DNA of 64,000 nucleotides from Pseudobutyrivibrio sp. (GTDB lineage Bacteria > Bacillota > Clostridia > Lachnospirales > Lachnospiraceae). The notes beneath the pieces are model-generated. The model did not search any database. It was not told the DNA's origin and worked only from the letters and a program-made list of their open reading frames with translations. The stretch is from assembly GCF_017471675.1 (NCBI RefSeq), contig NZ_JAFUSK010000005.1:1-64000 (forward strand), given 5' to 3'. Of the stretch, positions 1-64,000 are shown one piece after another (positions within the stretch are counted from its first letter, which is position 1; each line of letters starts with the position of its first letter). The translations under genes and the position numbers were made by a program.

Positions 1-65
1 AAAATATTGAAAGTCATTTACTTGCGATTATACTTGGAAGCATCAAGTATTTCAAGGAGGTTATT

Positions 66-674
66 ATGCTTAACAAGGTGAAATTAACAGAAGCGGAAAT
101 GAGAGAGTTTGCAGAGGTTTTTGCTTATTATGATTATGGGAATGAGGAGATTGGTATGGTTCCATATTATCCGGGATATCCTGATAGAACGAGCCTTATA
201 AACTATCTGGTGGCAATGATTAAAACAGCGAATGAATATAACGGCATATATGCAACTTCAGATAAAAAAGAGGGGCTTATCATTCTTACGGATACTACAC
301 ATCCATATCCTGGCATTGCAATGATAAAGATGATGTGGAGAATGGCAAGGGCGCTTGGGTTTAAGAACTTTAGCGATATTATCAAGAAATTCCAGGCGGG
401 CGGAGCAAGCCTTGAAAAGACTTATCGCGACAGCAAGAGACAGTTCGTTCAGATAGAACTTCTTGCGGTTAAAAAGGAGTATCAAGGCAAAGGGGTTATG
501 CGTCCCCTTGTTGAAATTGCTTTTGAAGTGGCAAAGCAAGGAAAACTTTCGGTCATTGTTTCTACAGATGCAAAGCTGAAAAAAGACAAGTATGAACATA
601 TCGGAATGAAGCATGTGAATACAAGAACTTTAGGAGAAAAGAGCTTTATGTATGATCTTGTAAGAGAAGCATAA
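66..674 (+). CDS. GNAT-family N-acetyltransferase
   Basis: This 202-residue protein is probably an acetyl-CoA-dependent N-acetyltransferase. Its C-terminal half carries the acetyl-CoA pyrophosphate loop QGKGVM (residues 140-145) after a beta-strand-like stretch (IELLAVKKEY), which is the hallmark of GNAT motif A. The N-terminal 100 residues match no motif I know, and the acceptor substrate cannot be read. The ATG at 66 is preceded by AAGGAGG at 53-59 with 6 bases of spacing, so this start is strong. The frame stays open to the left edge, but no better start is visible there. It is followed by an operator-rich gap and a TetR gene. Confidence 0.8.
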   Translation: MLNKVKLTEAEMREFAEVFAYYDYGNEEIGMVPYYPGYPDRTSLINYLVAMIKTANEYNGIYATSDKKEGLIILTDTTHPYPGIAMIKMMWRMARALGFKNFSDIIKKFQAGGASLEKTYRDSKRQFVQIELLAVKKEYQGKGVMRPLVEIAFEVAKQGKLSVIVSTDAKLKKDKYEHIGMKHVNTRTLGEKSFMYDLVREA

Positions 675-688
675 TTATGATAGCGGTA

Positions 689-740
689 TTGACAAACATA
701 AGTTAATATGGTTAACTATTAAAAGTTAATAGCATTAACT
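689..740 (+). promoter_or_regulatory. Promoter with two tandem 17-bp operators
   Basis: A TTGACA (-35, 689-694) is followed 17 bases later by TTAACT (weak -10, 712-717). Two 17-bp palindromes of the form AGTTAA-N5-TTAACT lie at 701-717 and 724-740, covering the -10 and the start region of the TetR gene that follows. This layout is typical of autoregulation by a TetR repressor. The assignment to that protein is inference. Confidence 0.6.
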
Positions 741-762
741 AAGATAAACTAAGGAGCATGCA

Positions 763-1365
763 TTGCCAAAAGATAAGACTGTCACAAATGCGAAAATCAT
801 ACAGTTCATGAAAGAAGAGTTTCTTACTTATGGTTATGAGAAGGCATCTCTTAATCGTATTTCTGCAAAAGTCGGAATTACGACAGCGGGCCTTTATAAG
901 CACTTCAAAAGTAAAGAAGATATGTTTTACTATCTGGTTAAGGATACACTGGATGCTTTTCATGAGATGGTTCGAAGTGGCGAAGCACAGATGGAAGCAG
1001 ATGCTTCTTATAATCCTTTCGATGATGATTGGGCTGTTTTCTGGGTTGAGTTTATTTTTGAACACTATGATGGTTTAAAGCTTTTGCTCTGCTGTTCGGA
1101 TGGCTCGATATATGAAGATTTTGAAGAAACCTTAATCAGACATGAGGAGAAGGAAGATAAAAGGTATTATGAGATACTAAAAGCTTCCGGTAATAAGGTC
1201 AAGGAGATAACCGATATGCAGTGGCATATGCTTGCGACAGCATATACACATCTTGTGTTTGAGATAGTAAGGCATGACATGAAAAGAGATGAAGCGTTAT
1301 CGCATATGAAATTTGTTAGCGAGCTGCTTTATCCAGGCTGGAAGGATATATATGGAATAAAATAA
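763..1365 (+). CDS. TetR/AcrR-family transcriptional regulator
   Basis: A one-component DNA-binding regulator of 200 residues, the normal TetR length. The helix-turn-helix is at about residues 28-52 (ISAKVGITTAGLYKHFKSK), and the rest is the helical ligand-binding and dimer domain. The start is a TTG at 763, six bases after AAGGAG (751-756). The nearby ATG at 758 is in another frame. Two 17-bp palindromes lie directly upstream, so the gene probably represses itself. It precedes a membrane protein that I read as an orphan ECF S component, which is its most likely target. It resembles the TetR at 11203 in the HTH region (both have a VTT/ITT-AG-YK pattern). The ligand is unknown. Confidence 0.85.
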   Translation: MPKDKTVTNAKIIQFMKEEFLTYGYEKASLNRISAKVGITTAGLYKHFKSKEDMFYYLVKDTLDAFHEMVRSGEAQMEADASYNPFDDDWAVFWVEFIFEHYDGLKLLLCCSDGSIYEDFEETLIRHEEKEDKRYYEILKASGNKVKEITDMQWHMLATAYTHLVFEIVRHDMKRDEALSHMKFVSELLYPGWKDIYGIK

Positions 1366-1393
1366 TTATAAATCTATTAGGAAACTATGAAAG

Positions 1394-1424
1394 ATCCCGG
1401 GAAACCGGGACTTTCTTTGTTTTA
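1394..1424 (+). terminator. Rho-independent terminator after the TetR gene
   Basis: The stem TCCCGG/CCGGGA (1395-1410) with a GAAA loop is followed by a T-rich run (CTTTCTTTGTTTT). It separates the TetR gene from the next promoter. Confidence 0.75.
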
Positions 1425-1427
1425 TGG

Positions 1428-1443
1428 GTTAGTTAATACTAAC
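1428..1443 (+). promoter_or_regulatory. Palindrome GTTAG-N6-CTAAC before the orphan S component
   Basis: GTTAG-TTAATA-CTAAC is a perfect inverted repeat about 33 bases before the ATG of the membrane protein at 1477. The same pattern recurs near 2063, 4709, 13548, 17181 and 46294 (see findings). It contains an AGTTAA half-site, so it could also be read by the local TetR protein. Confidence 0.55.
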
Positions 1444-1476
1444 AAAAATAATTAACTTAAAGGGAGGAACCTCATC

Positions 1477-2040
1477 ATGAAAGAATGGAACAAAAAGAGT
1501 GCATTAAATATACTGCTTTATGCAGTTCTTTATGCAGTAGGAACAGCGATTGTGTGTGTTACTGGAGCGATTACGCCGGTACTGTTTGTGTGTTATCAGA
1601 TTACGGCAGGAATATTGCTCTCTGGAATCATCATATACGCATTCAGAAAGGTAAAAGCTCCAGGAGTAGCAGCGTGCCTTGGGCTTGCAATGGTTCTGTT
1701 GCTTTTGCTGATTGGGGATGCAGTGGCATGGCATGTAATACCAATCATTATCATAACAGTCCTTGCTGAGGCAGTACGTGCAGTTTTCAAGTATAACTGG
1801 ACAGGAGATGAGATCGGTACTGTGATTATGACATTTTCAAGTTTTGGTTATTACGGACAAATCTGGTTTAACAGAGACTATACCTATGAATGTGCTATAG
1901 AAGAAATGCCTGCAGGGTACGCTGATGGACTTATGGCAGCAAGCCCTGCATGGAGCCTTATTATAGTTATAGCCATCGGAGTAGTATTGTCTGTGCTGAT
2001 ATCAAATGTAACAGCAAAGCTTTTTAAAATTGACAGATAA
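1477..2040 (+). CDS. Orphan ECF-type S component (MptD/Trep_Strep-like)
   Basis: A 187-residue integral membrane protein with about five hydrophobic segments (roughly residues 10-30, 35-55, 62-82, 88-105 and 158-180). Its size, topology and the pattern near the C-terminus (E-Y-A-D/Y-A-D followed by a last membrane helix and a short basic tail) resemble the two S components at 6302 and 17220. I therefore read it as a third substrate-binding membrane subunit, without its own ATPase or T component. It could share either nearby ECF module. The start has AAAGGGAGG upstream. The similarity is judged by eye; other five-helix membrane proteins remain possible. Confidence 0.55.
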   Translation: MKEWNKKSALNILLYAVLYAVGTAIVCVTGAITPVLFVCYQITAGILLSGIIIYAFRKVKAPGVAACLGLAMVLLLLLIGDAVAWHVIPIIIITVLAEAVRAVFKYNWTGDEIGTVIMTFSSFGYYGQIWFNRDYTYECAIEEMPAGYADGLMAASPAWSLIIVIAIGVVLSVLISNVTAKLFKIDR

Positions 2041-2062
2041 AAGCCCTATTTTTTATTATTCC

Positions 2063-2092
2063 TTTAGCAAATGCTAACAAGTGGGGTATAAT
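2063..2092 (+). promoter_or_regulatory. Promoter overlapping a TTAG-N6-CTAAC palindrome
   Basis: TTAGCA (2064-2069) and TATAAT (2087-2092) are 17 bases apart, a good promoter. The -35 lies inside the inverted repeat TTAGCA-AA-TGCTAA (2064-2077), a version of the GTTAG-N6-CTAAC palindrome with one mismatch in the first position. It would drive the flavoprotein remnant and the TetR gene at 2277. Confidence 0.6.
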
Positions 2093-2122
2093 GTTATTAA
2101 TATAGATATGTGGAGGTGGGGT

Positions 2123-2280
2123 ATGGATTTATTCGTAAATGCGTGTACACGCCATGAATCAAGAACAAGGCGCTTGCTGAAAACTATTATGGTATCAAAA
2201 ATGTGGAGCTAATCAAGGCTACAGGGCTTGATATATATGGAGCAGATGTTGAAGCCATAATGGAGGAAGTTATGCTATGA
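2123..2280 (+). pseudogene. Internally deleted NAD(P)H-dehydrogenase-like flavoprotein gene
   Basis: After a good ribosome binding site (GGAGGTGGGG), the frame from ATG 2123 reads MDLFVNACTRHESRTRR, which looks like the start of a flavodoxin-fold NAD(P)H-dependent oxidoreductase. It then stops at about 2210. A second frame just downstream reads YYGIKNVELIKATGLDIYGAD and ends at 2280, resembling the C-terminus of the same family. The middle (normally about 130 residues) is missing. I infer a deletion that left the ends. The TGA at 2278-2280 overlaps the ATG of the next TetR gene, so the remnant may still serve as a translated leader. Confidence 0.6.
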
Positions 2281-2855
2281 ATAAGAATGAAAGCAAGTAT
2301 TTTAAATCCGCAGAAAAAATGCATACAGCGTTGATGACTCTTCTTGATAGTAAAGATTTTGAATATATTTCTGTCAAGGAGTTATGTGAAACAGCAGGAG
2401 TAAACAGATCTACATTCTATCTTCACTATGATAATGTAAATGATCTTTTGCAGGAAACGGTTGAGGCTGTATATAAGGATTTCTTTGGGCGCTTTGGTGC
2501 TGAGGGCTCTGGAGAAATTAATATAGATGATAAAAATGAGGATGAACTATTCCTTATAACACCTAGATATCTGGTGCCATACTTAGATTTTGTGGAAGAA
2601 AATCGAAAGCTTTTTTACCTGATGTATGAAAAGAATGAGATGATGGGCGCTGATAAGACCTATGAAACATGGTTTAAGACTATATTTGCTCCAATTCTTA
2701 CAAGATTTGGAGTTCCACAAAGTGAGCAGCATTTTATAATGGTTTTTTATCTAAAAGGTATTATTGGTGTTATCACAGAATGGGTAAGAGGTGGGTGCAT
2801 TGAGTCAAAAGATGAAATTATAAGCGTTATACAGCGGTGTGTTATAAAGCCATGA
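2277..2855 (+). CDS. TetR/AcrR-family transcriptional regulator
   Basis: A 192-residue regulator with an N-terminal HTH at about residues 31-54 (SVKELCETAGVNRSTFYLHY). This is the TetR pattern with the FYLHYDNVNDLL ending, commonly seen in regulators with a C-terminal TetR_C domain in Firmicutes. Its ATG at 2277 overlaps the stop of the flavoprotein remnant by three bases (ATGA), so it was probably the regulator of that lost enzyme and is translationally coupled to the remnant. The following epimerase gene is a plausible present target. Confidence 0.85.
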   Translation: MNKNESKYFKSAEKMHTALMTLLDSKDFEYISVKELCETAGVNRSTFYLHYDNVNDLLQETVEAVYKDFFGRFGAEGSGEINIDDKNEDELFLITPRYLVPYLDFVEENRKLFYLMYEKNEMMGADKTYETWFKTIFAPILTRFGVPQSEQHFIMVFYLKGIIGVITEWVRGGCIESKDEIISVIQRCVIKP

Positions 2856-3036
2856 TGCAGTAAAACTATATATAGCATTCACGAATCAACACTTTTTGCA
2901 AGACGTGTCGGGACCTATACCCTTAGAATCGACATATTCTGTAAAAAGTGTTGTTCTTTTTGTGCACTCATTTTCCTATAATGACTTCAAGCTCAAAACA
3001 GAGAGCAAAAAATGTAAACAAGAGAGGAAAAGAAAA

Positions 3037-4056
3037 ATGAGTGATACAAATAGGATTTATCTGGTAACAGGGGCAGCAGGATTTCTTGGAAGCACAGTCT
3101 GCCGAAAACTAGTAGAAAGAAATGAGAAAGTAAGGGCATTTGTACTTGATGGCGATAAGTCAGCAAAATATCTTCCCAAGGAAGTTGAAATAGCATACGG
3201 TGATCTCTGCAATAAAGCTGACCTAGAAAGATTTTTCGAGACTCCGGATGATGCGGAAGTAATTGTCCTTCATATCGCAAGCATCGTAACAGTCAACCCT
3301 GATTACAGTCAGAAAGTTATGGATGTAAATGTTGGAGGAACAGAAAACATCATAGAAATGTGCAAGGTGCACAAGGTATCGAAGCTTGTATACTGCTCAT
3401 CTACAGGAGCTATACCTGAAGAAGAAAAAGGAACCATAAGAGAGTGTGAAGGCTCCATTCCGCTTGACCCTGAGAGAATTAAAGGCTGCTACTCATTGTC
3501 AAAGGCTATTGCAACAAATGTTGTACTTAAGGCGGCTAAGGAAGGTCTTAATGCCTGTGTAGTTCATCCATCAGGAATCCTTGGACCTGAGGATTTTGCA
3601 ATGGGCGAGACTACAAAGACTTTAGTTGACATCATTAACGGTGAGATGCCTGCTGGAATCGATGGAAGCTTTAACCTTTGTGATGTAAGGGATCTAGCTG
3701 ACGGACTTATTGGAGCAGCTGATAAGGGCAAAAACGGAGAGTGTTATATCCTTGGAAATGAGCCTGTTAGTTTTAAGGACTTCACTAAGCTTGTTTCGGA
3801 GGAGAGTGGATGTAGGCAGATAAAGTTCTTTTTGCCAATATCAGCGGCAAACTTCATTGCAAAGATCCTTGAGAATAAAGCAAAAAAAACAGGGGAAAAG
3901 CCTCTTATGACAACATTTTCTGTATACAACCTTGCAAGGAACAACAGATTTGATTCAAGTAAGGCAAATAAGGACTTAGGCTATACCACAAGGTCATATA
4001 GAGAGACCATACGTGACGAAATCAGATGGCTCAAAGAAACAGGAAAAATAGCGTAA
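3037..4056 (+). CDS. NAD-dependent epimerase/dehydratase (extended SDR)
   Basis: This 339-residue protein has the Rossmann motif TGAAGFLGS (residues 11-19) and the catalytic pair Y152-x3-K156 (YSLSK), the signature of extended short-chain dehydrogenases such as dihydroflavonol reductase-like and NDP-sugar epimerases. It is cytoplasmic. I chose ATG 3037, preceded by AGAGAGG, because the residue pattern of the family begins there; the frame is open back to 2896 but that stretch is basic, low in family likeness and lacks a good ribosome binding site. Together with the small membrane protein at 4085 it seems to form a two-gene unit. The substrate is not evident. Confidence 0.85.
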   Translation: MSDTNRIYLVTGAAGFLGSTVCRKLVERNEKVRAFVLDGDKSAKYLPKEVEIAYGDLCNKADLERFFETPDDAEVIVLHIASIVTVNPDYSQKVMDVNVGGTENIIEMCKVHKVSKLVYCSSTGAIPEEEKGTIRECEGSIPLDPERIKGCYSLSKAIATNVVLKAAKEGLNACVVHPSGILGPEDFAMGETTKTLVDIINGEMPAGIDGSFNLCDVRDLADGLIGAADKGKNGECYILGNEPVSFKDFTKLVSEESGCRQIKFFLPISAANFIAKILENKAKKTGEKPLMTTFSVYNLARNNRFDSSKANKDLGYTTRSYRETIRDEIRWLKETGKIA

Positions 4057-4084
4057 CTATAAAATGAAAAGGAGATAAAAAGAG

Positions 4085-4441
4085 ATGAACGATTTAGATA
4101 AGGTTTATGCAGAAAGCGTAGCAAAGGATTACATGCCAAAGGAAACAAACAAGGTCAGACAGCTAAAAAAACTTGATGAGAGAGCAAAGCTTCCGGCATT
4201 TATAACAGCCATGACACTGGGAATTATTGGAACTTTGATTTTTGGCGCAGGAATGTGCTTTGGACTTGGCGTCTTTGGAACAGGAGTGGGTTTAATGGTC
4301 GTTGGAGTACTTCTTGGAATAGTAGGTGCTGCAATCTGTATCATCAACTATCCTCTGTACAAAAAACTTCTTAAAAATGGTAAGGAAAAATATGCCTTTG
4401 AAATTCTGGAACTTGCTAAAGAGATAACAGGAGAAGCATGA
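4085..4441 (+). CDS. Small membrane protein of unknown function
   Basis: 118 residues. The first 35 are charged and cytoplasmic in character, followed by two glycine-rich hydrophobic segments (about 38-60 and 62-87, with repeats of G-x-G), then a charged tail. It sits 28 bases after the epimerase gene with AAAAGGAGAT before the ATG, so it is probably co-transcribed. I recognise no family. A role in membrane association of its neighbour is only a guess. Confidence 0.7.
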   Translation: MNDLDKVYAESVAKDYMPKETNKVRQLKKLDERAKLPAFITAMTLGIIGTLIFGAGMCFGLGVFGTGVGLMVVGVLLGIVGAAICIINYPLYKKLLKNGKEKYAFEILELAKEITGEA

Positions 4442-4456
4442 TGATGGCATAAAAGA

Positions 4457-4579
4457 TTACGAGGACTTTCTTCTGTATTCTAGAGGGAAGCCCCCGTATT
4501 CTTCCTTAAAGATTTTTGCAAAGCGGCCTTGATTACTGAAACCGCAGTTTATAGCTATATCCGAAATAGGAAGACGAGT
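4457..4579 (-). pseudogene. Remnant of an AraC-family regulator (C-terminal HTH)
   Basis: On the minus strand this stretch reads PISDIAINCGFSNQGRFAKI and continues to YGGFPLEYR before a TAA at 4459-4457. That is the second helix-turn-helix of an AraC protein (A-x3-GF-x5-F...P-x2-YR). An in-frame TAG lies immediately upstream (4582-4580), and nothing further of the protein is seen. It is a roughly 40-codon scar of a lost regulator, next to module 1. Module 2 still has an intact divergent AraC gene, so an AraC gene may once have accompanied module 1 as well. Confidence 0.7.
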
Positions 4580-4650
4580 CTATGTTTTCATAGCGTATTA
4601 AATATATTGACAACAAAAAAATTTTGTAGTAATATTTCAAATCGTAAGAA

Positions 4651-4690
4651 TGATAATCCGATTATCGATAATTGAATAATCAGATTATCA
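4651..4690 (+). promoter_or_regulatory. Two TGATAAT-N3-ATTATCA boxes upstream of module 1
   Basis: TGATAAT-CCG-ATTATCG (4651-4667) and GAATAAT-CAG-ATTATCA (4674-4690) are 7-3-7 inverted repeats in the gap before the ATPase at 4726. A third, perfect copy lies at 7636-7656. The half-sites resemble the Bacillus Fur box (TGATAAT-N-ATTATCA), but the spacer is three bases, not one. The reader may instead be the TetR protein encoded at the end of this operon. Confidence 0.5.
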
Positions 4691-4708
4691 TTTATTTTTT
4701 GTTCGAAG

Positions 4709-4724
4709 GTTAGGAGTTTCTAAC
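4709..4724 (+). promoter_or_regulatory. GTTAG-N6-CTAAC palindrome containing the ribosome binding site of module 1
   Basis: GTTAG-GAGTTT-CTAAC ends one base before the ATG at 4726. The likely Shine-Dalgarno (AGGAG, 4712-4716) lies inside the palindrome, so it could act as a DNA operator or fold as a short hairpin that hides the ribosome binding site. It is a perfect copy of the motif found before the other transport genes. Confidence 0.55.
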
Positions 4725-4725
4725 T

Positions 4726-6327
4726 ATGATTACGTTTAACAAAGTCAGTTTTAGTTATAATCAGGAATCTACATTGAACAATCAAGTGCTATCTGATTTT
4801 AATTTGGATATTAAAACAGGACAGGTGATTGTAATAACAGGAGAATCAGGTTGTGGTAAGACTACAGTTGGTAGGCTTATTAATGGTCTGTCGCCCAAAT
4901 ACTATCAGGGAATATTAGAAGGGGAAATAGAAGTCTGTGGCATGCATCCTAATATGCAGGAATTATATGATACTGCAAAGGTTGTAGGTAGTATTTTTCA
5001 GAATCCCAGGACACAGTTTTTTAATGTGGATACAACTAGTGAAATCACATTTGCCTGTGAGAACCAAGGAATGGATATACAGCTAATTAAAGAAAAATTG
5101 GAAGAAGTTGTAACTGATTTCAAGATAGAGGATTTGTTAGATAGAAGTATATTCGAGTTGTCTGGAGGGCAGAAGCAAAAGATCGCATGTTGCTCTATTG
5201 CGGTAGCTGATTCAAAGGTGATTGTTATGGATGAGCCTTCTTCTAATCTGGATTTGCAGGGTATAGATGACTTGAAGGGAGTTATCGAGAAGTGGAAGGC
5301 CCAGGGAAAGACTTTAGTAATTGCAGAACACCGTTTGTACTATCTAAAGGATGTGGCAGATTTAGTGCTTGTAATGAAGGACGGAGTCATCAATAAAATC
5401 ATAGATAAAAGTATGATGAACCATCTTACCATTGATGAAATGCAAAAAATGGGACTTAGAAGTTTTTCCATTGAAGAAGCTTTTGGTGGAAGCATTAATA
5501 GAAGGCAGATTTTTAGGAAAAGCGAAGCTGGCTATCATATTAGCAAGATGAAATTCAGCTATGGCAAATTTGCTGAAGCTATTGATATTGAAGATATTAG
5601 CTTAGAAGCTGGCAAAATTACTGCTTTAGTGGGATTTAATGGAGCAGGCAAAACTACATTTGCCAAATGTCTATGTGGGCTTAATAAAAAATCAAAGGAC
5701 AAAATCCTCAAGGGGAAAACAAGGGTCAGTAAGGCAGATAGAATTAAGGATAGCTTTTTAGTAATGCAAGATGTGAATACTGAACTTTTTGCTGATAGTG
5801 TTCTCGGAGAAGTAATGCTTTCTCTTAGAGAAAAGTATGGAAAAGCTTTTGACGAGTCCATCCATGAGAAGGAAGCTGTGGATATTCTTAGGCTGATGGA
5901 TTTAGATGGTATTAAGGATAGACATCCAATTTCTCTTTCAGGAGGTCAAAAGCAGCGGGTAGCTATAGCCAGCGCAATAGCTGCTGACAAGCAATTAATC
6001 ATATTAGATGAACCTACAAGTGGATTGGATTACAAGCACATGGTGGAAGTAGGAAATGTTATGAAACTTCTTGCTGACATGGGGAAGACCATACTTGTTA
6101 TAACCCATGACATAGAGTTGATTTTATCAACTGTGGATAATGTCATCTGCCTTGAAAAAGGTAAAGTGGTTGATTGCTATGAGTTGACAGATGTGACTAA
6201 ACACAAGTTATATGATTTTTTTTACAGGGTAACTAGATGCACTAGGTCAGATGATTTTACTAGAGACAAAGTTGCATCAATAAATAAAGTGGAGGAATAC
6301 TATGAAAGAAAAAAAGTTACAAACTAA
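4726..6327 (+). CDS. ECF transporter, fused double ATPase (EcfA-EcfA), module 1
   Basis: A 533-residue protein with two complete ABC ATPase domains in tandem. The first has Walker A GESGCGKTT (39-47), signature LSGGQKQKIA (about 145) and Walker B VIVMDEPSSNLD. The second has GFNGAGKTTF (about 303), [10 protein letters not shown] (about 404) and LIILDEPTSGLD. Both sites look intact. Energy-coupling-factor importers use such a pair to power uptake through a T and an S component, and these follow at once (26-base overlap with the S gene). It replaces the usual two separate EcfA proteins. The start ATG 4726 sits behind AGGAG within a palindrome. Module 2 has a homologous ATPase at 18514. Confidence 0.9.
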   Translation: MITFNKVSFSYNQESTLNNQVLSDFNLDIKTGQVIVITGESGCGKTTVGRLINGLSPKYYQGILEGEIEVCGMHPNMQELYDTAKVVGSIFQNPRTQFFNVDTTSEITFACENQGMDIQLIKEKLEEVVTDFKIEDLLDRSIFELSGGQKQKIACCSIAVADSKVIVMDEPSSNLDLQGIDDLKGVIEKWKAQGKTLVIAEHRLYYLKDVADLVLVMKDGVINKIIDKSMMNHLTIDEMQKMGLRSFSIEEAFGGSINRRQIFRKSEAGYHISKMKFSYGKFAEAIDIEDISLEAGKITALVGFNGAGKTTFAKCLCGLNKKSKDKILKGKTRVSKADRIKDSFLVMQDVNTELFADSVLGEVMLSLREKYGKAFDESIHEKEAVDILRLMDLDGIKDRHPISLSGGQKQRVAIASAIAADKQLIILDEPTSGLDYKHMVEVGNVMKLLADMGKTILVITHDIELILSTVDNVICLEKGKVVDCYELTDVTKHKLYDFFYRVTRCTRSDDFTRDKVASINKVEEYYERKKVTN

Positions 6328-6880
6328 AGATTTAATTATGGCAGGTGTATTTGCCGTGCTTTATGTGGCACTTATCTGCATTATGGCATCGCTAACGGGA
6401 ATGTTTATTCCAGTGTATTTGATATTGCCACTTATAGCAGGAATAGTGCTAGGCCCAGTATATACTCTGTATATTTCCAAGGTGCCTAAAATGGGAGCCG
6501 TGCTTATCCTTTCAGTACTTGCCGGCTTTGTAATGTCTGCATCATCTATAGTTGTGCTGTTGTATGTGGTAGTGCTTGGAGTGATTGCACAGATTATTCT
6601 GACCAAAACTAACTATAGTACAAGTGGAATTAGAATTAGCTACATCATATTCGCATGCGCTACAGAAGGACCATTCCTCTCATTGTTCTTTGCAAGAGAA
6701 GGCTTCCTTAATACATGTGCCCAGTACTATGGACAGGAATACGCTGACAAGATTGATGCTGTAACACCTATTTGGGTTCTATTTGTTCAGATTGCTATCG
6801 CGCTAATTGGAGGGTTCATAGGTGGACGCATTGGAATGGGTATGAATGCAAAGCACTTTAAGAAGGCTGGTATAGCATAA
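6302..6880 (+). CDS. ECF transporter S component, MptD/Trep_Strep family, module 1
   Basis: A 192-residue membrane protein with five to six hydrophobic segments and a cytoplasmic tail (KHFKKAGIA). Its pattern, starting KxxLxTKDLIMAGVFAVLY, is that of the family called MptD or Trep_Strep, the substrate-binding subunit of ECF importers. It is very like the protein at 17220 (KDLITIGIFSVLL start, FVKAGIA end). It overlaps the ATPase gene by 26 bases and is followed by the T component with a TAATG overlap, so all three are translationally coupled. The start has GTGGAGG upstream. The substrate is unknown; association with YbtPQ-type ABC genes points to a metallophore or similar ligand. Confidence 0.8.
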   Translation: MKEKKLQTKDLIMAGVFAVLYVALICIMASLTGMFIPVYLILPLIAGIVLGPVYTLYISKVPKMGAVLILSVLAGFVMSASSIVVLLYVVVLGVIAQIILTKTNYSTSGIRISYIIFACATEGPFLSLFFAREGFLNTCAQYYGQEYADKIDAVTPIWVLFVQIAIALIGGFIGGRIGMGMNAKHFKKAGIA

Positions 6881-7599
6881 TGTTTAATGATTTTTCATTT
6901 CAGGGAGAGGGCTTCATAAAAATAGATCCTAGGACCAAGATGATTATTTTTATCCTGTGTTCAATTGCAGCACTTAGGGAATCTAGGACTTTATTTCAAG
7001 GCTTGCTGTTTTTCTTTACTTTTGCCCTTTTAATTAATGGTAAACAATTCATATTTGCCATTAAGATGCTTATATTATATGGGGTGATGATTGGTATAGA
7101 TTTGTTAGTTATGATGTTTTGTCTACCGGAAGCTCTTATGATTTTGCTGATGGGAATAAGAGTGTTTAGGATGTTTCTTCCTGTTATGATGGCTTTTGCG
7201 ATTATAATTAAGACCACCAGAGTATCGGAATTTTTAGCAGCTTTTGACAAGATGCATGTGCCTGAGGAAATAACAATTCCGTTTTCAGTAATGTTTAGGT
7301 TTTTTCCCACTATAGGGGAAGAATGGGACAATATCCAAAACGCAATGAAATTTAGAGGCTTTGCCTTAACTTTTAAAAATATTATAACCAGGCCTGCTTT
7401 TGTTTACGAGTGTTCAATCGTTCCATTGTTATCTGATACAGTTCTAATTGCTGATGAGCTTTCTGCAGCTTCACTCTGTAGGGGCTTAGGAGCTAATACT
7501 AAACGAACAAGTCTGGTGGAAGTTCGTATGGGCGTGTTTGATTATATGTTAATAGGATTTGCGATATGGCTAAATATAATGTCATATACTGCATATTAA
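6880..7599 (+). CDS. ECF transporter T component (EcfT/CbiQ family), module 1
   Basis: A 239-residue membrane protein that couples the ATPase to the S component. It starts with IKIDPRTKMIIFIL, the usual T-component opening, and has four to six membrane helices. Near the C-terminus it has the coupling motif SAASLCRGLG (about residues 194-203), corresponding to the conserved A-x-x-x-R-G that contacts the ATPases. Its ATG shares a base with the stop of the S gene. The paralogue of module 2 at 17816 has LAASAVTRGI at the same place. Confidence 0.88.
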   Translation: MFNDFSFQGEGFIKIDPRTKMIIFILCSIAALRESRTLFQGLLFFFTFALLINGKQFIFAIKMLILYGVMIGIDLLVMMFCLPEALMILLMGIRVFRMFLPVMMAFAIIIKTTRVSEFLAAFDKMHVPEEITIPFSVMFRFFPTIGEEWDNIQNAMKFRGFALTFKNIITRPAFVYECSIVPLLSDTVLIADELSAASLCRGLGANTKRTSLVEVRMGVFDYMLIGFAIWLNIMSYTAY

Positions 7600-7635
7600 A
7601 ATTAGTGCCATTTTATGGCACTAAAATTTAGATCA

Positions 7636-7656
7636 ATTGATAATTGGATTATCAAT
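7636..7656 (+). promoter_or_regulatory. Perfect 21-bp palindrome before the ABC pair of module 1
   Basis: ATTGATAAT-TGG-ATTATCAAT is a perfect inverted repeat 23 bases before the ATG at 7680. It is the best copy of the 7-3-7 box seen twice at 4651-4690, which suggests that the ECF part and the ABC pair are controlled by the same protein. A small hairpin (GTGCCA/TGGCAC at about 7606-7621) lies just upstream and may be a weak terminator or processing site. Confidence 0.6.
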
Positions 7657-7679
7657 GGTGCGTTGATAAGGAGGATAAA

Positions 7680-9449
7680 ATGCTTAAAAAGATTTTGAAG
7701 TACACAGGAGAGTACAAGAAATACACATTTAAAGCAATGATATTTCTAATTGTTGGACTACTCTTTAACGTAGTACAGTTCTTATCCATTTACAAAATGA
7801 TTGATGGAGCAATATCAGGCGAAAGAACTGTGAAATACTACCTAATTTGGCTGGGAGTATTTTTAGTATGTGGTCTTATCTATATGATGCTTTATATATA
7901 TGGATTGGTTCAGTCACATTTTAGTGCATATCACACCCTTAAGAACCTTAGAATATCTCTCCAGGGCAAGCTAGAGAAGTTACCACTTGGAATAATACAG
8001 GAACTGGGAGTGGGTTCTTTAAAAAAGGTATTTATTGATGATATAGACAATATGGAGTTGCTTCTAGCACACGCTCTACCTGAGGGATTTTCAAATGTAT
8101 GTGTGCCAACAATAGTCATAATTGCTATGTTTTTCATCGACTGGAAGTTGGCGTTACTTTGTCTGGCGGCTTTGCCGCTTGGCATTATCTCTATGATGGC
8201 AATGTACATGGCAGGCACCAGCAAAATGGGGGATTTCTACTCATCTGCCCAGAAAATGAATGCAACGATTGTGGAATACATCAATGGTATGGAAGTAGTA
8301 AAAATATTTGGTAGAGATGGTGAAAGCTACAAGAGATTTTCTACTGATGTTATGAGTTATAGAGATTTTACCCTTGCCTGGTATAAGATGTGCTGGCCAT
8401 GGATGGCTCTTTACGGAAGCTTTTTGCCATGTGTAGCCCTATTTACCTTGCCAGTAGGTGGCTACTTCGTATATACGGAATTATCAACGCTTTCAAACTT
8501 CCTATTAATACTTTGCATGGCATTTTCTATAGGACCTACTATTATGAAGGCTATGTCCTTTATGAGTGTATTACCTCAGCTCAATTATAAAATAGAAACC
8601 TTGGAAAATATTCTGTCTGCCGCGCCTCTCAAGGAAGGAACTTCTGAATTTAAAGGAAAGGACAGAAGTATTCAGTTTGAAAATGTGTCTTTTGCATACG
8701 ATGGAGAAAATACTGTAATCAATAATGTAAATTTAGATATTGAAGCTAATTCTGTTACTGCACTTGTAGGTGAATCGGGAAGTGGCAAATCTACCTTGGC
8801 TAAATTATTAGTTCACTTTTATGATGTGACCACTGGAGTGGTAAAAATAGGTGGTCAAGATATTACAGATATGACACTTGAAAGTCTAAACAATGAGATA
8901 TCATTCGTATCTCAGGAGCAGTTTCTTTTTAACATGAGCATTTTAGAGAATATAAGACTTGGCAGACCTGAAGCCACAAGGGCTGAGGTTATCGAGGCGG
9001 CTAACAAGGCTCAGTGTAAAGATTTCTTAGACAGGCTGGAGCATGGCATAGATTCCATGGCTGGAGATTCTGGAAAGATGCTTTCAGGTGGCGAAAGACA
9101 GCGAATAGCCCTGGCTCGTGCCATTCTTAAGAATGCTCCGATTATAGTTTTGGATGAAGCTACTGCTTTTATGGATCCTGAGAATGAGGAAAAAATGAAT
9201 CAGGCCATTGCAGAGCTTATCAGTGAAAAGACTGTAATAGTAATTGCGCATAGACTTTATTCTATTAAAAATGCAGATAAAATCGTGGTTATGAATGAGG
9301 GACAAATTGTTGCTGCTGGAAAGCATGAGGAGCTTTTACTTAGCTGCGATAAATATAAGAACTTATGGGAACTTTCAGAGGGAACAAAGAACTGGTCTGT
9401 TACTAGCAGGGATGATGACCAAGCGAAAAAGGAGGAGATATTGGCATGA
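7680..9449 (+). CDS. ABC transporter, TM plus ATPase half, YbtP/YbtQ-like, module 1
   Basis: A 589-residue half-transporter: about six membrane helices (residues 20-310) followed by an ATPase with Walker A GESGSGKSTL (about 364), signature LSGGERQRIA and Walker B IIVLDEATAFMD. The fold is that of type IV ABC exporters. Pairs of this kind placed beside ECF or siderophore genes (YbtP/YbtQ of Yersinia, IrtAB of mycobacteria) act in ferric-siderophore import. Start ATG 7680 follows AAGGAGG at 7668-7674; the frame is open to 7644 but that segment contains the operator. It overlaps the next gene by four bases, indicating a heterodimer. Confidence 0.88.
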   Translation: MLKKILKYTGEYKKYTFKAMIFLIVGLLFNVVQFLSIYKMIDGAISGERTVKYYLIWLGVFLVCGLIYMMLYIYGLVQSHFSAYHTLKNLRISLQGKLEKLPLGIIQELGVGSLKKVFIDDIDNMELLLAHALPEGFSNVCVPTIVIIAMFFIDWKLALLCLAALPLGIISMMAMYMAGTSKMGDFYSSAQKMNATIVEYINGMEVVKIFGRDGESYKRFSTDVMSYRDFTLAWYKMCWPWMALYGSFLPCVALFTLPVGGYFVYTELSTLSNFLLILCMAFSIGPTIMKAMSFMSVLPQLNYKIETLENILSAAPLKEGTSEFKGKDRSIQFENVSFAYDGENTVINNVNLDIEANSVTALVGESGSGKSTLAKLLVHFYDVTTGVVKIGGQDITDMTLESLNNEISFVSQEQFLFNMSILENIRLGRPEATRAEVIEAANKAQCKDFLDRLEHGIDSMAGDSGKMLSGGERQRIALARAILKNAPIIVLDEATAFMDPENEEKMNQAIAELISEKTVIVIAHRLYSIKNADKIVVMNEGQIVAAGKHEELLLSCDKYKNLWELSEGTKNWSVTSRDDDQAKKEEILA

Positions 9450-11200
9450 TTAATTCAATAAAGAGAATACTTAATGTCTCAGGTAAATATAAGGCACGTA
9501 TTGAATTTGCATTCATTTTTTCTTTTTTTAAATCACTTCTTCAAAATGCAGCTTTAGTGCTTGCAGTATTTATGGTAAATGGTTTTATGAGCAACAGTCT
9601 TGTTGAAAAGGACTTTATTAAATATGGAATAGTTCTTTTATCATGTGTGTTGCTCCAGGCGGTTTGCATTAATATTGCAGACAGGCTTCAATCAGGAGCA
9701 GGATTTATGCTTATGGCTGATTTGCGTATCAAATTGGGTGAGCATCTAAGGAGACTTCCTATGGGATATTTCACCAGTGGAAATATTGGCAAGATTAGTT
9801 CTGTTTTATCTACAGATATGGTATTTATCGAGGAAAATTCTATGATGACATTGGCTGACACCATCAGCGATTTTTTCTCAGCTATTATATTTGTAATATT
9901 TATGCTTGTGTTTAATCCAGTTATTGGAGTGGTTGCACTAGTTGGAACTATTACTATGATTCTTATTGGTGAGGGAAAATTCAAAAGTGGCATTTCCTTG
10001 TCTTTAGATCGTCAAGAGCAAAGTGAAAAACTTACTAATGCGGTACTTGATTATGTAGAGGGAATTGGAATTACAAAGACTTATAATCTCCTCGGGGACA
10101 AGTCAACAGAGATGAAAAAGAACTTTGATAAATCCTGTGAAGAAAGCTTACGTTTTGAAAATATTCAGGTGCCATGGGGAATAGCTGTGAATATTGCATT
10201 TGAAATTCTTTCTGCAGCAATTGCATTTACAGCTGTGTTGCTCTTTTTAAATGGTAATCTAAGCCTTACATACTTTTTAGGAACGATGTTATTTGTCTTA
10301 GATATTTTCATTCCGCTTAGAGTGGTATATATGGACTCTGAGAAGCTTACTATCATGGATAAATGTCTAGACAGAATAGACTCTGTTATGAATGAGCTTG
10401 AGCTGTCTGATGATAGTAATAAAAAGGTATCTAAGCAAAGCTTAAAGGTTCCTACTGTGGAATTTCGGAATGTAAGATTTTCTTATGATTCTAAGGAAAC
10501 GATTTCTAATGTGTCCTTTAAAGTTATGGAAGGGCAGACAATAGCATTAGTTGGTCCTTCGGGAAGTGGTAAGACCACCCTTGCTAATCTAATGGCAAGA
10601 TTTTGGGATATAGATTCGGGAGAAATTCTTATCAATGGAACTTCCATTAAGAATGTAGCATTATCATCACTTTTGGAACAGATTAGTATGGTATTTCAGA
10701 ACGTATACCTGTTTAGGGATACCATCTACAACAATATTGCCATGGGTCGCCCAGAGGCTACTAAGGATGAGATTATAGAAGCAGCAAAAAAGGCTCGTTG
10801 CTATGATTTTATTATGTCCCTTCCAGATGGATTTGAAACTATGGTAGGTGAAGGAGGAGCGTCTCTTTCTGGTGGAGAGAAGCAGCGTATATCTATAGCT
10901 AGATGTATTCTAAAAGATTCGCCTATAGTTATACTTGATGAGGCAACAGCCAGCATCGATGCAGATAATGAAGCAGCTATTCAGCAAGCTATTAGCGAAT
11001 TGTGCAAGGGAAAGACACTTATAATTATTGCGCACCGATTAAAGACAATAAAGGATGCTGATTGCATTCTGGTTGTTAATGATGGTAAAATCATTGAAAA
11101 AGGAAGTCATGAACAGCTGATGGAGCATGACGGTCTTTACAAAAATTTTGTTCAGATTAAAAATTCTGATTCAGGATGGTGTAAAAGGAAAATCGGTTAA
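9446..11200 (+). CDS. ABC transporter, TM plus ATPase half, YbtP/YbtQ-like partner, module 1
   Basis: A 584-residue half-transporter forming the second subunit with the preceding protein (ATGA overlap at 9446-9449). The membrane domain covers about residues 15-310. The ATPase has Walker A GPSGSGKTTL (about 370), signature LSGGEKQRIS and Walker B IVILDEATASID, all intact. It is more like the second ABC of module 2 in gene position than in sequence. A TetR gene follows after two bases, so the unit ends with its own regulator. Confidence 0.88.
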   Translation: MINSIKRILNVSGKYKARIEFAFIFSFFKSLLQNAALVLAVFMVNGFMSNSLVEKDFIKYGIVLLSCVLLQAVCINIADRLQSGAGFMLMADLRIKLGEHLRRLPMGYFTSGNIGKISSVLSTDMVFIEENSMMTLADTISDFFSAIIFVIFMLVFNPVIGVVALVGTITMILIGEGKFKSGISLSLDRQEQSEKLTNAVLDYVEGIGITKTYNLLGDKSTEMKKNFDKSCEESLRFENIQVPWGIAVNIAFEILSAAIAFTAVLLFLNGNLSLTYFLGTMLFVLDIFIPLRVVYMDSEKLTIMDKCLDRIDSVMNELELSDDSNKKVSKQSLKVPTVEFRNVRFSYDSKETISNVSFKVMEGQTIALVGPSGSGKTTLANLMARFWDIDSGEILINGTSIKNVALSSLLEQISMVFQNVYLFRDTIYNNIAMGRPEATKDEIIEAAKKARCYDFIMSLPDGFETMVGEGGASLSGGEKQRISIARCILKDSPIVILDEATASIDADNEAAIQQAISELCKGKTLIIIAHRLKTIKDADCILVVNDGKIIEKGSHEQLMEHDGLYKNFVQIKNSDSGWCKRKIG

Positions 11201-11202
11201 CA

Positions 11203-11820
11203 ATGGCAAATAGAGATACAAGCATTGATCCAAGACTACTTAAGAGTGCCAGGAAGCACTTTAGAGAACATGGCTTCTTAGAAGCTCAGCTATCTGATAT
11301 ATGTAAGGATGCTGGTGTAACTACTGGGGCTGTATATAAAAGATACAAGGGTAAAGAGGAGTTGTTCGAGGCTGTTGTAAAGGATACTGTAGACAGCATG
11401 AATAACATCCTAAACGAATCACAGAAAATAGATCCAAACAGCTTATCAGATGATGAGTTGATAGGAGCGTGGACTAACACTGAGGAGATTACAAGGATTT
11501 GGTATACACGTCTGTTGGAGATGAAGGACGGTTTGGAAATACTCCTTAAATGCTCTGAGGGCACCAGATATAGTCAATTTCATGACCAGTGGCTGGAGAG
11601 AATGTCTGATATAGATTATGCTTATCTCAAAGTTTTACAGGACAGGGGATTAGCTGACAAATCTATCACCAGGCTGGAGCTTCATGTGATGGTATCTGCC
11701 ATGTGGCAGCTTTATTCAGAACCTATTTTACATGGTATGACGGATGATGAGGTTGTCCACCACTGTAAGATAGCCGGCAAGCTCTTTGATTGGGCAAACG
11801 CCATGGGGATTACAACATGA
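11203..11820 (+). CDS. TetR/AcrR-family regulator, last gene of module 1
   Basis: A 205-residue regulator with the HTH at about residues 28-52 (LSDICKDAGVTTGAVYKRYK). It begins two bases after the ABC gene and must be co-transcribed with module 1, an arrangement typical of feedback control. The TGATAAT-N3-ATTATCA boxes at 4651, 4674 and 7636 are candidate operators. It is close in pattern to the TetR protein at 763 (both read V/I-TT-x-A/G-LYK/VYK). The ligand could be the transported compound; this is inference. Confidence 0.85.
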   Translation: MANRDTSIDPRLLKSARKHFREHGFLEAQLSDICKDAGVTTGAVYKRYKGKEELFEAVVKDTVDSMNNILNESQKIDPNSLSDDELIGAWTNTEEITRIWYTRLLEMKDGLEILLKCSEGTRYSQFHDQWLERMSDIDYAYLKVLQDRGLADKSITRLELHVMVSAMWQLYSEPILHGMTDDEVVHHCKIAGKLFDWANAMGITT

Positions 11821-11851
11821 TAGCAAGACCAAGCGGCAGCGCCGCATCTGG

Positions 11852-11870
11852 TACATACATAATGTATGTA
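11852..11870. promoter_or_regulatory. Perfect 19-bp palindrome upstream of the methyltransferase
   Basis: TACATACAT-A-ATGTATGTA is a perfect inverted repeat in the 82-base gap between the TetR and methyltransferase genes. It is preceded by a small GC-rich hairpin (GCGGC-AGC-GCCGC, about 11833-11845). It may be an operator for the methyltransferase or a transcription-pausing structure. It differs from the palindromes of the modules. Confidence 0.5.
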
Positions 11871-11902
11871 ATTTCTAGTGAATTTTGAATCTAGGGGGGC
11901 TT

Positions 11903-12547
11903 ATGAGAACAGCTAATGAGTATAAGGAACTGACTATAAAAGAATTTACAAAAGCAGCAGATGTATATGAATCAAACCATTCAGGGATCTATGAAATATG
12001 TAAGGAGGATTATCCTTATATTTCATCAGAGCTTGAGAAGGAAGATTATAATGAACTTTTGGATTGTGGATGTGGTACAGGTCCAATGATATCACTTCTT
12101 TATGAAAAGGATTCTACAAAGCATTATACAGGATTGGATATTACGCCTAGAATGATTGAAGTGGGAAAGTCTAAGAACCTAAAAGGGGTAGACTGGATTG
12201 TTGGTGACTGCGAGAATTTGCCTTTTGAAGAAAACACTTTTGATGTTGTGATTTGCTCTAACAGCTTTCATCATTACCCTAATCCCCAGAAGTTTTTTGA
12301 TAGTGTACACAAAGTATTACGTCCAGGCGGAAGGCTAATTCTTCAGGATTATACAGCGCCAAAGGTTATTCTTTGGATTATGAATCATACAGAAATGCCA
12401 CTTGCAAATCTGATTGGTCATGGTGATGTGGCAGCCAGATCACTTGATGAAATTAGAAGCTTTTGTGATAATTCAGGTCTCAGGGTGGAAAAGCTAAAGC
12501 GTGCCAGAAAAATGCGCATGCATTTGGTTGCAAGGAAAGTGAGTTAA
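11903..12547 (+). CDS. Class I SAM-dependent methyltransferase
   Basis: A 214-residue methyltransferase. Motif I is LLDCGCGTGPM (about 52-62), an acidic residue follows at the next strand (YTGLDITPRM), motif II/III appear as GDCENLPFEENTFDVVICSNSFHHYPNP and the end of motif III as VLRPGGRLIL. This is the UbiE/COQ5-like Methyltransf_11 pattern, acting on a small molecule. The start ATG 11903 has AGGGGGG just upstream. It lies between the two transport modules and converges with the AraC gene with a four-base overlap of stops. It could modify the transported ligand, but that is inference from position. Confidence 0.85.
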   Translation: MRTANEYKELTIKEFTKAADVYESNHSGIYEICKEDYPYISSELEKEDYNELLDCGCGTGPMISLLYEKDSTKHYTGLDITPRMIEVGKSKNLKGVDWIVGDCENLPFEENTFDVVICSNSFHHYPNPQKFFDSVHKVLRPGGRLILQDYTAPKVILWIMNHTEMPLANLIGHGDVAARSLDEIRSFCDNSGLRVEKLKRARKMRMHLVARKVS

Positions 12548-13512
12548 AACTTTCTGCGGAAAGCCTTGCGGTAAGCGAGGGGGAGTAAGCCCTTGGCACT
12601 TCTGAAAAGCTCGGCAAAATGACCTGGGGAAATGTATCCTACAGCCTTAGCCACTTCGGAAACTGGTAAATCTGTAAAGGCAAGAAGATGCTCCGCGTGG
12701 TCAATCCTAACCTTTTGGATATATTCGGCTACAGTCATTCCGTAGTAAAGCTTGAAGGTTGATTTCAGCTTAGTGGTGCCCATGCATGCAATCTTAGATA
12801 GCGATTCAATTGAAATACGGTCTGCATAATGGTCGTTAATATATAGCCCAAGGCTTTTAAGCATCTCTTCATCTTTTGATGGTAGAGATGCTTTTTCTTT
12901 TTCATTCAGTTTTCTGTGTCGTTCAAATACTAGGGCAAGGGCTTCTCTAACCTTGCCGTCATAATAAAGGGCAGCGCTTTGGCTTGTTCCCTTATATTTT
13001 AATATCTCCCATAGAAGCTTTTTCATCTCAGGAAAATCTGCAGTTTCATCTATGCTTCTAAAGGCCGACTTTGGGTCTTCATAAATATCTCCAAAGCTAC
13101 TTTTTAGAACTTCATGAAAAAAATCAGGTCGATATTCAATACCAATGGAGCGTATTGGAATGTTGCGATGAATCAGGGCTCGATATGGCTCATAGCCACC
13201 AAGAAAGCTCTTGATAACATTGCAACTCATACTGCGATATGGATTTAATTCTTCACCACTAATAGATTCATACCAGGTCACGCTTAAGCATTCTGGTAAT
13301 TCAAAATCTAAGACCTGATCCTCATAAAAAGAGAAGTCATGTATTTTAATATTGTATTTTCCTGGAATTTCGTAATACCAATAATAGCCTTCACCAAGGT
13401 TTGGTGCAAAAGTATAGCAATCGCCCCCAGGAGGAAAGCCTTCTGGTGAAGCGCAGGGTATAAAATTTGTTTTTTGAAATAATTCTTTGTAATCGTCTTT
13501 TTTCTTATTCAT
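12544..13512 (-). CDS. AraC-family regulator, divergent from module 2
   Basis: A 322-residue protein with a C-terminal pair of helix-turn-helices (about residues 220-315, with SIESLSKIACMGTTKLKSTFK and VSEVAKAVGYISPGHFAELF). The N-terminal 200 residues are a sensing domain. This architecture with the C-M-G-T-T-K-L-K helix resembles the PchR/YbtA type of siderophore-responsive activators, which fits the neighbouring YbtPQ-like pair. It is divergent to the ABC gene at 13638 and the gap carries palindromes at 13548 and 13593. The ATG 13512 is used here; a TTG at 13527 is in frame but lacks a ribosome binding site. Confidence 0.82.
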   Translation of the reverse strand: MNKKKDDYKELFQKTNFIPCASPEGFPPGGDCYTFAPNLGEGYYWYYEIPGKYNIKIHDFSFYEDQVLDFELPECLSVTWYESISGEELNPYRSMSCNVIKSFLGGYEPYRALIHRNIPIRSIGIEYRPDFFHEVLKSSFGDIYEDPKSAFRSIDETADFPEMKKLLWEILKYKGTSQSAALYYDGKVREALALVFERHRKLNEKEKASLPSKDEEMLKSLGLYINDHYADRISIESLSKIACMGTTKLKSTFKLYYGMTVAEYIQKVRIDHAEHLLAFTDLPVSEVAKAVGYISPGHFAELFRSAKGLLPLAYRKAFRRKF

Positions 13513-13547
13513 TTCATTTTGTTCCAATCAGACACAATGTTATTTAA

Positions 13548-13563
13548 ATTAGACTAAACTAAC
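13548..13563. promoter_or_regulatory. TTAG-N6-CTAAC palindrome in the divergent AraC/ABC promoter
   Basis: ATTAG-ACTAAA-CTAAC lies between the AraC gene and module 2. Over 15 bases it differs from the site at 17182-17196 by a single base (TTAGASTAAACTAAC), so the ABC pair and the S-T-ATPase group are probably bound by the same protein. The first base breaks the perfect five-base half-site. Confidence 0.55.
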
Positions 13564-13592
13564 CGAATGTTATTGTATCATCGAGCCTTCTT

Positions 13593-13609
13593 AATTACAA
13601 TGCGTAATT
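13593..13609. promoter_or_regulatory. Second palindrome, AATTAC-N5-GTAATT
   Basis: AATTAC-AATGC-GTAATT is a 17-bp inverted repeat 29 bases before the ATG of the ABC gene at 13638. It may bind a second regulator or be an arm of the AraC site. No good -10 or -35 could be placed with confidence. Confidence 0.4.
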
Positions 13610-13637
13610 GAATTAAGTACAGGAGGATAATAGTTTC

Positions 13638-15404
13638 ATGAGTAATAAAAAAGAAAAGCAGGGCTTAAGCTTACTGATGAAGTGGGCAGGAAAAAATAAA
13701 TATTATATCTACTTATCCGTCTTTTTAGCACTTTTAGCCAGCCTATGCGGAATTGTTCCATATTATATTTTTTATAGGATGATTGACTGTGCTGTGGCAG
13801 GAAGCTTAAGCGCAGCTTACGGGCTTAAACTTACAGAGGCACTAATTCTTTTTACATTGATAAGGGTCATATGTAATGGAGCGGCGTCACTTTGTTCTCA
13901 TAAGGGGGCCTATAACACACTCTATGATGTTCGCTGCATGGTGACAGAGCACATGGCAAAAATGCCAATGGGTGCTTTGAATGAAAGAAGCATTGGCGAG
14001 ATAAAATGCGTTATGAATGAGGATATTGAAAAGCTTGAGCTTTTCTTAGCTCATAATCTACCTGAGCTAGTGCTGTATTTATCTGGTCCAATGGTGATAT
14101 TTATTTGGCTATTCACAATTAATAACAAGCTGGCACTTTTAAGTATTTTACCTTTGGTTTTTGTGGTGCTTGTTATGATTGGTATGTTTGCAAGATTTTT
14201 TAAATTTATGGATGATATCAATTTGTCTGCAGGTCAGTTGTCAGCAACTGTATGGGAATATGTTTCAGGGATGCGTCTTATAAAAGCATACAACATGAGT
14301 GTTAGTTCATTTAGGAAATATTCTGATGCAATAGAGGGGCAGTTTTCAATGTGGAAAGCCATTGCAGGGGCTACAGGACCATTTTATGCAGTCTATGTTG
14401 TGCTTTTGGAATGTGGCATTTTGTTCCTTGTTCCAGCTGGAGGATGGCTGTTTGTTAATGGACATATTACTGCTGGAGTGCTCTTGCTTTTTGCTTTTAT
14501 AGGAACTCAGTATCTTATGGATATTAGACCATTGCAGGAGCTATCGAATAATCTTTCATTTGCACTTAATGGTGTAAACAGAGTTAAGGAAATACTTGAT
14601 GTGCCTATATTTGAAGGTGGAGTTGATTTTCCTAAAGCACATGATATTTCTCTTGATAATGTGAGCTTTTCTTACGATGGTAAAACCATGGTTCTTAAGG
14701 ATGTTAATCTTCATATCAGAGAGGGCGAAAAGCTGGCAGTTGTGGGAGCTTCTGGAGAGGGAAAGTCTACGTTGATTCAGCTTATTGCCAGGTTTTATGA
14801 TGTAACATCAGGGGTTATTAGAATCGGTGGTGTGGATGTAAGAGATATTAAGTACGAGGAGCTTTTAAATAATATATCTGTAATTTTCCAAAATGCTTTT
14901 CTGACTAAAGGTTCAATATACGAAAATATTGCAATGGGTCAGAAAACTACTCTTGAAGAAGTAAGAAAGGCTGCAAGGGCAGCTCAAATAGATGATTTTA
15001 TTATGACACTACCAGAAGGCTATAACACTAAAGTAGGAAATTTTGGTGGAAGATTTTCTGGTGGACAAAAGCAGAGGATTTGTATTGCAAGAGCAATTCT
15101 TAAGAATTCACCTATTTTAATTTTGGACGAAGCCACTAGTGCTGCCGACCCTGAAAATCAGGTGGAAATAGATAAGGCCATAGATAATTTATGTGAGGGT
15201 AAGACAGTCATAATCGTTGCCCACAGATTAGGAATTACTGAAGCCTGCGATAGGATTGCGGTTGTGGAAAATAAATCAATATACCACGTTGCCCCGCATA
15301 AGGAACTGTTGGATATTAGCAAATACTTTAGAAAAAGTTGGTTGGATTATACCGCGGCAAGAAGCATTAAATATAGCATAAAGGGGGACAAAATCAATGA
15401 ATAA
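13638..15404 (+). CDS. ABC transporter, TM plus ATPase half, YbtP/YbtQ-like, module 2
   Basis: A 588-residue half-transporter with a membrane domain at about residues 20-310 and an ATPase with Walker A GASGEGKSTL (about 370), signature [10 protein letters not shown] and Walker B ILILDEATSAAD. The signature begins with F instead of L, and the Walker B is followed by A-A-D rather than x-x-D with leucine, small deviations that may mark the less active site of a heterodimer. It overlaps the partner gene by eight bases. The start follows AGGAGG (13621-13626). Confidence 0.88.
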   Translation: MSNKKEKQGLSLLMKWAGKNKYYIYLSVFLALLASLCGIVPYYIFYRMIDCAVAGSLSAAYGLKLTEALILFTLIRVICNGAASLCSHKGAYNTLYDVRCMVTEHMAKMPMGALNERSIGEIKCVMNEDIEKLELFLAHNLPELVLYLSGPMVIFIWLFTINNKLALLSILPLVFVVLVMIGMFARFFKFMDDINLSAGQLSATVWEYVSGMRLIKAYNMSVSSFRKYSDAIEGQFSMWKAIAGATGPFYAVYVVLLECGILFLVPAGGWLFVNGHITAGVLLLFAFIGTQYLMDIRPLQELSNNLSFALNGVNRVKEILDVPIFEGGVDFPKAHDISLDNVSFSYDGKTMVLKDVNLHIREGEKLAVVGASGEGKSTLIQLIARFYDVTSGVIRIGGVDVRDIKYEELLNNISVIFQNAFLTKGSIYENIAMGQKTTLEEVRKAARAAQIDDFIMTLPEGYNTKVGNFGGRFSGGQKQRICIARAILKNSPILILDEATSAADPENQVEIDKAIDNLCEGKTVIIVAHRLGITEACDRIAVVENKSIYHVAPHKELLDISKYFRKSWLDYTAARSIKYSIKGDKINE

Positions 15405-17097
15405 CAAGGCATTTTCAATTGGAAAAGGCTTAAAGCTTGCAATTTTTGGAACTGTACTAGAAGGTCTTCTTGCAGGAAGCAACTTTTTTATTTTATTTCA
15501 GGTGCTGGAATTAATTTTTGGCAAAAGCATTACTTTTGAGGACATCAAAAGAACTACATTGATGCTTGGAATTATTTTTGTGTTACGACTTATTCTTTAT
15601 ACTGTTTCTTACACTAAAAGTCAGATTGGCGGAGCTTTAGTCAGCAAGAATTTGCGAGTTACTTTGGGGGATAAACTAAGACGTATACCGCTTGGTGCTT
15701 TTACTAAACAAAGAATAGGATACTATATTAACGCCTCCACAAGCGAAGTGGCAGATTACGAGCAGATTCTTACCCATAAGCTTGCAGACATAACTAAGTA
15801 TGTGGTTCTTCTTGTAGCAGTTTCGTTGTACTCAGCTTTTATGAATATAGCTGTTGGTTTAATAATGCTTGTAAGTTTATTACTATTGATTCCAACTATA
15901 CAATTGTCTATTAGACAGGTGAAAAAATACGGAAAGGCAAAAAATCTTGCCAGAGAAGAAAATGTAAGTGCGATAACAGAATATTTGACTGGAAGCCAAA
16001 CCCTAAGGTCCTATGGGTTGGCAGGAGAAAAAAATAAGTCATTAAGAAGCTCCATGAAGCACTATTCAAATATAAGCTATCAGTATGAAGGAGCAGTAGT
16101 TCCTATAGGCTTCGTATATATGTTTTTAGCCTATGTGGCAGCGGCCGCTATAATTTTTATATCAGTAAATGGAGTGGTGACAGGGGATTTGTCCATTCCA
16201 GAGATGATAACAATTAATATGCTCTCATTATATTCTTGCAAGGTGGAAGCGGCCCTATACGTAAGCCTGGTAGCATATAGAAATCTTCTCATATCAAAAG
16301 GAAAGATTGCAGGAATACTCATGGAAAATGAGGAAGTAAAAGCCAAAGAAGTAATTAATCCTAAGCATTTCAATATTACATTTGAAAATGTTAGCTTTGC
16401 ATACGAAAAGGATCAGGCTGTTTTAAAGAATATTAGCTTTGAAATCCCAGAAAACAAGATTACTGCCATTGTGGGAGAATCGGGATCTGGAAAATCTACA
16501 ATATTTAATCTCATTTCCAAATATTATGAGCCTGCTTCAGGAAGGATATATATAGGTGGAGAAGGTATAGGCAGTTCTTCCACAGAAATGGTACTTTCAA
16601 ATATAAGCATGGTGGATCAGGATGTGTTTTTATTTAATGACACTGTAAAAAACAATCTACGTTTTGCAGCGCCAAAAGCCAGTGATGAGGAAATCGAAAA
16701 CGCTTTAAAGCAGGCAAACTGTGATTTTGTTTATGGCCTTGAAAATGGGCTTAATACTTTGATTGGCGAGAATGGAAATAAGCTCTCTGGGGGAGAAAGA
16801 CAGAGGATTTCAGTGGCGAGAGCAATTCTTAGAAATAGTCCAATTGTGCTTTTGGATGAAGCAACTTCTTCGTTAGATATTGAAAACGAGCTATTGGTTA
16901 AAAAGGCTGTACTTAATCTTTTAAAAACAAAGAGAACTGTGGTAATGATAGCTCATACACTTCCAATAATTCAGTTAGCGGATCAGATATTGGTAGTTAA
17001 GGATGGGGGAATCGCTGAAAGTGGCACTCATGATGAGCTTTTAGCTAAGAATGGGGCATATGCTGCAATGTGGCAAGCATCTTCAAAACTTAAATAA
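15397..17097 (+). CDS. ABC transporter, TM plus ATPase half, YbtP/YbtQ-like partner, module 2
   Basis: A 566-residue half-transporter. The membrane domain spans about residues 10-290, and the ATPase has Walker A GESGSGKSTI (about 360), signature LSGGERQRIS and Walker B IVLLDEATSSLD. It overlaps the preceding gene, so the two are translated together and probably assemble as a heterodimer. A 122-base gap with a palindrome and possible promoter separates it from the S component, so module 2 may be two transcription units. Confidence 0.88.
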   Translation: MNNKAFSIGKGLKLAIFGTVLEGLLAGSNFFILFQVLELIFGKSITFEDIKRTTLMLGIIFVLRLILYTVSYTKSQIGGALVSKNLRVTLGDKLRRIPLGAFTKQRIGYYINASTSEVADYEQILTHKLADITKYVVLLVAVSLYSAFMNIAVGLIMLVSLLLLIPTIQLSIRQVKKYGKAKNLAREENVSAITEYLTGSQTLRSYGLAGEKNKSLRSSMKHYSNISYQYEGAVVPIGFVYMFLAYVAAAAIIFISVNGVVTGDLSIPEMITINMLSLYSCKVEAALYVSLVAYRNLLISKGKIAGILMENEEVKAKEVINPKHFNITFENVSFAYEKDQAVLKNISFEIPENKITAIVGESGSGKSTIFNLISKYYEPASGRIYIGGEGIGSSSTEMVLSNISMVDQDVFLFNDTVKNNLRFAAPKASDEEIENALKQANCDFVYGLENGLNTLIGENGNKLSGGERQRISVARAILRNSPIVLLDEATSSLDIENELLVKKAVLNLLKTKRTVVMIAHTLPIIQLADQILVVKDGGIAESGTHDELLAKNGAYAAMWQASSKLK

Positions 17098-17180
17098 TAG
17101 TTCCAATAGGACTTAAAATTATTAAAAACGGACACTTTCCCATTGCTTAGCTTGTAACGGATAGTAAAGAATGATAAAAG

Positions 17181-17196
17181 GTTAGAGTAAACTAAC
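17181..17196 (+). promoter_or_regulatory. GTTAG-N6-CTAAC palindrome before the module 2 ECF genes
   Basis: GTTAG-AGTAAA-CTAAC is a perfect inverted repeat 24 bases before the ATG of the S gene at 17220. A putative ribosome binding site (AAGGAAGAAAGG) follows. The position suits a repressor or iron-type regulator blocking initiation. Confidence 0.6.
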
Positions 17197-17219
17197 TTAA
17201 GGAAGAAAGGACAGAAAAA

Positions 17220-17819
17220 ATGAATAATGAAAAGAATGGTTTTACAGCTAAAGATTTAATTACGATTGGTATATTTTCAGTATTATTGCTTTTGGCAATG
17301 ATGCTTACAGGAGGACCTTTTTCTGCGGTTCCTACGCTGACATTTTATTTTCCAATAGGGGCTGCTGTTTTAGCAGGGCCGATATTCATGTTATTTATTG
17401 CGAAGGTGCCAAAGCAGGGAGCACTAATAATTGTTGGAGCTGTGTTGTGTATTCTTGGCACTGTTACAGGAATGCATTGGGGACTTAACTTTGGCTTTTT
17501 GATTTCTGCAACCCTGGCTGGATTAATTGCAGGAATAGGCAAATTTAAAAGTAATGTATTAAATCTTATAGCGTATATCGTTTACTGTATTGGACCAATG
17601 GGAACTTATTTTGTGTTTATACTTAATAAGGAATCATGGGTATCGTTTATGCTGAAGAAGGGAACAGAGCAGGAGTACATTGATAAAATGAGTGAAGTAG
17701 CAACTGGCTCTACTATTGCAATAATGATAGTGGGAACAATAGTTGTAGCTACTTTAAGTGGATTATTGGGACTTCGCCTTATGCGTAAGCAGTTCGTAAA
17801 GGCTGGTATAGCAGCATGA
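17220..17819 (+). CDS. ECF transporter S component, MptD/Trep_Strep family, module 2
   Basis: A 199-residue, largely hydrophobic protein with about six membrane segments. It shares with the S component at 6302 the opening KDLIxxGxFxVLL, the central PKxGAxxI motif and the end FxKAGIA. These are substrate-binding subunits of ECF importers. The gene overlaps the T component by four bases (ATGA). The shared motif PK-M/Q-GA suggests a related substrate for both modules. Confidence 0.8.
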   Translation: MNNEKNGFTAKDLITIGIFSVLLLLAMMLTGGPFSAVPTLTFYFPIGAAVLAGPIFMLFIAKVPKQGALIIVGAVLCILGTVTGMHWGLNFGFLISATLAGLIAGIGKFKSNVLNLIAYIVYCIGPMGTYFVFILNKESWVSFMLKKGTEQEYIDKMSEVATGSTIAIMIVGTIVVATLSGLLGLRLMRKQFVKAGIAA

Positions 17820-18517
17820 TTACCCTTGATCCAAGAACCAAGGTTTTGTTATTAATATTGACTGCAATCTTTAGTGCCTCTATTCCAAACGGTATTTATA
17901 CCTTAGTTTGGATTATCCTTACAACAATACTTGGGATTATGCTTAAAAGAGCATTAAAGACAGCTAGGGCCGCAATAATTTTTGCGGCTCTTTGGCTGTT
18001 TGCAAGCTTCATACTTCCAAACATAGGAGGTGTATTACATACAAGTCTATTAGTTTGGCTTGGATTAGTTTTCAAGTGCTATCCTTGCTGTATGATTGCA
18101 GCTTTATTCATCTCCACCACCCAAATAGGGGAGTTTATGGCAGCTATGTCTAAGTGGCGGGTTCCAAGAAGTGTGGTTATTCCACTGGCCATAATGTTTA
18201 GATATTTTCCCACAGTGAAAGAAGACTGGGGTCACATCAAAGATGCTATGACATTAAGAGGAATCAGCCTGTCCCCTGGTTATTTTCTTAAGAATCCAGG
18301 AGTTGTCGTAGACGCTTTGTATCTGCCTATTCTTGTAACAGCATCTAATGCAGCTGATGACCTTGCAGCTTCTGCCGTTACAAGAGGTATTGAAAATCCA
18401 AGAATTAGAACAAGTAGGTTGGATATTAGAATAAGATTAATTGATATAATAGTTTTTTTGATTTTTGCGGTTGCTTTAATAGTTGGTATGGGGCTAAGCA
18501 CTGGAGGATATGTATGA
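17816..18517 (+). CDS. ECF transporter T component, module 2
   Basis: A 233-residue membrane protein opening with ITLDPRTKVLLLIL and containing the coupling motif LAASAVTRGI near residue 185, as in EcfT proteins. Four or more membrane helices are visible. It overlaps both neighbours (four bases each), so S, T and ATPase are made in fixed proportion. Confidence 0.88.
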   Translation: MITLDPRTKVLLLILTAIFSASIPNGIYTLVWIILTTILGIMLKRALKTARAAIIFAALWLFASFILPNIGGVLHTSLLVWLGLVFKCYPCCMIAALFISTTQIGEFMAAMSKWRVPRSVVIPLAIMFRYFPTVKEDWGHIKDAMTLRGISLSPGYFLKNPGVVVDALYLPILVTASNAADDLAASAVTRGIENPRIRTSRLDIRIRLIDIIVFLIFAVALIVGMGLSTGGYV

Positions 18518-19905
18518 ATGTAGAGTTTAAAAATGTAGGCTTTTCCTATCCTGATACAGCAGAAGGAACACTTAAAGATATCAGCTTTTGCATCAAGAAT
18601 GGAGAGTTTGTTCTTCTGGTAGGCGAATCTGGCTGCGGCAAAACCACTATTACAAGAATCATTAATGGACTTATTCCAGGTTTTTATGGAGGTAAGCTTA
18701 CAGGTGATGTGCTGATTGATGGTAAGAAAGTGTCCGATTACAAAAGCTATGAGTTATCTAATGTTGTAGGTAGTGTGTTTCAAAATCCCAGGACTCAGTT
18801 TTTTAATGTAGATACTGATAGTGAAATCGCATTTGGGCTTGAAAATGCTGGGAAATCCAGTGAAGAAATAAATGCAACCTTGGATAAGGTAACAGAGGAG
18901 CTAAACATTCAAGAATTAAGAAATAGGGATATCTTTAAATTGTCTGGGGGAGAAAAGCAAAAGATAGCTTTTGCAAGTGCGTATGCTTCTAATCCTGAGA
19001 TATTTCTATTGGATGAGCCATCTGCGAACCTGGATACAGTGGGAATAGAGGGGCTTAAAGAATGCCTTGAAAAAATAAAAAATAATGGGACTACAGTTAT
19101 TATTGCAGAACATCGTCTTTTCTATTTAGCAAATCTTGTGGATAGAGTGCTATATCTAAAAGATGGTGTAATAGAAAGAGAGATTTCAGGTGACGAATTC
19201 AGGTCTATGAGTAGAGCTACTCTAAACGCAATGAATCTTAGGTCTAATGCATACATTAGTCTTAATGAAACTGAAAGCTATCAAATAGTTGATATTTTAG
19301 AAAAGGGATTATGCATTAGAAATCTTTCTGTTGAATATAAGAAAAGAAGAGTATTTGAAAGTATAAATATGGATTTTATGCCTGGACAAATCTATTGCAT
19401 TATAGGCAATAATGGTGCAGGAAAGAGCACTTTGCTTAGAAGTATTTGTGGGCTTCTTTCTGCTACTGCAGGCGACATATATATAGATGGGCTTAGAATG
19501 AAGAGAAAAGATCTTCAAAAGAAAGCTTTTATGGTAATGCAGGATGTTAATTATCAGCTATTTGCTGATTCTGTTATAAACGAATGCATATTGGGAACAG
19601 AAAAGAGCAGTAGTATTTGGGTCGAAAAAATATTAGATGAAATGGGGCTTTTGGAATACAAAGAAAGACATCCTAACACCTTATCTGGTGGACAAAAACA
19701 AAGACTGGCAATTGCTGTTAGCTTAATGATGGATAAGGATATTCTATTATTTGACGAACCCACCAGTGGACTTGATTACAAAAATATGCATCTATGTGCC
19801 GACTTTCTAAATATGTTAGCGCAGAAGGATAAAGTGATTATTGTAGTTACTCACGACGAAGAATTTATGGAGTGCTGTTGCGACAGAATTTACAAATTGA
19901 ACTAA
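18514..19905 (+). CDS. ECF transporter, fused double ATPase, module 2
   Basis: A 463-residue protein with two ABC ATPase domains. Domain 1 has Walker A GESGCGKTT (about 37), signature LSGGEKQKIA and Walker B IFLLDEPSANLD. Domain 2 has GNNGAGKSTL (about 298), [10 protein letters not shown] and ILLFDEPTSGLD. It is 70 residues shorter than the module 1 version (533), mainly by lacking the long C-terminal tail and some linker. It is the last gene of module 2. Confidence 0.9.
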   Translation: MNVEFKNVGFSYPDTAEGTLKDISFCIKNGEFVLLVGESGCGKTTITRIINGLIPGFYGGKLTGDVLIDGKKVSDYKSYELSNVVGSVFQNPRTQFFNVDTDSEIAFGLENAGKSSEEINATLDKVTEELNIQELRNRDIFKLSGGEKQKIAFASAYASNPEIFLLDEPSANLDTVGIEGLKECLEKIKNNGTTVIIAEHRLFYLANLVDRVLYLKDGVIEREISGDEFRSMSRATLNAMNLRSNAYISLNETESYQIVDILEKGLCIRNLSVEYKKRRVFESINMDFMPGQIYCIIGNNGAGKSTLLRSICGLLSATAGDIYIDGLRMKRKDLQKKAFMVMQDVNYQLFADSVINECILGTEKSSSIWVEKILDEMGLLEYKERHPNTLSGGQKQRLAIAVSLMMDKDILLFDEPTSGLDYKNMHLCADFLNMLAQKDKVIIVVTHDEEFMECCCDRIYKLN

Positions 19906-20090
19906 TATTTAAGAATCTGTGTTATAATGCAAATGTAACCGTGCAAATGTAAAGTAAAAAGTGACAAAAACTGTTCAAAAGGTCTTTTCATTTGTTGTTA
20001 AAGTAGAATATGGTTTGTATAATTCCCTTAAGACATCTGAAAATCAACGAAAAGGAGATAGGATGGTATAGAGGGTGAAAGGATAGCATT

Positions 20091-20681
20091 ATGGCAAAGA
20101 AAGCAGTAACTCAAAGTAGAATAGCGGATGCCTTAGGAGTTTCTAGAAATACTGTATCTAAGGCGCTTAATAACGAGGTTGGTGTGTCTGAGGAGCTTAG
20201 AAAGAAAATCAGGGATACTGCCATCGAAATGGGTTACAACAAGCTTATTGTATTAGATGAAAAGGGCGGCATATACAAGAAGAATATTGCTCTAGTGTGC
20301 ATAGGAAATGCTCTGGTGGACAGCTACTGGAATACATTTATTGTGGCACTGGATAAGCGCCTTAAGAGTCTTAATTACAATATGACCTTGTGCTTTTTAG
20401 AGGAGGAAGATGACAAAAATCTTAGAATTCCGGAAAATCTATCCTCTAGCTATGTTGCGGGAATTGTATTTATCGGTGTTTGTACAAAGGCATTTGCTAA
20501 GAAAATGATGCAGCTAAAAATTCCAACAGTGTTTATTGATACATTTTGGGATGTGGATATTAACGTAAGCTGTAACTACGCTTACAAATCTAGTAATCAT
20601 ATTGTTGTTATTATAATAGGTGTTGCAATTGCTGTTTTAGCTTTAGGTGTTGCATATATTATTCGTTGGAAGAAAGCTTGA
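20091..20681 (+). CDS. Truncated LacI-family regulator ending in a membrane segment
   Basis: The N-terminus is a normal LacI HTH (residues 7-28, QSRIADALGVSRNTVSKALN) followed by the hinge and the first half of a periplasmic-binding-like sensor domain. Around residue 168, where about 160 more residues should follow, the protein changes abruptly to NHIVVIIIGVAIAVLALG and ends in RWKKA, a hydrophobic helix with a basic tail. That tail looks like the C-terminal anchor of a surface protein. I infer a deletion that fused the 5' part of a LacI gene to the 3' end of an anchored protein gene. A membrane-tethered regulator is the alternative. GTGAAAGGATAGC precedes the ATG. Confidence 0.7.
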   Translation: MAKKAVTQSRIADALGVSRNTVSKALNNEVGVSEELRKKIRDTAIEMGYNKLIVLDEKGGIYKKNIALVCIGNALVDSYWNTFIVALDKRLKSLNYNMTLCFLEEEDDKNLRIPENLSSSYVAGIVFIGVCTKAFAKKMMQLKIPTVFIDTFWDVDINVSCNYAYKSSNHIVVIIIGVAIAVLALGVAYIIRWKKA

Positions 20682-20856
20682 TTATAGAGATTTTAGCTAT
20701 ATTTTGTTTGCTACACTTATTACTAATATTTATAAGGAAAAATAACCAAGTTTTGCGCCATAAATTCGTCATTTTTTATTTTGTGTTCACATTTTCATCA
20801 CAATTGAAAAAATATATAATAAATCTAGTTTAAATAACTAGAAGGAGGAATGATTT

Positions 20857-22518
20857 ATGGAACGCAAAAATGTTTTCAAGAGAGTGTTGACTCTTTTGAT
20901 GGCGGTGGCTATGGTACTGTCGATTGGCTTTACTCCAAATTATGCTTATGCAGCTGAGTACAAAGCTGATGTTAAGTCGATTGCCAATGTGCCAAATGAT
21001 TTGAGTGGAAAGACTATTATTCTCCACACAAATGATGTGCATGGTGCACTAGATGGGTATGCTCAGGCAGCAGCACTTAAGTACGAATTTAAGGCAAGAG
21101 GTGCAGAGGTTATTTTGGCTGACGCTGGTGATTTTTCTCAGGGCTCACCTTATGTAAGTACTACAAAGGGTGGAGATGCTATTTCTATGATGAATTATTC
21201 AGGCTATGATGTGGTTACACTTGGTAATCATGAGCTTGATTATGGCTATGAGCAGCTTAAGAAGAATCTTTCAAGGGCTTGGTTTAAGACAATCTGTGCA
21301 GATGTACTTGATAAGGATGGAAATCCTATTTTGGATCCTACTTATGAGTACACATCAGCCTCAGGTGTTAAGATAGGTTTCTTTGGTATGGAAACACCAG
21401 AGACTCAGACAAAGGTTAATCCCGCTCTTATTAAGGGAATTAAGTTCCTTTCTAAGTCAGAGCTTTATACATGTGCGCAGCAGCAGGTTAACAAGCTTAA
21501 GGCAGATGGTTGTGATGTAATTGTATGCCTTTCACATCTTGGAGTTGATGAAGAATCAGCTGCTGATGGACATAGATCTGTTGATATGTATGCACATACA
21601 ACAGGCATTGATATTATTCTTGATGGTCATTCACACACAGTAATGACAGCAGGCTTAAATGGTGAGCCTATTCAGTCTACAGGTACAAAGTTTGAAAACA
21701 TCGGTATGGTAGTAATTGATAATGCTACTAAGAAGATTGAATCAAACTACCTTATCAAGGTTGATGATGGCGTTGTAAAGGCTCCTGTAGTAGAGGCTAT
21801 TGCTAAGAATATCACAGACAGAGTAGATGCAGAATATGATGTAGTATTCGCTCAGTCTGATATTGAATTAAATGGTAAGAAGGATCCAGGCGTTAGAACA
21901 GAAGAGACAAACCTTGGTGATTTAATTACTGATGCACTTAAGTGGTCTGTACTTAAGGAAGGTGGTCTTAAGGTTAAGGAAGACCATGTAATAGCTGTAA
22001 CAAATGGTGGTGGCATCCGTGCTTCTATTAAAGCTGGTGGTGTTACAAAGAAGGACCTTAATACGGTGCTTCCATTTGGTAATACAATATCTGTAGTATA
22101 CATAAGTGGTGCAGATTTGTTAGAGGCACTTGAAGCTAGTACATTCTCTACACCTGGTGCTATTGGTGGCTTCCCACAGGTATCTGGTATTAAGTTCACT
22201 GTAGATACTACTAAGCCATTTGCTAAGGGAGATGCTTATCCAGAATCTACATATTACAAGCCAGCAGCAATCAATCGTGTTACTATCGACAGTGTAAATG
22301 GTAAGCCATTTTCACTTACAGATAAGTACGCTGTTGTTACTAACAACTTCTGTGCAGCTGGTGGTGATACATATTTTGTATTTGGTAATGCATCTGAAAA
22401 CTTCGACACAGGTATCGTAATGGATGAAGCTGTTATGGACTATGTTCAGACAAAGCTTGGTGGCAAGATTACAGATAAAGACTACGGTACAGTAGATGGA
22501 AGTATTATAATTAAATAG
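20857..22518 (+). CDS. Exported 5'-nucleotidase / UshA-like metallophosphoesterase
   Basis: A 553-residue secreted enzyme that hydrolyses nucleotides to nucleosides outside the membrane. A signal peptide (about 1-32, ending AYA) is followed by the metallophosphatase motifs HTNDVHG (57-63), DAGDFSQGSP, GNHELDYG (about 122) and DGHSHT, then the C-terminal substrate domain with TNGGGIRASI and the NNFCAAGGDTYF aromatic-stacking region. It has no C-terminal anchor, unlike many relatives; a free anchor-like tail is found on the preceding LacI fragment. The start has AGAAGGAGG upstream. Confidence 0.92.
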   Translation: MERKNVFKRVLTLLMAVAMVLSIGFTPNYAYAAEYKADVKSIANVPNDLSGKTIILHTNDVHGALDGYAQAAALKYEFKARGAEVILADAGDFSQGSPYVSTTKGGDAISMMNYSGYDVVTLGNHELDYGYEQLKKNLSRAWFKTICADVLDKDGNPILDPTYEYTSASGVKIGFFGMETPETQTKVNPALIKGIKFLSKSELYTCAQQQVNKLKADGCDVIVCLSHLGVDEESAADGHRSVDMYAHTTGIDIILDGHSHTVMTAGLNGEPIQSTGTKFENIGMVVIDNATKKIESNYLIKVDDGVVKAPVVEAIAKNITDRVDAEYDVVFAQSDIELNGKKDPGVRTEETNLGDLITDALKWSVLKEGGLKVKEDHVIAVTNGGGIRASIKAGGVTKKDLNTVLPFGNTISVVYISGADLLEALEASTFSTPGAIGGFPQVSGIKFTVDTTKPFAKGDAYPESTYYKPAAINRVTIDSVNGKPFSLTDKYAVVTNNFCAAGGDTYFVFGNASENFDTGIVMDEAVMDYVQTKLGGKITDKDYGTVDGSIIIK

Positions 22519-22530
22519 TCAATGCATATA

Positions 22531-22568
22531 AAAGGCATCGCTTCTTAATTGGAGGCGGTGCCTTTTTC
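22531..22568 (+). terminator. Terminator after the 5'-nucleotidase gene
   Basis: AAAGGCATCGCTTC pairs with GGAGGCGGTGCCTTT (a few G-T pairs) and is followed by TTTTC. The hairpin closes the 5'-nucleotidase transcript. Confidence 0.75.
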
Positions 22569-22686
22569 GTCTGCAATAGTAACTATATCTTCATATATTT
22601 TTAAGAAAAACGTCACAATATATGTGATGGTGTTTTATATAATATAAAAGTAGTATTTTGGAGTATTTTGATTTAGAGGTAAGCCT

Positions 22687-25600
22687 ATGCTTCAAAAAAC
22701 TTATTTTGCCGAAAACACAGGGGATATGTATAAGGTTTTAGGTGAAATGACTATGCTTAAGGAATATAAGAAGGCAAAGTCAGTTTTAGTTTTGATGTAT
22801 GCAAATGGTTTAAGTAAGGCTGAAGGACAAAAGTACTATGATGCTATAAAGATAAAAATGCCTCGGGCGAAAATTGCTGGAATATCTGTAATTTCCAGCC
22901 AGAGAGATTGGAACAGAATTGGAGTTAATGTTTCTTTTTTGTTTTTCGAATCAAGTGATGTAAATGTATATGATTATCCTTGTAAGGATTATGACGAGGA
23001 TGGAATTATAAATGATTTTTCAAAAGTGATAGAAGCTACCAGTGATTTGAAAGTAGTGCTTACATATCCTGTTGGTGTAGATAGAGATTTCACAAAAGTA
23101 TTGGAGGCATTGACCTTAAAATATAATAATATCGTTTTTTTTGGTGGACTTGCGGCTGCAAGGGATTATCCTGCAGGTGAGGGAAATTTCTATAGTCCAG
23201 ATGATATTACACCAGGAAGAAATAGTGTTGTAGGTCCAGGGCATCTTGAAAATCTCTTTCAAGGAATAGGTGTAGAGCATGGTGCCCAGAGCTTTTCTGT
23301 TGGTAATGATTTAGTTAGTAGTGGTTGTGTGCTTATTACTATTTCAGGTGAAAAGCTACAGGAACAGGCTAGGTATGCCCTTGGTTGGAAGCCACTTGGA
23401 GTAGGACATCCAGTTACAGGTCGTGTGGAATCGGACGAGATGGGAAATGCCTGCCTTACAGAGATTGGTGGAATTTCTGCAACCAGCGTTTATAAAAAAT
23501 ATCTGGATGTGGATACTGATGAGTATTTCTTAGATAACGTATGTGAATTTCCCTTTGTTATAACTAGAAATAGTGTGGATATTGCTAGGGTACCTCTGTA
23601 CAGTGGTGAAGAAGGAAAGCTTTATTTTTCTGGTGATATTAGAAGGGATGAGATACTTCGTCTTTCTTACGCTAATCCTACAGAGGTTTTTAGAGCATCC
23701 AAAATTGCAGCTGATGAGATAGCACAGTTTCAGCCAGAGGCTGTTATTATGACCATTTGTTACAATAGATTTCATTTCCTTAAGGAAGAAGAATACAAGG
23801 AAATAGAGTATTTCTTAGATTACCATCCAGATACAATGTATGGCTTCGGAGGATATGAAATCCTTAAAGGCTATGATTGTGGTGGAATATTAAACAGTGC
23901 TCTGGTTGCTCTTGCTTTAAGAGAAGGTGAACCAAGGGAATGTAAAGGTACGCTTGTTGTTAATACAAAAGAAGATAAGAAAAAGATAAAGCCTTTAGAA
24001 GAGCGACTTCTGACTTTTATAGATACATCTACAAATGAGTTGGAAAAGGCCTATGATGAGGCGGAGGCGGCAAATGAGGCAAAGTCGGCCTTCCTTTCAA
24101 ATATGTCCCATGAAATAAGGACACCTATCAATGCAATTCTTGGAATGAACGAGATGATTCTTAGGGAATGCAAGGATGAGACAATTATAGAGTATGCAAA
24201 TAATATTGATAGTGCCAGCCATAGTTTACTTGGCTTAGTAAATGATATTCTTGATTTTTCAAAAATCAATGCTGGCAAAATGGAAATCATTCCAGTGGAG
24301 TATGAACTGGCATCAGTTCTTAATGATTTGATTACCATGATACAAAAGCGTGCTGAGGACAAGGGTCTTAAGCTTAGAGTAAATGTAGACCCTACCATAC
24401 CACATCTTTTATATGGTGATGAAATCAGAATAAAGCAGGTAATTACAAACATACTTACAAACGCTGTTAAGTATACTGAAAAAGGTGGAATTGTTCTTGC
24501 GGTTGGTTATGAGTATTACACCAAGAACAATGCAGAAGAATTTGATGATTATATTTGCTGTAGCTTGAATGGAGATATTAAATGCTGTAGCAATAAAAAT
24601 ATAATACTTAAGGTTTCTATAGAGGATACAGGAATCGGCATAAAAGAAGAGGATATGGCAAGACTGTATAATTCCTTTGAGCGAGTGGATGAAGAAAGAA
24701 ACAGAACTATAGAGGGAACCGGTCTTGGAATGTCTATTACACAAAATCTTCTTGAGCTTATGGGAAGTAAGCTTACGGTGGAAAGTGAGTATGGGGTTGG
24801 TTCTAAGTTCTCATTCAATATTGTGCAAAGGATTGTAGATTTTACGCCATTAGGAGATTTCAATACTGCTATAAAGCGAGCCTTAAATAGGAGAAAAGAA
24901 TATCATGAATCCTTTATAGCTCCAGAGGCAAGGATCCTTGTTGTGGATGATACTGAAATGAATCTTACTGTTATAAGGAATCTTTTGAAGCAGACCCAGA
25001 TTCAGATTGATACAGCGCTTTCAGGGCAAGAAGGATTAAAGCTTATGTCTAAAAACAAGTATGACATTATCTATCTGGATCACAGAATGCCTGAAATGGA
25101 TGGTATCGAATGCTTACAAAGGCTTAAGGCGGATACAACTGGAATTAATATAAATACACCTGTTATAGCTCTTACCGCAAATGCGGTATCAGGCTCTAGA
25201 GAATATTATCTAAATGCAGGTTTTGATAATTATTTGTCTAAGCCTATTAATTCTGAACAGTTGGAATCCATGATGTCTACACTGCTTCCTGTATCTAAGG
25301 TAAGGTCTATACAGAAAATTAAAGAAGTGGAAAAGAAGCTTCCTGATTGGATATGGGAGCTGCAATTCGTACATGTTGACTTGGGTATTAAGAATTGTGG
25401 CGATGCAGAATCATATCTAAATGCTTTAAGGGCATATATGGATTCTTTTATCGAAAATAGAAAATATTTACTGGATTCATTTAATGAAAAACGTATAGGT
25501 GATTACACCACAAAGATTCATGCCCTAAAAAGCTCTTCTAGAATTATAGGAGCTAAGGAATTAGGCGACCTTGCAGAATACTTGGAAAAGGCAGGAAATG

Positions 25601-25932
25601 CAGGTGACTGGAGCATAATAGAAAGCTACACAGATGAATTTGTAAGCTATTACAGCGCTCTTGCGTATAGTCTTAGATTTAATCTTAGAAATGTTGATAG
25701 GGATGGTGAAAATAAAGCTGGTAAGCCAGAAATCACCATGGATAAGTTAAATGAGGCTTACCTGGCTATAAAAGAGATGGCACAGCTTTTTGACTATGAT
25801 ACAGTTTCTGGAATAATGAATACTCTATCGGAATACACAATTCCTGAATCAGAAAGGGATAAATATGAGGCACTGAAACAAGCTATCGTAAATGCGAATT
25901 GGGATGAGATTAACAGGCTAATGGAAGGATAA
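22687..25932 (+). CDS. FIST-domain hybrid sensor histidine kinase
   Basis: A 1081-residue cytoplasmic kinase without membrane helices. The first 430 residues are FIST-N and FIST-C sensor domains (for example FFGGLAAARDYPAGEGN and the GFGGYEILKG end), thought to bind small ligands such as amino acids. A short coiled coil leads to a HisKA domain with H475 (NMSHEIRTPINAILG), an ATPase domain with the N-box and G-boxes (DTGIGI, GTGLGMS), a receiver with phospho-acceptor D798 (YLDHRMPEMDG) and an Hpt domain with H945 (KIHALKSSSR). A complete phosphorelay in one chain. The response regulator follows after three bases. Confidence 0.93.
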   Translation: MLQKTYFAENTGDMYKVLGEMTMLKEYKKAKSVLVLMYANGLSKAEGQKYYDAIKIKMPRAKIAGISVISSQRDWNRIGVNVSFLFFESSDVNVYDYPCKDYDEDGIINDFSKVIEATSDLKVVLTYPVGVDRDFTKVLEALTLKYNNIVFFGGLAAARDYPAGEGNFYSPDDITPGRNSVVGPGHLENLFQGIGVEHGAQSFSVGNDLVSSGCVLITISGEKLQEQARYALGWKPLGVGHPVTGRVESDEMGNACLTEIGGISATSVYKKYLDVDTDEYFLDNVCEFPFVITRNSVDIARVPLYSGEEGKLYFSGDIRRDEILRLSYANPTEVFRASKIAADEIAQFQPEAVIMTICYNRFHFLKEEEYKEIEYFLDYHPDTMYGFGGYEILKGYDCGGILNSALVALALREGEPRECKGTLVVNTKEDKKKIKPLEERLLTFIDTSTNELEKAYDEAEAANEAKSAFLSNMSHEIRTPINAILGMNEMILRECKDETIIEYANNIDSASHSLLGLVNDILDFSKINAGKMEIIPVEYELASVLNDLITMIQKRAEDKGLKLRVNVDPTIPHLLYGDEIRIKQVITNILTNAVKYTEKGGIVLAVGYEYYTKNNAEEFDDYICCSLNGDIKCCSNKNIILKVSIEDTGIGIKEEDMARLYNSFERVDEERNRTIEGTGLGMSITQNLLELMGSKLTVESEYGVGSKFSFNIVQRIVDFTPLGDFNTAIKRALNRRKEYHESFIAPEARILVVDDTEMNLTVIRNLLKQTQIQIDTALSGQEGLKLMSKNKYDIIYLDHRMPEMDGIECLQRLKADTTGININTPVIALTANAVSGSREYYLNAGFDNYLSKPINSEQLESMMSTLLPVSKVRSIQKIKEVEKKLPDWIWELQFVHVDLGIKNCGDAESYLNALRAYMDSFIENRKYLLDSFNEKRIGDYTTKIHALKSSSRIIGAKELGDLAEYLEKAGNAGDWSIIESYTDEFVSYYSALAYSLRFNLRNVDRDGENKAGKPEITMDKLNEAYLAIKEMAQLFDYDTVSGIMNTLSEYTIPESERDKYEALKQAIVNANWDEINRLMEG

Positions 25933-25935
25933 TCT

Positions 25936-26703
25936 ATGGGAACAAAAATACTTCTTATCAGCGAAGGCTCTACTTTTATGGTGGATGCCATTGTAAAAAA
26001 TCTGAATGAAGGTGGCTTCGATGTAATAAAATGCGCTCCTTTAATTAAGGAATTGAAAGAACATGAGGATGAAGCGGAAATATTCTTGATATACCTTGGA
26101 GATTATGTGGAAACCAGGTCTGAGGATATGGTTTATCTTAAGGATATCTGCATTGAAAAAGAAAAGATTATTAATGTAATCGGGGACAAGATGGAATTGG
26201 ATGAATTAAAAAAATCAGTTCCAGAAGGATTGATTACAAATTATTTTTCAAGACCTCTTGATATAAAAACTATGCTTTCTGTTATGCAGGAGGTGGCGCA
26301 GAATACTGAAATGCTGGGAAAAAAGAAAAGCATCCTGCTGGTGGACGATGATGCCACATTTCTTAAGATGGTTAAGGATTGGTTAAGTGATAGCTATAGG
26401 GTAACAATAGTAAGCTCTGGCATGCAGGCTATTACATATATAGCCAAAAACACTCCTGATTTAATTCTTTTAGACTATGAGATGCCTATTACCACAGGTC
26501 CTCAGGTGCTAGAGATGATAAGAAGTGAATCGGCAACATCAACAATCCCTGTGATATTTCTTACAGGTAAGGATGATAAGGAAAGTGTTACAAAGGTATT
26601 AGCCTTAAAGCCAGAAGGCTACATACTTAAAAATACAGGTAAGAAAAAACTGTTAGAACAAATCGCAAATTTCTTTGAGACAAGAAAAGCGAGAGTCTTT
26701 TAG
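25936..26703 (+). CDS. Response regulator with degenerate plus canonical receiver
   Basis: A 255-residue protein. Residues 1-125 look like a receiver fold lacking the acidic pocket (ILLISEGSTF, then LIYLGDYVETR), and residues 133-250 form a normal receiver (SILLVDDDATFL with phospho-acceptor D180 in LLDYEMP, and K at FLTGKDD). It has no output domain, so it probably acts through protein contact, accepting phosphate from the Hpt domain of the kinase before it. The gene starts three bases after the kinase gene. Confidence 0.85.
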   Translation: MGTKILLISEGSTFMVDAIVKNLNEGGFDVIKCAPLIKELKEHEDEAEIFLIYLGDYVETRSEDMVYLKDICIEKEKIINVIGDKMELDELKKSVPEGLITNYFSRPLDIKTMLSVMQEVAQNTEMLGKKKSILLVDDDATFLKMVKDWLSDSYRVTIVSSGMQAITYIAKNTPDLILLDYEMPITTGPQVLEMIRSESATSTIPVIFLTGKDDKESVTKVLALKPEGYILKNTGKKKLLEQIANFFETRKARVF

Positions 26704-26742
26704 CAGCGGATTACAAAATCTTTAATATCGGAGGAACTGAAG

Positions 26743-28452
26743 ATGGAAGAACCAAAAAGTAAATCAATTAATCTACATTCAATTTACGTAAAAATCCTGG
26801 CACTTGTTGTAATCAGTGTAATTGCATTTTTTGTACTAAACATTGTTTTTATCATTCCTAAAGCGAAGGCTACTATTCAAAAGGTAAATGAAAACAATAT
26901 GCAGGATTTGGCTACCCTGTGCTCCGAGATAGTTGAGCAGGAAATCTTAGCTAGAGGAGCAGAAAATGTAGATTATGAAGTGTTAAAGCCGATTTTTGAA
27001 GGAAGAGGTTTAAATGGAATATCATCAAGCTATATCTATGTAACAGACGGTGATGGTATTTTCCTATATCATAAAAAGCCGGATAAAGTGGGAACGCAGG
27101 CTACGAATGATAAGGTAAATGCTCTTTTAAAACAGATTCCTTCTGGCAGCTATACATCAGCAGAAATTTTTCATTATGTAGACGAAAATGGTGTAAAGAA
27201 ATATGCAGCTTATCAGGTTATTGAATCCCAGGGATGGGTTTCAGTATGTGTTGCTGATGAAAAGGATATTATGGCTGAGATTAACCAAATCAGAAATCTT
27301 GGCATTATCTTTTCTTGTATAGTAGGAGCTGCAATTTTGGCAATTGGTGTTATTGCAGGAAAGGGCATCACAAATCCAATTAAGATTATTACAAATGTTA
27401 TTGTAAATGTTGGTAAGCTTGATTTTACAGCAAATGACGAGCTTGAGAAGATTGAGCATAAAAGAGATGAGACTGGCATGATGGCTCGTGCAGTAGATTC
27501 CATGGAGAAAAGCTTACGTGATATTGTTGAGCGAATCGCCAGCACTTCTGTTGATCTTGAAAGCCATGCCCTTAGGCTTAAGGATATAACCCAGGAAATC
27601 GATTCTGCAAATGCAGATAACTCTGCAACATCTCAGGAGCTTGCAGCTAGTATGCAAGAAACAAGTGCAACTACTGATGTAATCAGTGAAAGAACAGTAC
27701 ATATTAAGGAAAATGCTGATAGTATAGCTGAGGAGGCTAAGGCTGGAGCTGATAGCGCTGTAGAGACTAAAAAGAAAGCCAATGATGTTTATAAAGAAAC
27801 GATTGCAGCTAAAGAAAAGACTGAAAGAATGTACGAAGAGATTAACGCAGAAGGACAGGAGGCACTTGAAAAATCAAAGGCTGTTGAGAAGGTTAACACT
27901 CTTGCTACAACAATTCAGGATATTGCAAGTCAGACAAATCTTCTTGCACTCAATGCTTCTATTGAGGCAGCCAGAGCAGGAGAGGCCGGTAGAGGCTTTG
28001 CGGTAGTTGCTACAGAAATTGGTGGACTTGCAACCCAATCTAGTGAGACAGTTGCGGATATTATGGGCATTGTTGCAGAGGTTCAAAACGCAGTTAATCT
28101 TATGAATGAATGCTTAACAAGAACCTTAAACTATATAGAAACAGATGTTGCTAAGGACTACGATAGCTTCCTTGCAATGGCAGATAATTATAAGCTTGAT
28201 GCAGAAAACTTCTCTGATGCAATGTCACAGATTTCTGAAAAGATTACAGATTTGCAGGAATCAACCACAGCTATTTCTGAATCGGTAGAACAGATTTCAA
28301 GAACAGTAGGTGAGGCAGCTGAGGCTGTTACAACCGTGGCAGAAAAAGCCACAGACGTGGCCAACTTATCAGATGGAGTTGTAAAGGTTGTCAGTGAAAC
28401 AGAAGAGAATTCTGATGAACTAAGAAATATAAAGGATTCATTTAAAATCTAA
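26743..28452 (+). CDS. Methyl-accepting chemotaxis protein with extracytoplasmic Cache-like domain
   Basis: A 569-residue chemoreceptor. Two membrane segments (about 17-40 and 188-208) enclose an extracellular region of about 150 residues with a Cache-like pattern ([28 protein letters not shown]). A HAMP domain follows, then the signalling coiled coil with the conserved tip [20 protein letters not shown]. It is the third gene in the row after the FIST kinase and response regulator, suggesting one signalling unit. Its stop overlaps the stop of the convergent gene. Confidence 0.92.
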
Positions 28453-28844
28453 TTAAATAAGCTAAAGAAACGTTGTAGCAAGCTCTTTTTCCTTTTCTTA
28501 AAAGTGAATTTGAGCTTGCTATATTTTGCTAATGGGTCAGCACCGGCTTCGATTTTTTCCATTAAAATACGCATCCAAACAACATCTTCATCCTTACCTT
28601 GAAAATCATCAAAGCTTACCTGGGCATTATCTAAAGACTCAAAACGAGCCTTGATTTTTTCTAAGCGCGCAATTGAAGGCATCCACTCTGGAAGAACATC
28701 CTTTACCTCGTAGATTGCCTCTTTCATTCGTTTTATATATTCTGTTACTCCATTTTCATCTACATTTAGATAATCTGCTAGATAATCATCAAAGAAACAA
28801 TATTCATCATAAAAGTTTTCATTTGTGATTCGGTTTTTATGCAT
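28449..28844 (-). CDS. Hypothetical protein
   Basis: 131 residues, acidic in the first two thirds and strongly basic at the end ([16 protein letters not shown]). It contains no membrane helix or known motif that I recognise. The gene is convergent with the chemoreceptor (overlap of stop codons) and lies downstream of the GGDEF gene on the same strand, with a short gap and AAAGGTGG before the ATG. Its function is unknown. Confidence 0.75.
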
Positions 28845-28881
28845 ATATATACCACCTTTTAGTAAGCCTTATGCTAATGCA

Positions 28882-30327
28882 TTATCTACGTTTTTCCGGG
28901 TGCGCCTCGTAGAATGCATTTTTATCCTCATACATGTTTTCATCAGCATAGCGCATGGCAAGCCTTAAATCTCCAGATGTATCATCATGAAAATGCCCGA
29001 TAGCAAAGTTGAGCCAGTCTGGGTCACAGGCTTTCTTTCTTACAGTAGAAAGCTTATCCAAGAATTCGTCTTCAGTATCATCCAATGAGATAACTACAAA
29101 TTCATCACCGCCAGCTCTATAGATTTTGTCATCAGGAAAAATTTCCGTAAGAACTTTTGCTGCATCTTTTAGCAAATCATCTCCGGAATTGTGTCCGCCA
29201 TTATCGTTAATGCTTTTTAGTCCATTTAAATCAAAGAATGCAACGGAAAATGGCTTTGGCTCCAGCTTAAGCTTTAACGCCAGCTCATCTACGTTAACAT
29301 TCATGCTGTTTCGATTAAATACACCAGTAAGCATATCTACATTGCTAAGGTATTCCAGCTTTTCCATAAATGTATGGTTTGCAACCTCTGCTGTAAGGAA
29401 GAAGGATAGTAGTTCTACAATCTCCTTTATGCGTTCCATGTTTTCACCATCAAAATCGGTGATATAAAGATATCCGATTATAACTCCATGATGAATGAAT
29501 GGAGAAAGGCACAGATTAGTTACATTCTCATCTTTCATGGTCTTTACCCATTCAGGGGCTAAGGTTTCGTAGTAGTCCATGTCATGCTCATCTTTAATGA
29601 TGATATTATTGGTTTCAGCCACCAGGGATTCCCAGCTTGCAATTATTTCGTAAGGGAATGTATTAAAGTATTCCTTTATTGAGTGCTTGTTATCCTTAAC
29701 AGATTCGCTTATTACCTCAATAGACCTTTGCTCTGAATCGATTGTAAGAATACAGGCATTAATAGAATTAGTGTATTCTCTCAAATCATTTATAACAATA
29801 TCCATGCTTGAATGGAATTCGTTTTCATTTCTAAGTTCAAGGCAGGCTTTGATAACGAAGCTTGAAACATCAGGGGAAACAGAGCTAAAGTTACCAGTAT
29901 CCATTTCCCTGTTAAGTCTGTACATGAACAGACAGTAAGCTATGTTAGGCTCATGCTCACATTCTATAGGTAGCAAAAAATCTTCAGTCCAGTATCCATA
30001 CATTTTTGAGGTATCTACATAGGTATGAATTGGAATTTTGTGCCAAGCGGCCTGAAAGCATATCTCCTCAAATTTTGGTTCCTTAGGAATCTGAAGAGTA
30101 TAAGATTGCCCTTCAACCAGTCCATCTAAATTCTCAAATGAAATATCATTACGATTTTGGGTTTTCATAAATAAATCATAGAAGCTATGCTTAAATGTAT
30201 CATTTATGGCATAGAACAAAATATCGCCACAACTACCATCAGGATTTTTCTCCACGGAAAAGATGGTACCTGGTAAAGGATAGCAGTTTACAGTTTGTTT
30301 TAACAATGTGTATAAATCTTTATTCAT
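28882..30327 (-). CDS. GGDEF-domain diguanylate cyclase
   Basis: A 481-residue protein that probably makes cyclic di-GMP. The C-terminal GGDEF domain has the active-site motif RAGGDEFVV (about 404-412) and the DMLTGVFNRN and DLNGLKSIND motifs. The middle looks like a GAF-type domain (about 160-320), and there is no membrane helix. An upstream extension to 30399 is in frame, but ATG 30327 has GAGGAC upstream and is the better start. It points away from the HD gene at 30517. Confidence 0.88.
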   Translation of the reverse strand: MNKDLYTLLKQTVNCYPLPGTIFSVEKNPDGSCGDILFYAINDTFKHSFYDLFMKTQNRNDISFENLDGLVEGQSYTLQIPKEPKFEEICFQAAWHKIPIHTYVDTSKMYGYWTEDFLLPIECEHEPNIAYCLFMYRLNREMDTGNFSSVSPDVSSFVIKACLELRNENEFHSSMDIVINDLREYTNSINACILTIDSEQRSIEVISESVKDNKHSIKEYFNTFPYEIIASWESLVAETNNIIIKDEHDMDYYETLAPEWVKTMKDENVTNLCLSPFIHHGVIIGYLYITDFDGENMERIKEIVELLSFFLTAEVANHTFMEKLEYLSNVDMLTGVFNRNSMNVNVDELALKLKLEPKPFSVAFFDLNGLKSINDNGGHNSGDDLLKDAAKVLTEIFPDDKIYRAGGDEFVVISLDDTEDEFLDKLSTVRKKACDPDWLNFAIGHFHDDTSGDLRLAMRYADENMYEDKNAFYEAHPEKRR

Positions 30328-30516
30328 ATTGTCCTCACTAAACATAAAATTACTTAATATATTGTAAGAAAAAATTGTGCCTTCTTTGTGAAAAAACATC
30401 TAAAAAGAAATGTGCAGCAAAACTAATTTATTTAATTTCCTTGTTTATTTTTGGTATGAGCATAAGTATAATAAACCTATATTTTTAATGGGTGATAATA
30501 CCTAAAGGAGAATGTG

Positions 30517-31107
30517 ATGACTGAAAGGCTGAAAAAGCAGTTAAACTTTGCTTTGGAAATCGACAAGGAAAAAAATATATTTAGACAAACCCATTTGTCA
30601 AATCACGGTAGAAACGAAAATGATGCTGAACACGCCTGGCATATGGCAATTATGGCATATCTTCTTAGGGAGTATTCTAATGAGCCTGTTGATATAGGAA
30701 AGGTAATGCTTATGTGCCTTATTCACGATATTGTGGAAATAGAAGCAGGTGATACCTATGCTTATGATGAAGAGGGCAAGAAAACACAGGCTCTCAGGGA
30801 AAAACAGGCTAAGGAGCATTTGTTTGGAATGTTACCTAATGATCAGGCAAGTGAGCTTATGGCACTTTTTGAAGAATTTGAAGCCTATGAAACTGCTGAG
30901 TCAAAGTTTGCCCATTCCATGGATAATCTACAGCCTCTTATGCTTAACAACAGTAATGGAGGCAGCGACTGGAGAGAGCATGGGGTATCTGCTACACAGG
31001 TACATGGCAGACAGGATAAAACAGCCCTTGGTTCTAAGGAGCTATTTAAGGTAGTTGATTCCATAATAGATGCCAATGTTAAGGCTGGAAATATCAAAGA
31101 TGAGTAA
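30517..31107 (+). CDS. HD-domain phosphohydrolase (YfbR/HDDC2-like)
   Basis: A 196-residue protein with the metal motif H...HD...D: H39 (ENDAEHAWHMA), H70-D71 (MCLIHDIVEIEAGD) and a later D (HSMDNLQPLML). This is the pattern of 5'-deoxynucleotidases of the YfbR/HDDC2 group, which remove phosphate from dNMPs. AAAGGAG at 30504-30510 fits the ATG at 30517; a GTG is one codon upstream. It lies 13 bases before mnmA. Confidence 0.85.
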   Translation: MTERLKKQLNFALEIDKEKNIFRQTHLSNHGRNENDAEHAWHMAIMAYLLREYSNEPVDIGKVMLMCLIHDIVEIEAGDTYAYDEEGKKTQALREKQAKEHLFGMLPNDQASELMALFEEFEAYETAESKFAHSMDNLQPLMLNNSNGGSDWREHGVSATQVHGRQDKTALGSKELFKVVDSIIDANVKAGNIKDE

Positions 31108-31120
31108 TTTTGGAGGATAG

Positions 31121-32188
31121 ATGAAAGCACTAATAGCAATGAGTGGCGGTGTAGATAGTAGTGTAGCCGCTTTATTAATGAAGGAAAAGGGATATGAATG
31201 CATAGGCTGTACAATGAAGCTTTATGCCAATGAGGACATAGGAATGTGCAATTCCCACACCTGCTGTTCCTTGGATGATGTTGAGGATGCCAAATCTGTT
31301 GCAAGGCGTCTTGATATGCCACATCATACCTTTAACTTTCAGGAGAAATTTAGAGAGACAGTTATTGATAATTTTATAGATTGCTACGAACATGGCATGA
31401 CACCAAATCCATGTATTGAATGTAATAAGCACATGAAGTTTAACGAGCTTTATCGCAGAGCCCAGATACTTGGCTGCGAGAAAATCGTCACTGGACATTA
31501 TGTTAGAATTCGTAAATACGATAATAAATATCAGCTGTTAAAGGGATTAGATGGCAATAAGGATCAAAGCTATGTTTTATATAATATGACACAGGAGGAG
31601 CTTGCCCATACAGAGTTTCCTTTGGGCGAGCTTTCTAAGGACGAAGTAAGGCGTATTGCAGAAAGCCACGATTTTATCAATGCCAATAAGCCTGATAGTC
31701 AGGATATATGCTTTGTTCCTGATGGGGATTATGTATCTGCCTTAAAGAGATTTTCTGGCAAGGAATATGAACCAGGTGATTTTGTTGATATGGATGGCAA
31801 TGTGCTAGGACAGCACAAGGGTATCGTGGGATATACCATAGGACAAAGAAAGGGGCTTGGGATTTCAGCAGCTTATCCTCTTTATGTAGTAAATCTTGAT
31901 GTTAAGAACAATAAGGTAGTTCTTGGTAAGAATGAAGATTTGTTTTCTAAAGAGGTACTTGTTAAGAACATTAACTGGATTAATCCAGATGATGATAGAA
32001 AAGAATTTGATTGTAGCGCAAAGGTTCGCTATAGAATGGCAGATCAGCCATGCCATGTAATAAGGCTTGATGAAACAAGTGCACGTATTGTATTTGATGA
32101 GGGGCAGCGTGCAATTACACCAGGTCAGGCAGCGGTATTTTATGATGGGGATGTAGTACTTGGCGGAGGTACCATAGTAAGGGAGTAA
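31121..32188 (+). CDS. mnmA: tRNA-specific 2-thiouridylase MnmA
   Basis: A 355-residue ATP-pyrophosphatase that thiolates U34 of tRNA-Lys, -Glu and -Gln. It shows the PP-loop SGGVDSS (8-14), the NPCIECNKHMKF motif with the first catalytic cysteine and the DSQDICF motif with the second. Length and order match MnmA throughout. It is co-directional with the HD gene, 13 bases downstream. The TGGAGGATAG before the ATG is a good ribosome binding site. Confidence 0.95.
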   Translation: MKALIAMSGGVDSSVAALLMKEKGYECIGCTMKLYANEDIGMCNSHTCCSLDDVEDAKSVARRLDMPHHTFNFQEKFRETVIDNFIDCYEHGMTPNPCIECNKHMKFNELYRRAQILGCEKIVTGHYVRIRKYDNKYQLLKGLDGNKDQSYVLYNMTQEELAHTEFPLGELSKDEVRRIAESHDFINANKPDSQDICFVPDGDYVSALKRFSGKEYEPGDFVDMDGNVLGQHKGIVGYTIGQRKGLGISAAYPLYVVNLDVKNNKVVLGKNEDLFSKEVLVKNINWINPDDDRKEFDCSAKVRYRMADQPCHVIRLDETSARIVFDEGQRAITPGQAAVFYDGDVVLGGGTIVRE

Positions 32189-32254
32189 CTGGAAACTTGT
32201 AATTTGATGGCATTTGGATGAGCAAGTGATTTAACTTGCATAAAAGGAGAATAA

Positions 32255-34684
32255 ATGACTAGAACAGAATTTAGACAGTTAATTGAGAAACGAATCGTTT
32301 TTATTGATGGTGCAACAGGTACAGAGCTTCAAAAGAAGGGAATGCCTGCTGGCGTGTGTCCTGAAAAATGGATTATAGATAATCCTGATGCTATTAAAGA
32401 ATTACAGTCAGCCTATTATGCTGCTGGAAGCGATATTGTTCTTGCACCTACATTTACTGCCTCTAGAATAAAGCTTGCAGAATATGGCTTGGAGGATAAT
32501 CTGGTGGCTATGAACAGGCAGTTAGTTCGCCTTACCAGAAGTGTAGCAGGTGATAATGGACTAGTTGCTGCTGATATATCTATGACTGGTAAGCAGCTGT
32601 TTCCGCTTGGGGATTTGATGTTTGAAGACCTTGTAGATTGCTACAAGGAGCAGGTGGCTGCAATCCTTGAAGAAGGGGTGGATTTGTTTGTAGTAGAGAC
32701 TATGATGAGCCTTCAGGAGTGCCGCGCCGCTGTTCTTGCTATTAAAGAAAGCTGTGATTTACCTATTATTGTGTCCCTTACATTTAACCCTGATGGAAAG
32801 ACATTATATGGAACAGCTCCTGATACAGCCATGATTGTGCTTGAATCTATGGGAGTAGATTGTGTAGGAATGAACTGTAGTACAGGCCCAGAGGCTATGC
32901 TTCCTCTTGTTAAGGAAATGTCAGCAGTTGCTAATATCCCTATTATTGTAAAGCCTAATGCAGGATTGCCAGAGCTTGAGGATGGCAAAACTGTATACAA
33001 AATGGGACCTAAGGAATTTACAGATGCCTGTGTTAAGCTATATGAGGCAGGAGCTTCACTTTTTGGGGGATGCTGTGGCTCAACTCCAGAGCATATTAAG
33101 GAGCTTGTTTCAAGGCTTAAGGATATGCCACAACATATCTTTAAGAATGAACCACTTAGGGTAGTAACTTCTGAAAGAAAGAATACCTGGATTGATTTAG
33201 ATGGACCATTTATGGTTATCGGCGAGAGAATCAATCCTACTGGAAAGAAGAAGTTCCAAGAGACTCTGCGTAATGGTTCACTTTCTATGGTAGTAGATTT
33301 TGCCAGGGAGCAGGAAGAAAAGGGCGCTAATATCTTAGATGTAAATATGGGCATGAACGGCATAGATGAAAAGCAGATGATGCTTGATAGTATCTACGAG
33401 GTAACATCTGCAGTGGATTTGCCTCTTTGTCTTGATACCAGTCATGTGGATGTTATGGAGGCTGCTCTTCGTATTTATCCTGGTAGAGCACTTATTAATT
33501 CTATCTCAGCAGAAGAGCCTAAGATGCAGGATATGCTTAAGCTTGCCAAGAAATACGGTGCTATGTTTATAACACTTCCACTTTCAGGTGCAGGCTTGCC
33601 TAAGGATATTAATGAAAAGAAGCAGCACATTAATACTGTATTAGCTGCGGCTGAGAGTATAGGACTTCGTAAGGAGGATGCCATTGTTGATGTGCTGGTG
33701 CAGACCGTTGGGGCAGAAGGTACAGCAGGCTTACAGTGCTTTGAGACAATAGAATACTGTAAGAATGAACTGGGACTTCCTACTGTATGTGGCCTATCTA
33801 ACATATCATTTGGTATGCCAAATCGTCCTTTTGTAAATACCACATATCTTACTATCGCAGTTAGCAAGGGGCTGACCATGGCTATTGCAAATCCTAGTCA
33901 GCAGATGCTTATGTATTGTGCTGCAGCGGCAGATACACTTATGAATAAGTCAGGTGCTTTGGAAAAATATGCATCGCTTCCTGTAGTGGAGCAGGCTGTG
34001 GGCACTGCTACAAATAAGTCTGGCACTAAGGAATCAGGCGGGGATTCTTCTGTAGAATTAAGCCCGGTGGCAGAGTGTGTGGTAAAGGGAAAGAAGGAAC
34101 AGATTGTTACTGAGATTCAAAGCTTGCTTGATAGCGGTGTGGACCCTCAGGTGATTATAGAGGAGCATCTTATTAAGGGTATCAATGTTGTAGGAGATTT
34201 GTACGATAAAAAGAAGTATTTCTTACCTCAGCTTATAGCTGGTGCTAATGCCATGGAAATTGGTATGAAGCACATTGAACCACTGCTTGCATCAGAGGAT
34301 AGTGAATCAAAGGGGACCATTGTTATTGCCACAGTTGAAGGTGATATTCATGATATAGGAAAGAATCTGGTGGCATTGATGCTTAAAAACTATGGCTATA
34401 ATGTTATTGATTTAGGCAAGGATGTACCAGCTGCAGAGATTATAGATAAGGCAGTTGAAGTGGATGCTGATATCATCGGCTTGTCTGCACTAATGACTAC
34501 TACAATGATGCGTATGGATGATGTGGTTAAGCTTGCCAAGGAAAAGGGCTGTAGAGCTCAGATTATAATTGGCGGAGCTTGCATTAATGAATCATTTAAG
34601 GATGAAATAAATGCTGATGGATATTCAGCGGATGCGGCAGATTGCGTAAAGCTTGTTGCTAATCTTATGAAGACTTTTGGGTAG
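32255..34684 (+). CDS. metH: Cobalamin-dependent methionine synthase (short MetH)
   Basis: An 809-residue enzyme that transfers the methyl group of methyltetrahydrofolate to homocysteine. The homocysteine domain has the zinc cysteines GMNCSTG and GGCCGSTP; a pterin-binding domain follows (VIGERINPTGKKKF); then the cap and B12-binding domains with the histidine ligand H699 (EGDIHDIGKN). The C-terminal reactivation (SAM-binding) domain of E. coli MetH is missing, as is usual in Clostridia, so reactivation must rely on another protein. It needs cobalamin; no B12 riboswitch is seen in the 66-base leader, only a small GCAAGT/ACTTGC hairpin. Confidence 0.92.
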   Translation: MTRTEFRQLIEKRIVFIDGATGTELQKKGMPAGVCPEKWIIDNPDAIKELQSAYYAAGSDIVLAPTFTASRIKLAEYGLEDNLVAMNRQLVRLTRSVAGDNGLVAADISMTGKQLFPLGDLMFEDLVDCYKEQVAAILEEGVDLFVVETMMSLQECRAAVLAIKESCDLPIIVSLTFNPDGKTLYGTAPDTAMIVLESMGVDCVGMNCSTGPEAMLPLVKEMSAVANIPIIVKPNAGLPELEDGKTVYKMGPKEFTDACVKLYEAGASLFGGCCGSTPEHIKELVSRLKDMPQHIFKNEPLRVVTSERKNTWIDLDGPFMVIGERINPTGKKKFQETLRNGSLSMVVDFAREQEEKGANILDVNMGMNGIDEKQMMLDSIYEVTSAVDLPLCLDTSHVDVMEAALRIYPGRALINSISAEEPKMQDMLKLAKKYGAMFITLPLSGAGLPKDINEKKQHINTVLAAAESIGLRKEDAIVDVLVQTVGAEGTAGLQCFETIEYCKNELGLPTVCGLSNISFGMPNRPFVNTTYLTIAVSKGLTMAIANPSQQMLMYCAAAADTLMNKSGALEKYASLPVVEQAVGTATNKSGTKESGGDSSVELSPVAECVVKGKKEQIVTEIQSLLDSGVDPQVIIEEHLIKGINVVGDLYDKKKYFLPQLIAGANAMEIGMKHIEPLLASEDSESKGTIVIATVEGDIHDIGKNLVALMLKNYGYNVIDLGKDVPAAEIIDKAVEVDADIIGLSALMTTTMMRMDDVVKLAKEKGCRAQIIIGGACINESFKDEINADGYSADAADCVKLVANLMKTFG

Positions 34685-34690
34685 GTGAAT

Positions 34691-35734
34691 ATGGAAGAAA
34701 AGAAGCACAAAAGAAGGGTTCATTACTCTGGAAAATATCCCAAGAAATTCGAGGAAAAATACAAGGAACACAATCCTGAAAAGTATGCAGATACTATAGA
34801 ACATGTTATTGCCAAGGGATCTACACCTGCAGGTATGCATATTTCTATTATGGTACAGGAAATACTGGATTTCTTACAGATTAAGCCAGGACAGCAGGGC
34901 TTAGACTGCACACTTGGCTACGGTGGACATACTAGAAAAATGTTGGAGCAGCTTAATGGACAGGGCCTTATATATGGCCTTGATGTGGACCCAATCGAAT
35001 CGGCTAAAACTGTTGAAAGGCTTAGAGGCTTTGGGTTTGGCGAAGACAATTTTAAGTTTAGACTTATAAATTTTGCTAATATTGATAAAGTGGCTGAGGA
35101 GGCAGGAAAATTTGATTTTGTCTTAGCCGACCTTGGTGTATCTTCTATGCAGATAGATAATCCTGAGCGTGGATTTTCCTATAAGATTGACGGCCCGCTG
35201 GATTTGCGTTTAGACCCAAACCATGGTGACAGTGCAGCTGAGCGTCTTCACAATATTACAGAGGAAGAGTTTGTAGGAATGATGATTGAAAATTCTGATG
35301 AACCTTACGCTGAAGAAATCGCTCACAAGGTGTTTACTCTTATGTCTAAGGGCAATCCTATGGATACAACTACTGCTCTTAGAGAGGCTATATCAGAGGC
35401 TCTTTGGAAGGTGCCAAAGGATGAGAAGGAACAGGCTATTAAGAAATCCTGTGCCAGAGTTTTCCAGGCACTTCGTATAGACGTTAATAGTGAATTCGAG
35501 GTACTTTATTCATTCTTGGAAAAGCTTCCTGGTATCTTAAATCCAGGTGGCAGAGTAGCAATACTTACATTCCATTCAGGAGAGGATAGATTAGTAAAAA
35601 AATCATTTAAGGAATTGGCAAAGCTTGGGGTATATTCTGAAGTATCAACTGATGTTATAAGACCATCTGCTGAAGAATGCAGAATAAACCCTAGAAGTAA
35701 ATCCACAAAGATGCGCTGGGCAATTAAGGCGTAA
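34691..35734 (+). CDS. RsmH-like 16S rRNA (cytosine-N4) methyltransferase paralogue
   Basis: 347 residues. Residues 50 onward follow RsmH/MraW: MHISIMVQEILDFL, DCTLGYGGHTRKML, GLDVDPIES, DLGVSSMQIDNPERGFSY, GPLDLRLDP, and the C-terminal LTFHSGEDR with the NPRSKSTKMRWAIK ending. The N-terminus has about 45 extra, very basic residues (KKHKRRVHYSGKYPKK) not normally found. It is next to metH, not in the division cluster where mraW usually lies (no mraZ, ftsL or ftsI here), so it may be a second copy. ATG 34691 is used; a GTG two codons upstream abuts the metH stop. Confidence 0.85.
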   Translation: MEEKKHKRRVHYSGKYPKKFEEKYKEHNPEKYADTIEHVIAKGSTPAGMHISIMVQEILDFLQIKPGQQGLDCTLGYGGHTRKMLEQLNGQGLIYGLDVDPIESAKTVERLRGFGFGEDNFKFRLINFANIDKVAEEAGKFDFVLADLGVSSMQIDNPERGFSYKIDGPLDLRLDPNHGDSAAERLHNITEEEFVGMMIENSDEPYAEEIAHKVFTLMSKGNPMDTTTALREAISEALWKVPKDEKEQAIKKSCARVFQALRIDVNSEFEVLYSFLEKLPGILNPGGRVAILTFHSGEDRLVKKSFKELAKLGVYSEVSTDVIRPSAEECRINPRSKSTKMRWAIKA

Positions 35735-35757
35735 AATATATTATTGGGGGAATAAAA

Positions 35758-37377
35758 ATGAACAATATTTTTGTTAATCAGGTTGGGTTTATGCCTAACT
35801 CAAAGAAGAAGGCTGTGCTTAATTTTAAAGCCGAAGAATTTCAGGTAATTGATGGAAATGGAAACACTGCGCTTAAAGGCGCTGTAAGTCACTTTGGCAC
35901 AGATGAAATCTCTGGTGAGGACACTTATGTAGCAGATTTTAGTCAGGTTACAAATCAAGGCACATATAAGATTGTTGCAAATGATGTTTCTAGTGCATCA
36001 TTTTTGGTAGGAGATAATGCATATGATAAGCTTATGAAGGATGTTTGCAAATGCTTTTATTATCTTCGCTGTGGACATGGAATGGATAAAAAGTACGCTG
36101 GAAAGTACTACCATGAGCCTTGCCATGTTTCAAAGGCAACAGTATACGGTGAGGATGTGCCTCCTGTAGATGTATGCGGCGGTTGGCATGATGCTGGTGA
36201 CTTTGGCAGATATTCTACTGCAGGAGCTGTAGCGGTGGCACATTTATTATATGCTGTAAGATTCTTTCCAAAGCTTCTTGAGGTGGAATTTGACATTCCA
36301 AAGTCTGATTTGCCTGATATACTTGCCGAAGTAAAAGTGGAATTGGATTTTCTTATGAAAATGCAAAGGGAGGATGGCAGTGTATGGCACAAGGTCACTA
36401 CATTTAGCCATGCGCCATTTGTCATGCCTGAGGATGACAAAGAGGAATTGTTTTTGTTTAATGTATCATCTCTTGCAACTGCAGATATTGCCGCAGTATT
36501 TGCACTGGCTAATACCGTATATGGAGCTTATGATAAGGAATATGCTAAATTGCTTCTTGAAAGGTCTTTGAAGGCTTATAAATGGCTTGAGGCTAATAAT
36601 GATGCGGTATTATTTAAAAATGCCGAAGGCTCAAATACAGGAGAGTATCCTGAAAACGAAGATAATTCTAATAGATTCTGGGCTGCTGCAGCTTTATTTG
36701 AAGCGACAGGAGAAAAGAAGTATTACCAGGATGCCCTAAAGCAGAAGCCGTTTATTGAAGCATATGATAAGCAGGATGCATTTAAGGAATACACAGGAAA
36801 TATATTTACTTGCTTTGGCTGGGCAGATGTTGCCGGACTTGGCGCACTTTCATTAATCTTAAAGAATGACAGAAGTGAGATTTATGAATTTGTAAAGCAA
36901 GCACTAATTGGGGAAGCTAATAGATTAGTAAAGAATTCATCAGAAAATGGCTTTGGCCTTTGCATGAAAAAGGAGAACTTCATTTGGGGCAGCAACATGG
37001 AACTACTTAAGTATCTGATGGTACTTACTGTAGCAAACAAGCTGGAGCCTAAGGCTGAATTCGTAAATACGTTAACAGCAGGACTTAATTATCTGCTTGG
37101 CTGCAATTCCATGGATGTAAGCTATGTTACAGGAAATGGTGAAAAGGCATTTAAAAATCCTCACCTTCGCCCAACCTTTGCAGCTAAATTAGATGCATGG
37201 CCAGGCCTTGTTTCGGGTGGTCCAAACACAGGCTTACAGGATGAAAGAGCACAGGAACTTCCAAAGGATACAGCACCAATGAAATGCTATATAGATCATG
37301 TGGATTGCTATTCATTAAATGAAATTACTATTTATTGGAACTCGCCATTAGTATTTGTATTGGCTGGATTGATGTAA
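35758..37377 (+). CDS. Glycoside hydrolase family 9 (endoglucanase or cello-oligosaccharidase), no signal peptide
   Basis: A 539-residue enzyme with a short N-terminal Ig-like domain (NIFVNQVGFMPNSKKKAVL, 1-85) and the GH9 catalytic domain. GGWHDAGDFGRY (about 141-152) holds the catalytic base aspartates D145/D148, and the acid glutamate is in SLNEITIYWN near the C-terminus. There is no signal peptide, dockerin or carbohydrate-binding module, so the enzyme is probably cytoplasmic and acts on imported cello-oligosaccharides. It starts 23 bases after the methyltransferase gene. GH9 enzymes of this size without export signals are known from Butyrivibrio-type bacteria. Confidence 0.9.
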   Translation: MNNIFVNQVGFMPNSKKKAVLNFKAEEFQVIDGNGNTALKGAVSHFGTDEISGEDTYVADFSQVTNQGTYKIVANDVSSASFLVGDNAYDKLMKDVCKCFYYLRCGHGMDKKYAGKYYHEPCHVSKATVYGEDVPPVDVCGGWHDAGDFGRYSTAGAVAVAHLLYAVRFFPKLLEVEFDIPKSDLPDILAEVKVELDFLMKMQREDGSVWHKVTTFSHAPFVMPEDDKEELFLFNVSSLATADIAAVFALANTVYGAYDKEYAKLLLERSLKAYKWLEANNDAVLFKNAEGSNTGEYPENEDNSNRFWAAAALFEATGEKKYYQDALKQKPFIEAYDKQDAFKEYTGNIFTCFGWADVAGLGALSLILKNDRSEIYEFVKQALIGEANRLVKNSSENGFGLCMKKENFIWGSNMELLKYLMVLTVANKLEPKAEFVNTLTAGLNYLLGCNSMDVSYVTGNGEKAFKNPHLRPTFAAKLDAWPGLVSGGPNTGLQDERAQELPKDTAPMKCYIDHVDCYSLNEITIYWNSPLVFVLAGLM

Positions 37378-37400
37378 CAATTTCATATTTTATTACAGGC

Positions 37401-37435
37401 AAATCTAAGTATGATTACAACTCATACTTAGATTT
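37401..37435. terminator. Bidirectional terminator between GH9 and the potassium channel
   Basis: AAATCTAAGTATGA and TCATACTTAGATTT form a perfect 14-bp stem with a seven-base loop and T-rich flanks on both sides. The stop codon of the channel gene lies in the loop. Confidence 0.85.
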
Positions 37436-38143
37436 TGTTTTTGTAATCTCTGTCATATAAGCAGCTGTAATAATACCTGATGGCAGGGCAATCACAGCAA
37501 CACCTACAAGTGCTGAACACATGGTAATAAGGCGTCCAATAGGAGTTACAGGTGATATATCGCCATAACCGATTGTTGTGATAGAAATGGTTGCCCAGTA
37601 GAGAGCATCGAAAAAATAATTAAATAGGTTAGGCTCTAGCTGGAATATCAGCATGGCAGAAACAAATATATATACAATAATCAGAATGAGAACAGCCATA
37701 AGCTGAGACTTAACCTTGCGAATAACATTGGCTATTATTATCATTGTTTTCGAATATCTAATCAGCTTTAGGGCGCGGAATATTCTAAAAAGGCGAAGTA
37801 GACCAATCATTGAAGAGACAGGTGTAAACAGATAGATAACAGGTAAAATAGATAGAAAATCAAATATTGCCAGTGGCGTGAAAAGATAGGCTATGTAAGC
37901 TCTATAGCTTTTATAGCCCATTTTATAGTCGGCAGTGTAAACTCTGGCGATGTAGTCTGTCAGAAAAATGAAGCTGGTTAGAATTTCAATCCAGTAGGTA
38001 TAGGTGGTTTCCTTTTTTAACATCATAGGAATTAAACCTACAATAATTGCTACCGTCATTAATTGATCGTAGGCACGGCTGGACTTATCACCAAATTTTG
38101 AAACCTCTAATACTTCGTATATTCTTCGCTTGAAATCGTACAT
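37415..38143 (-). CDS. Voltage-gated-type potassium channel (6TM, one P-loop)
   Basis: A 242-residue channel of the Kv-like group. Six membrane helices are visible; the fourth carries regularly spaced arginines (LLRLFRIFRALKLIRYSK), the voltage-sensor pattern. The pore loop has the selectivity filter TTIGYGDISP. There is no cytoplasmic RCK domain after the last helix. It lies 10 bases after a 50-residue membrane protein (38154-38306) whose mRNA context couples the two. Confidence 0.92.
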   Translation of the reverse strand: MYDFKRRIYEVLEVSKFGDKSSRAYDQLMTVAIIVGLIPMMLKKETTYTYWIEILTSFIFLTDYIARVYTADYKMGYKSYRAYIAYLFTPLAIFDFLSILPVIYLFTPVSSMIGLLRLFRIFRALKLIRYSKTMIIIANVIRKVKSQLMAVLILIIVYIFVSAMLIFQLEPNLFNYFFDALYWATISITTIGYGDISPVTPIGRLITMCSALVGVAVIALPSGIITAAYMTEITKTKSKYEL

Positions 38144-38153
38144 AATTTACCCT

Positions 38154-38306
38154 CTACATAAATCCGTTGTACAATGCGGCTATCCCTAGAATTGCTAATA
38201 CAATACAAAAGAAACGACATATCAATACAAATCTCTTCGAAGCTATCTCTTGAGTGTTTGAGTGCATTCCAGAATCATCAATTAATTGTTTGTTGTTATC
38301 TGTCAT
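38154..38306 (-). CDS. Small single-pass membrane protein upstream of the potassium channel
   Basis: A 50-residue protein. GAGGATAAAAAT precedes the ATG. The first 25 residues are polar (MTDNNKQLIDDSGMHSNTQE), followed by one hydrophobic segment (about 27-45, FVLICRFFCIVLAILGIAAL) and a short end. Its TAG at 38154-38156 is 10 bases before the channel ATG, and the channel's AGAGGG sits in that gap, so both are made from one transcript. A channel accessory subunit is a reasonable guess. Short length makes this less certain than larger genes. Confidence 0.6.
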   Translation of the reverse strand: MTDNNKQLIDDSGMHSNTQEIASKRFVLICRFFCIVLAILGIAALYNGFM

Positions 38307-38483
38307 ATTTTTATCCTCACAAGAATCACTATATGGGTAATAATATCATCTATATGTGAAATAATTATAAAACTTTTATAGCTATAAAATGTCTGATCGT
38401 ATAGGGACTGGGGCTAAGATGGAATAGAAAATTTCAGCAAATTAATGCTCAAAATAAAAGTATTGCGAATATTTGTTTTTGTG

Positions 38484-38512
38484 TTGACATTATTTAAATC
38501 CAATGCTATATT
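38484..38512 (+). promoter_or_regulatory. Promoter of the tRNA-Val/tRNA-Met unit
   Basis: TTGACA (38484-38489) and TATATT (38507-38512) with a 17-base spacer form a strong sigma-70-type promoter 43 bases before the tRNA-Val. Between it and the small membrane gene (38307-38483) I see no gene or clear site. Confidence 0.75.
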
Positions 38513-38554
38513 ATACAAGTCGCTTGAAGCGGTACACAAATCGCGAAAAGCTCT

Positions 38555-38627
38555 GGGATCTTAGCTCAGCTGGGAGAGCATCTGCCTTACAAGCAGAGGG
38601 TCACAGGTTCGAGCCCTGTAGGTCCCA
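38555..38627 (+). tRNA. tRNA-Val (anticodon TAC)
   Basis: A 73-base cloverleaf. The acceptor stem GGGATCT pairs with AGGTCCC and the discriminator is A38627. The anticodon stem TCTGC/GCAGA closes the loop CTTACAA, giving TAC (reads GUA and other valine codons). The T-arm has GGTTCGAGCC. The 3' CCA is not encoded. Confidence 0.95.
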
Positions 38628-38652
38628 TTTTAAATCAAATAATTGTCATTAT

Positions 38653-38726
38653 GGCGAGATAGCTCAGTTGGCTAGAGCACGCGGTTCATACCCGCGGTGT
38701 CGAGGGTTCGAATCCCCCTCTCGCTA
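38653..38726 (+). tRNA. tRNA-Met (anticodon CAT)
   Basis: A 74-base cloverleaf beginning GGCGAGATAGCTCAG, with acceptor GGCGAGA/TCTCGCT (first pair G-T), discriminator A38726, and the anticodon loop TTCATAC giving CAT. The sequence matches elongator tRNA-Met better than the initiator, which begins with a different stem. Modification to an Ile2 tRNA cannot be fully excluded. CCA is not encoded. Confidence 0.92.
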
Positions 38727-38728
38727 CT

Positions 38729-38770
38729 AAAAATAAAAGCTAGACCAAATGGTCTAGCTTTTATTTTTAT
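38729..38770 (+). terminator. Terminator of the tRNA unit
   Basis: A long stem of AAAATAAAAGCTAGACC pairing with GGTCTAGCTTTTATTTTT, with an AAAT loop, follows the tRNA-Met by two bases. The T-rich arm doubles as the release tract. Confidence 0.85.
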
Positions 38771-38800
38771 TCAGCTCGATGTGGATTCAACTCAATCAAA

Positions 38801-38900
38801 CCGCGGGGCTCCCGCGATGTCGAGGGGCGAGCGTGGTCCAGTGGACCACATGGTTGCGAGCCGACCGAGCCGGCAGGCGAGAATCTTGCCCACTCATTGG
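38801..38900. other. GC-rich block with perfect hairpins next to the tRNA unit
   Basis: By hand count 69 of these 100 bases are G or C, far above the surroundings. It contains two perfect hairpins, CGCGGG-GCT-CCCGCG (38802-38816) and TGGTCC-AGT-GGACCA (38834-38848). The first plus the following GATGTCGAGGGG resembles the anticodon-to-T-arm part of the tRNA-Met just upstream. No gene can be supported. It abuts the repeat array that starts at 38906. It may be a structured RNA or a degenerate tRNA copy. Confidence 0.5.
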
Positions 38901-38905
38901 CGGTC

Positions 38906-39324
38906 CTGTCACAAGAGCAACGGAAAATGTGGATTTGTGGGAGGTGTTGTGACAGAAATGGCAGATCTGGGCCGGAATCCTGTCACAAGAGCAACGGAAA
39001 ATGTGGGTTTGCAGGAGATGCTGTGACAGAAAATGGTGGTAGAGTCAGGATTCTGTCACAAGAGCAACGGAAAATGTGGGTTTGCAGGAGATGCTGTGAC
39101 AGAAAATGGTGGTAGAGTCAGGATTCTGTCACAAGGGTAACGGAAAATGTGGGTTTGTGAGAAAGTTTGTGACAGAGATTAGCCGGATTTCAGTGAAATT
39201 CTGTCACAAGGGTAATGGAAAATGCGGGTTTGTGGGGATACTTGTGACAGAAAATGATGATTTGAGCCAGGATTCTGTCACAAGGTAAACGGAAATATAG
39301 GCTTTGCAGACAGAGCTGTGACAG
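38906..39324 (+). repeat. Array A: six 50-bp inverted-repeat units, period 73-75 bp
   Basis: Six units start at 38906, 38980, 39053, 39126, 39201 and 39275. Each is 50 bases, begins CTGTCACAAG and ends GTGACAG, and has a conserved middle (ACGGAAAATGTGGGTTTG). The 23-25-base intervals differ more than the units. Several frames stay open across it (for example CHKSNGKCGF) but these are by-products of the repeat. The same unit in the same orientation occurs in array B at 43186. No cas genes are present and the period is not a multiple of three. Confidence 0.9.
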
Positions 39325-40367
39325 AGGACAGACGGACTCAAAAGTCAAATCTAGCAAACATGTACGATGATTCTGTTAGGTCAGTACCTTATGGTAGCGT
39401 AAATTATTCATCAGGAATCGAGCATATGAGCACACTAGCAACTGGTAATCGTAAATTTTATAAATTTGATTTATCAAATTGTACAGCAGACCAATTAAAG
39501 AATGGCTGGATATCAATTAGCACAGCTGCTTCATGTTGGTCATATAATGGTTCAGGCCGTGGATATGCTTCATGTGGAATTAGTTCAATTACATATGAAA
39601 AAGTAATTGATGACTGTGATATCACAGAGCATCAGTGGCAGGGAATACCTGAGTGGACATTGAATAGCAACAATGAAGTTACTGGTGTTAAGATTAAATA
39701 TGAATGTGCTAAGAATAAGTTGAACCATAAGGACTCATACGTAGCTGAATCAAAAGACGTAAAGAAAAAAATAGATGGAAGTATAATTACGTATAGAGTG
39801 ACAGGAAAACACAATGATACATACACAAAGGTAGTTCAAACTGGCGGTAGTTCAGAACCTTATGTAGCAGCACCAATAAAAATCACTGATAATATTCTAG
39901 GAAATCCTAGTGCTCATGCTTATGATGACGACTATAGTGATACAGAGTGGTGGCCACAAGGTTGGGGTAGATATGTAGATGCAAATGGTACACTTCACTC
40001 ACATGGTATGCATGCAGTAACGGCAGCTAGTGAAATAAAAAATACCATTGTTGCAGGATATATCCCAAGCGGTGTTAACAAAGTAATATTTGGTTTTTCA
40101 GCAAATAATAAGCTTGATAGTCTAAGTATTAGTATCTATAACCGAAGAGGTCAAAGAATTGGATACGGTGGCACAAACATGGCAGGAACTATATCTGGCA
40201 ACACATGTGCAGTTACAATTTATGCTAGATCTGATGCTGATTTATTAGGTTCTACCGTAGATTTCTATGGTAAAGCAACATCAGAAAGATGGGCTTCAAA
40301 TTATTTTGAAAAGCTTGGCGGTATTTCTTCACATATCAGCTTAGATAGTATGACATTTGTATACTAA
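39318..40367 (+). CDS. Hypothetical protein, probably 5'-truncated at the repeat array
   Basis: A 349-residue frame with gene-like composition from about 39345 on (for example YDDSVRSVPYGSVNYSSG and HSHGMHAVTAASEIKN). I recognise no family; the aromatic and glycine-rich beta-type sequence suggests an extracellular protein. No signal peptide or ribosome binding site exists: the only start is a GTG at 39318 inside the last unit of array A, so the true beginning seems to have been removed or replaced where the array ends (39324). The start position is therefore formal. A terminator follows the stop. Confidence 0.5.
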   Translation: MTEDRRTQKSNLANMYDDSVRSVPYGSVNYSSGIEHMSTLATGNRKFYKFDLSNCTADQLKNGWISISTAASCWSYNGSGRGYASCGISSITYEKVIDDCDITEHQWQGIPEWTLNSNNEVTGVKIKYECAKNKLNHKDSYVAESKDVKKKIDGSIITYRVTGKHNDTYTKVVQTGGSSEPYVAAPIKITDNILGNPSAHAYDDDYSDTEWWPQGWGRYVDANGTLHSHGMHAVTAASEIKNTIVAGYIPSGVNKVIFGFSANNKLDSLSISIYNRRGQRIGYGGTNMAGTISGNTCAVTIYARSDADLLGSTVDFYGKATSERWASNYFEKLGGISSHISLDSMTFVY

Positions 40368-40376
40368 AATGATTTT

Positions 40377-40420
40377 TAAGACCATAGTATTAGTTTTAAT
40401 ATTATGGTCTTATTCTTTAT
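40377..40420 (+). terminator. Terminator after the truncated gene
   Basis: AAGACCATAGTATTA pairs with TAATATTATGGTCTT (one bulge) and is followed by ATTCTTT. It closes the gene that ends at 40367. Confidence 0.75.
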
Positions 40421-40440
40421 AGAAAGAGGTAATCTTTATA

Positions 40441-40686
40441 ATGAATGAGTATATAAAATTAATTCTATGTATTATTGTCATTTTTATAATTTTTCTATTT
40501 TTTTTATTAACAGATCCATCAATTAAACAAACCTAAGATATTCAGAAGAAAGTCAAAACAGGCAAATATAAAGTATATTTAGATGGAAATGAAGTAAATC
40601 CTTTAAGTATCGATTATACCAGTCCAAAATACAAGAAAGTGATTGACGAAGATAATATGATTATAGTTATTACATCCGAAAGGTAG
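40441..40686 (+). pseudogene. Small membrane protein gene interrupted by a TAA stop
   Basis: From ATG 40441 (AAAGAGGTAATC upstream) the frame reads MNEYIKLILCIIVIFIIFLF, a membrane anchor, then reaches TAA at 40534-40536. The same frame continues without another stop for 49 codons (KTGKYKVYLDGNEVNPLSID and so on) to TAG at 40684-40686, just before the next gene. The intact form would be about 81 residues: an anchor plus a small outer domain. A substitution in one codon is the simplest cause; readthrough cannot be excluded. Confidence 0.65.
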
Positions 40687-40695
40687 GTGTGCAAT

Positions 40696-41136
40696 ATGAA
40701 TAAAGTAGTTCATATCTCTTTACCTGATGAAGAATATTTAAAATTACTAGGCATCGCTATGTCTGCATTTTCATCCAATAATAGCTTTGTTATTGAAAAT
40801 ATCTTATATAATGAAACTTGTGAATACGATTGGTACGAATTAACTGATAAAGAGTCTGGATATTTATATGATATTATTAAGCAATCTATTAATGAGGATA
40901 TTGCGAACGATTTTAAAGCAATCGTAAATATGAGAAATCGTATTATACATGGATTTAGAATTACTTCTAAAACAGGAGAACAAATTTTGGGAACCAAAAC
41001 CAAGATTAAAGATGGAAATATTCAATTTGAGATAACAAAAGATTATTTAGAAGACTTTATATTCAAAAATGATAATCTATCTATAAAATTAAATTCATAT
41101 CGAAATAGTCTAAAAAACACAATTGATATTTGTTAA
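40696..41136 (+). CDS. Hypothetical protein with a HEPN-like RNxxxH motif
   Basis: 146 residues, mostly helical. The sequence IVNMRNRIIHGF contains R-N-x-x-x-H (about residues 80-85), the hallmark of HEPN ribonuclease domains found in toxins and defence proteins. The opening VVHISLPDEEYLKLLGIA is shared with small proteins often seen near mobile elements. AGGTAGGTG precedes the ATG 40696; a GTG upstream (40687) directly abuts the broken gene before it. No antitoxin-like partner (MNT or similar) is adjacent, so toxin function is inference from the motif. Confidence 0.6.
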   Translation: MNKVVHISLPDEEYLKLLGIAMSAFSSNNSFVIENILYNETCEYDWYELTDKESGYLYDIIKQSINEDIANDFKAIVNMRNRIIHGFRITSKTGEQILGTKTKIKDGNIQFEITKDYLEDFIFKNDNLSIKLNSYRNSLKNTIDIC

Positions 41137-41150
41137 AATATTAAATCTTT

Positions 41151-41193
41151 TAAAAGCACCCTAACTTCAAAATTTGAAATAAGGGTGCTTTTA
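41151..41193. terminator. Bidirectional terminator
   Basis: TAAAAGCACCCT and AGGGTGCTTTTA form a strong stem with an extra AAATTT inner palindrome, between convergent genes that end at 41136 and 41206. A- and T-runs flank both sides. Confidence 0.8.
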
Positions 41194-41205
41194 TTGAAAT
41201 AAGAA

Positions 41206-42141
41206 TTATTCTACTATAGTATCAACAATTGTCCAACCTTCAGCTTGCATTTGATCTGACCAAGAAGTGTCGTTTTTTGCGTATTCTTCAGCCGCTGCGG
41301 TCTGAGCATCGTTGGCACAATATACTGTGCTACCAAAACCTGAACTTGAAACAAATGTGCCCTCATAACCATACTTAGCACCATCGCCATTAAGTGGACG
41401 GCTGTAGTCAATAACTGTTGTGCCGTAAGCCTGTGATGTACCTGTTACTGGATTGTAATAAACATTTCTTGTAGCTGCTTCATAGTGCTTTAAATAGCTC
41501 TCATTTGTCCAACCTGCCTTATCAAGACCAAGTTCTGAAACATCATGTCCACCATTAATGAAATCAAGAGCTCTCTGATAAGCCTGCTGAGCTTCGGCTA
41601 CTAGACCTGTGACTTCAGGTGTTACTGATGGAGCTGTATAAGCGAATGTATTACCAGCAACATTGGATGTGCTCTTAATCTGATCATTCTGCTGTGCGAG
41701 TGTTGCAATTGCCTTAGGACCCTGCTTTAAAAGTGCATCTGCTGAAGCAATTCTGTTTTCCTTAATACCACTTGTTACATAATGATTAATGAATGCCTGG
41801 TAGTTTGAACCGAAAGCTGTGATAAGATCTGGATTTGCAAGAGCGTATACTGACATATTAAATGTAGCTGAAGCATCCCTGCCCTCATAAATGCCGCTTG
41901 TTACATAATGATTAAGTAATGCAGCTGGATCTGATCCTACCACTGCAACTACATCTGGATAAGCCTCAGCGTAATACTTGGCATCAAATACCTTTGCGAT
42001 AACTGTAGCATTAAGATTCTGCTTAACTGTCTGTGTCTGAGCAGTAGCTGGTGCCTCTGCAGCGTGTGCTACAAGTCCAGTAGAAGACATCATACCAACC
42101 ATACCTACAAGTGTCATCATTTTTACAAAACTATTTTTCAT
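41206..42141 (-). CDS. Secreted protein with two YPDV-type repeats
   Basis: 311 residues. A signal peptide (about 1-29, ending AHAAEA) is followed by two repeats of about 37 residues, YYAEAYPDVVAVVGSDPAAL-LNHYVTSGIYEGR and YALANPDLITAFGSNYQAF-INHYVTSGIKENR (positions about 52-135). This repeat (Y-x2-x-YPDV...HY-x2-G...EGR) recurs in many secreted proteins of Lachnospiraceae; its role is unknown but may be wall or surface binding. The C-terminal half is tyrosine- and asparagine-rich (NVYYNPVTGTSQAYGTTVID). It is within the island between the two arrays. Confidence 0.8.
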   Translation of the reverse strand: MKNSFVKMMTLVGMVGMMSSTGLVAHAAEAPATAQTQTVKQNLNATVIAKVFDAKYYAEAYPDVVAVVGSDPAALLNHYVTSGIYEGRDASATFNMSVYALANPDLITAFGSNYQAFINHYVTSGIKENRIASADALLKQGPKAIATLAQQNDQIKSTSNVAGNTFAYTAPSVTPEVTGLVAEAQQAYQRALDFINGGHDVSELGLDKAGWTNESYLKHYEAATRNVYYNPVTGTSQAYGTTVIDYSRPLNGDGAKYGYEGTFVSSSGFGSTVYCANDAQTAAAEEYAKNDTSWSDQMQAEGWTIVDTIVE

Positions 42142-42228
42142 GATATTTCATTCCTCCGAAAAAAAGGTTCATTAATTACAGCGTTATAATAACACCCTTT
42201 ACAAAAAAAACAACACCTTTTATAACGG

Positions 42229-43002
42229 CTAGCTATTTTTGATTCCTATCATGCTAAGAGCAAGCTCGGCATCAGAAAATGAGAAAGGATTATTTCTTGA
42301 TTCGAAGGTAAGTATAAGGTTCTCACCAGGGATAATGTGGTTGGCCTGGTACGTCTGAAGTTTTGAAAATGCTTTTTTGGCATAATCATTATTGTCCATC
42401 ATTCCTAAATGTTCCCAATAAATAATTTCGCCTGTGACAGGATGCTTTAATGTGAAATCAGGGTAGAACTTGATTCCATTCAAAATGAGTTCGCATTCAT
42501 ATCTGTAAGGAATAGCATTGCTTGATAGTGCCATATCAATAAAAACTTCTGATTTTGAGCGCACTAAATTACCTGAAGGACATTGAAAGGTCAATTGCTC
42601 AGGGCTCTTCGGATTGGAATTATATGATGATTGCCAATTAATTAAATCATCAGTGGGAATCTTGTTAAAGTAGGGTTTTAACAGATAGTCATATCCTTTG
42701 TCTTGCAATAATTCTTGAAGTTCACAACGTGCAGCTTCAAAAGTTTTAGTGGAATCATTGTTGATAACATCAATCTGGGCAAGGATTAATGCTTTCTTAA
42801 GTTCAAGATATTTTTTCCTAGCAAGCTTTGCTGCAAAAGAATAATCTTTTTTGGAAATATATTGTCTAGTGGTGTTATTTAAATAAAACCATCTATGCCA
42901 TTTTCCATTTGGATATACTAATAGATTACCTTTGGGGAGAGATAAAATCTCCTTTTCGATTTTATCTAATTCTTGATATAGATTTTTTAAATTGTAATTC
43001 AT
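42229..43002 (-). CDS. PD-(D/E)XK-nuclease-like hypothetical protein
   Basis: 257 residues. The first 120 are basic and helical. The C-terminal half reads SKSEVFIDMAL, then FYPDFTLKHPVTGEIIYWEH, which fits E...PD...E-x-x of the PD-(D/E)XK nuclease fold (the last lysine is replaced by H, as in many YqaJ- or DUF-type members). A GENLILTFE strand follows. Similar proteins occur as single genes in Firmicutes islands. Function is unproven; it lies just inside array B. Confidence 0.6.
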   Translation of the reverse strand: MNYNLKNLYQELDKIEKEILSLPKGNLLVYPNGKWHRWFYLNNTTRQYISKKDYSFAAKLARKKYLELKKALILAQIDVINNDSTKTFEAARCELQELLQDKGYDYLLKPYFNKIPTDDLINWQSSYNSNPKSPEQLTFQCPSGNLVRSKSEVFIDMALSSNAIPYRYECELILNGIKFYPDFTLKHPVTGEIIYWEHLGMMDNNDYAKKAFSKLQTYQANHIIPGENLILTFESRNNPFSFSDAELALSMIGIKNS

Positions 43003-43185
43003 TTAATTTTTTTGTATGAAATAAAAAACGACACGCCGAGCGAATTAAAAAATATCATAGTAATGAATAATAGTCAAGTAAAAGTTATATATTGATATTG
43101 TAAATGATACATGCGTTAAATATATAACATTGCGAGAGCAGGGGATTCCATATTAAAAAAAGATTATTTTAGAATCAATGAAATT

Positions 43186-43582
43186 CTGTCACAAGGGTAA
43201 CGGAAAATGTGGGTTTGTGAGAAAGTTTGTGACAGAGATTAGCCGGATTCAATGAAATTCTGTCACAAGGGTAACGAAAAATGTGGATTTGTGAGAAAGT
43301 TTGTGACAGAAACAAGCCAGAATCAATGAAATCCTGTCACAGGTGTAACGAAAAATGTGGGTTTGTGAGAAAGTTTGTGACAGAAATCAGCTGGAATCAG
43401 TGAAATCCTGTCACAGGTGTAACGAAAAATGTGGGTTTGTGAGAAAGTTTGTGACAGAAACAAGCCAGAATCGGTGAAATCCTGTCACTGATGTAACGGA
43501 AAATGTGGGTTTGTGGGGAAGCTTGTGACAGAAACCAGACAGAACCAATGGCAACATCTGTCATTGTGATACTATTGTGACA
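43186..43582 (+). repeat. Array B: five 50-bp units plus one degenerate unit, period 74 bp
   Basis: Units start at 43186, 43260, 43334, 43408 and 43482, all 50 bases (CTGTCAC...GTGACAG) with exactly 74-bp steps; a shortened, decayed copy lies at 43558-43582 (CTGTCATTGTG...TTGTGACA). Unlike array A the 24-base intervals are also conserved (AAxCAGCxxGAATCxxTGAAAT). The gap before it (43003-43185) shows no gene. The gap after it leads to the VanX-like gene, whose promoter must overlap the decayed unit. Confidence 0.9.
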
Positions 43583-43651
43583 ATCCAAATGTTATCTTGA
43601 TACATGTTAAGAGGAGTTAAGCGAAAGCTATTAGCAATGGAGGAGAAAAAC

Positions 43652-44404
43652 ATGTATCAAAAAGGCTTAAAAGTGTTTAGAACATTATCTGCATTATCTC
43701 TTAGTGCAATCATTATTTTATTCTCATTTCCTATGGAATCAAATGCTGAAGAATCTATTGTTTATTCTGCAGATGCATCAGATTTCGTATTGTTAAGTGA
43801 TGCTGTACCTGATGCAATTTTAGAAATTCGCTATTATTCAACATATAATTTTATAGGGGATAGAGTAGAGGGGTATGAGGAGCCAGTGGCGCTACTTACA
43901 AAAGAAGCTGCTACAGCTTTAAAGGCAGCCAGTGATGAACTTGTAGCAAAGGGCTATAGATTGAAGATTTATGATGCCTATAGACCTCAGATGGCAGTTA
44001 CTAATTTTGTAAACTGGGCACAGGATTCTAAGGATACAAGAATGAAGCAGTATTTCTATCCAGAGCTTCAGAAGAATGTATTATTTCCACAGGGATATAT
44101 TGCTGAGCATTCTGGTCATAGCCGTGGAAGTACAGTAGACCTTACTTTGTTTGATATGCGAACAGGAAAGGACGTTGATATGGGCGGTACCTTCGATTAC
44201 TTCGGAGAGCTTAGCCATCCTGACTACACTGGCATCACTAAAGAACAGTATGCAAACCGCATGCTTTTAAGAGATGTTATGCTTCGTCATGGGTTTAATC
44301 CATTGGCAGAAGAGTGGTGGCATTTTACTCTTGCTAATGAACCATATCAAAATACTTATTTCACATTCTCAGTAAGCGCATCCTCTGTAAAAGAAAAATT
44401 ATAA
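43652..44404 (+). CDS. VanX-type D-alanyl-D-alanine dipeptidase, exported
   Basis: A 250-residue zinc peptidase of family M15D. A signal peptide (about 1-32, ending SNAEE) precedes the domain. The metal motif is SGHSRGSTVDLTLF (H, D) and EWWHFTL (catalytic E and H), and AYRPQMAVTNFV is also family-typical. Enzymes of this kind hydrolyse D-Ala-D-Ala dipeptide; here export suggests wall-peptide scavenging rather than vancomycin resistance, as no vanH or vanA is near. The start ATG 43652 has GGAGGAG six bases upstream; the earlier frame start 43604 is not supported. Confidence 0.88.
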   Translation: MYQKGLKVFRTLSALSLSAIIILFSFPMESNAEESIVYSADASDFVLLSDAVPDAILEIRYYSTYNFIGDRVEGYEEPVALLTKEAATALKAASDELVAKGYRLKIYDAYRPQMAVTNFVNWAQDSKDTRMKQYFYPELQKNVLFPQGYIAEHSGHSRGSTVDLTLFDMRTGKDVDMGGTFDYFGELSHPDYTGITKEQYANRMLLRDVMLRHGFNPLAEEWWHFTLANEPYQNTYFTFSVSASSVKEKL

Positions 44405-44503
44405 AAAAAATGTGAAAAAAGCCTATAGATAAGCCTTTTCTTTTATAATTACTGTATTAGGGTTTATGTGTATTAATATACATAATGTATTGGAGGAAAA
44501 GGT

Positions 44504-46177
44504 ATGAATAAGAAGAAGGGGACAATAGCACAGGCACTAAATGGTTTTTCGTCATTTACTATCAAGCTGTTTCAAGGAATAACTTTGATAATGGCAATAT
44601 TCCTGGCCGTGATTTTTGTTAATATTTATAGCTTTTACAATGTGCAATTTGTAACCGAAACCTACCAGATGGAAATCAGAAAGGATGTGCAGACAATTAA
44701 TAAGCGTTTGCTTCTTGCTGTTGCATCTAATGATTCTGAGGTTACAGCTGCGCAGAAGGAGGATTTGGAGGAAAGATTCCCTAAGATTGAGGGATATTTT
44801 TCTACTATTTCCAAGAACCTTAACAACGATACGTTAGGTGCTCAGCTTACAACTAATTGGAAAGCCTTTGAGGATGCTTCCTTTGAGATGTTGGCTTTAG
44901 TAGAAAATGGAGATTCTGAGAGCGCTTTAGAATATTATAATTCTACACTTAATGATGTATCAGAGACCTTAGCAGATTCTTTGGATGAAACTGGTACACT
45001 TGCAGAAAAAGCTGCAGCTGGTAAATATAGAATAATTCTTGTTATTATAGGCGCTGCAGTTGTTGTTTTAATAGTAGGACTTATTGTAATCACAACAATT
45101 AATAAGAAAAAGAGCAAAGCCCTCATTCAAGAAATAGAAGAGGATTTGGATGTTCTTGCAAAGGCTACAGAAGAGATCGCTAAGGGCAATGTTCATGTAG
45201 ATATTGATTATGATGCTGATAACGAAATTGGAAGAGTTGCAAATCAGCTTAGAACAGCAGTTGAATCGCTGATTTATTACATCGATGAGATTGGAAACAA
45301 GATGTCTACCATGGCACAGGGCAATTTCGATATTGCCTTTGATAGAGATTTTAATGGTGATTTTAGAGATATCCAGAATGCAATCGAATCATTTTCACAG
45401 CAGATATCTGATTCTATGACGGAGATTATGGAAGTATCTGATATGGTATCAAATGGTGCTAACCAGATTGCTGGCGCAGGACAAAACCTTGCAGATACAG
45501 TTACATCTCAGGCAAATATCGTTGACGATTTGTCAGTTACAGTAAATAGAATTACAGATCAGATTTCTAACAGCTCTACAGATGCCACAACTATTTCAAA
45601 AGAGGTTGAGGTGGTTGCAGAAAATATTGTAGAAGGCAATAAGAGGATGCAGGATGTTGTAAATGCTATGGATGCCATTTCATCATCTTCTCAGGAGATT
45701 TCAAAGATTATTGATACAATCAATGAAATCGCAGATGAAACTAACCTGTTGTCACTGAATGCTTCTATTGAGGCGGCAAGAGCTGGTGAGGCAGGAAAGG
45801 GCTTCGCAGTTGTTGCAGGAGAGGTTTCAAAGCTGGCAGGACAGACAGTGGAGGCAGCTCAGGATACAGCAGAGCTTATTAACGCTTCCCTAAGAAACGT
45901 AGAAATTGGTATTTCTATAGCAAATGATACAGCCACAAAGCTTAATGACATGGTTGACCAGGTTCAGGGAATTGCTGGCAAGGTTAAATCTATTGCTGAG
46001 GCATCTAATACACAGGCTGAATCAGTTAAGGAAATGTCAAATGACATCGGTGAGATTTCTTCTGTTGGACAGAACAATGCAGCTACATCAGAGGAGTCAC
46101 TTGCATTAAGCTACGAGATGAACGAGCATGCTAATTCACTTAAGGGATTAGTTGAAAAGTTTAATCTTAAAAGATAA
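44504..46177 (+). CDS. Methyl-accepting chemotaxis protein with four-helix-bundle sensor
   Basis: A 557-residue chemoreceptor. Two membrane segments (about 18-40 and 170-195) flank an extracellular helical region of about 130 residues that looks like a four-helix-bundle MCP sensor. HAMP and linker follow, then the signalling domain with the tip [20 protein letters not shown]. It has GGAGGAAAAGGT before the ATG. It is a single-gene unit ended by a clear terminator. Confidence 0.93.
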
Positions 46178-46194
46178 ATAATGTATATCTATTA

Positions 46195-46224
46195 GAGGGC
46201 CAAATATAACGGCCCTCTTTTTTA
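46195..46224 (+). terminator. Terminator after the chemoreceptor gene
   Basis: GAGGGCC-aaatataac-GGCCCTC is followed by six T residues. It is a textbook Rho-independent terminator. Confidence 0.92.
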
Positions 46225-46257
46225 TATAAAATTTTTCTAATTCCCTATTTAAAATTC

Positions 46258-46365
46258 TTGACGATTTTACATAGTTCTGTTAATCTACTTATGGTTAGGA
46301 AATGCTAACCTATGTGTAAATCATTGTGGAACTCCCTTATATTGTTGCTACCAATTGGGAGTTCC
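46258..46365 (+). promoter_or_regulatory. Enolase promoter, GTTAG-N6-CTAAC site and leader hairpin
   Basis: TTGACG (46258-46263) and TAATCT (46281-46286) are 17 bases apart. Just downstream, around the likely start, lies GTTAG-GAAATG-CTAAC (46294-46309), a perfect copy of the palindrome near the transport genes. Then GGAACTCCC (46328-46336) and GGGAGTTCC (46357-46365) can form a nine-bp hairpin in the leader, with no T-run, so it is more a stabilising or regulatory stem than a terminator. Confidence 0.6.
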
Positions 46366-46391
46366 CGAATTTAAGAAGGAGGAAGTAATTT

Positions 46392-47690
46392 ATGGATTAC
46401 TTAGAGATTGAAAAGGTTGTAGGTAGAGAGATTCTTGATTCAAGAGGAAATCCTACTGTAGAATGTGAGGTTACTCTTGTTGATGGTACTGTTGGAAGAG
46501 GTATGGCTCCATCTGGTGCATCAACAGGTGAATTCGAAGCATTAGAGCTTCGCGATGGAGATAAAAATAGATATTTAGGTAAGGGTGTTAAGAAGGCTGT
46601 TGATAACATCAACGGACCTATTGCAGAGGTTATCTGTGGTATGAATGCATCTGACATCTATGCAATTGATGCAGCTATGATTAAGGCTGATGGCACAAAG
46701 GATAAGTCTAACTTTGGTGCAAATGCAATCCTTGCTACATCAATCGCTTGCTGTAGAGCAGCTGCTACATCGCTTGAGATTCCTCTTTATAGATTCCTTG
46801 GTGGTGTACAGGGCACTAAGCTTCCAGTTCCAATGATGAACATCTTAAATGGTGGTGCTCATGCAGATAGTGCTGTAGATACACAGGAGTTTATGATTAT
46901 GCCTGTTGGTGCTCCTTCATTTAGCGAGTGCTTACGCTGGTGTGCTGAGGTTTTTCATGCTCTTAAGGCAATTCTTAAGGATATGGGAGATGTAACAGCA
47001 GTTGGTGATGAGGGTGGTTTTGCTCCTAATTCTCTTAAGAACGATGAGGATGCTATTGAGACAATCCTTAAGACTATTAAGGCAGCAGGCTTTGAGCCAG
47101 GTAAGGATTTCATGATTGCTATGGATGCTGCATCTAGCGAGTGGAAGTCTGAAAAGGGCAAGGGCTTCTATCATCAGCCAAAGTCTGGTAAGGACTTTAC
47201 AACAGATGAGCTTATTGATCACTGGGCAGCTCTTGTAGAGAAGTATCCAATCATCTCTATTGAGGATGGTCTTGATGAAGAGGATTGGGAAGGCTGGCAG
47301 AAGATGACAGCTAAGATTGGTGATAAGGTTCAGCTTGTAGGTGATGACCTTTTCGTTACAAACACAGAGCGTCTTTCAAAGGGTATTGCTAATGGTTGTG
47401 GTAACTCAATCCTTATTAAGCTTAACCAGATTGGTTCTGTATCTGAGACACTTGAGGCTATCAAGATGGCTCACAAGGCTGGTTACACAGCTATTTCTTC
47501 ACACAGAAGTGGTGAGACAGAGGATACAACAATCGCAGATCTTGCTGTAGCACTTAACACTTGCCAGATTAAGACAGGTGCACCTTCAAGAACAGAGCGT
47601 GTTGCTAAATACAACCAGCTTCTTCGTATTGAAGAGCAGCTTGGTGGCGCAGCATGCTATCCAGGTAAGGATGCATTCAACGTAAAGTAA
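46392..47690 (+). CDS. eno: Enolase
   Basis: A 432-residue glycolytic enzyme converting 2-phosphoglycerate to phosphoenolpyruvate. Conserved segments appear in order: [56 protein letters not shown], the metal ligands in [10 protein letters not shown] and [10 protein letters not shown], and [17 protein letters not shown]. The whole chain is present. AGAAGGAGGAAG precedes the ATG. It is monocistronic with a strong terminator downstream. Confidence 0.98.
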
Positions 47691-47728
47691 AAGTATTTTG
47701 TAAATGAATATTTTAAGTTCTTGATTTT

Positions 47729-47765
47729 AAATCGCAGTCTATTAATTTAGACTGCGATTTTTTTT
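47729..47765 (+). terminator. Terminator after enolase
   Basis: AAATCGCAGTCTA and TAGACTGCGATTT form a perfect 13-bp stem followed by five more T residues. Confidence 0.92.
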
Positions 47766-47813
47766 GAAATCAGTTATAATGTAGCTTGTATATTAAAGTA
47801 ATCAGGAGGGAAT

Positions 47814-48626
47814 ATGAAAAAGAAGGTTTTATCTATGATTTTAATAGGAGCTACAGCACTGTTTACAGCTTGTGGCTTGGAGCAGGCAAAAGATAATGGT
47901 CCTAAGATACTTGATGAGAAGGTAGATACTACAGAAAATGTACAGGATGATGAAGCAGTAGAAAATAATGATGATGCTACAATAGAGGTTGTTGAAAATG
48001 CAAGTCACTCAGATGAATATAACGAAGCGTTTGAGATAGGTGATAGAATTGGTGCGTCTTACAAGAAACAGGGGGATGCTGAGGTCACAGAGTTCGAAAG
48101 CTGGCAGGAAGGCTACAAGGCTTTGATTGAAGATTGCAACAACGATGGATATGAACATAGCTATGCTTTAATTTATGTTGATGGGGATGAAATTCCCGAG
48201 CTTGTTTATAAAACATACGATGACCAGGTTGCAATTGCTACATTTACAGGCTCTACAGTTAATTTATTTTCAAGCCAGTTGCAGGATATTCAGTACATAA
48301 AGGGTACAAACAATGTGATTGCACATGAGAATATTGTTGCTGATTCTGTATTAAATGATTATGTAGTGGCTATTAAAGATGGATTTTGGGTTCAAATAGC
48401 CTATGGAACCAGCAGACCTATGGATATTTGGGCAGAGGATAGCTTTGATGAAAATGGCAATCCTATTATTTCTTATTGGGAGATAAATGGAGAAGAGCTT
48501 TCTAGTCAGGATGAATATGATGAAAAGCTTTTAAAATACATTGATACTAATAGTGTTACACCTGGATTGGAAAATGGCGGTGAATCTTATGAAGCGATAC
48601 TTGCTAAGATAGATTCCATGAAATAA
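47814..48626 (+). CDS. Lipoprotein of unknown function
   Basis: 270 residues with a lipoprotein signal (LFTAC, Cys at about 20). A short acidic linker rich in D, E and N follows (to about residue 65), then a soluble domain with a repeated aspartate/tyrosine pattern (CNNDGYEHSYALIYVDGDEIP), seen in lipoproteins of unknown function in Clostridia. The ATG follows CAGGAGGG. It is 16 bases before the sce7726-like gene, so co-transcription is likely. Confidence 0.8.
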   Translation: MKKKVLSMILIGATALFTACGLEQAKDNGPKILDEKVDTTENVQDDEAVENNDDATIEVVENASHSDEYNEAFEIGDRIGASYKKQGDAEVTEFESWQEGYKALIEDCNNDGYEHSYALIYVDGDEIPELVYKTYDDQVAIATFTGSTVNLFSSQLQDIQYIKGTNNVIAHENIVADSVLNDYVVAIKDGFWVQIAYGTSRPMDIWAEDSFDENGNPIISYWEINGEELSSQDEYDEKLLKYIDTNSVTPGLENGGESYEAILAKIDSMK

Positions 48627-48642
48627 ATCTATTGGAGCAGCT

Positions 48643-49389
48643 ATGTTAAAGGATAAAGATATAAGGGAGCCTCTGTTTGATTTTTTAGAATGTGAATATG
48701 GCAAAACCAGAATCATAGAAGAGAAGATGATGGGAAGCTCGAGAGCTGATGTGATTATGGTAATCACTGGGACCCTTGTTGGGATTGAAATAAAATCTGA
48801 TGCAGATACTTATGTACGATTGGAAAGTCAGATAAAGGACTACGATAAATATTTTGATTATAATATAGTGGTGGTTGGCACCTCTCACGCTAATCATGTA
48901 GGCGACCATATCCCAGAGCACTGGGGAATCATTACAGTGGATGAGGTGGAAGAAAAGGCTGATTTTTATTTCTTGAGAAGGCCTACACTTAACAAGAAAA
49001 TGAAGCTTAATAGAAAGTTGGAGCTTTTGTGGCGGCCTGAGCTTGCGCTTTTGCAAGAGCGATACAAAATGCCAAAGTACCCTGGCAAAAGCAAAGTATT
49101 TATTAGAAAAACTATAATGGAGTGGACTAAGCTTCCTCTTACTAAGGCTGAAATCACAAGAATAAAAAGAACAGCCAAATTAGATGGCCGTGAGCTAGTA
49201 ATTCCTGAAACAAGAATTGATGTAGATGATTTGAATGCCCAGGTAAGTGAATTATTATTTGAAAGAGATTATGAAAAATTACTTGCTGAGATTGCTGAAT
49301 ACAGAAAGGCGCATAATCCTAGAAAGCGTGGGCCTAAGAAATCTACAAGAGTCAGACGGATAAGGCGTTTGGCAAAATCTAACAAATAA
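48643..49389 (+). CDS. sce7726-family protein (PD-(D/E)XK-like)
   Basis: 248 residues. RADVIMVITGTLVGIEIKSD (about 28-47) and the following RLESQIKDYDKYFD and VVVGTSH match the sce7726 family, related to restriction-endonuclease-fold proteins of unknown function. D30 and E44-I-K46 could be the catalytic D...E-x-K. The C-terminus is very basic (RKRGPKKSTRVRRIRR), suggesting nucleic acid binding. It follows the lipoprotein gene closely; no restriction or defence partner is adjacent. Confidence 0.8.
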   Translation: MLKDKDIREPLFDFLECEYGKTRIIEEKMMGSSRADVIMVITGTLVGIEIKSDADTYVRLESQIKDYDKYFDYNIVVVGTSHANHVGDHIPEHWGIITVDEVEEKADFYFLRRPTLNKKMKLNRKLELLWRPELALLQERYKMPKYPGKSKVFIRKTIMEWTKLPLTKAEITRIKRTAKLDGRELVIPETRIDVDDLNAQVSELLFERDYEKLLAEIAEYRKAHNPRKRGPKKSTRVRRIRRLAKSNK

Positions 49390-49397
49390 TTATAAAG

Positions 49398-49436
49398 AAG
49401 GTATCTGATTATGTGTTTAATTAGATACTTTTTTTA
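49398..49436 (+). terminator. Terminator after the sce7726-like gene
   Basis: GTATCTGATTA and TAATTAGATAC pair (one G-T or mismatch) and are followed by a run of seven T residues. Confidence 0.8.
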
Positions 49437-49489
49437 TAATTAAATTGTGATATAATGTATAAAAATACATTGATAGAGGATAAATATAC

Positions 49490-50992
49490 ATGAAAAAGAA
49501 ATTATTATCATTGCTTGTTCTTGTGTCCGCTGTAATGCTTGTAGGCTGCGGAAACAAAGCAACTGAAACAAAACAAATTAAATCTGCTGATGATTTGGAA
49601 GGCGCCAAAATCGGTGTACAGCTTGGTACAGTTGGAGATTTGTATGCATCAGATTATGAAGGTGATGAGGCAGGTACAACTGTTGATAGATATAACAAAA
49701 TTGCAGATGCTATTCAGGCTCTTAAGCAGGGCAAGGTTGATTGTGTAATTGTAGACGAGCAGCCTGCCATTGCAAGTACGGCAAATGAGCCTACTCTTAC
49801 TATTTTGGATGAGCCATTTACAGAGGAAGAATATGCTATCTGTATTGCAAAGGATAACAATGAGCTTTTAGACGAAGTGAACGCCGCTTTGTCAGAGCTT
49901 AAGGAAGAGGGAATAGTAGAGCAAATTACTGCTAATTATATTGGTGATGATACAAAGGGGACTTGCCCTTATGTAACACCAGAAGGCACTACCTACGATA
50001 ATGGTACTCTTGTTGTTGCAACAAATGCTGCCTTCCCACCATACGAGTATTACGAAAATGGTGAAATCGTTGGTATCGATATGGAACTTATCACAGCAAT
50101 CGGTGACAAGCTTGGCCGCAAGGTAGAGATTGAGGATATTGAGTTTGATAGTATTATTAATGCGGTTTCTTCTCATAAGGCTGATGTTGGTATTGCTGGT
50201 ATGACAATGACAGAGGAAAGACTTAAGTCTATTAATTTCTCGGATTCTTATGTAACTACCAAGCAGGCAATCATTGTAAAAGATGATTCTCTTTCAGGAG
50301 ATAGCCTTGGCTTTGTTGCAAATCTTAAGAGAAACTTTGTGGATGATAGCAGATACACATTCCTTTTAAAAGGCTTGTTAAATACACTTATCATCGCATT
50401 TTGCGCCGTACTTGCTGGTATGATTATCGGCTTTTTAGTTGCAATCGTACGTGTTACTTACGACAAGACTGGCGGCTTCAAGCTTTTAAATGCAATCTGC
50501 AAGCTTTATCTTACAATCATCCGTGGTACACCTATTATGATTCAGCTCTTAATCATCTACTATGTAGTATTTAAGGCTGTTAATGTTCCAAAGCTTTTAG
50601 TTGCAATTATCGCATTTGCCATAAATTCAGGTGCTTATGTTGCAGAAATTATGCGTGGTGGAATTATGTCGGTAGATGCTGGTCAGATGGAGGCAGGTCG
50701 AAGCCTTGGACTTAACTACAAACAGACAATGACAATTATTATTTTGCCACAGGCTATTAAGACAGTATTACCTTCACTTGCTAATGAGTTTATTTCTCTT
50801 ATTAAAGAGACTTCAATCTGTGGATATATTGGACTTATGGATTTGACACGTGGTGGCGATATTATCAGAAGCATCACCTATGAGGCATTTATGCCACTGA
50901 TTGCAGTTGCATTTATTTATCTTGGCATAGTGCAATTACTGAATTTTGGTGTTTCCAAATTAGAAATGAAGCTTAGAAAGAATGAGCAGTAG
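49490..50992 (+). CDS. Amino acid ABC transporter, binding protein fused to permease, lobes in swapped order
   Basis: A 500-residue lipoprotein-permease fusion. The lipobox is MLVGC (C20). Residues 33-155 ([18 protein letters not shown] ... [15 protein letters not shown] ... [17 protein letters not shown]) match the second half of SBP family 3. Residues 172-265 ([18 protein letters not shown] ... [18 protein letters not shown] ... [16 protein letters not shown]) match the first half. The lobes are therefore in reverse order of normal family members, a circular permutation, and the permease follows (about 293-495, with [20 protein letters not shown]). Substrates are polar amino acids by family. 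The ATPase gene follows with its own ribosome binding site. Confidence 0.88.
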
Positions 50993-51002
50993 AGGAGTAA
51001 AT

Positions 51003-51737
51003 ATGGCAGAGGTATTAATAAAAGTTGAAAATCTTTCAAAATCATTTGGTGAAAATGTGATTTTGAAGAATGTAAATATGCAGATTGAAAAAGGAGAGGT
51101 TATTGCTATCATTGGACCTAGTGGTTGCGGCAAATCTACCTTTATTAGAACCCTTAATCAGCTGGAAGAATTGACAGCAGGAACAATCTATCTAGATGGG
51201 GAAGATATTACAAAAAAGGGTGTGGATATTGATGATGTTCGAAGAAGAGTTGGAATGGTATTTCAGCATTTTAATTTATTCCCACATCTTACAATCAAAA
51301 AGAATCTTACACTTGCACCAGTAAAGCTTGGTTTAATGACACAGGCTGAGGCTGATGTGAAGGCCATGGAGATATTAACCAGAGTGGGGCTTGCTGATAA
51401 GGCTGATTCATACCCTGATAGCCTATCAGGTGGACAGAAGCAGCGTATTGCAATTGCTCGTACTCTTGCAATGAATCCAGAGGTGATTTTATTTGATGAA
51501 CCAACCAGTGCACTTGATCCAGAGATGGTAAAGGAGGTTCTTTCTTTAATGAAGGAGCTTGCTGATGATGGAATGACAATGGTGGTTGTAACTCATGAGA
51601 TGGGATTTGCAAGAGAAGTGGCAGATAGAGTTTTATTCTTTGATGAGCAGGGAATAAAGGAACAAGGTACTCCATCGGATATTTTTGAGAATCCTCAGAG
51701 TCAAAGATTAAAAGACTTCTTATCAAAGGTACTTTAG
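51003..51737 (+). CDS. Polar amino acid ABC transporter ATPase (GlnQ-like)
   Basis: A 244-residue ABC ATPase that energises the permease before it. Walker [10 protein letters not shown] (about 32-40), signature [12 protein letters not shown], Walker [16 protein letters not shown], and the H-loop VVTHEMGF are all present. ATG 51003 follows AGAGGAG. The frame opens at 50982 within the previous gene, but the ribosome binding site favours 51003. Confidence 0.95.
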
Positions 51738-51796
51738 TTTTTTTCATAAAAGGATATAATAGTATTGTTTAAATAAATACTAGGAGCAATACTAAA

Positions 51797-52966
51797 ATGG
51801 AATCAACACTTAGACGAACATGGGCTGAGATTAATCTTGATGCAATAGCCCACAATTATAAAGTAATCAGACAAAAAATCGGAAGCGATGTTAAGTTTCT
51901 TGGCGTAGTTAAGGCTGATGCCTATGGACATGGTAGCATTCAGGTAGGTCGTCTATTACAGGAATTAGGTGCTGACTATCTGGCCGTCAGCAGTGCTGAT
52001 GAGGCATTAGAGCTTCGCTCAAATGGAATCACAATGCCTATTCTTATCCTTGGACATACGCCAAAAGAGCAGGTTGGTCGTCTTATTGAATATAATATTA
52101 CTCAGGCTATTACCTGTAAGGCTAAGGCAGATGAATACAGTGCAGAGGCTGTTAAGTGTGGTGGAATACTTAAGGTTCACATTAAGGTAGATACAGGTAT
52201 GTCTAGACTTGGCTATCTATGCGACAATACATATTTTGATACTGGAGTTAATGGCATTGCAGAAGCATGTGGTTTGCCTGGACTTGATGCTGAGGGAATC
52301 TTCACTCACTTTGCTGTAGCCGATGAATTTGGTGAGAACAATGATGAGTATACTAAGCATCAGTTTGAATTATTTACAAGCGTAATTAAATCTGTTGAGG
52401 AAAGATTAGGCCATAAATTTAAAATTAGACATTGTGCTAATACTGGTGCTACAGCGCGTTTTCCAGAGACCTATCTTGATATGGTGCGCCCAGGCTTACT
52501 ATTATATGGCTACGGTGAATTCGCCCGTGAGATGAATCTTCGTCCTGCCATGACTCTTAAAACTACTGTTAGTACTATTAAGATTTATCCAGAAGGCACT
52601 GCCATTAGCTATGGCAGAACTTACGTAACAGATAAAACCACCAGAGTGGGAGTGCTTCCTTATGGATATGCTGACGGTTTCCTTAGAAGTCTTTCTAACA
52701 ATTGTTCACTTATTACAAAGGAAGGTCCTGCTAAGCTTCGCGGTAAGATTTGTATGGATATGTGTATGATAGATATTACAGATATGCCGACTGTTGATGT
52801 AGGAAGTGAAGTAGAAATCTTTGGTGAGAACAATTCGGTAGATGATTTAGCGGCAAGCGCAGGAACTATACCTTATGAGCTTACATGTGCTGTTAGCAAG
52901 AGAGTGCCAAGAATATATTACAGAAATGGTGAAGAAATAGAGCGCGAGTTAATGCTTAGATTCTAA
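51797..52966 (+). CDS. alr: Alanine racemase
   Basis: A 389-residue PLP enzyme supplying D-alanine to the cell wall. The PLP lysine is in VVKADAYGHG (about 37-46), and the catalytic tyrosine is in ISYGRTYVT (about 277). The fold segments GMSRLGY, HCANTGATAR, LLYGYG and ELTCAVSKRVPR are all typical. It stands alone with AGGAGCAATACTAAA before the ATG. Confidence 0.95.
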   Translation: MESTLRRTWAEINLDAIAHNYKVIRQKIGSDVKFLGVVKADAYGHGSIQVGRLLQELGADYLAVSSADEALELRSNGITMPILILGHTPKEQVGRLIEYNITQAITCKAKADEYSAEAVKCGGILKVHIKVDTGMSRLGYLCDNTYFDTGVNGIAEACGLPGLDAEGIFTHFAVADEFGENNDEYTKHQFELFTSVIKSVEERLGHKFKIRHCANTGATARFPETYLDMVRPGLLLYGYGEFAREMNLRPAMTLKTTVSTIKIYPEGTAISYGRTYVTDKTTRVGVLPYGYADGFLRSLSNNCSLITKEGPAKLRGKICMDMCMIDITDMPTVDVGSEVEIFGENNSVDDLAASAGTIPYELTCAVSKRVPRIYYRNGEEIERELMLRF

Positions 52967-53010
52967 AAAAAGCAGAAGAGCCTTTAAAAGGTCTCTTCTG
53001 CTTCTTTTTT
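52965..53010. terminator. Bidirectional terminator between alr and the YgjV-like gene
   Basis: AAGCAGAAGAG and CTCTTCTGCTT form a long stem extended by CCTTT/AAAGG, with A-runs on the left and T-runs on the right. The stop of the minus-strand gene lies within it. Confidence 0.85.
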
Positions 53011-53502
53011 ATCAAATGTGATTCGGTAAACACCAATAAGACTAGTAACCATTGAGAAGCAATCAAATGCAAAAACAATCCAGTTCTTAAGGAAGAAATC
53101 ATAAGTGCCAAAGCAAAGGATACTACCGATACAGCCAAGCTTAATAATGATATCCTTCTTAGAACGAAGTGACAGTGTAATACATGTTGCGGCTACGAAT
53201 GGAAGCCAATCAATCCATCTGTTATCAGTGGTGATGAATGTAAATACGCCTTGGAAAGCAATAAAGAAAATCTGAAGTGGCAATGTAAGATTCCATTTTA
53301 AACAGATAAGGTTTCGAAGTAAGCTTACCATATTGCCTACAACAGCAGCCATTCCACCTAAGCAGGCGTATGAAATGGAAAATAAAACAAACTGAAGGTT
53401 CTGTGCCCAAAGTATTGTTTTCTTATGCTTGAGATATCCTATAATTACCATAAGGATACATGCTAATATTGAAAAAATTCTTCCAACTAAAACTAAATTC
53501 AT
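52984..53502 (-). CDS. YgjV-family membrane protein
   Basis: A 172-residue membrane protein with about six helices in pairs. The pattern (QNLQFVLFSISYACLGGMAA, NMVSLLRNLI, and the later WLPFVAATCITL) matches the YgjV/Imp-YgjV family, whose function is unknown. AGGAGATATATC precedes ATG 53502; the frame is open to 53550, but this longer form lacks a ribosome binding site. Confidence 0.8.
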   Translation of the reverse strand: MNLVLVGRIFSILACILMVIIGYLKHKKTILWAQNLQFVLFSISYACLGGMAAVVGNMVSLLRNLICLKWNLTLPLQIFFIAFQGVFTFITTDNRWIDWLPFVAATCITLSLRSKKDIIIKLGCIGSILCFGTYDFFLKNWIVFAFDCFSMVTSLIGVYRITFDKKEAEETF

Positions 53503-53655
53503 GATATATCTCCTAAAATAATTAAAATTGTATTTAATATGATAATGCAATATTAATATTATTTAAAGTCCTAAATGGAAAACAGATGATTTACCCCTTT
53601 AAATTGCTAAAGAATTAAGGTAGAATATAGGGAAAATATATTAAGGAGTCTTGTT

Positions 53656-54123
53656 ATGGGTAAAGTATTTAAATTCAATAAAGATGTAGATACAGATCAG
53701 ATTATCGCATCACAGTATCTACTATTTCCAACTATAGATGAAATGAAAATGCATACATTTGAATCCCTAAACAGTGAGTTTGCAGGAAGTGTAGCCCCTG
53801 GGGATTTTGTTGTGGCTGATGAGAATTTTGGATGCGGTTCTTCAAGGGAACAGGCTCCTAGCGTGCTAAAGGCTCTTGGGGTTAAAGCTGTTATTGCCAA
53901 ATCCTTTGCCAGAATTTTTTATAGAAATTCTATTAACATTGGTATGCCTGTAATCGTTAGCAAAGAATTATATGATGCTGTTAATGAGGGCGATGATATG
54001 GAGCTGGACCTTGAAAATGGAATTATCACCACAGGGGGAAAGAACTATTCCTGCACCAAGCTCCCTGCTAAAATGCAGGAAATCCTGGATCAGGGCGGTC
54101 TAATCGCATCGTTGAACAAGTAA
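53656..54123 (+). CDS. Aconitase-superfamily dehydratase small subunit, LeuD-like, first copy
   Basis: 155 residues with the swivel-domain motifs DVDTDQIIASQYL (about 10-22) and FGCGSSREQAP (about 58-68), which bind the substrate carboxylates. The family covers 3-isopropylmalate dehydratase, homoaconitase and 2,3-dimethylmalate dehydratase. Its large subunit is probably the gene at 54572, after a 448-base hairpin-rich gap. No leuA or leuB is nearby, so leucine synthesis is not assured. TAAGGAGTCTTGTT precedes the ATG. Confidence 0.88.
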   Translation: MGKVFKFNKDVDTDQIIASQYLLFPTIDEMKMHTFESLNSEFAGSVAPGDFVVADENFGCGSSREQAPSVLKALGVKAVIAKSFARIFYRNSINIGMPVIVSKELYDAVNEGDDMELDLENGIITTGGKNYSCTKLPAKMQEILDQGGLIASLNK

Positions 54124-54361
54124 GAATACTTAGAAGAGCTTCTAATTAACAATGACTTCTTGTGGGCTACTTAAGGAAAAAGCCCACAAGAACTTGGCTT
54201 CGCCAAGCAATATTTTCTTATAGAAAATATTGGTCTATGTCCGGTTCTTGTTTTTCTGATGAAAAACAAAAACCTATGATTTATTCTCTGAAAGGAACAT
54301 CTAGTGACTGGAAGAGAATTAATTATTGTTAATGTAAGAAGCGTAGTAAATTATTAGATGA
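54124..54361 (+). other. Hairpin-rich spacer between dehydratase genes
   Basis: No gene is seen. Three hairpins stand out: CTTGTGGGCT/AGCCCACAAG (about 54161-54193), CTTGGC-TTCG-GCCAAG (about 54195-54209), and GGTTCTTGTTTTTC/GAAAAACAAAAACC (about 54241-54274). AATATTTTC/GAAAATATT lies between. Only the first could be a terminator, and it lacks a T-run. There is no T-box sequence. Confidence 0.6.
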
Positions 54362-54445
54362 GCATAGTAGTAAACAAGCTATTATATTTCCTTAGTGAAA
54401 CATTAGTTGAACGGGGAAATATAATGCTTGTTTGCGTAACTATGC
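54362..54445 (+). repeat. Twin hairpin, copy 1
   Basis: An 84-base imperfect palindrome: GCATAG ... AAACAAGC ... ATTATATTTCC on the left and GGAAATATAAT ... GCTTGTTT ... CTATGC on the right, with a loop that contains TTAGTTGAACG. Copy 2 is at 54465. Stem differences between copies are matched on both arms. Confidence 0.8.
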
Positions 54446-54464
54446 GGAGTTCAGTATTAGAAGA

Positions 54465-54549
54465 GCATAGTAGTAAACAAAAATTATATTTCAAAAGGGA
54501 AACATGTTAGTTGACCGTTGAAATATAATGTTTGTTTACGTAACTATGC
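54465..54549 (+). repeat. Twin hairpin, copy 2
   Basis: An 85-base imperfect palindrome that matches copy 1 in the outer stem (GCATAGTAGTAAACA / TGTTTACGTAACTATGC) and differs in the inner stem in a paired way (ATTTCAA with TTGAAAT, against ATTTCC with GGAAAT). It ends 22 bases before the ATG at 54572, so the outer base of the stem is close to the ribosome binding site (AAAGGAG). Confidence 0.8.
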
Positions 54550-54571
54550 GGACTAAAAAGGAGATATAATT

Positions 54572-55819
54572 ATGGGAATGACAATGGCTGAAAAGATTAT
54601 CGCAGCAGCGGCAGGTGTAAAAAGCTGTAAAGCTGGAGATATTGAAACAGTTACCTTAGATAGATTAATGTCAAATGACGGAACAACTCATTTGACAATA
54701 GATATGTATAATAATTTAAAGCATCCTCATATTGCAGATGTGGATAAGCTTGTGTGGATAATTGATCACAATATCCCATCAGATAGTCCAAAGACTGCGG
54801 CAAGTCATAAAAAAATGAGAGATTTTGCTAAGGAACATGGCATTACATTTTATGAAGGTGAGGGCGTGTGCCATCAGGTTATGATGGAAAATCATGTGCG
54901 ACCGGGCGAGCTGATATTTGGAGCTGATTCACACACATGCGCTTACGGTGCACTTGGTGCCTTTGGAACAGGTGTAGGCTGTACTGATTATCTTTATGCA
55001 ATGGTAACAGGCACATCATGGTTGCTTGTGCCAGAGACTATCAGGATTAATCTGCATGGAAAGCTAAGAGAAGGTGTATATGCCAGGGATTTGATTCTTA
55101 CTATTATTGGACGCATCTCTGCAAATGGTGCTAACTACAAGGCTATGGAATTTGTAGGGGATGGCATGGCACATCTTTCTATGGCTGACAGAATATCTAT
55201 CTGTAACCTGTGTGTAGAGGCCGGAGCCAAGACCGCCCTTATGGAAGTGGATGATGTAGCACTTGATTATCTGAAGGAGCACGGTAGACAACCAAAGGCT
55301 ATCTTCAAATCAGATGATGATGCTGTGTTTTCACAGGTTATTGATATTGATATGGCAGAGATTGAACCAATTGTTGCTAAGCCTCATTTTGTGGATAGCG
55401 TAGTACCTGTAAGTGAATGCGAGGGTACTAAGATAGATGAAGCTTTTCTTGGCAGCTGCAACAATGGACGTATAGAGGATTTGCGAGTAGGGGCTGCTAT
55501 CATTAAGGGCAAGCATGTGGCTGACAAGGTTAGATTCTTAGTTGTTCCTGCAAGTAGAGCCGTATATAAGCAGGCTCTTAAGGAAGGCTTGCTTGATATA
55601 TTTATGGAAGCAGGAGCTATGGTAATGAACCCTAACTGTTCTGTATGCTGGGGAGCCTGCCAAGGCGTCATCGGAGAAGGGGAGACTCTTATTTCCACCG
55701 GCACTCGCAACTTCAAAGGACGTGCCGGCCACAAGGATTCCTTCGTCTACCTTGCCAGCGCCGCCACCGTCACCGCATCCGCCGTACGTGGATATATCAT
55801 AAGTGCAGATAAGATTTAA
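54572..55819 (+). CDS. Aconitase-superfamily dehydratase large subunit, first copy
   Basis: 415 residues. Motifs ADSHTCAYGALGAFGTGVG (about 114-133), GSCNNGRIEDL (about 296-306) and NCSVCWGACQG (about 355-365) hold the substrate residues and the three cysteines of the 4Fe-4S cluster. The usual CTNGR is CNNGR here and the third region is unusual (SVCWGA instead of GPCLGG), so the substrate may not be isopropylmalate. The last 100 bases are unusually GC-rich (see findings). It pairs with the small subunit at 53656 or 55972. Confidence 0.88.
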   Translation: MGMTMAEKIIAAAAGVKSCKAGDIETVTLDRLMSNDGTTHLTIDMYNNLKHPHIADVDKLVWIIDHNIPSDSPKTAASHKKMRDFAKEHGITFYEGEGVCHQVMMENHVRPGELIFGADSHTCAYGALGAFGTGVGCTDYLYAMVTGTSWLLVPETIRINLHGKLREGVYARDLILTIIGRISANGANYKAMEFVGDGMAHLSMADRISICNLCVEAGAKTALMEVDDVALDYLKEHGRQPKAIFKSDDDAVFSQVIDIDMAEIEPIVAKPHFVDSVVPVSECEGTKIDEAFLGSCNNGRIEDLRVGAAIIKGKHVADKVRFLVVPASRAVYKQALKEGLLDIFMEAGAMVMNPNCSVCWGACQGVIGEGETLISTGTRNFKGRAGHKDSFVYLASAATVTASAVRGYIISADKI

Positions 55820-55971
55820 GGTTTATTGTTAGAGCATCCATAGAAAAACTATGCAGGCGCGAGGAAGAGGGCCCCGCTCAGGTTCTTTGACATTAGTCAA
55901 AGGTTCTGAGATGGGAGATGGCTTCCGGGAGCTTTGAAAAAGTATATTTGGATGCGGATAAGGAGATTGAA

Positions 55972-56457
55972 TTGTTTAAAGCAAAGATTTGGAAACTCGG
56001 AGATGATATAGATACAGATATTATTCTGCCTACAGAATATTTGGCCTACGAGACTGTGGAAGAAATGAAGCCTTATGCATTCAGTCCACTGCGTCCAGAG
56101 CTGGCAGGCCAGATTCAGCCAGGAGACATGATAGTTGCAGGCAACAATTTTGGCTGCGGTTCATCAAGAGAGCAGGCCCCTGAGGTGGTAAAGGCTCTTG
56201 GAATATCATGTATAGTGGCTAAAAGCTATGCAAGAATATTTTTTAGAAATGCCATTAATAACGGACTTCTTCTTATTGAGCAGCCTGATTTGTATGATGA
56301 GGTCAATGAAGGAGATATTGCAGAGGTAGAAACAGGTAAGGAAATAAAGGTAAATGGAAAATCATATACTATAGCCTCACTGCCTGATAATCTGCTGGAG
56401 ATACTTGAAGCAGGCGGACTTGTAAAGGCAATGAGAAAGAAGAATGGTTTGGAATAA
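55972..56457 (+). CDS. Aconitase-superfamily dehydratase small subunit, LeuD-like, second copy
   Basis: 161 residues from a TTG at 55972, which has AAGGAG (55960-55965) six bases upstream and starts FKAKIWKLGDDIDTD, the usual LeuD opening. An ATG at 55918 is in frame but adds 18 residues that fit poorly. The motif FGCGSSREQAPEVV is present. The gap before it (55820-55971) contains a hairpin CTTTGAC-ATTA-GTCAAAG (55885-55902). It is 11 bases before the second large subunit and is probably co-translated. Confidence 0.82.
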   Translation: MFKAKIWKLGDDIDTDIILPTEYLAYETVEEMKPYAFSPLRPELAGQIQPGDMIVAGNNFGCGSSREQAPEVVKALGISCIVAKSYARIFFRNAINNGLLLIEQPDLYDEVNEGDIAEVETGKEIKVNGKSYTIASLPDNLLEILEAGGLVKAMRKKNGLE

Positions 56458-56468
56458 TTGGAGATAGT

Positions 56469-57710
56469 ATGGGACATACATTAGTAGAAAAGATAATTGG
56501 AAATAAAGTAGGACATGATGTAAAGCCAGGCGACATCGTTACCGTTTCTGTAGATTGGTGCATGATCGATGATATTATGGTGCCATTTGCAGTACAAAAG
56601 TTTGAAGAAATGGGATTCAGTAAGGTAGCAAATCCTGATAGTGTTGTGCTTATCTATGATCATTTTCTTCCAGCTACGCAGGTAGACGATAGCAGACATT
56701 TTAGAGTAGGTGATGAGTTTGCTGAAAAATATGGTATCAAGAATGTTCACAGAACAGATGGTATTTGTCATCAGCTTATGACTGAGGCAGGCTATGTTAA
56801 GCCAGGTGATATTGCATTTGGTACAGATAGCCACACTGTTACTTATGGCTGTGTGGGAGCCTTTTCCACAGGCATTGGTTATACAGAAATGGCTGGAATT
56901 CTTGGAACAGGTGAGCTTTGGATAAAGGTACCAGAGTCAATAAAGATTGAAATTGATGGAACTTTGCCAGGTAATGTTACATCTAAGGATATTATTCTTA
57001 GGATTATTGGTGATTTGACAGCATCCGGAGCAACATATCAGTCACTGGAATTTACAGGTAGTACAGTGGATGCTTTGAGTGTTGCAAGTAGAATGACTAT
57101 GTCTAATATGGCTGTTGAGGCTGGTGCTAAATGCGGTATTTTTGTACCAGATGAGAAGACTTGTGATTATTGTAAGATTCCTTATGATGATAAAATTAAG
57201 GCCCTTAGGGCAGATGATGACGCGAAGTATTCTAGAATTCTTAGATATAGAGCAGAGGATTTTGTACCAGTTTGTGCCTGCCCATCACTTGTTGATAATA
57301 TTAAGCCAGTATCAGAGCTTGCCGGTACAAAGGTTAATCAGGTGTTCTTGGGCTCTTGCACTAATGGAAGATTAGAGGATTTAAGAGCTGCTGCAGCCAT
57401 ACTTAAGGGAAAGCATGTGGTAGAATTTGTAAAGATGATTGTTACACCTGCCAGCCGTAAGATATACAGAGAGGCACTACATGATGGTACTATTGAAATT
57501 TTGTCAGATGCTGGATGTATAATCACAACACCTGGATGCGGACTTTGCTGTGGTAGAGGTGGTGGAATCCTTTCAGATGATGAAGTGGTTGTTGCTACTA
57601 ACAATAGAAACTTCTTAGGAAGAATGGGAACAAGTAAGGTTAAGATATATCTTGCAAGCCCTGTGACAGCCGCCAAAAGTGCTATTGCAGGAGAAATTGT
57701 TAATTCATAA
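56469..57710 (+). CDS. Aconitase-superfamily dehydratase large subunit, second copy
   Basis: 413 residues with GTDSHTVTYGCVGAFSTGIG, GSCTNGRLEDLRAAA and CIITTPGCGLCCGRGG, all close to the canonical LeuC/homoaconitase/DmdA motifs. The cluster cysteines are present. It is the canonical version, in contrast with the copy at 54572. No leuA or leuB lies nearby. It converges with the CobW-like gene. Confidence 0.9.
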   Translation: MGHTLVEKIIGNKVGHDVKPGDIVTVSVDWCMIDDIMVPFAVQKFEEMGFSKVANPDSVVLIYDHFLPATQVDDSRHFRVGDEFAEKYGIKNVHRTDGICHQLMTEAGYVKPGDIAFGTDSHTVTYGCVGAFSTGIGYTEMAGILGTGELWIKVPESIKIEIDGTLPGNVTSKDIILRIIGDLTASGATYQSLEFTGSTVDALSVASRMTMSNMAVEAGAKCGIFVPDEKTCDYCKIPYDDKIKALRADDDAKYSRILRYRAEDFVPVCACPSLVDNIKPVSELAGTKVNQVFLGSCTNGRLEDLRAAAAILKGKHVVEFVKMIVTPASRKIYREALHDGTIEILSDAGCIITTPGCGLCCGRGGGILSDDEVVVATNNRNFLGRMGTSKVKIYLASPVTAAKSAIAGEIVNS

Positions 57711-57750
57711 AAAAGTGCCAGTGCCTTTTATAAGACACTGGCTGTTTTTA
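57711..57750. terminator. Bidirectional terminator
   Basis: GCCAGTG (57717-57723) and CACTGGC (57736-57742) form the stem, with A residues before and TGTTTTTA after. It separates the dehydratase and CobW-like genes. Confidence 0.8.
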
Positions 57751-58680
57751 TTTTGTAAGCTGTTCTTTTATAAGCTGTTCATTTAAGTTTTCTCCGATTA
57801 CAATAAATACTTCCTGACCTACTGGCATTTCTGTTAGCTCAAAATCTTCTTTTGTGGCATTAAATTGATACCATGTATCATTTTCTTTAAAGAAACCCTT
57901 GGCTCTATGTATTTTCCCAAAGCTTAAGTCATTCATAAGAGTGTTGATTTTTTCTTTCAGACCCTCTTTAATAATTGGCAATTCTAAGAAATAAACAGTT
58001 TTGTAGTCAGTATCATCTGTGCCAAGCTTCTTAATATATGAATGAGTGCTGTAGCCACTGTTAGAAATCATATCAAAATCAGAAGAAGTTATTTCATTCC
58101 AATCTTTGGTAAATATGATATCATCTATATTTTTACTAAGGTTGGCTTTTTCTGCTGCGGCCTTTAAATGAGAGATGGTATCTTTTATCTGCTCATCAGA
58201 TGCAAGCTGACTTCTGCTTAGAAGAATAATTCCTGCATTGGCAATCTGGGAGGCCAGGAAAAATTGTGAATCATCTGATAGGGATGTATCAAGTTTTGCA
58301 TCAACGATTGTAATTACATTTCCAATTTCGTACCATCTGTCAAGTGGTTCATCCCTAAGTGAATCAAAGAATTCGTCTACATCAAAGATACCTGAAGGCT
58401 CGATAATAACTCTATCATAGCCGCTCATTCCCATAGAAATCAGCTTTGTTTTAAATCGGCGCCTGTGGCAATCAGCGTCACAGCCCCCAGCAACCATTTC
58501 CAACTCGCAATTTTCTCCTCTAAGTTCGTTTAATAGAAGCATATCTACATTTACTGCGCCATAATCATTTTCAAGAATGCCAATGCGCATGCCCTGATCC
58601 ATGAAATATTTTGCATATTTTTTTAGAAAGGTAGTTTTACCGCTACCTAAAAATCCTGTTATCAAATCTACTTTTATCAT
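57748..58680 (-). CDS. CobW/P47K-family GTPase with altered metal motif
   Basis: 310 residues. The P-loop is GFLGSGKTTFLKKY (about 8-21), and the G-domain motifs EPSG and a later IVD follow, as in CobW/YjiA metal-insertase GTPases. The usual CxCC metal site is replaced by GGCDADCHRRR (about 65-75), with two cysteines and one histidine. The C-terminal domain (SFGKIHRAKGFFK and onward) is normal. ATG 58680 follows GAGGTAATAAT; the frame extends to 58725 without support. The metal is unknown. Confidence 0.88.
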   Translation of the reverse strand: MIKVDLITGFLGSGKTTFLKKYAKYFMDQGMRIGILENDYGAVNVDMLLLNELRGENCELEMVAGGCDADCHRRRFKTKLISMGMSGYDRVIIEPSGIFDVDEFFDSLRDEPLDRWYEIGNVITIVDAKLDTSLSDDSQFFLASQIANAGIILLSRSQLASDEQIKDTISHLKAAAEKANLSKNIDDIIFTKDWNEITSSDFDMISNSGYSTHSYIKKLGTDDTDYKTVYFLELPIIKEGLKEKINTLMNDLSFGKIHRAKGFFKENDTWYQFNATKEDFELTEMPVGQEVFIVIGENLNEQLIKEQLTK

Positions 58681-58806
58681 TATTATTACCTCACTTGAAT
58701 ACTCAAATTCTATCATATTTTGCAATAAATTTTACACAAATCTTTGCTAATATAACTACGAGTGTTATAATCGGATAGATTATAAATTGAAGAAAGAGGA
58801 AATTTT

Positions 58807-59736
58807 ATGGGTATCGTAGTTTTAGGAGCAGTTTTTATTGACATTAAGGGACATTCCACATCTAGCTATATTCCAGCAGGAAGAAATGTTGGAACAGTGG
58901 AAGAGGTACATGGTGGAGTTAGTCGAAATGTTGTTGAAGATATAGCAAATGTTGAGCTTAGACCTACATTTGTAAGTCTTGTTGATGAAAGTGGTATTGG
59001 TACTGGCGTATTGGAAAAGCTTAAAAACCACAAGGTCGATACAAGATTTGTGCGCCGCACTCCTGATGGAATGGGTAAGTGGCTTGCCGTATTTGATAAT
59101 CATGGAGATGTGGTTGCGTCTATTTCAAAGCGACCTGATCTTTCAATGATTAATAATATTCTTGATGAAGAAGGGGATGAAATCTTTAAGGACGCAGATA
59201 GTATTGCCCTTGAGATTGACATGGAAAAGGACACCATCAAGAGGGTGTTCAAATATGCAGAAAAGTATAATCTAAAGGTTTATGCAGCTGTTTCAAACAT
59301 GAGCATTGCAGTTGAGCGTAGAGATTTTCTGAAAAATGTAGAATGCTTTGTATGTAATCAACAGGAAGCTGGCATTCTTTTTATGGATGATTATTCTGAG
59401 AAGACACCTGAGGAGATGGAGGATATCATCGCTAAAAAAATTCAGGGAGCTCAGATTAAAAAGATGATTGTAACCCTTGGTGGTAAGGGTGCGGTTTATG
59501 CTGATATAGATGGAAATACAGGATTTGTACCAGCAAGAAATGTAGATGTTAAGGATACAACAGGAGCCGGGGATTCATTCTTTGCAGGAGTGACAATTGG
59601 TCTTACTTATGGAAAGACTATGCAGGAAGCATGTGAGATAGGCTCTACACTTGCAGCATCTGTTATTGTTACATCGGACAATGTTTGTCCTAGATTCTTA
59701 CCTAGTGAATTTGGAATAGAGGCACCTGTAAACTAG
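58807..59736 (+). CDS. PfkB-family carbohydrate/nucleoside kinase
   Basis: 309 residues. The opening GIVVLGAVFIDIKGHS and the end motif DTTGAGDSFFAGVTIGL (about 255-271, containing the catalytic Asp of GAGD) mark the ribokinase/PfkB family. The GGVSRNVVEDIANV segment fits the pseudouridine-kinase-like subgroup, but the substrate cannot be assigned. GAAAGAGGAAATTTT precedes the ATG. Confidence 0.88.
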   Translation: MGIVVLGAVFIDIKGHSTSSYIPAGRNVGTVEEVHGGVSRNVVEDIANVELRPTFVSLVDESGIGTGVLEKLKNHKVDTRFVRRTPDGMGKWLAVFDNHGDVVASISKRPDLSMINNILDEEGDEIFKDADSIALEIDMEKDTIKRVFKYAEKYNLKVYAAVSNMSIAVERRDFLKNVECFVCNQQEAGILFMDDYSEKTPEEMEDIIAKKIQGAQIKKMIVTLGGKGAVYADIDGNTGFVPARNVDVKDTTGAGDSFFAGVTIGLTYGKTMQEACEIGSTLAASVIVTSDNVCPRFLPSEFGIEAPVN

Positions 59737-59755
59737 TAAAATTGTGGGGTGAGCT

Positions 59756-61427
59756 ATGGATAAGGGGTTTTTAAGAAAGATAATAGCAGCAATCTATGTT
59801 ATTTTGATTATCTTTGTAGAATTATTGGGATTTGCTTATTCTAATCAGGAAGATGATACTTTAAAAGAAAATTTTATAGATTACTCAAGTGGCTGGAATA
59901 TAAATGGTGTGGACGTAAAGTTTCCTTATGAGGCTGAGGATGTATTTAGGATTAGCAATGTTTTGCCGGTTGTTTATGGAGACCAGTTCTTGGTTTTTAA
60001 ATGCTACTATGAAGATGTTGTAGTATATATTGATGGAAAAGAGGTATATCGTTCCTTAGACCATAAGTTATTTAATGTTTCTTCCAATGTAGGTAAAAAG
60101 GAAATACATGTAGGGATGAAGCCAGAGTACTCTGGAAAGACTATAGATATTGATATTAATCTACAACAATCTTTATATGGAGCAGAGATATATGGCTCTG
60201 TAATAACAACTCGTTCTGGTTACGGCATATATATTCTTAAGAGTAAATGGCTACAAATATCTATAGCAGTGATTTTAGCATTTTTCGGCATTTGCGAATC
60301 GATAGTTGCAGCTTATTATATCCTTAAGAGGTCTCATATACTGCGAAGGCTATCTTTTGAAGCACTACTTTATGCAGGATTATTTGCTATACTTTCAAGT
60401 ATGTGGTTAATGTGTCAAACCAGATTATTATATGTCATATTTGGAAATGGAACAGGCTTTGCAATCCTTGAAATAATTGTTTTCTTATTAATGCCATTAG
60501 CGTTTTTGGAATTAGTTAGAGCGGTTAATTTTAGAATAAGCTTTTGGGATAATGTGGTTGATGGCATTTTTTCAATGACTATTCTTCTTTTATTTATCCT
60601 CAGCTTAGTTGGAATTCTTGATTGGGGGCAAATAGTAATTATTGGACATGGCATCGCTTTGCTTATAGCTGCCTTGGCTTGCTATTATTCATACACCAGT
60701 CTTAAAGAAGCAAAAAGAAAATCGGAACGTCGTATTATTGCTATTGGTAATCTGTTATTTTTATTGATATGCCTTGTTGCCCTTGCAATGTACATAAACA
60801 ATATTGATAGCAATTATAACGTCATTATTGTTGTAGGACTTATCATATACATTTCTACACAGGTGGGTGTTATATACAAGAGGATTAGTATCAGAGTTGA
60901 AGAACAGGAGGAGCTTGTTCAGGCTAGAGAATTTGCATATACTGATGAACTTACGCATCTTACAAACAGAAGATATTTTTTACGAGGAGCTAAAAGCTAT
61001 TGAAGATAAGGAGCTTGTGAAAGATACCGCAGTAGTATTTTTAGATGTAAACAGACTTAAATATTATAATGATAATTATGGCCATGATGCAGGTGATGAG
61101 CTTTTGAGAGCTACAGCAGAATGTCTTAATGGTGCCTTTGAAGATAGCTCTACGGCTATAATCAGTAGAATAGGCGGCGATGAATTTGTTGTTATGCTTG
61201 TTGCTTCTGAAATAGAGTTAAAAAGACGAATTGATAAGTTCAATACAATTGCCAAAACATGGTGTGGTAAAGTGATTAATGGTTTTACAGCATCTATCGG
61301 CGTGGCTTCAACAAGGGATTATCCTGATGCTTCTGCAGAAGAATTATGTAAAATAGCTGATGATAATATGCTTATAGACAAGTCTAAATTTTATTCACAA
61401 TCAGGCCATGAACGTAGAAAGAATTAA
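59756..61427 (+). pseudogene. Membrane GGDEF-domain protein with a one-base frameshift
   Basis: The first frame (59756-61003) encodes a sensor with an N-terminal membrane anchor, an extracytoplasmic domain, seven membrane helices (about 160-375), and the start of a GGDEF domain (YTDELTHLTNRRYF). At the run of six T at 60976-60981 the frame breaks. The second frame continues YEELKAIEDKELVKDT ... VFLDVNRLKYYND ... RIGGDEFVVML to 61427. With five T the reading would be RRYFYEELKA, a perfect join. So the gene is intact except for one extra T. It could be a mutation, a sequencing error or phase variation in the homopolymer. Confidence 0.85.
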
Positions 61428-61493
61428 TTGAAATTTTGCCCTAGTATGATAGAATTATAATTGATTTTATAATTAATAGATGGGCAAAGAATA

Positions 61494-61670
61494 ATGTTAG
61501 ATAATACTAATAAAACAAAATACAGGCAGATGTATTTTGATATGGATGGCGTCATAAAACAAGAGACATACGTTTTTCAGCGAGAGATGACTGCTGAGGA
61601 ACAGGAGACCTACGAGAATTTAGTCGCAGATTCTAATCAGATGACAATTTTTGATTTTATAGGTGATTGA
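61494..61670 (+). CDS. Small hypothetical protein
   Basis: A 58-residue frame, MLDNTNKTKYRQMYFDMD at the start and QMTIFDFIGD at the end, acidic with no membrane helix. The codons look natural but the ribosome binding site is weak (GGGCAAAGAAT). A clear terminator follows directly, which supports a real short transcript. I know no family. Confidence 0.5.
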   Translation: MLDNTNKTKYRQMYFDMDGVIKQETYVFQREMTAEEQETYENLVADSNQMTIFDFIGD

Positions 61671-61703
61671 GACCTTGGAGGATGTCCAAGGTCTTTATTT
61701 TTT
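61671..61703 (+). terminator. Terminator after the small gene
   Basis: GACCTTGG (61671-61678) and CCAAGGTC (61686-61693) are followed by TTTATTTTTT. Confidence 0.88.
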
Positions 61704-61715
61704 AGGAGGATTGTT

Positions 61716-62330
61716 ATGAGCTTATTAAATGTTAGCGTTACAGAATTTACTAATCAGCTTGCATCCAAAACCTCAGTTCCAGGAGGGGGTGGAGCAAGCG
61801 CCTTAGTCTCTAGTATAGGCATAGCCCTTGGAGATATGGTTGGAGAATTCACAGTAGGCAAGAAAACCTATGCTGATGTTGAGGAAGATATAAAAGCTTT
61901 GATGACTGAAGCGAAGATACTTCAAAATCAGTTGCTGGAATGTATTGATGAAGATGCTAAGGCATTTGAACCATTATCTAAAGCATATTCTATTTCAAAG
62001 GATGATCCAAAAAGAGATGCCATTATGGAAAAATGCCTAAAGGATGCTGCAGCTGTACCTTTTAAGATTTTGGAGCTATGTGGTAAGGCTATTGATTTGC
62101 AGGAAGAATTTGCAAATAAAGGTTCTAAAATAATGATTAGTGATGCTGCTACAGGAGTAGCCCTACTTTCGGGAGCAATGAAAGGGGCGGCAGTTAATGT
62201 AAAGGTTAACACTAAGCTTATGAAGAACAGAGCTTATGCCAATGAGCTTGATTGCAAGGTTGAAGAACTATTAAATATATATATTCCAAAGGCAGATAGA
62301 ATATATTTAGATGTTATATCACGATTATAA
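61716..62330 (+). CDS. Cyclodeaminase/cyclohydrolase-family protein (FTCD domain)
   Basis: 204 residues. VTEFTNQLASKTSVPGGGGASALVSSIG is the typical opening of formiminotetrahydrofolate cyclodeaminase (FchA-like) proteins, which convert formimino-THF to methenyl-THF. The all-helical body fits the family. It is followed 13 bases on by folD, which uses the product. TTTAGGAGGATTGTT precedes the ATG. Confidence 0.92.
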   Translation: MSLLNVSVTEFTNQLASKTSVPGGGGASALVSSIGIALGDMVGEFTVGKKTYADVEEDIKALMTEAKILQNQLLECIDEDAKAFEPLSKAYSISKDDPKRDAIMEKCLKDAAAVPFKILELCGKAIDLQEEFANKGSKIMISDAATGVALLSGAMKGAAVNVKVNTKLMKNRAYANELDCKVEELLNIYIPKADRIYLDVISRL

Positions 62331-62342
62331 ATTGGAGGACAC

Positions 62343-63197
62343 ATGGCAAAATTACTTAAGGGAAAAGATGTTGTTGAAAATCTTAACGGGAAGCTTAGCG
62401 AAAAGGTAAATGAGCTTAAGACTAAAGGAATTAATCCTACACTTGCTATTCTAAGGGTTGGAGAAAAGGCTGATGACCTTTCTTATGAACGTGGTGCTAT
62501 CAAGCGTTGCCAGTTGATTGGGGTAGATGTAAAGGTTGTTGCTTTACCTATAGATGTTACGGAAGAAGAATTTTTTGATACTTTAGATAAATTAAATAAT
62601 GATATAACAATACATGGAATACTTATGTTTAGACCGCTTCCAAAGCATATAGATGAAGCTAAGGCTAGAAATATGTTATCTCCAGCAAAGGATGTTGATG
62701 GTTCCACAGATTTATCATTAGCAGGGGTGTTTACTAATACCAATCTTGGATTTTCTCCATGTACTGCTGAGGCGGCCATGGAAATTCTTAAATATTATAA
62801 TATACCATTGTCAGGAAAGAAGGTAGCAGTTATTGGTCGTTCGCTAGTCATTGGCCGTCCTATTGCTATGCTTCTCATGCATGAAAATGCCACAGTTACT
62901 ATTTGCCATACTAAGACAGTGGACGTTCCTGGCATTACGAAGAATGCTGATATAGTAGTGGTAGCTTCAGGCCAGATGGAAAGCGTTGGTGCAGATTACC
63001 TTAGAGAAGGCCAGACTGTTATTGATGTAGGAATTAGCTGGAACAGCGAAAAAAATAAGCTTTGTGGCGATGTTAAGTTTGAGGAAGCTGAAGGGATTGT
63101 GGATGCAATCACTCCTGTACCAGGTGGTGTGGGTGGTGTAACCACAAGCATTCTTGTTAAGCATGTTATAGAGGCGGCTATTAGACAGAATTCTTAA
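62343..63197 (+). CDS. folD: Bifunctional methylene-THF dehydrogenase / methenyl-THF cyclohydrolase
   Basis: 284 residues. The motifs ILRVGEKADDLSYERGAIKRC, PAKDVDGSTD, CTAEAAMEIL, GRSLVIGRPIAMLL and TPVPGGVGGVTTSIL match FolD throughout. The common catalytic lysine of Y-x3-K is altered: the segment reads YERGAIK (YVRxKxK in typical members). It follows the cyclodeaminase gene, consistent with shared one-carbon metabolism. Confidence 0.95.
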   Translation: MAKLLKGKDVVENLNGKLSEKVNELKTKGINPTLAILRVGEKADDLSYERGAIKRCQLIGVDVKVVALPIDVTEEEFFDTLDKLNNDITIHGILMFRPLPKHIDEAKARNMLSPAKDVDGSTDLSLAGVFTNTNLGFSPCTAEAAMEILKYYNIPLSGKKVAVIGRSLVIGRPIAMLLMHENATVTICHTKTVDVPGITKNADIVVVASGQMESVGADYLREGQTVIDVGISWNSEKNKLCGDVKFEEAEGIVDAITPVPGGVGGVTTSILVKHVIEAAIRQNS

Positions 63198-63286
63198 TAA
63201 AAAGTTTGCTTAAAAATGAATTTTTAATTCAAAAAGACCGATTAATTAGGTAGAATATTAATATAAATGTTATCGGGAGAAGAATT

Positions 63287-63937
63287 ATGACAATCGATAA
63301 ATTGGTTGCAGGACAAGAGGTTACTCTTGAAATTATTATAGTGGATTCATCCTTTGAATTTAAAACAGAGGTTGTTGGTACTAACAATGGAACCGGGGTT
63401 CTTGTTAAGCCATATATGTACAATGGCCAGGTGGTTGATTTTAAAAACGGTTCGCCGCAAGGCATGAGCTTTCTATTGCATTGTATTGACCCTAACACTA
63501 AAGGCCGTGTGGTATGGCGTAATTTAAGCGTTAATGTGGTTAATTTCAAAGGCGTTGATTATTATGCTATAGATGCAAGGGCATTTGGGAAGATTGCAGC
63601 ATCCAGTGAGAGAAGAGAAGATGGAAGGGTTAGCGTAAAGACTCCAGGCTCCGCTCTTATGGAGGATGGAAGAAGATTTTCAATATCAGTTCTGGATATT
63701 AGTGATAGTGGAATATCATTTATTGGAAATTCTTACAGAGTTACAATCGGAGATATAGTGGAAATTAATTTTGCTGATAATGCCAATTCTTCTGATTTCA
63801 GTTTAGCGGTCAAGGCTAGGATTGTTAGAGCAGAAGCGGAAGAACGTGGAATTTTGTATGCAGGCAAAGTGCTAGAGCGTGATAATAAGCTTTTAGCGTA
63901 TCTTTGCTTTAAAGGAATGGATAAAAAACAATCTTAG
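63287..63937 (+). CDS. PilZ-domain protein (c-di-GMP effector)
   Basis: 216 residues. An N-terminal YcgR-like domain is followed by a PilZ domain (about 105-210) with the c-di-GMP motif RREDGR (RxxxR) and D-x-S-x-x-G (DISDSGISF). In the presence of several GGDEF proteins this is a likely effector. CGGGAGAAGAATT precedes the ATG. Confidence 0.88.
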   Translation: MTIDKLVAGQEVTLEIIIVDSSFEFKTEVVGTNNGTGVLVKPYMYNGQVVDFKNGSPQGMSFLLHCIDPNTKGRVVWRNLSVNVVNFKGVDYYAIDARAFGKIAASSERREDGRVSVKTPGSALMEDGRRFSISVLDISDSGISFIGNSYRVTIGDIVEINFADNANSSDFSLAVKARIVRAEAEERGILYAGKVLERDNKLLAYLCFKGMDKKQS

Positions 63938-63945
63938 GGGCGACT

Positions 63946-64000
63946 ATGGGGGATGAAAAACTAAAACAAGAGCTTTTGTATATGGTTAAGCTTACTTCCA
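63946..64000 (+). CDS. Start of a gene cut by the window edge
   Basis: The ATG at 63946 follows TTAGGGGCGACT (a weak ribosome binding site), eight bases after the PilZ gene. The 18 visible residues (MGDEKLKQELLYMVKLTS) do not identify a family. It is probably in the same transcript as the PilZ gene. Confidence 0.5.
   Translation, partial: MGDEKLKQELLYMVKLTS

Follow-up and report, generated by a model that had tools for sequence, protein, structure and literature searches.

Why does one 16-bp palindrome, GTTAG-N6-CTAAC, stand in front of both transport genes and the enolase gene of a Pseudobutyrivibrio? The window in which this pattern appears comprises 64,000 nt of Pseudobutyrivibrio sp. (Lachnospiraceae; GCF_017471675.1, contig NZ_JAFUSK010000005.1, positions 1 to 64,000; genome G000 in the comparison set). 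The earlier note on this DNA had listed perfect copies at 1428, 4709, 17181 and 46294 and one-mismatch copies at 2063 and 13548. All of these positions are correct, and a seventh copy, with one mismatch, was missing from that list and lies at 61496 (Table 1). Its statement that the copies lie within promoter regions holds for the four perfect ones, if the term is taken to mean the 5' region of a gene: the copy at 4709 overlaps an AGGAG.

Table 1. Palindrome copies and associated features in the window.
Feature	Position	Strand	Remark
Perfect palindrome, operator-like	1428..1443	.	upstream of orphan ECF S component
Orphan ECF S component ORF	1477-2040		Pfam Trep_Strep
One-mismatch copy (outermost base), candidate	2063..2078	.	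upstream of TetR-like gene 2277-2855
Perfect palindrome, module 1	4709..4724	.	overlaps AGGAG of ECF ATPase gene 4726-6327
Module 1	4726..11200	+	ECF ATPase, MptD/Trep_Strep S component, CbiQ-like T component, two ABC-exporter half-transporters
araC-type gene	12544-13527	-	
One-mismatch copy (outermost base), candidate	13548..13563	.	araC-type gene on one side, exporter pair on the other
Exporter pair (module 2)	13638-17097	+	
Perfect palindrome	17181..17196	.	39 bp before module 2 S component (17220-17819)
Module 2 ECF S, T and A components	17220..19905	+	T component scores under the CbiQ cut-off
Predicted enolase promoter	46258..46286	+	TTGACG-17-TAATCT; read by eye, not among the predictions of a consensus promoter scan
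Perfect palindrome, eno	46294..46309	.	at predicted enolase transcription start
Enolase leader	46310..46391	+	conserved TAAATCAT-like stretch and hairpin (GGAACTCCC...GGGAGTTCC)
Enolase (eno)	46392..47690	+	NCBIfam TIGR01060, 651 bits (cut-off 300)
One-mismatch copy (outermost base), candidate, may be chance	61496..61511	.	220 bp upstream of FTCD_C-family gene 61716-62330

For the perfect copies, chance and base composition can be ruled out. Dinucleotide shuffles of the window contained a mean of 0.06 perfect copies, compared to the four observed (0/100 shuffles reach 4), and when spacers from 0 to 14 were scanned, perfect copies occurred at spacer 6 only. The same specificity is seen across the genome, which holds 19 perfect copies at spacer 6 versus 15 summed over 16 other spacers (0 to 16) and 4 copies of a reversed-pattern control. 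The imperfect copies call for more caution. Within the window, the seven copies with at most one mismatch exceed the shuffled mean of 1.64 (0/100 reach 7), but the genome's 21 one-mismatch copies show no excess over a rough chance estimate of ~28 (30 variants at 0.94 per other spacer), and six of them are located within ORFs of 162-995 aa. In all three of the window's one-mismatch copies the TTAG-N6-CTAA core is intact and the outermost base alone deviates, as it also does in 8 of 43 core-perfect sites upstream of dtxR orthologues; despite the intact core, these sites are individually unproven candidates. Among the matches listed for the 28 other genus members, full-length ones to the exporter of module 2, which the copy at 13548 adjoins, reach at most 36 % identity, and there is one partial match of 48 %. 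Of 30 exporter loci, a set that includes paralogues and unrelated exporters, 8 carry a perfect site no further than 400 bp from the start of the ORF.

What do the perfect sites control? Genome-wide, they precede feoA-feoA-feoB, an uptake operon of the Peripla_BP_2/FecCD/ATPase type, the ECF/ABC-exporter modules, a flavodoxin operon, pflB, hypB, enolase and the genome's DtxR-family gene, and few copies were found outside promoters. The pattern extends far beyond this genome: 298 genomes of the family contain 1861 copies of the palindrome versus 581 of the reversed control. Upstream of feoB in relatives the site is perfect in 20/30 loci and has at most one mismatch in 28/30; 13 of the 30 loci offer just 210-534 bp of upstream sequence. 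The proposal that the sites form one regulon is thus strongly supported, because it is borne out by the genome-wide targets, by the spacer specificity and by conservation before orthologous genes in relatives. Searches of open-access papers, judged by titles and the beginnings of abstracts, yielded no description of this regulon, or of iron control of enolase, in Lachnospiraceae.

Which protein reads the site? The local AraC- and TetR-type proteins are unlikely binders, since the sites precede unrelated genes throughout the genome and the family. The 5-N6-5 geometry would also fit CRP/FNR sites; a site of this type was rejected, as the half-site is DtxR-like and the DtxR-family regulator gene itself carries the palindrome. 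The resemblance to DtxR/IdeR half-sites (TTAG/CTAA) had already been recognized in the earlier note and proved the right lead, but its remark that the spacing differs was mistaken, because the 19-bp IdeR box TTAGGTTAGSCTAACCTAA consists of two interleaved TTAG-N6-CTAA units and the IdeR consensus for a single dimer, TTAGGNNNNCCTAA, has exactly the same spacing (PMC8464063). TTAGGNNNNCCTAA is the half site of SeIdeR, bound by one dimer; a single site is a newly reported exception there, according to PMC8464063, and the standard here. The operator also differs in its flanks. An outer G...C is preferred here, being present in 35/43 core-perfect sites before dtxR orthologues and in 50/54 before close enolases, and the inner G...C pair is found in 0/19 genome copies, so that these share the core spacing of TTAGGTTAGSCTAACCTAA and TTAGGNNNNCCTAA without matching either as an operator.

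The sole PF01325 gene found in the genome, on contig C15, encodes P0001 and has the palindrome upstream. With 125 aa, P0001 matches PF01325 (36.7 bits, cut-off 26) and PF02742 (56.3 bits, cut-off 27), ends just past the latter and lacks an SH3-like domain. Enrichment of the motif follows this protein: the 288 genomes with a P0001 match have a motif mean of 6.41 versus 1.97 for the control, compared to 1.4 versus 1.3 in the 10 that have none, a comparison limited by the size of the latter group (n=10) and uncorrected for shared ancestry. Upstream of P0001 orthologues (80 of 296 matches, with L096 and L099 offering less than 300 bp) the site is perfect in 35/80 and has at most one mismatch in 46/80; in the remaining 34, the up to 300 bp examined contain no copy this close to the palindrome. 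Without the 19 loci from Pseudobutyrivibrio and B. fibrisolvens 16/4, the counts are 18/61 and 27/61. The matches listed allowed the positions of the regulator gene and feoB to be compared in 54 genomes: in 30 the two are no more than 6 kb apart, and in 27 they are divergent neighbours (at least one further genome, G132, with the genes on different contigs, was left out).

The site statistics, targets, conservation, co-occurrence with the regulator and invariant predicted ligands (below) would be best explained by an iron-repressor regulon, widespread in Lachnospiraceae and including enolase, in which the DtxR-family protein P0001 acts on GTTAG-N6-CTAAC. We consider this reading of the sequences very probable; that P0001 is the binder, Fe2+ the metal and repression the direction are the steps that we infer. 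As a two-domain metal-dependent repressor and iron regulator, P0001 would bind as one Fe2+-loaded dimer to a site that covers the promoter or follows closely behind it, and so prevent transcription. When iron runs short it would come off the DNA, which would turn on Fe2+ uptake by feoAB, siderophore-type importers, the exporter/ECF modules, the flavodoxin operon and the regulator gene itself. Enolase and, in this genus, also pyruvate formate-lyase would be turned on with them, as a part of central fermentation.

But is iron really the metal? The same protein and operator could sense manganese, as in MntR, or both metals. The predicted metal ligands N11, E14, H80, C102, E105 and H106 are invariant in 81/81 sequences; the equivalences derive from the alignment of P0001 to MntR and the ligand numbers of MntR. 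P0001 shares with MntR of B. subtilis and E. coli the two-domain architecture without SH3 domain, and MntR supplies its best PDB matches and its best NCBIfam matches, the latter below cut-off at 80.1 (cut-off 153) and 68 (cut-off 138) bits. Of the IdeR-type features given in PMC10317159, the Met (Met10 in IdeR/DtxR) is replaced by Asn11, an MntR feature, while the Cys is present: C102, found in 81/81 sequences, aligns with MntR Glu99, and IdeR has a Cys at the equivalent position. The targets seen, feo, FecCD-type uptake and flavodoxin, are iron genes, and the divergent arrangement with feoB likewise argues against sensing of manganese, alone or along with iron, which we regard as improbable. 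With IdeR/DtxR of Actinobacteria, P0001 shares the winged helix-turn-helix followed by a metal-binding/dimerisation domain, an operator with TTAG/CTAA core over the promoter, and iron-uptake targets. It differs from them in its missing SH3 domain, in its operator, a single 16-bp site with outer G/C where they have a 19-bp two-dimer box, and in its low-GC Gram-positive host. The latter is of particular interest: according to the review PMC10317159, low-GC Gram-positives mostly use Fur for iron, and their DtxR-family proteins are limited to manganese. This family of abundant gut and rumen anaerobes, in contrast, seems to regulate iron through a DtxR-family protein that has an operator of its own, and the operator enables prediction of the regulon in hundreds of genomes.

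A further candidate for binding the sites is a Fur-family protein encoded beside P0001. Its gene begins ~120 bp past that of P0001, and one promoter could serve both; the Pfam match of the Fur-family protein, however, is partial (residues 18-79 of 154), and the TTAG/CTAA core belongs to the DtxR family and differs from the Fur box. Motif enrichment moreover tracks P0001 across genomes, in a co-occurrence test that covered P0001 alone, and we judge binding by another regulator very improbable compared to binding by P0001.

For enolase, the conservation of the site is striking. All 23 readable promoters of the genus (26 loci, of which L177-L179 lack the N-terminus and were dropped) have a perfect site, with 20 different N6 spacers, preceded in 23/23 by a -10-like TAnnCT element 7 bases before the site. 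Close enolases elsewhere in Lachnospiraceae (88 of 89 rows at 87 to 76 % identity, G052 being passed over) have a perfect site in 46/88 promoters and none in 42/88, and distant ones in 0/20; this last set covers 20 rows at 61-66 % identity, apart from 29 intermediate rows and all lower ones, and 3 of the 20 come from genomes without the regulator (G040, G093, G240). Loci L239 and L240 were left out of the comparison, and the enolase remnant of G298 has no perfect site in the 5 kb examined.

Since the palindrome is located at or just after the predicted transcription start at eno and pflB, and leader structure follows it at eno, it could also act at the RNA level, as a hairpin of 5 bp in 5' leaders, instead of as a DNA operator. 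An RNA stem would permit compensating changes, yet none are seen: the ten half-site bases are fixed (23/23 eno and 26/28 pflB sites perfect), and the genome-wide excess is confined to spacer 6. We therefore reject this idea as barely credible. A strict leader motif, [AG]AATCAT, is present within 300 bp in 45/73 boxed versus 6/58 unboxed leaders; a broader pattern, defined post hoc, was applied to 45 nt in boxed leaders and 110 nt in unboxed ones. Folding covered 67 of the 73 boxed leaders, the 6 under 60 nt being dropped. RNAalifold detected no common structure in a sequence-based alignment of 15 leaders from other genera, an Rfam scan of ten enolase/pflB loci gave nothing at gathering score, and one of the window found two tRNAs and nothing else.

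The enolase sites could be real and the iron-loaded regulator activate or mildly tune the gene. Activation of some genes is known for DtxR-family proteins (PMC10317159), and it looks costly for iron-rich cells to shut off the one enolase detected, G000 having a single enolase match. Cultures of P. xylanivorans Mz5 also had measurable enolase activity (PMC2914790). Against this stands the position of the site, which starts 7 bases past the -10-like element in 23/23 genus promoters and lies over the predicted +1, where binding is repressive in IdeR systems (PMC10317159). We regard activation or tuning as rather unlikely.

Rumen Butyrivibrio and Pseudobutyrivibrio are known for the loss of enolase, described as gene loss of unclear benefit (PMC2914790, PMC6118326, PMC6912079, PMC7523725); gene and lineage are the same as here, and the word 'iron' is absent from the main text of PMC2914790, PMC6912079 and PMC7523725. 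We tentatively speculate that the close, type A enolase is inducible by iron starvation in many Lachnospiraceae, with an IdeR-like repressor as off-switch in iron-rich cells and a structured leader as second layer, and that iron-rich cells of Pseudobutyrivibrio, in which a second enolase was looked for and not found, would route carbon round enolase. We regard this idea as doubtful, and slightly more so because activity was measurable in Mz5 and in two Butyrivibrio strains (PMC2914790). If true, it would explain both the older reports of undetectable or very low activity in B. fibrisolvens extracts and the repeated loss of the gene in the butyrivibrio group; for this loss, the regulon offers a directly testable explanation.

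Finally, we would like to consider pflB, which, together with enolase, would tie central fermentation in this genus to iron supply. Its site is perfect in 26/28 genus loci (30 loci, L207 and L208 dropped), compared to just 5/28 outside the genus. A related switch of central metabolism is known from S. aureus, where several glycolytic enzymes rise on iron starvation (PMC1557832). That switch differs in being operated by Fur, not DtxR, and in that PflB falls rather than rises under iron starvation; the word 'enolase' is absent from PMC1557832. Another gene on the target list, hypB, serves nickel insertion and is an odd member for an iron-sparing regulon.

The palindrome GTTAG-N6-CTAAC stands in the window where the earlier note had placed it: the four perfect copies at 1428, 4709, 17181 and 46294 and the one-mismatch copies at 2063 and 13548 were all recovered, and the motif scan added a further one-mismatch copy at 61496. 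Shuffles of the window yield a mean of 0.06 perfect copies versus the four observed; with the spacer varied from 0 to 14, perfect copies occur at spacer 6 only, and in none of the three one-mismatch copies does the mismatch touch the TTAG-N6-CTAA core. The window's 3.1-Mb genome is taken here as Pseudobutyrivibrio (Lachnospiraceae), one of its proteins being 99% identical to a protein from a Pseudobutyrivibrio ruminis metagenome-assembled genome. Across it, spacer 6 gives 19 perfect copies, compared with 15 for the other 16 spacers summed. Their downstream genes, assigned by reading the neighbourhoods, are largely iron-starvation genes, to which fermentation genes are added.

Perfect copies of the palindrome in the genome with their downstream genes, and the enolase leader
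Feature	Location	Remark
DtxR-like gene	C15	perfect copy upstream
feoA-feoA-feoB	C50	perfect copy upstream
Peripla_BP_2/FecCD/ATPase operon	C34:32118	perfect copy, with a one-mismatch copy at a distance of 41 bp
Four ECF S-component or module starts	window 1428, 4709, 17181; C34:5282	perfect copies
Exporter pair	C34:8870	perfect copy upstream
Gene run, first FAA-hydrolase-family, last AraC-type	C34:11651	perfect copy upstream
ABC ATPase and permease pair	C34:40098	perfect copy; genes named by reading the sequence
DUF3793-flavodoxin pair	C19	perfect copy upstream
pflB	C21	perfect copy upstream
hypB and flavin/Fe-S protein	C17	perfect copy upstream
Methyltransferase	C42	perfect copy upstream
Divergent pair including a thioesterase	C82	two perfect copies 40 bp apart
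Membrane-protein-like ORF	C66:4859	perfect copy upstream; by reading only
Enolase	window 46294	perfect copy upstream
No clear target	C66:13994, contig end	perfect copy
Enolase leader	window 46310-46391	TAAATCAT-like stretch, then hairpin

Two details of these loci deserve mention. In the iron-boxed pair at C34:5451-7082 of the window's genome (L018), the second exporter half-transporter has one in-frame TGA, reflecting either a broken gene or an assembly error. Before module 1 (window 4650-4691) lies an inverted repeat, ATGATAATC...GATTATCAT, whose halves we take to resemble those of a Fur box and which may be a second metal switch on this module.

But which protein reads the site? The proposed repressor is P0001, a 125-aa protein with both DtxR-family domains and the only PF01325 protein that a search of the genome returned; the perfect site lies 112 bp upstream of its gene. 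Before 80 orthologues, of which 19 come from Pseudobutyrivibrio or B. fibrisolvens 16/4 (17 perfect), a site within 300 bp is perfect in 35 and has at most one mismatch in 46, while other spacers from 0 to 12 give at most one perfect copy each. In 30 of the 54 genomes compared, no more than 6 kb separates the regulator from feoB, and in 27 the two are divergent. Its predicted metal ligands are invariant in all 81 regulator sequences and, by alignment, combine an MntR-like Asn11 with an IdeR-like Cys102 (ligand roles from PMC10317159). Motif and regulator also go together across the family: 298 genomes hold 1861 copies versus 581 of a reversed control (above control in 227, below in 41; Wilcoxon p 5e-33), and genomes with a P0001 match average 6.41 versus 1.97, whereas the 10 without one have no excess (1.4 versus 1.3; Mann-Whitney p 6e-5), both tests treating genomes as independent although they are related. 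Beside the dtxR-like gene, L023:3725-4189 (minus strand) encodes an unusual Fur relative adjoining the proposed iron regulator, with a Pfam match spanning only residues 18-79 and a cysteine-rich C-terminal half.

The site is retained before several target genes. At feoB it is perfect in 20/30 loci and within one mismatch in 28/30, and perfect in all 17 whose upstream sequence extends to roughly 1 kb; before pflB it is perfect in 26/28 cases in the genus and 5/28 outside it. All 23 genus enolases have a perfect site, with 20 different N6 spacers. With enolases classed by pairwise identity, a perfect site precedes 46 of 88 close ones (76-87% identical) in other family genomes and none of 20 distant ones (61-66%), three of these 20 belonging to genomes that lack the regulator; six control spacers gave no perfect copy at family enolase promoters. 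One genome, G013, has both kinds, the close one boxed (L234) and the distant one unboxed (L316). Half-sites that stay fixed while the spacer drifts are what protein-binding sites show, making the palindrome a candidate for one.

The 19-bp IdeR box consists of two interleaved TTAG-N6-CTAA units, and our site shares the core spacing of TTAGGNNNNCCTAA, proposed in PMC8464063 for a single IdeR dimer, with new targets expected in other species. With only the core fixed, the outer G...C pair is present in 35/43 sites before dtxR orthologues, 23/23 genus enolases and 50/54 other close enolases. In contrast, none of the enolase copies (0/73) or genome copies (0/19) has the inner G...C pair that marks the IdeR half-site, the latter count being weak by itself since an inner G occurs at just 13% of positions. 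Judged from sequence, the putative operator combines a DtxR-like geometry with a distinct preference in the flank.

At the predicted enolase promoter (TTGACG-17-TAATCT), the site begins 7 bases downstream, at the predicted transcription start, and a TAnnCT element precedes it by the same distance in 23/23 genus enolase promoters. By a strict match, 7 of these 23 (L154-L176) also have GGAGTTCTG and CAGA(A/G)CTCC on either side of the site, where together they form a wider inverted repeat. IdeR boxes over the transcription start or -10 element cause repression (PMC10317159). By this analogy, we infer from the position of the site an Fe2+-dependent repression that iron shortage would lift. Derepressed enolase and pflB would send more flux to pyruvate and formate at a time when pyruvate:ferredoxin oxidoreductase and other iron-rich enzymes fail. 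The parallel with S. aureus is only partial: there, glycolytic enzymes are raised through Fur but PflB is lowered (PMC1557832).

Enolase loss in Butyrivibrio and Pseudobutyrivibrio is already known (PMC2914790, PMC6118326, PMC6912079, PMC7523725), the B. fibrisolvens 16/4 enolase being reported as truncated (PMC2914790). Our search found no enolase match in 50 of 298 family genomes and in 4 of 29 genus genomes, G301 and G324 (at least 99% complete) and G311 and G313 (only 83-86%); G298 and G322 (77% complete) retain only a short remnant. Older work cited in PMC2914790 detected no enolase activity, or only traces of it, in B. fibrisolvens extracts, as would be predicted were enolase off in iron-rich medium; against this, the same paper gives measured activity in P. 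xylanivorans Mz5, B. fibrisolvens D1 and B. hungatei JK615. A literature search for an iron effect on enolase in these bacteria found no such test.

The mRNA leader of boxed enolases looks like an undescribed cis-acting RNA, a candidate resting on comparison of leaders (L154-L176 and boxed loci among L213-L300 have the conserved stretch and hairpin). The TAAATCAT-like stretch occurs in 61/67 boxed leaders 60 nt or longer versus 7/58 unboxed ones by a broad pattern, and in 45/73 versus 6/58 by a strict one; folding is stronger than in shuffles (z below -2) in 45/67 versus 16/58. The window's own leader folds modestly (z -1.73), and an Rfam 15 scan of ten loci matched no family. A four-pair apical stem is all that RNAalifold predicts for 19 genus leaders; its pairing holds in 76 of 76 cells, and both sides vary at all four pairs.

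At least one copy of the motif is present in 209 of 293 genomes across the class, so the regulatory system may extend beyond Lachnospiraceae. Motif-rich Clostridia outside the family include G352 (16 copies versus 0 in the control), G397 (18 versus 3) and G517 (19 versus 4). Within the family, genome G133 has 43 perfect copies versus 2 in the control, either an enlarged regulon or a repeat bearing the site.
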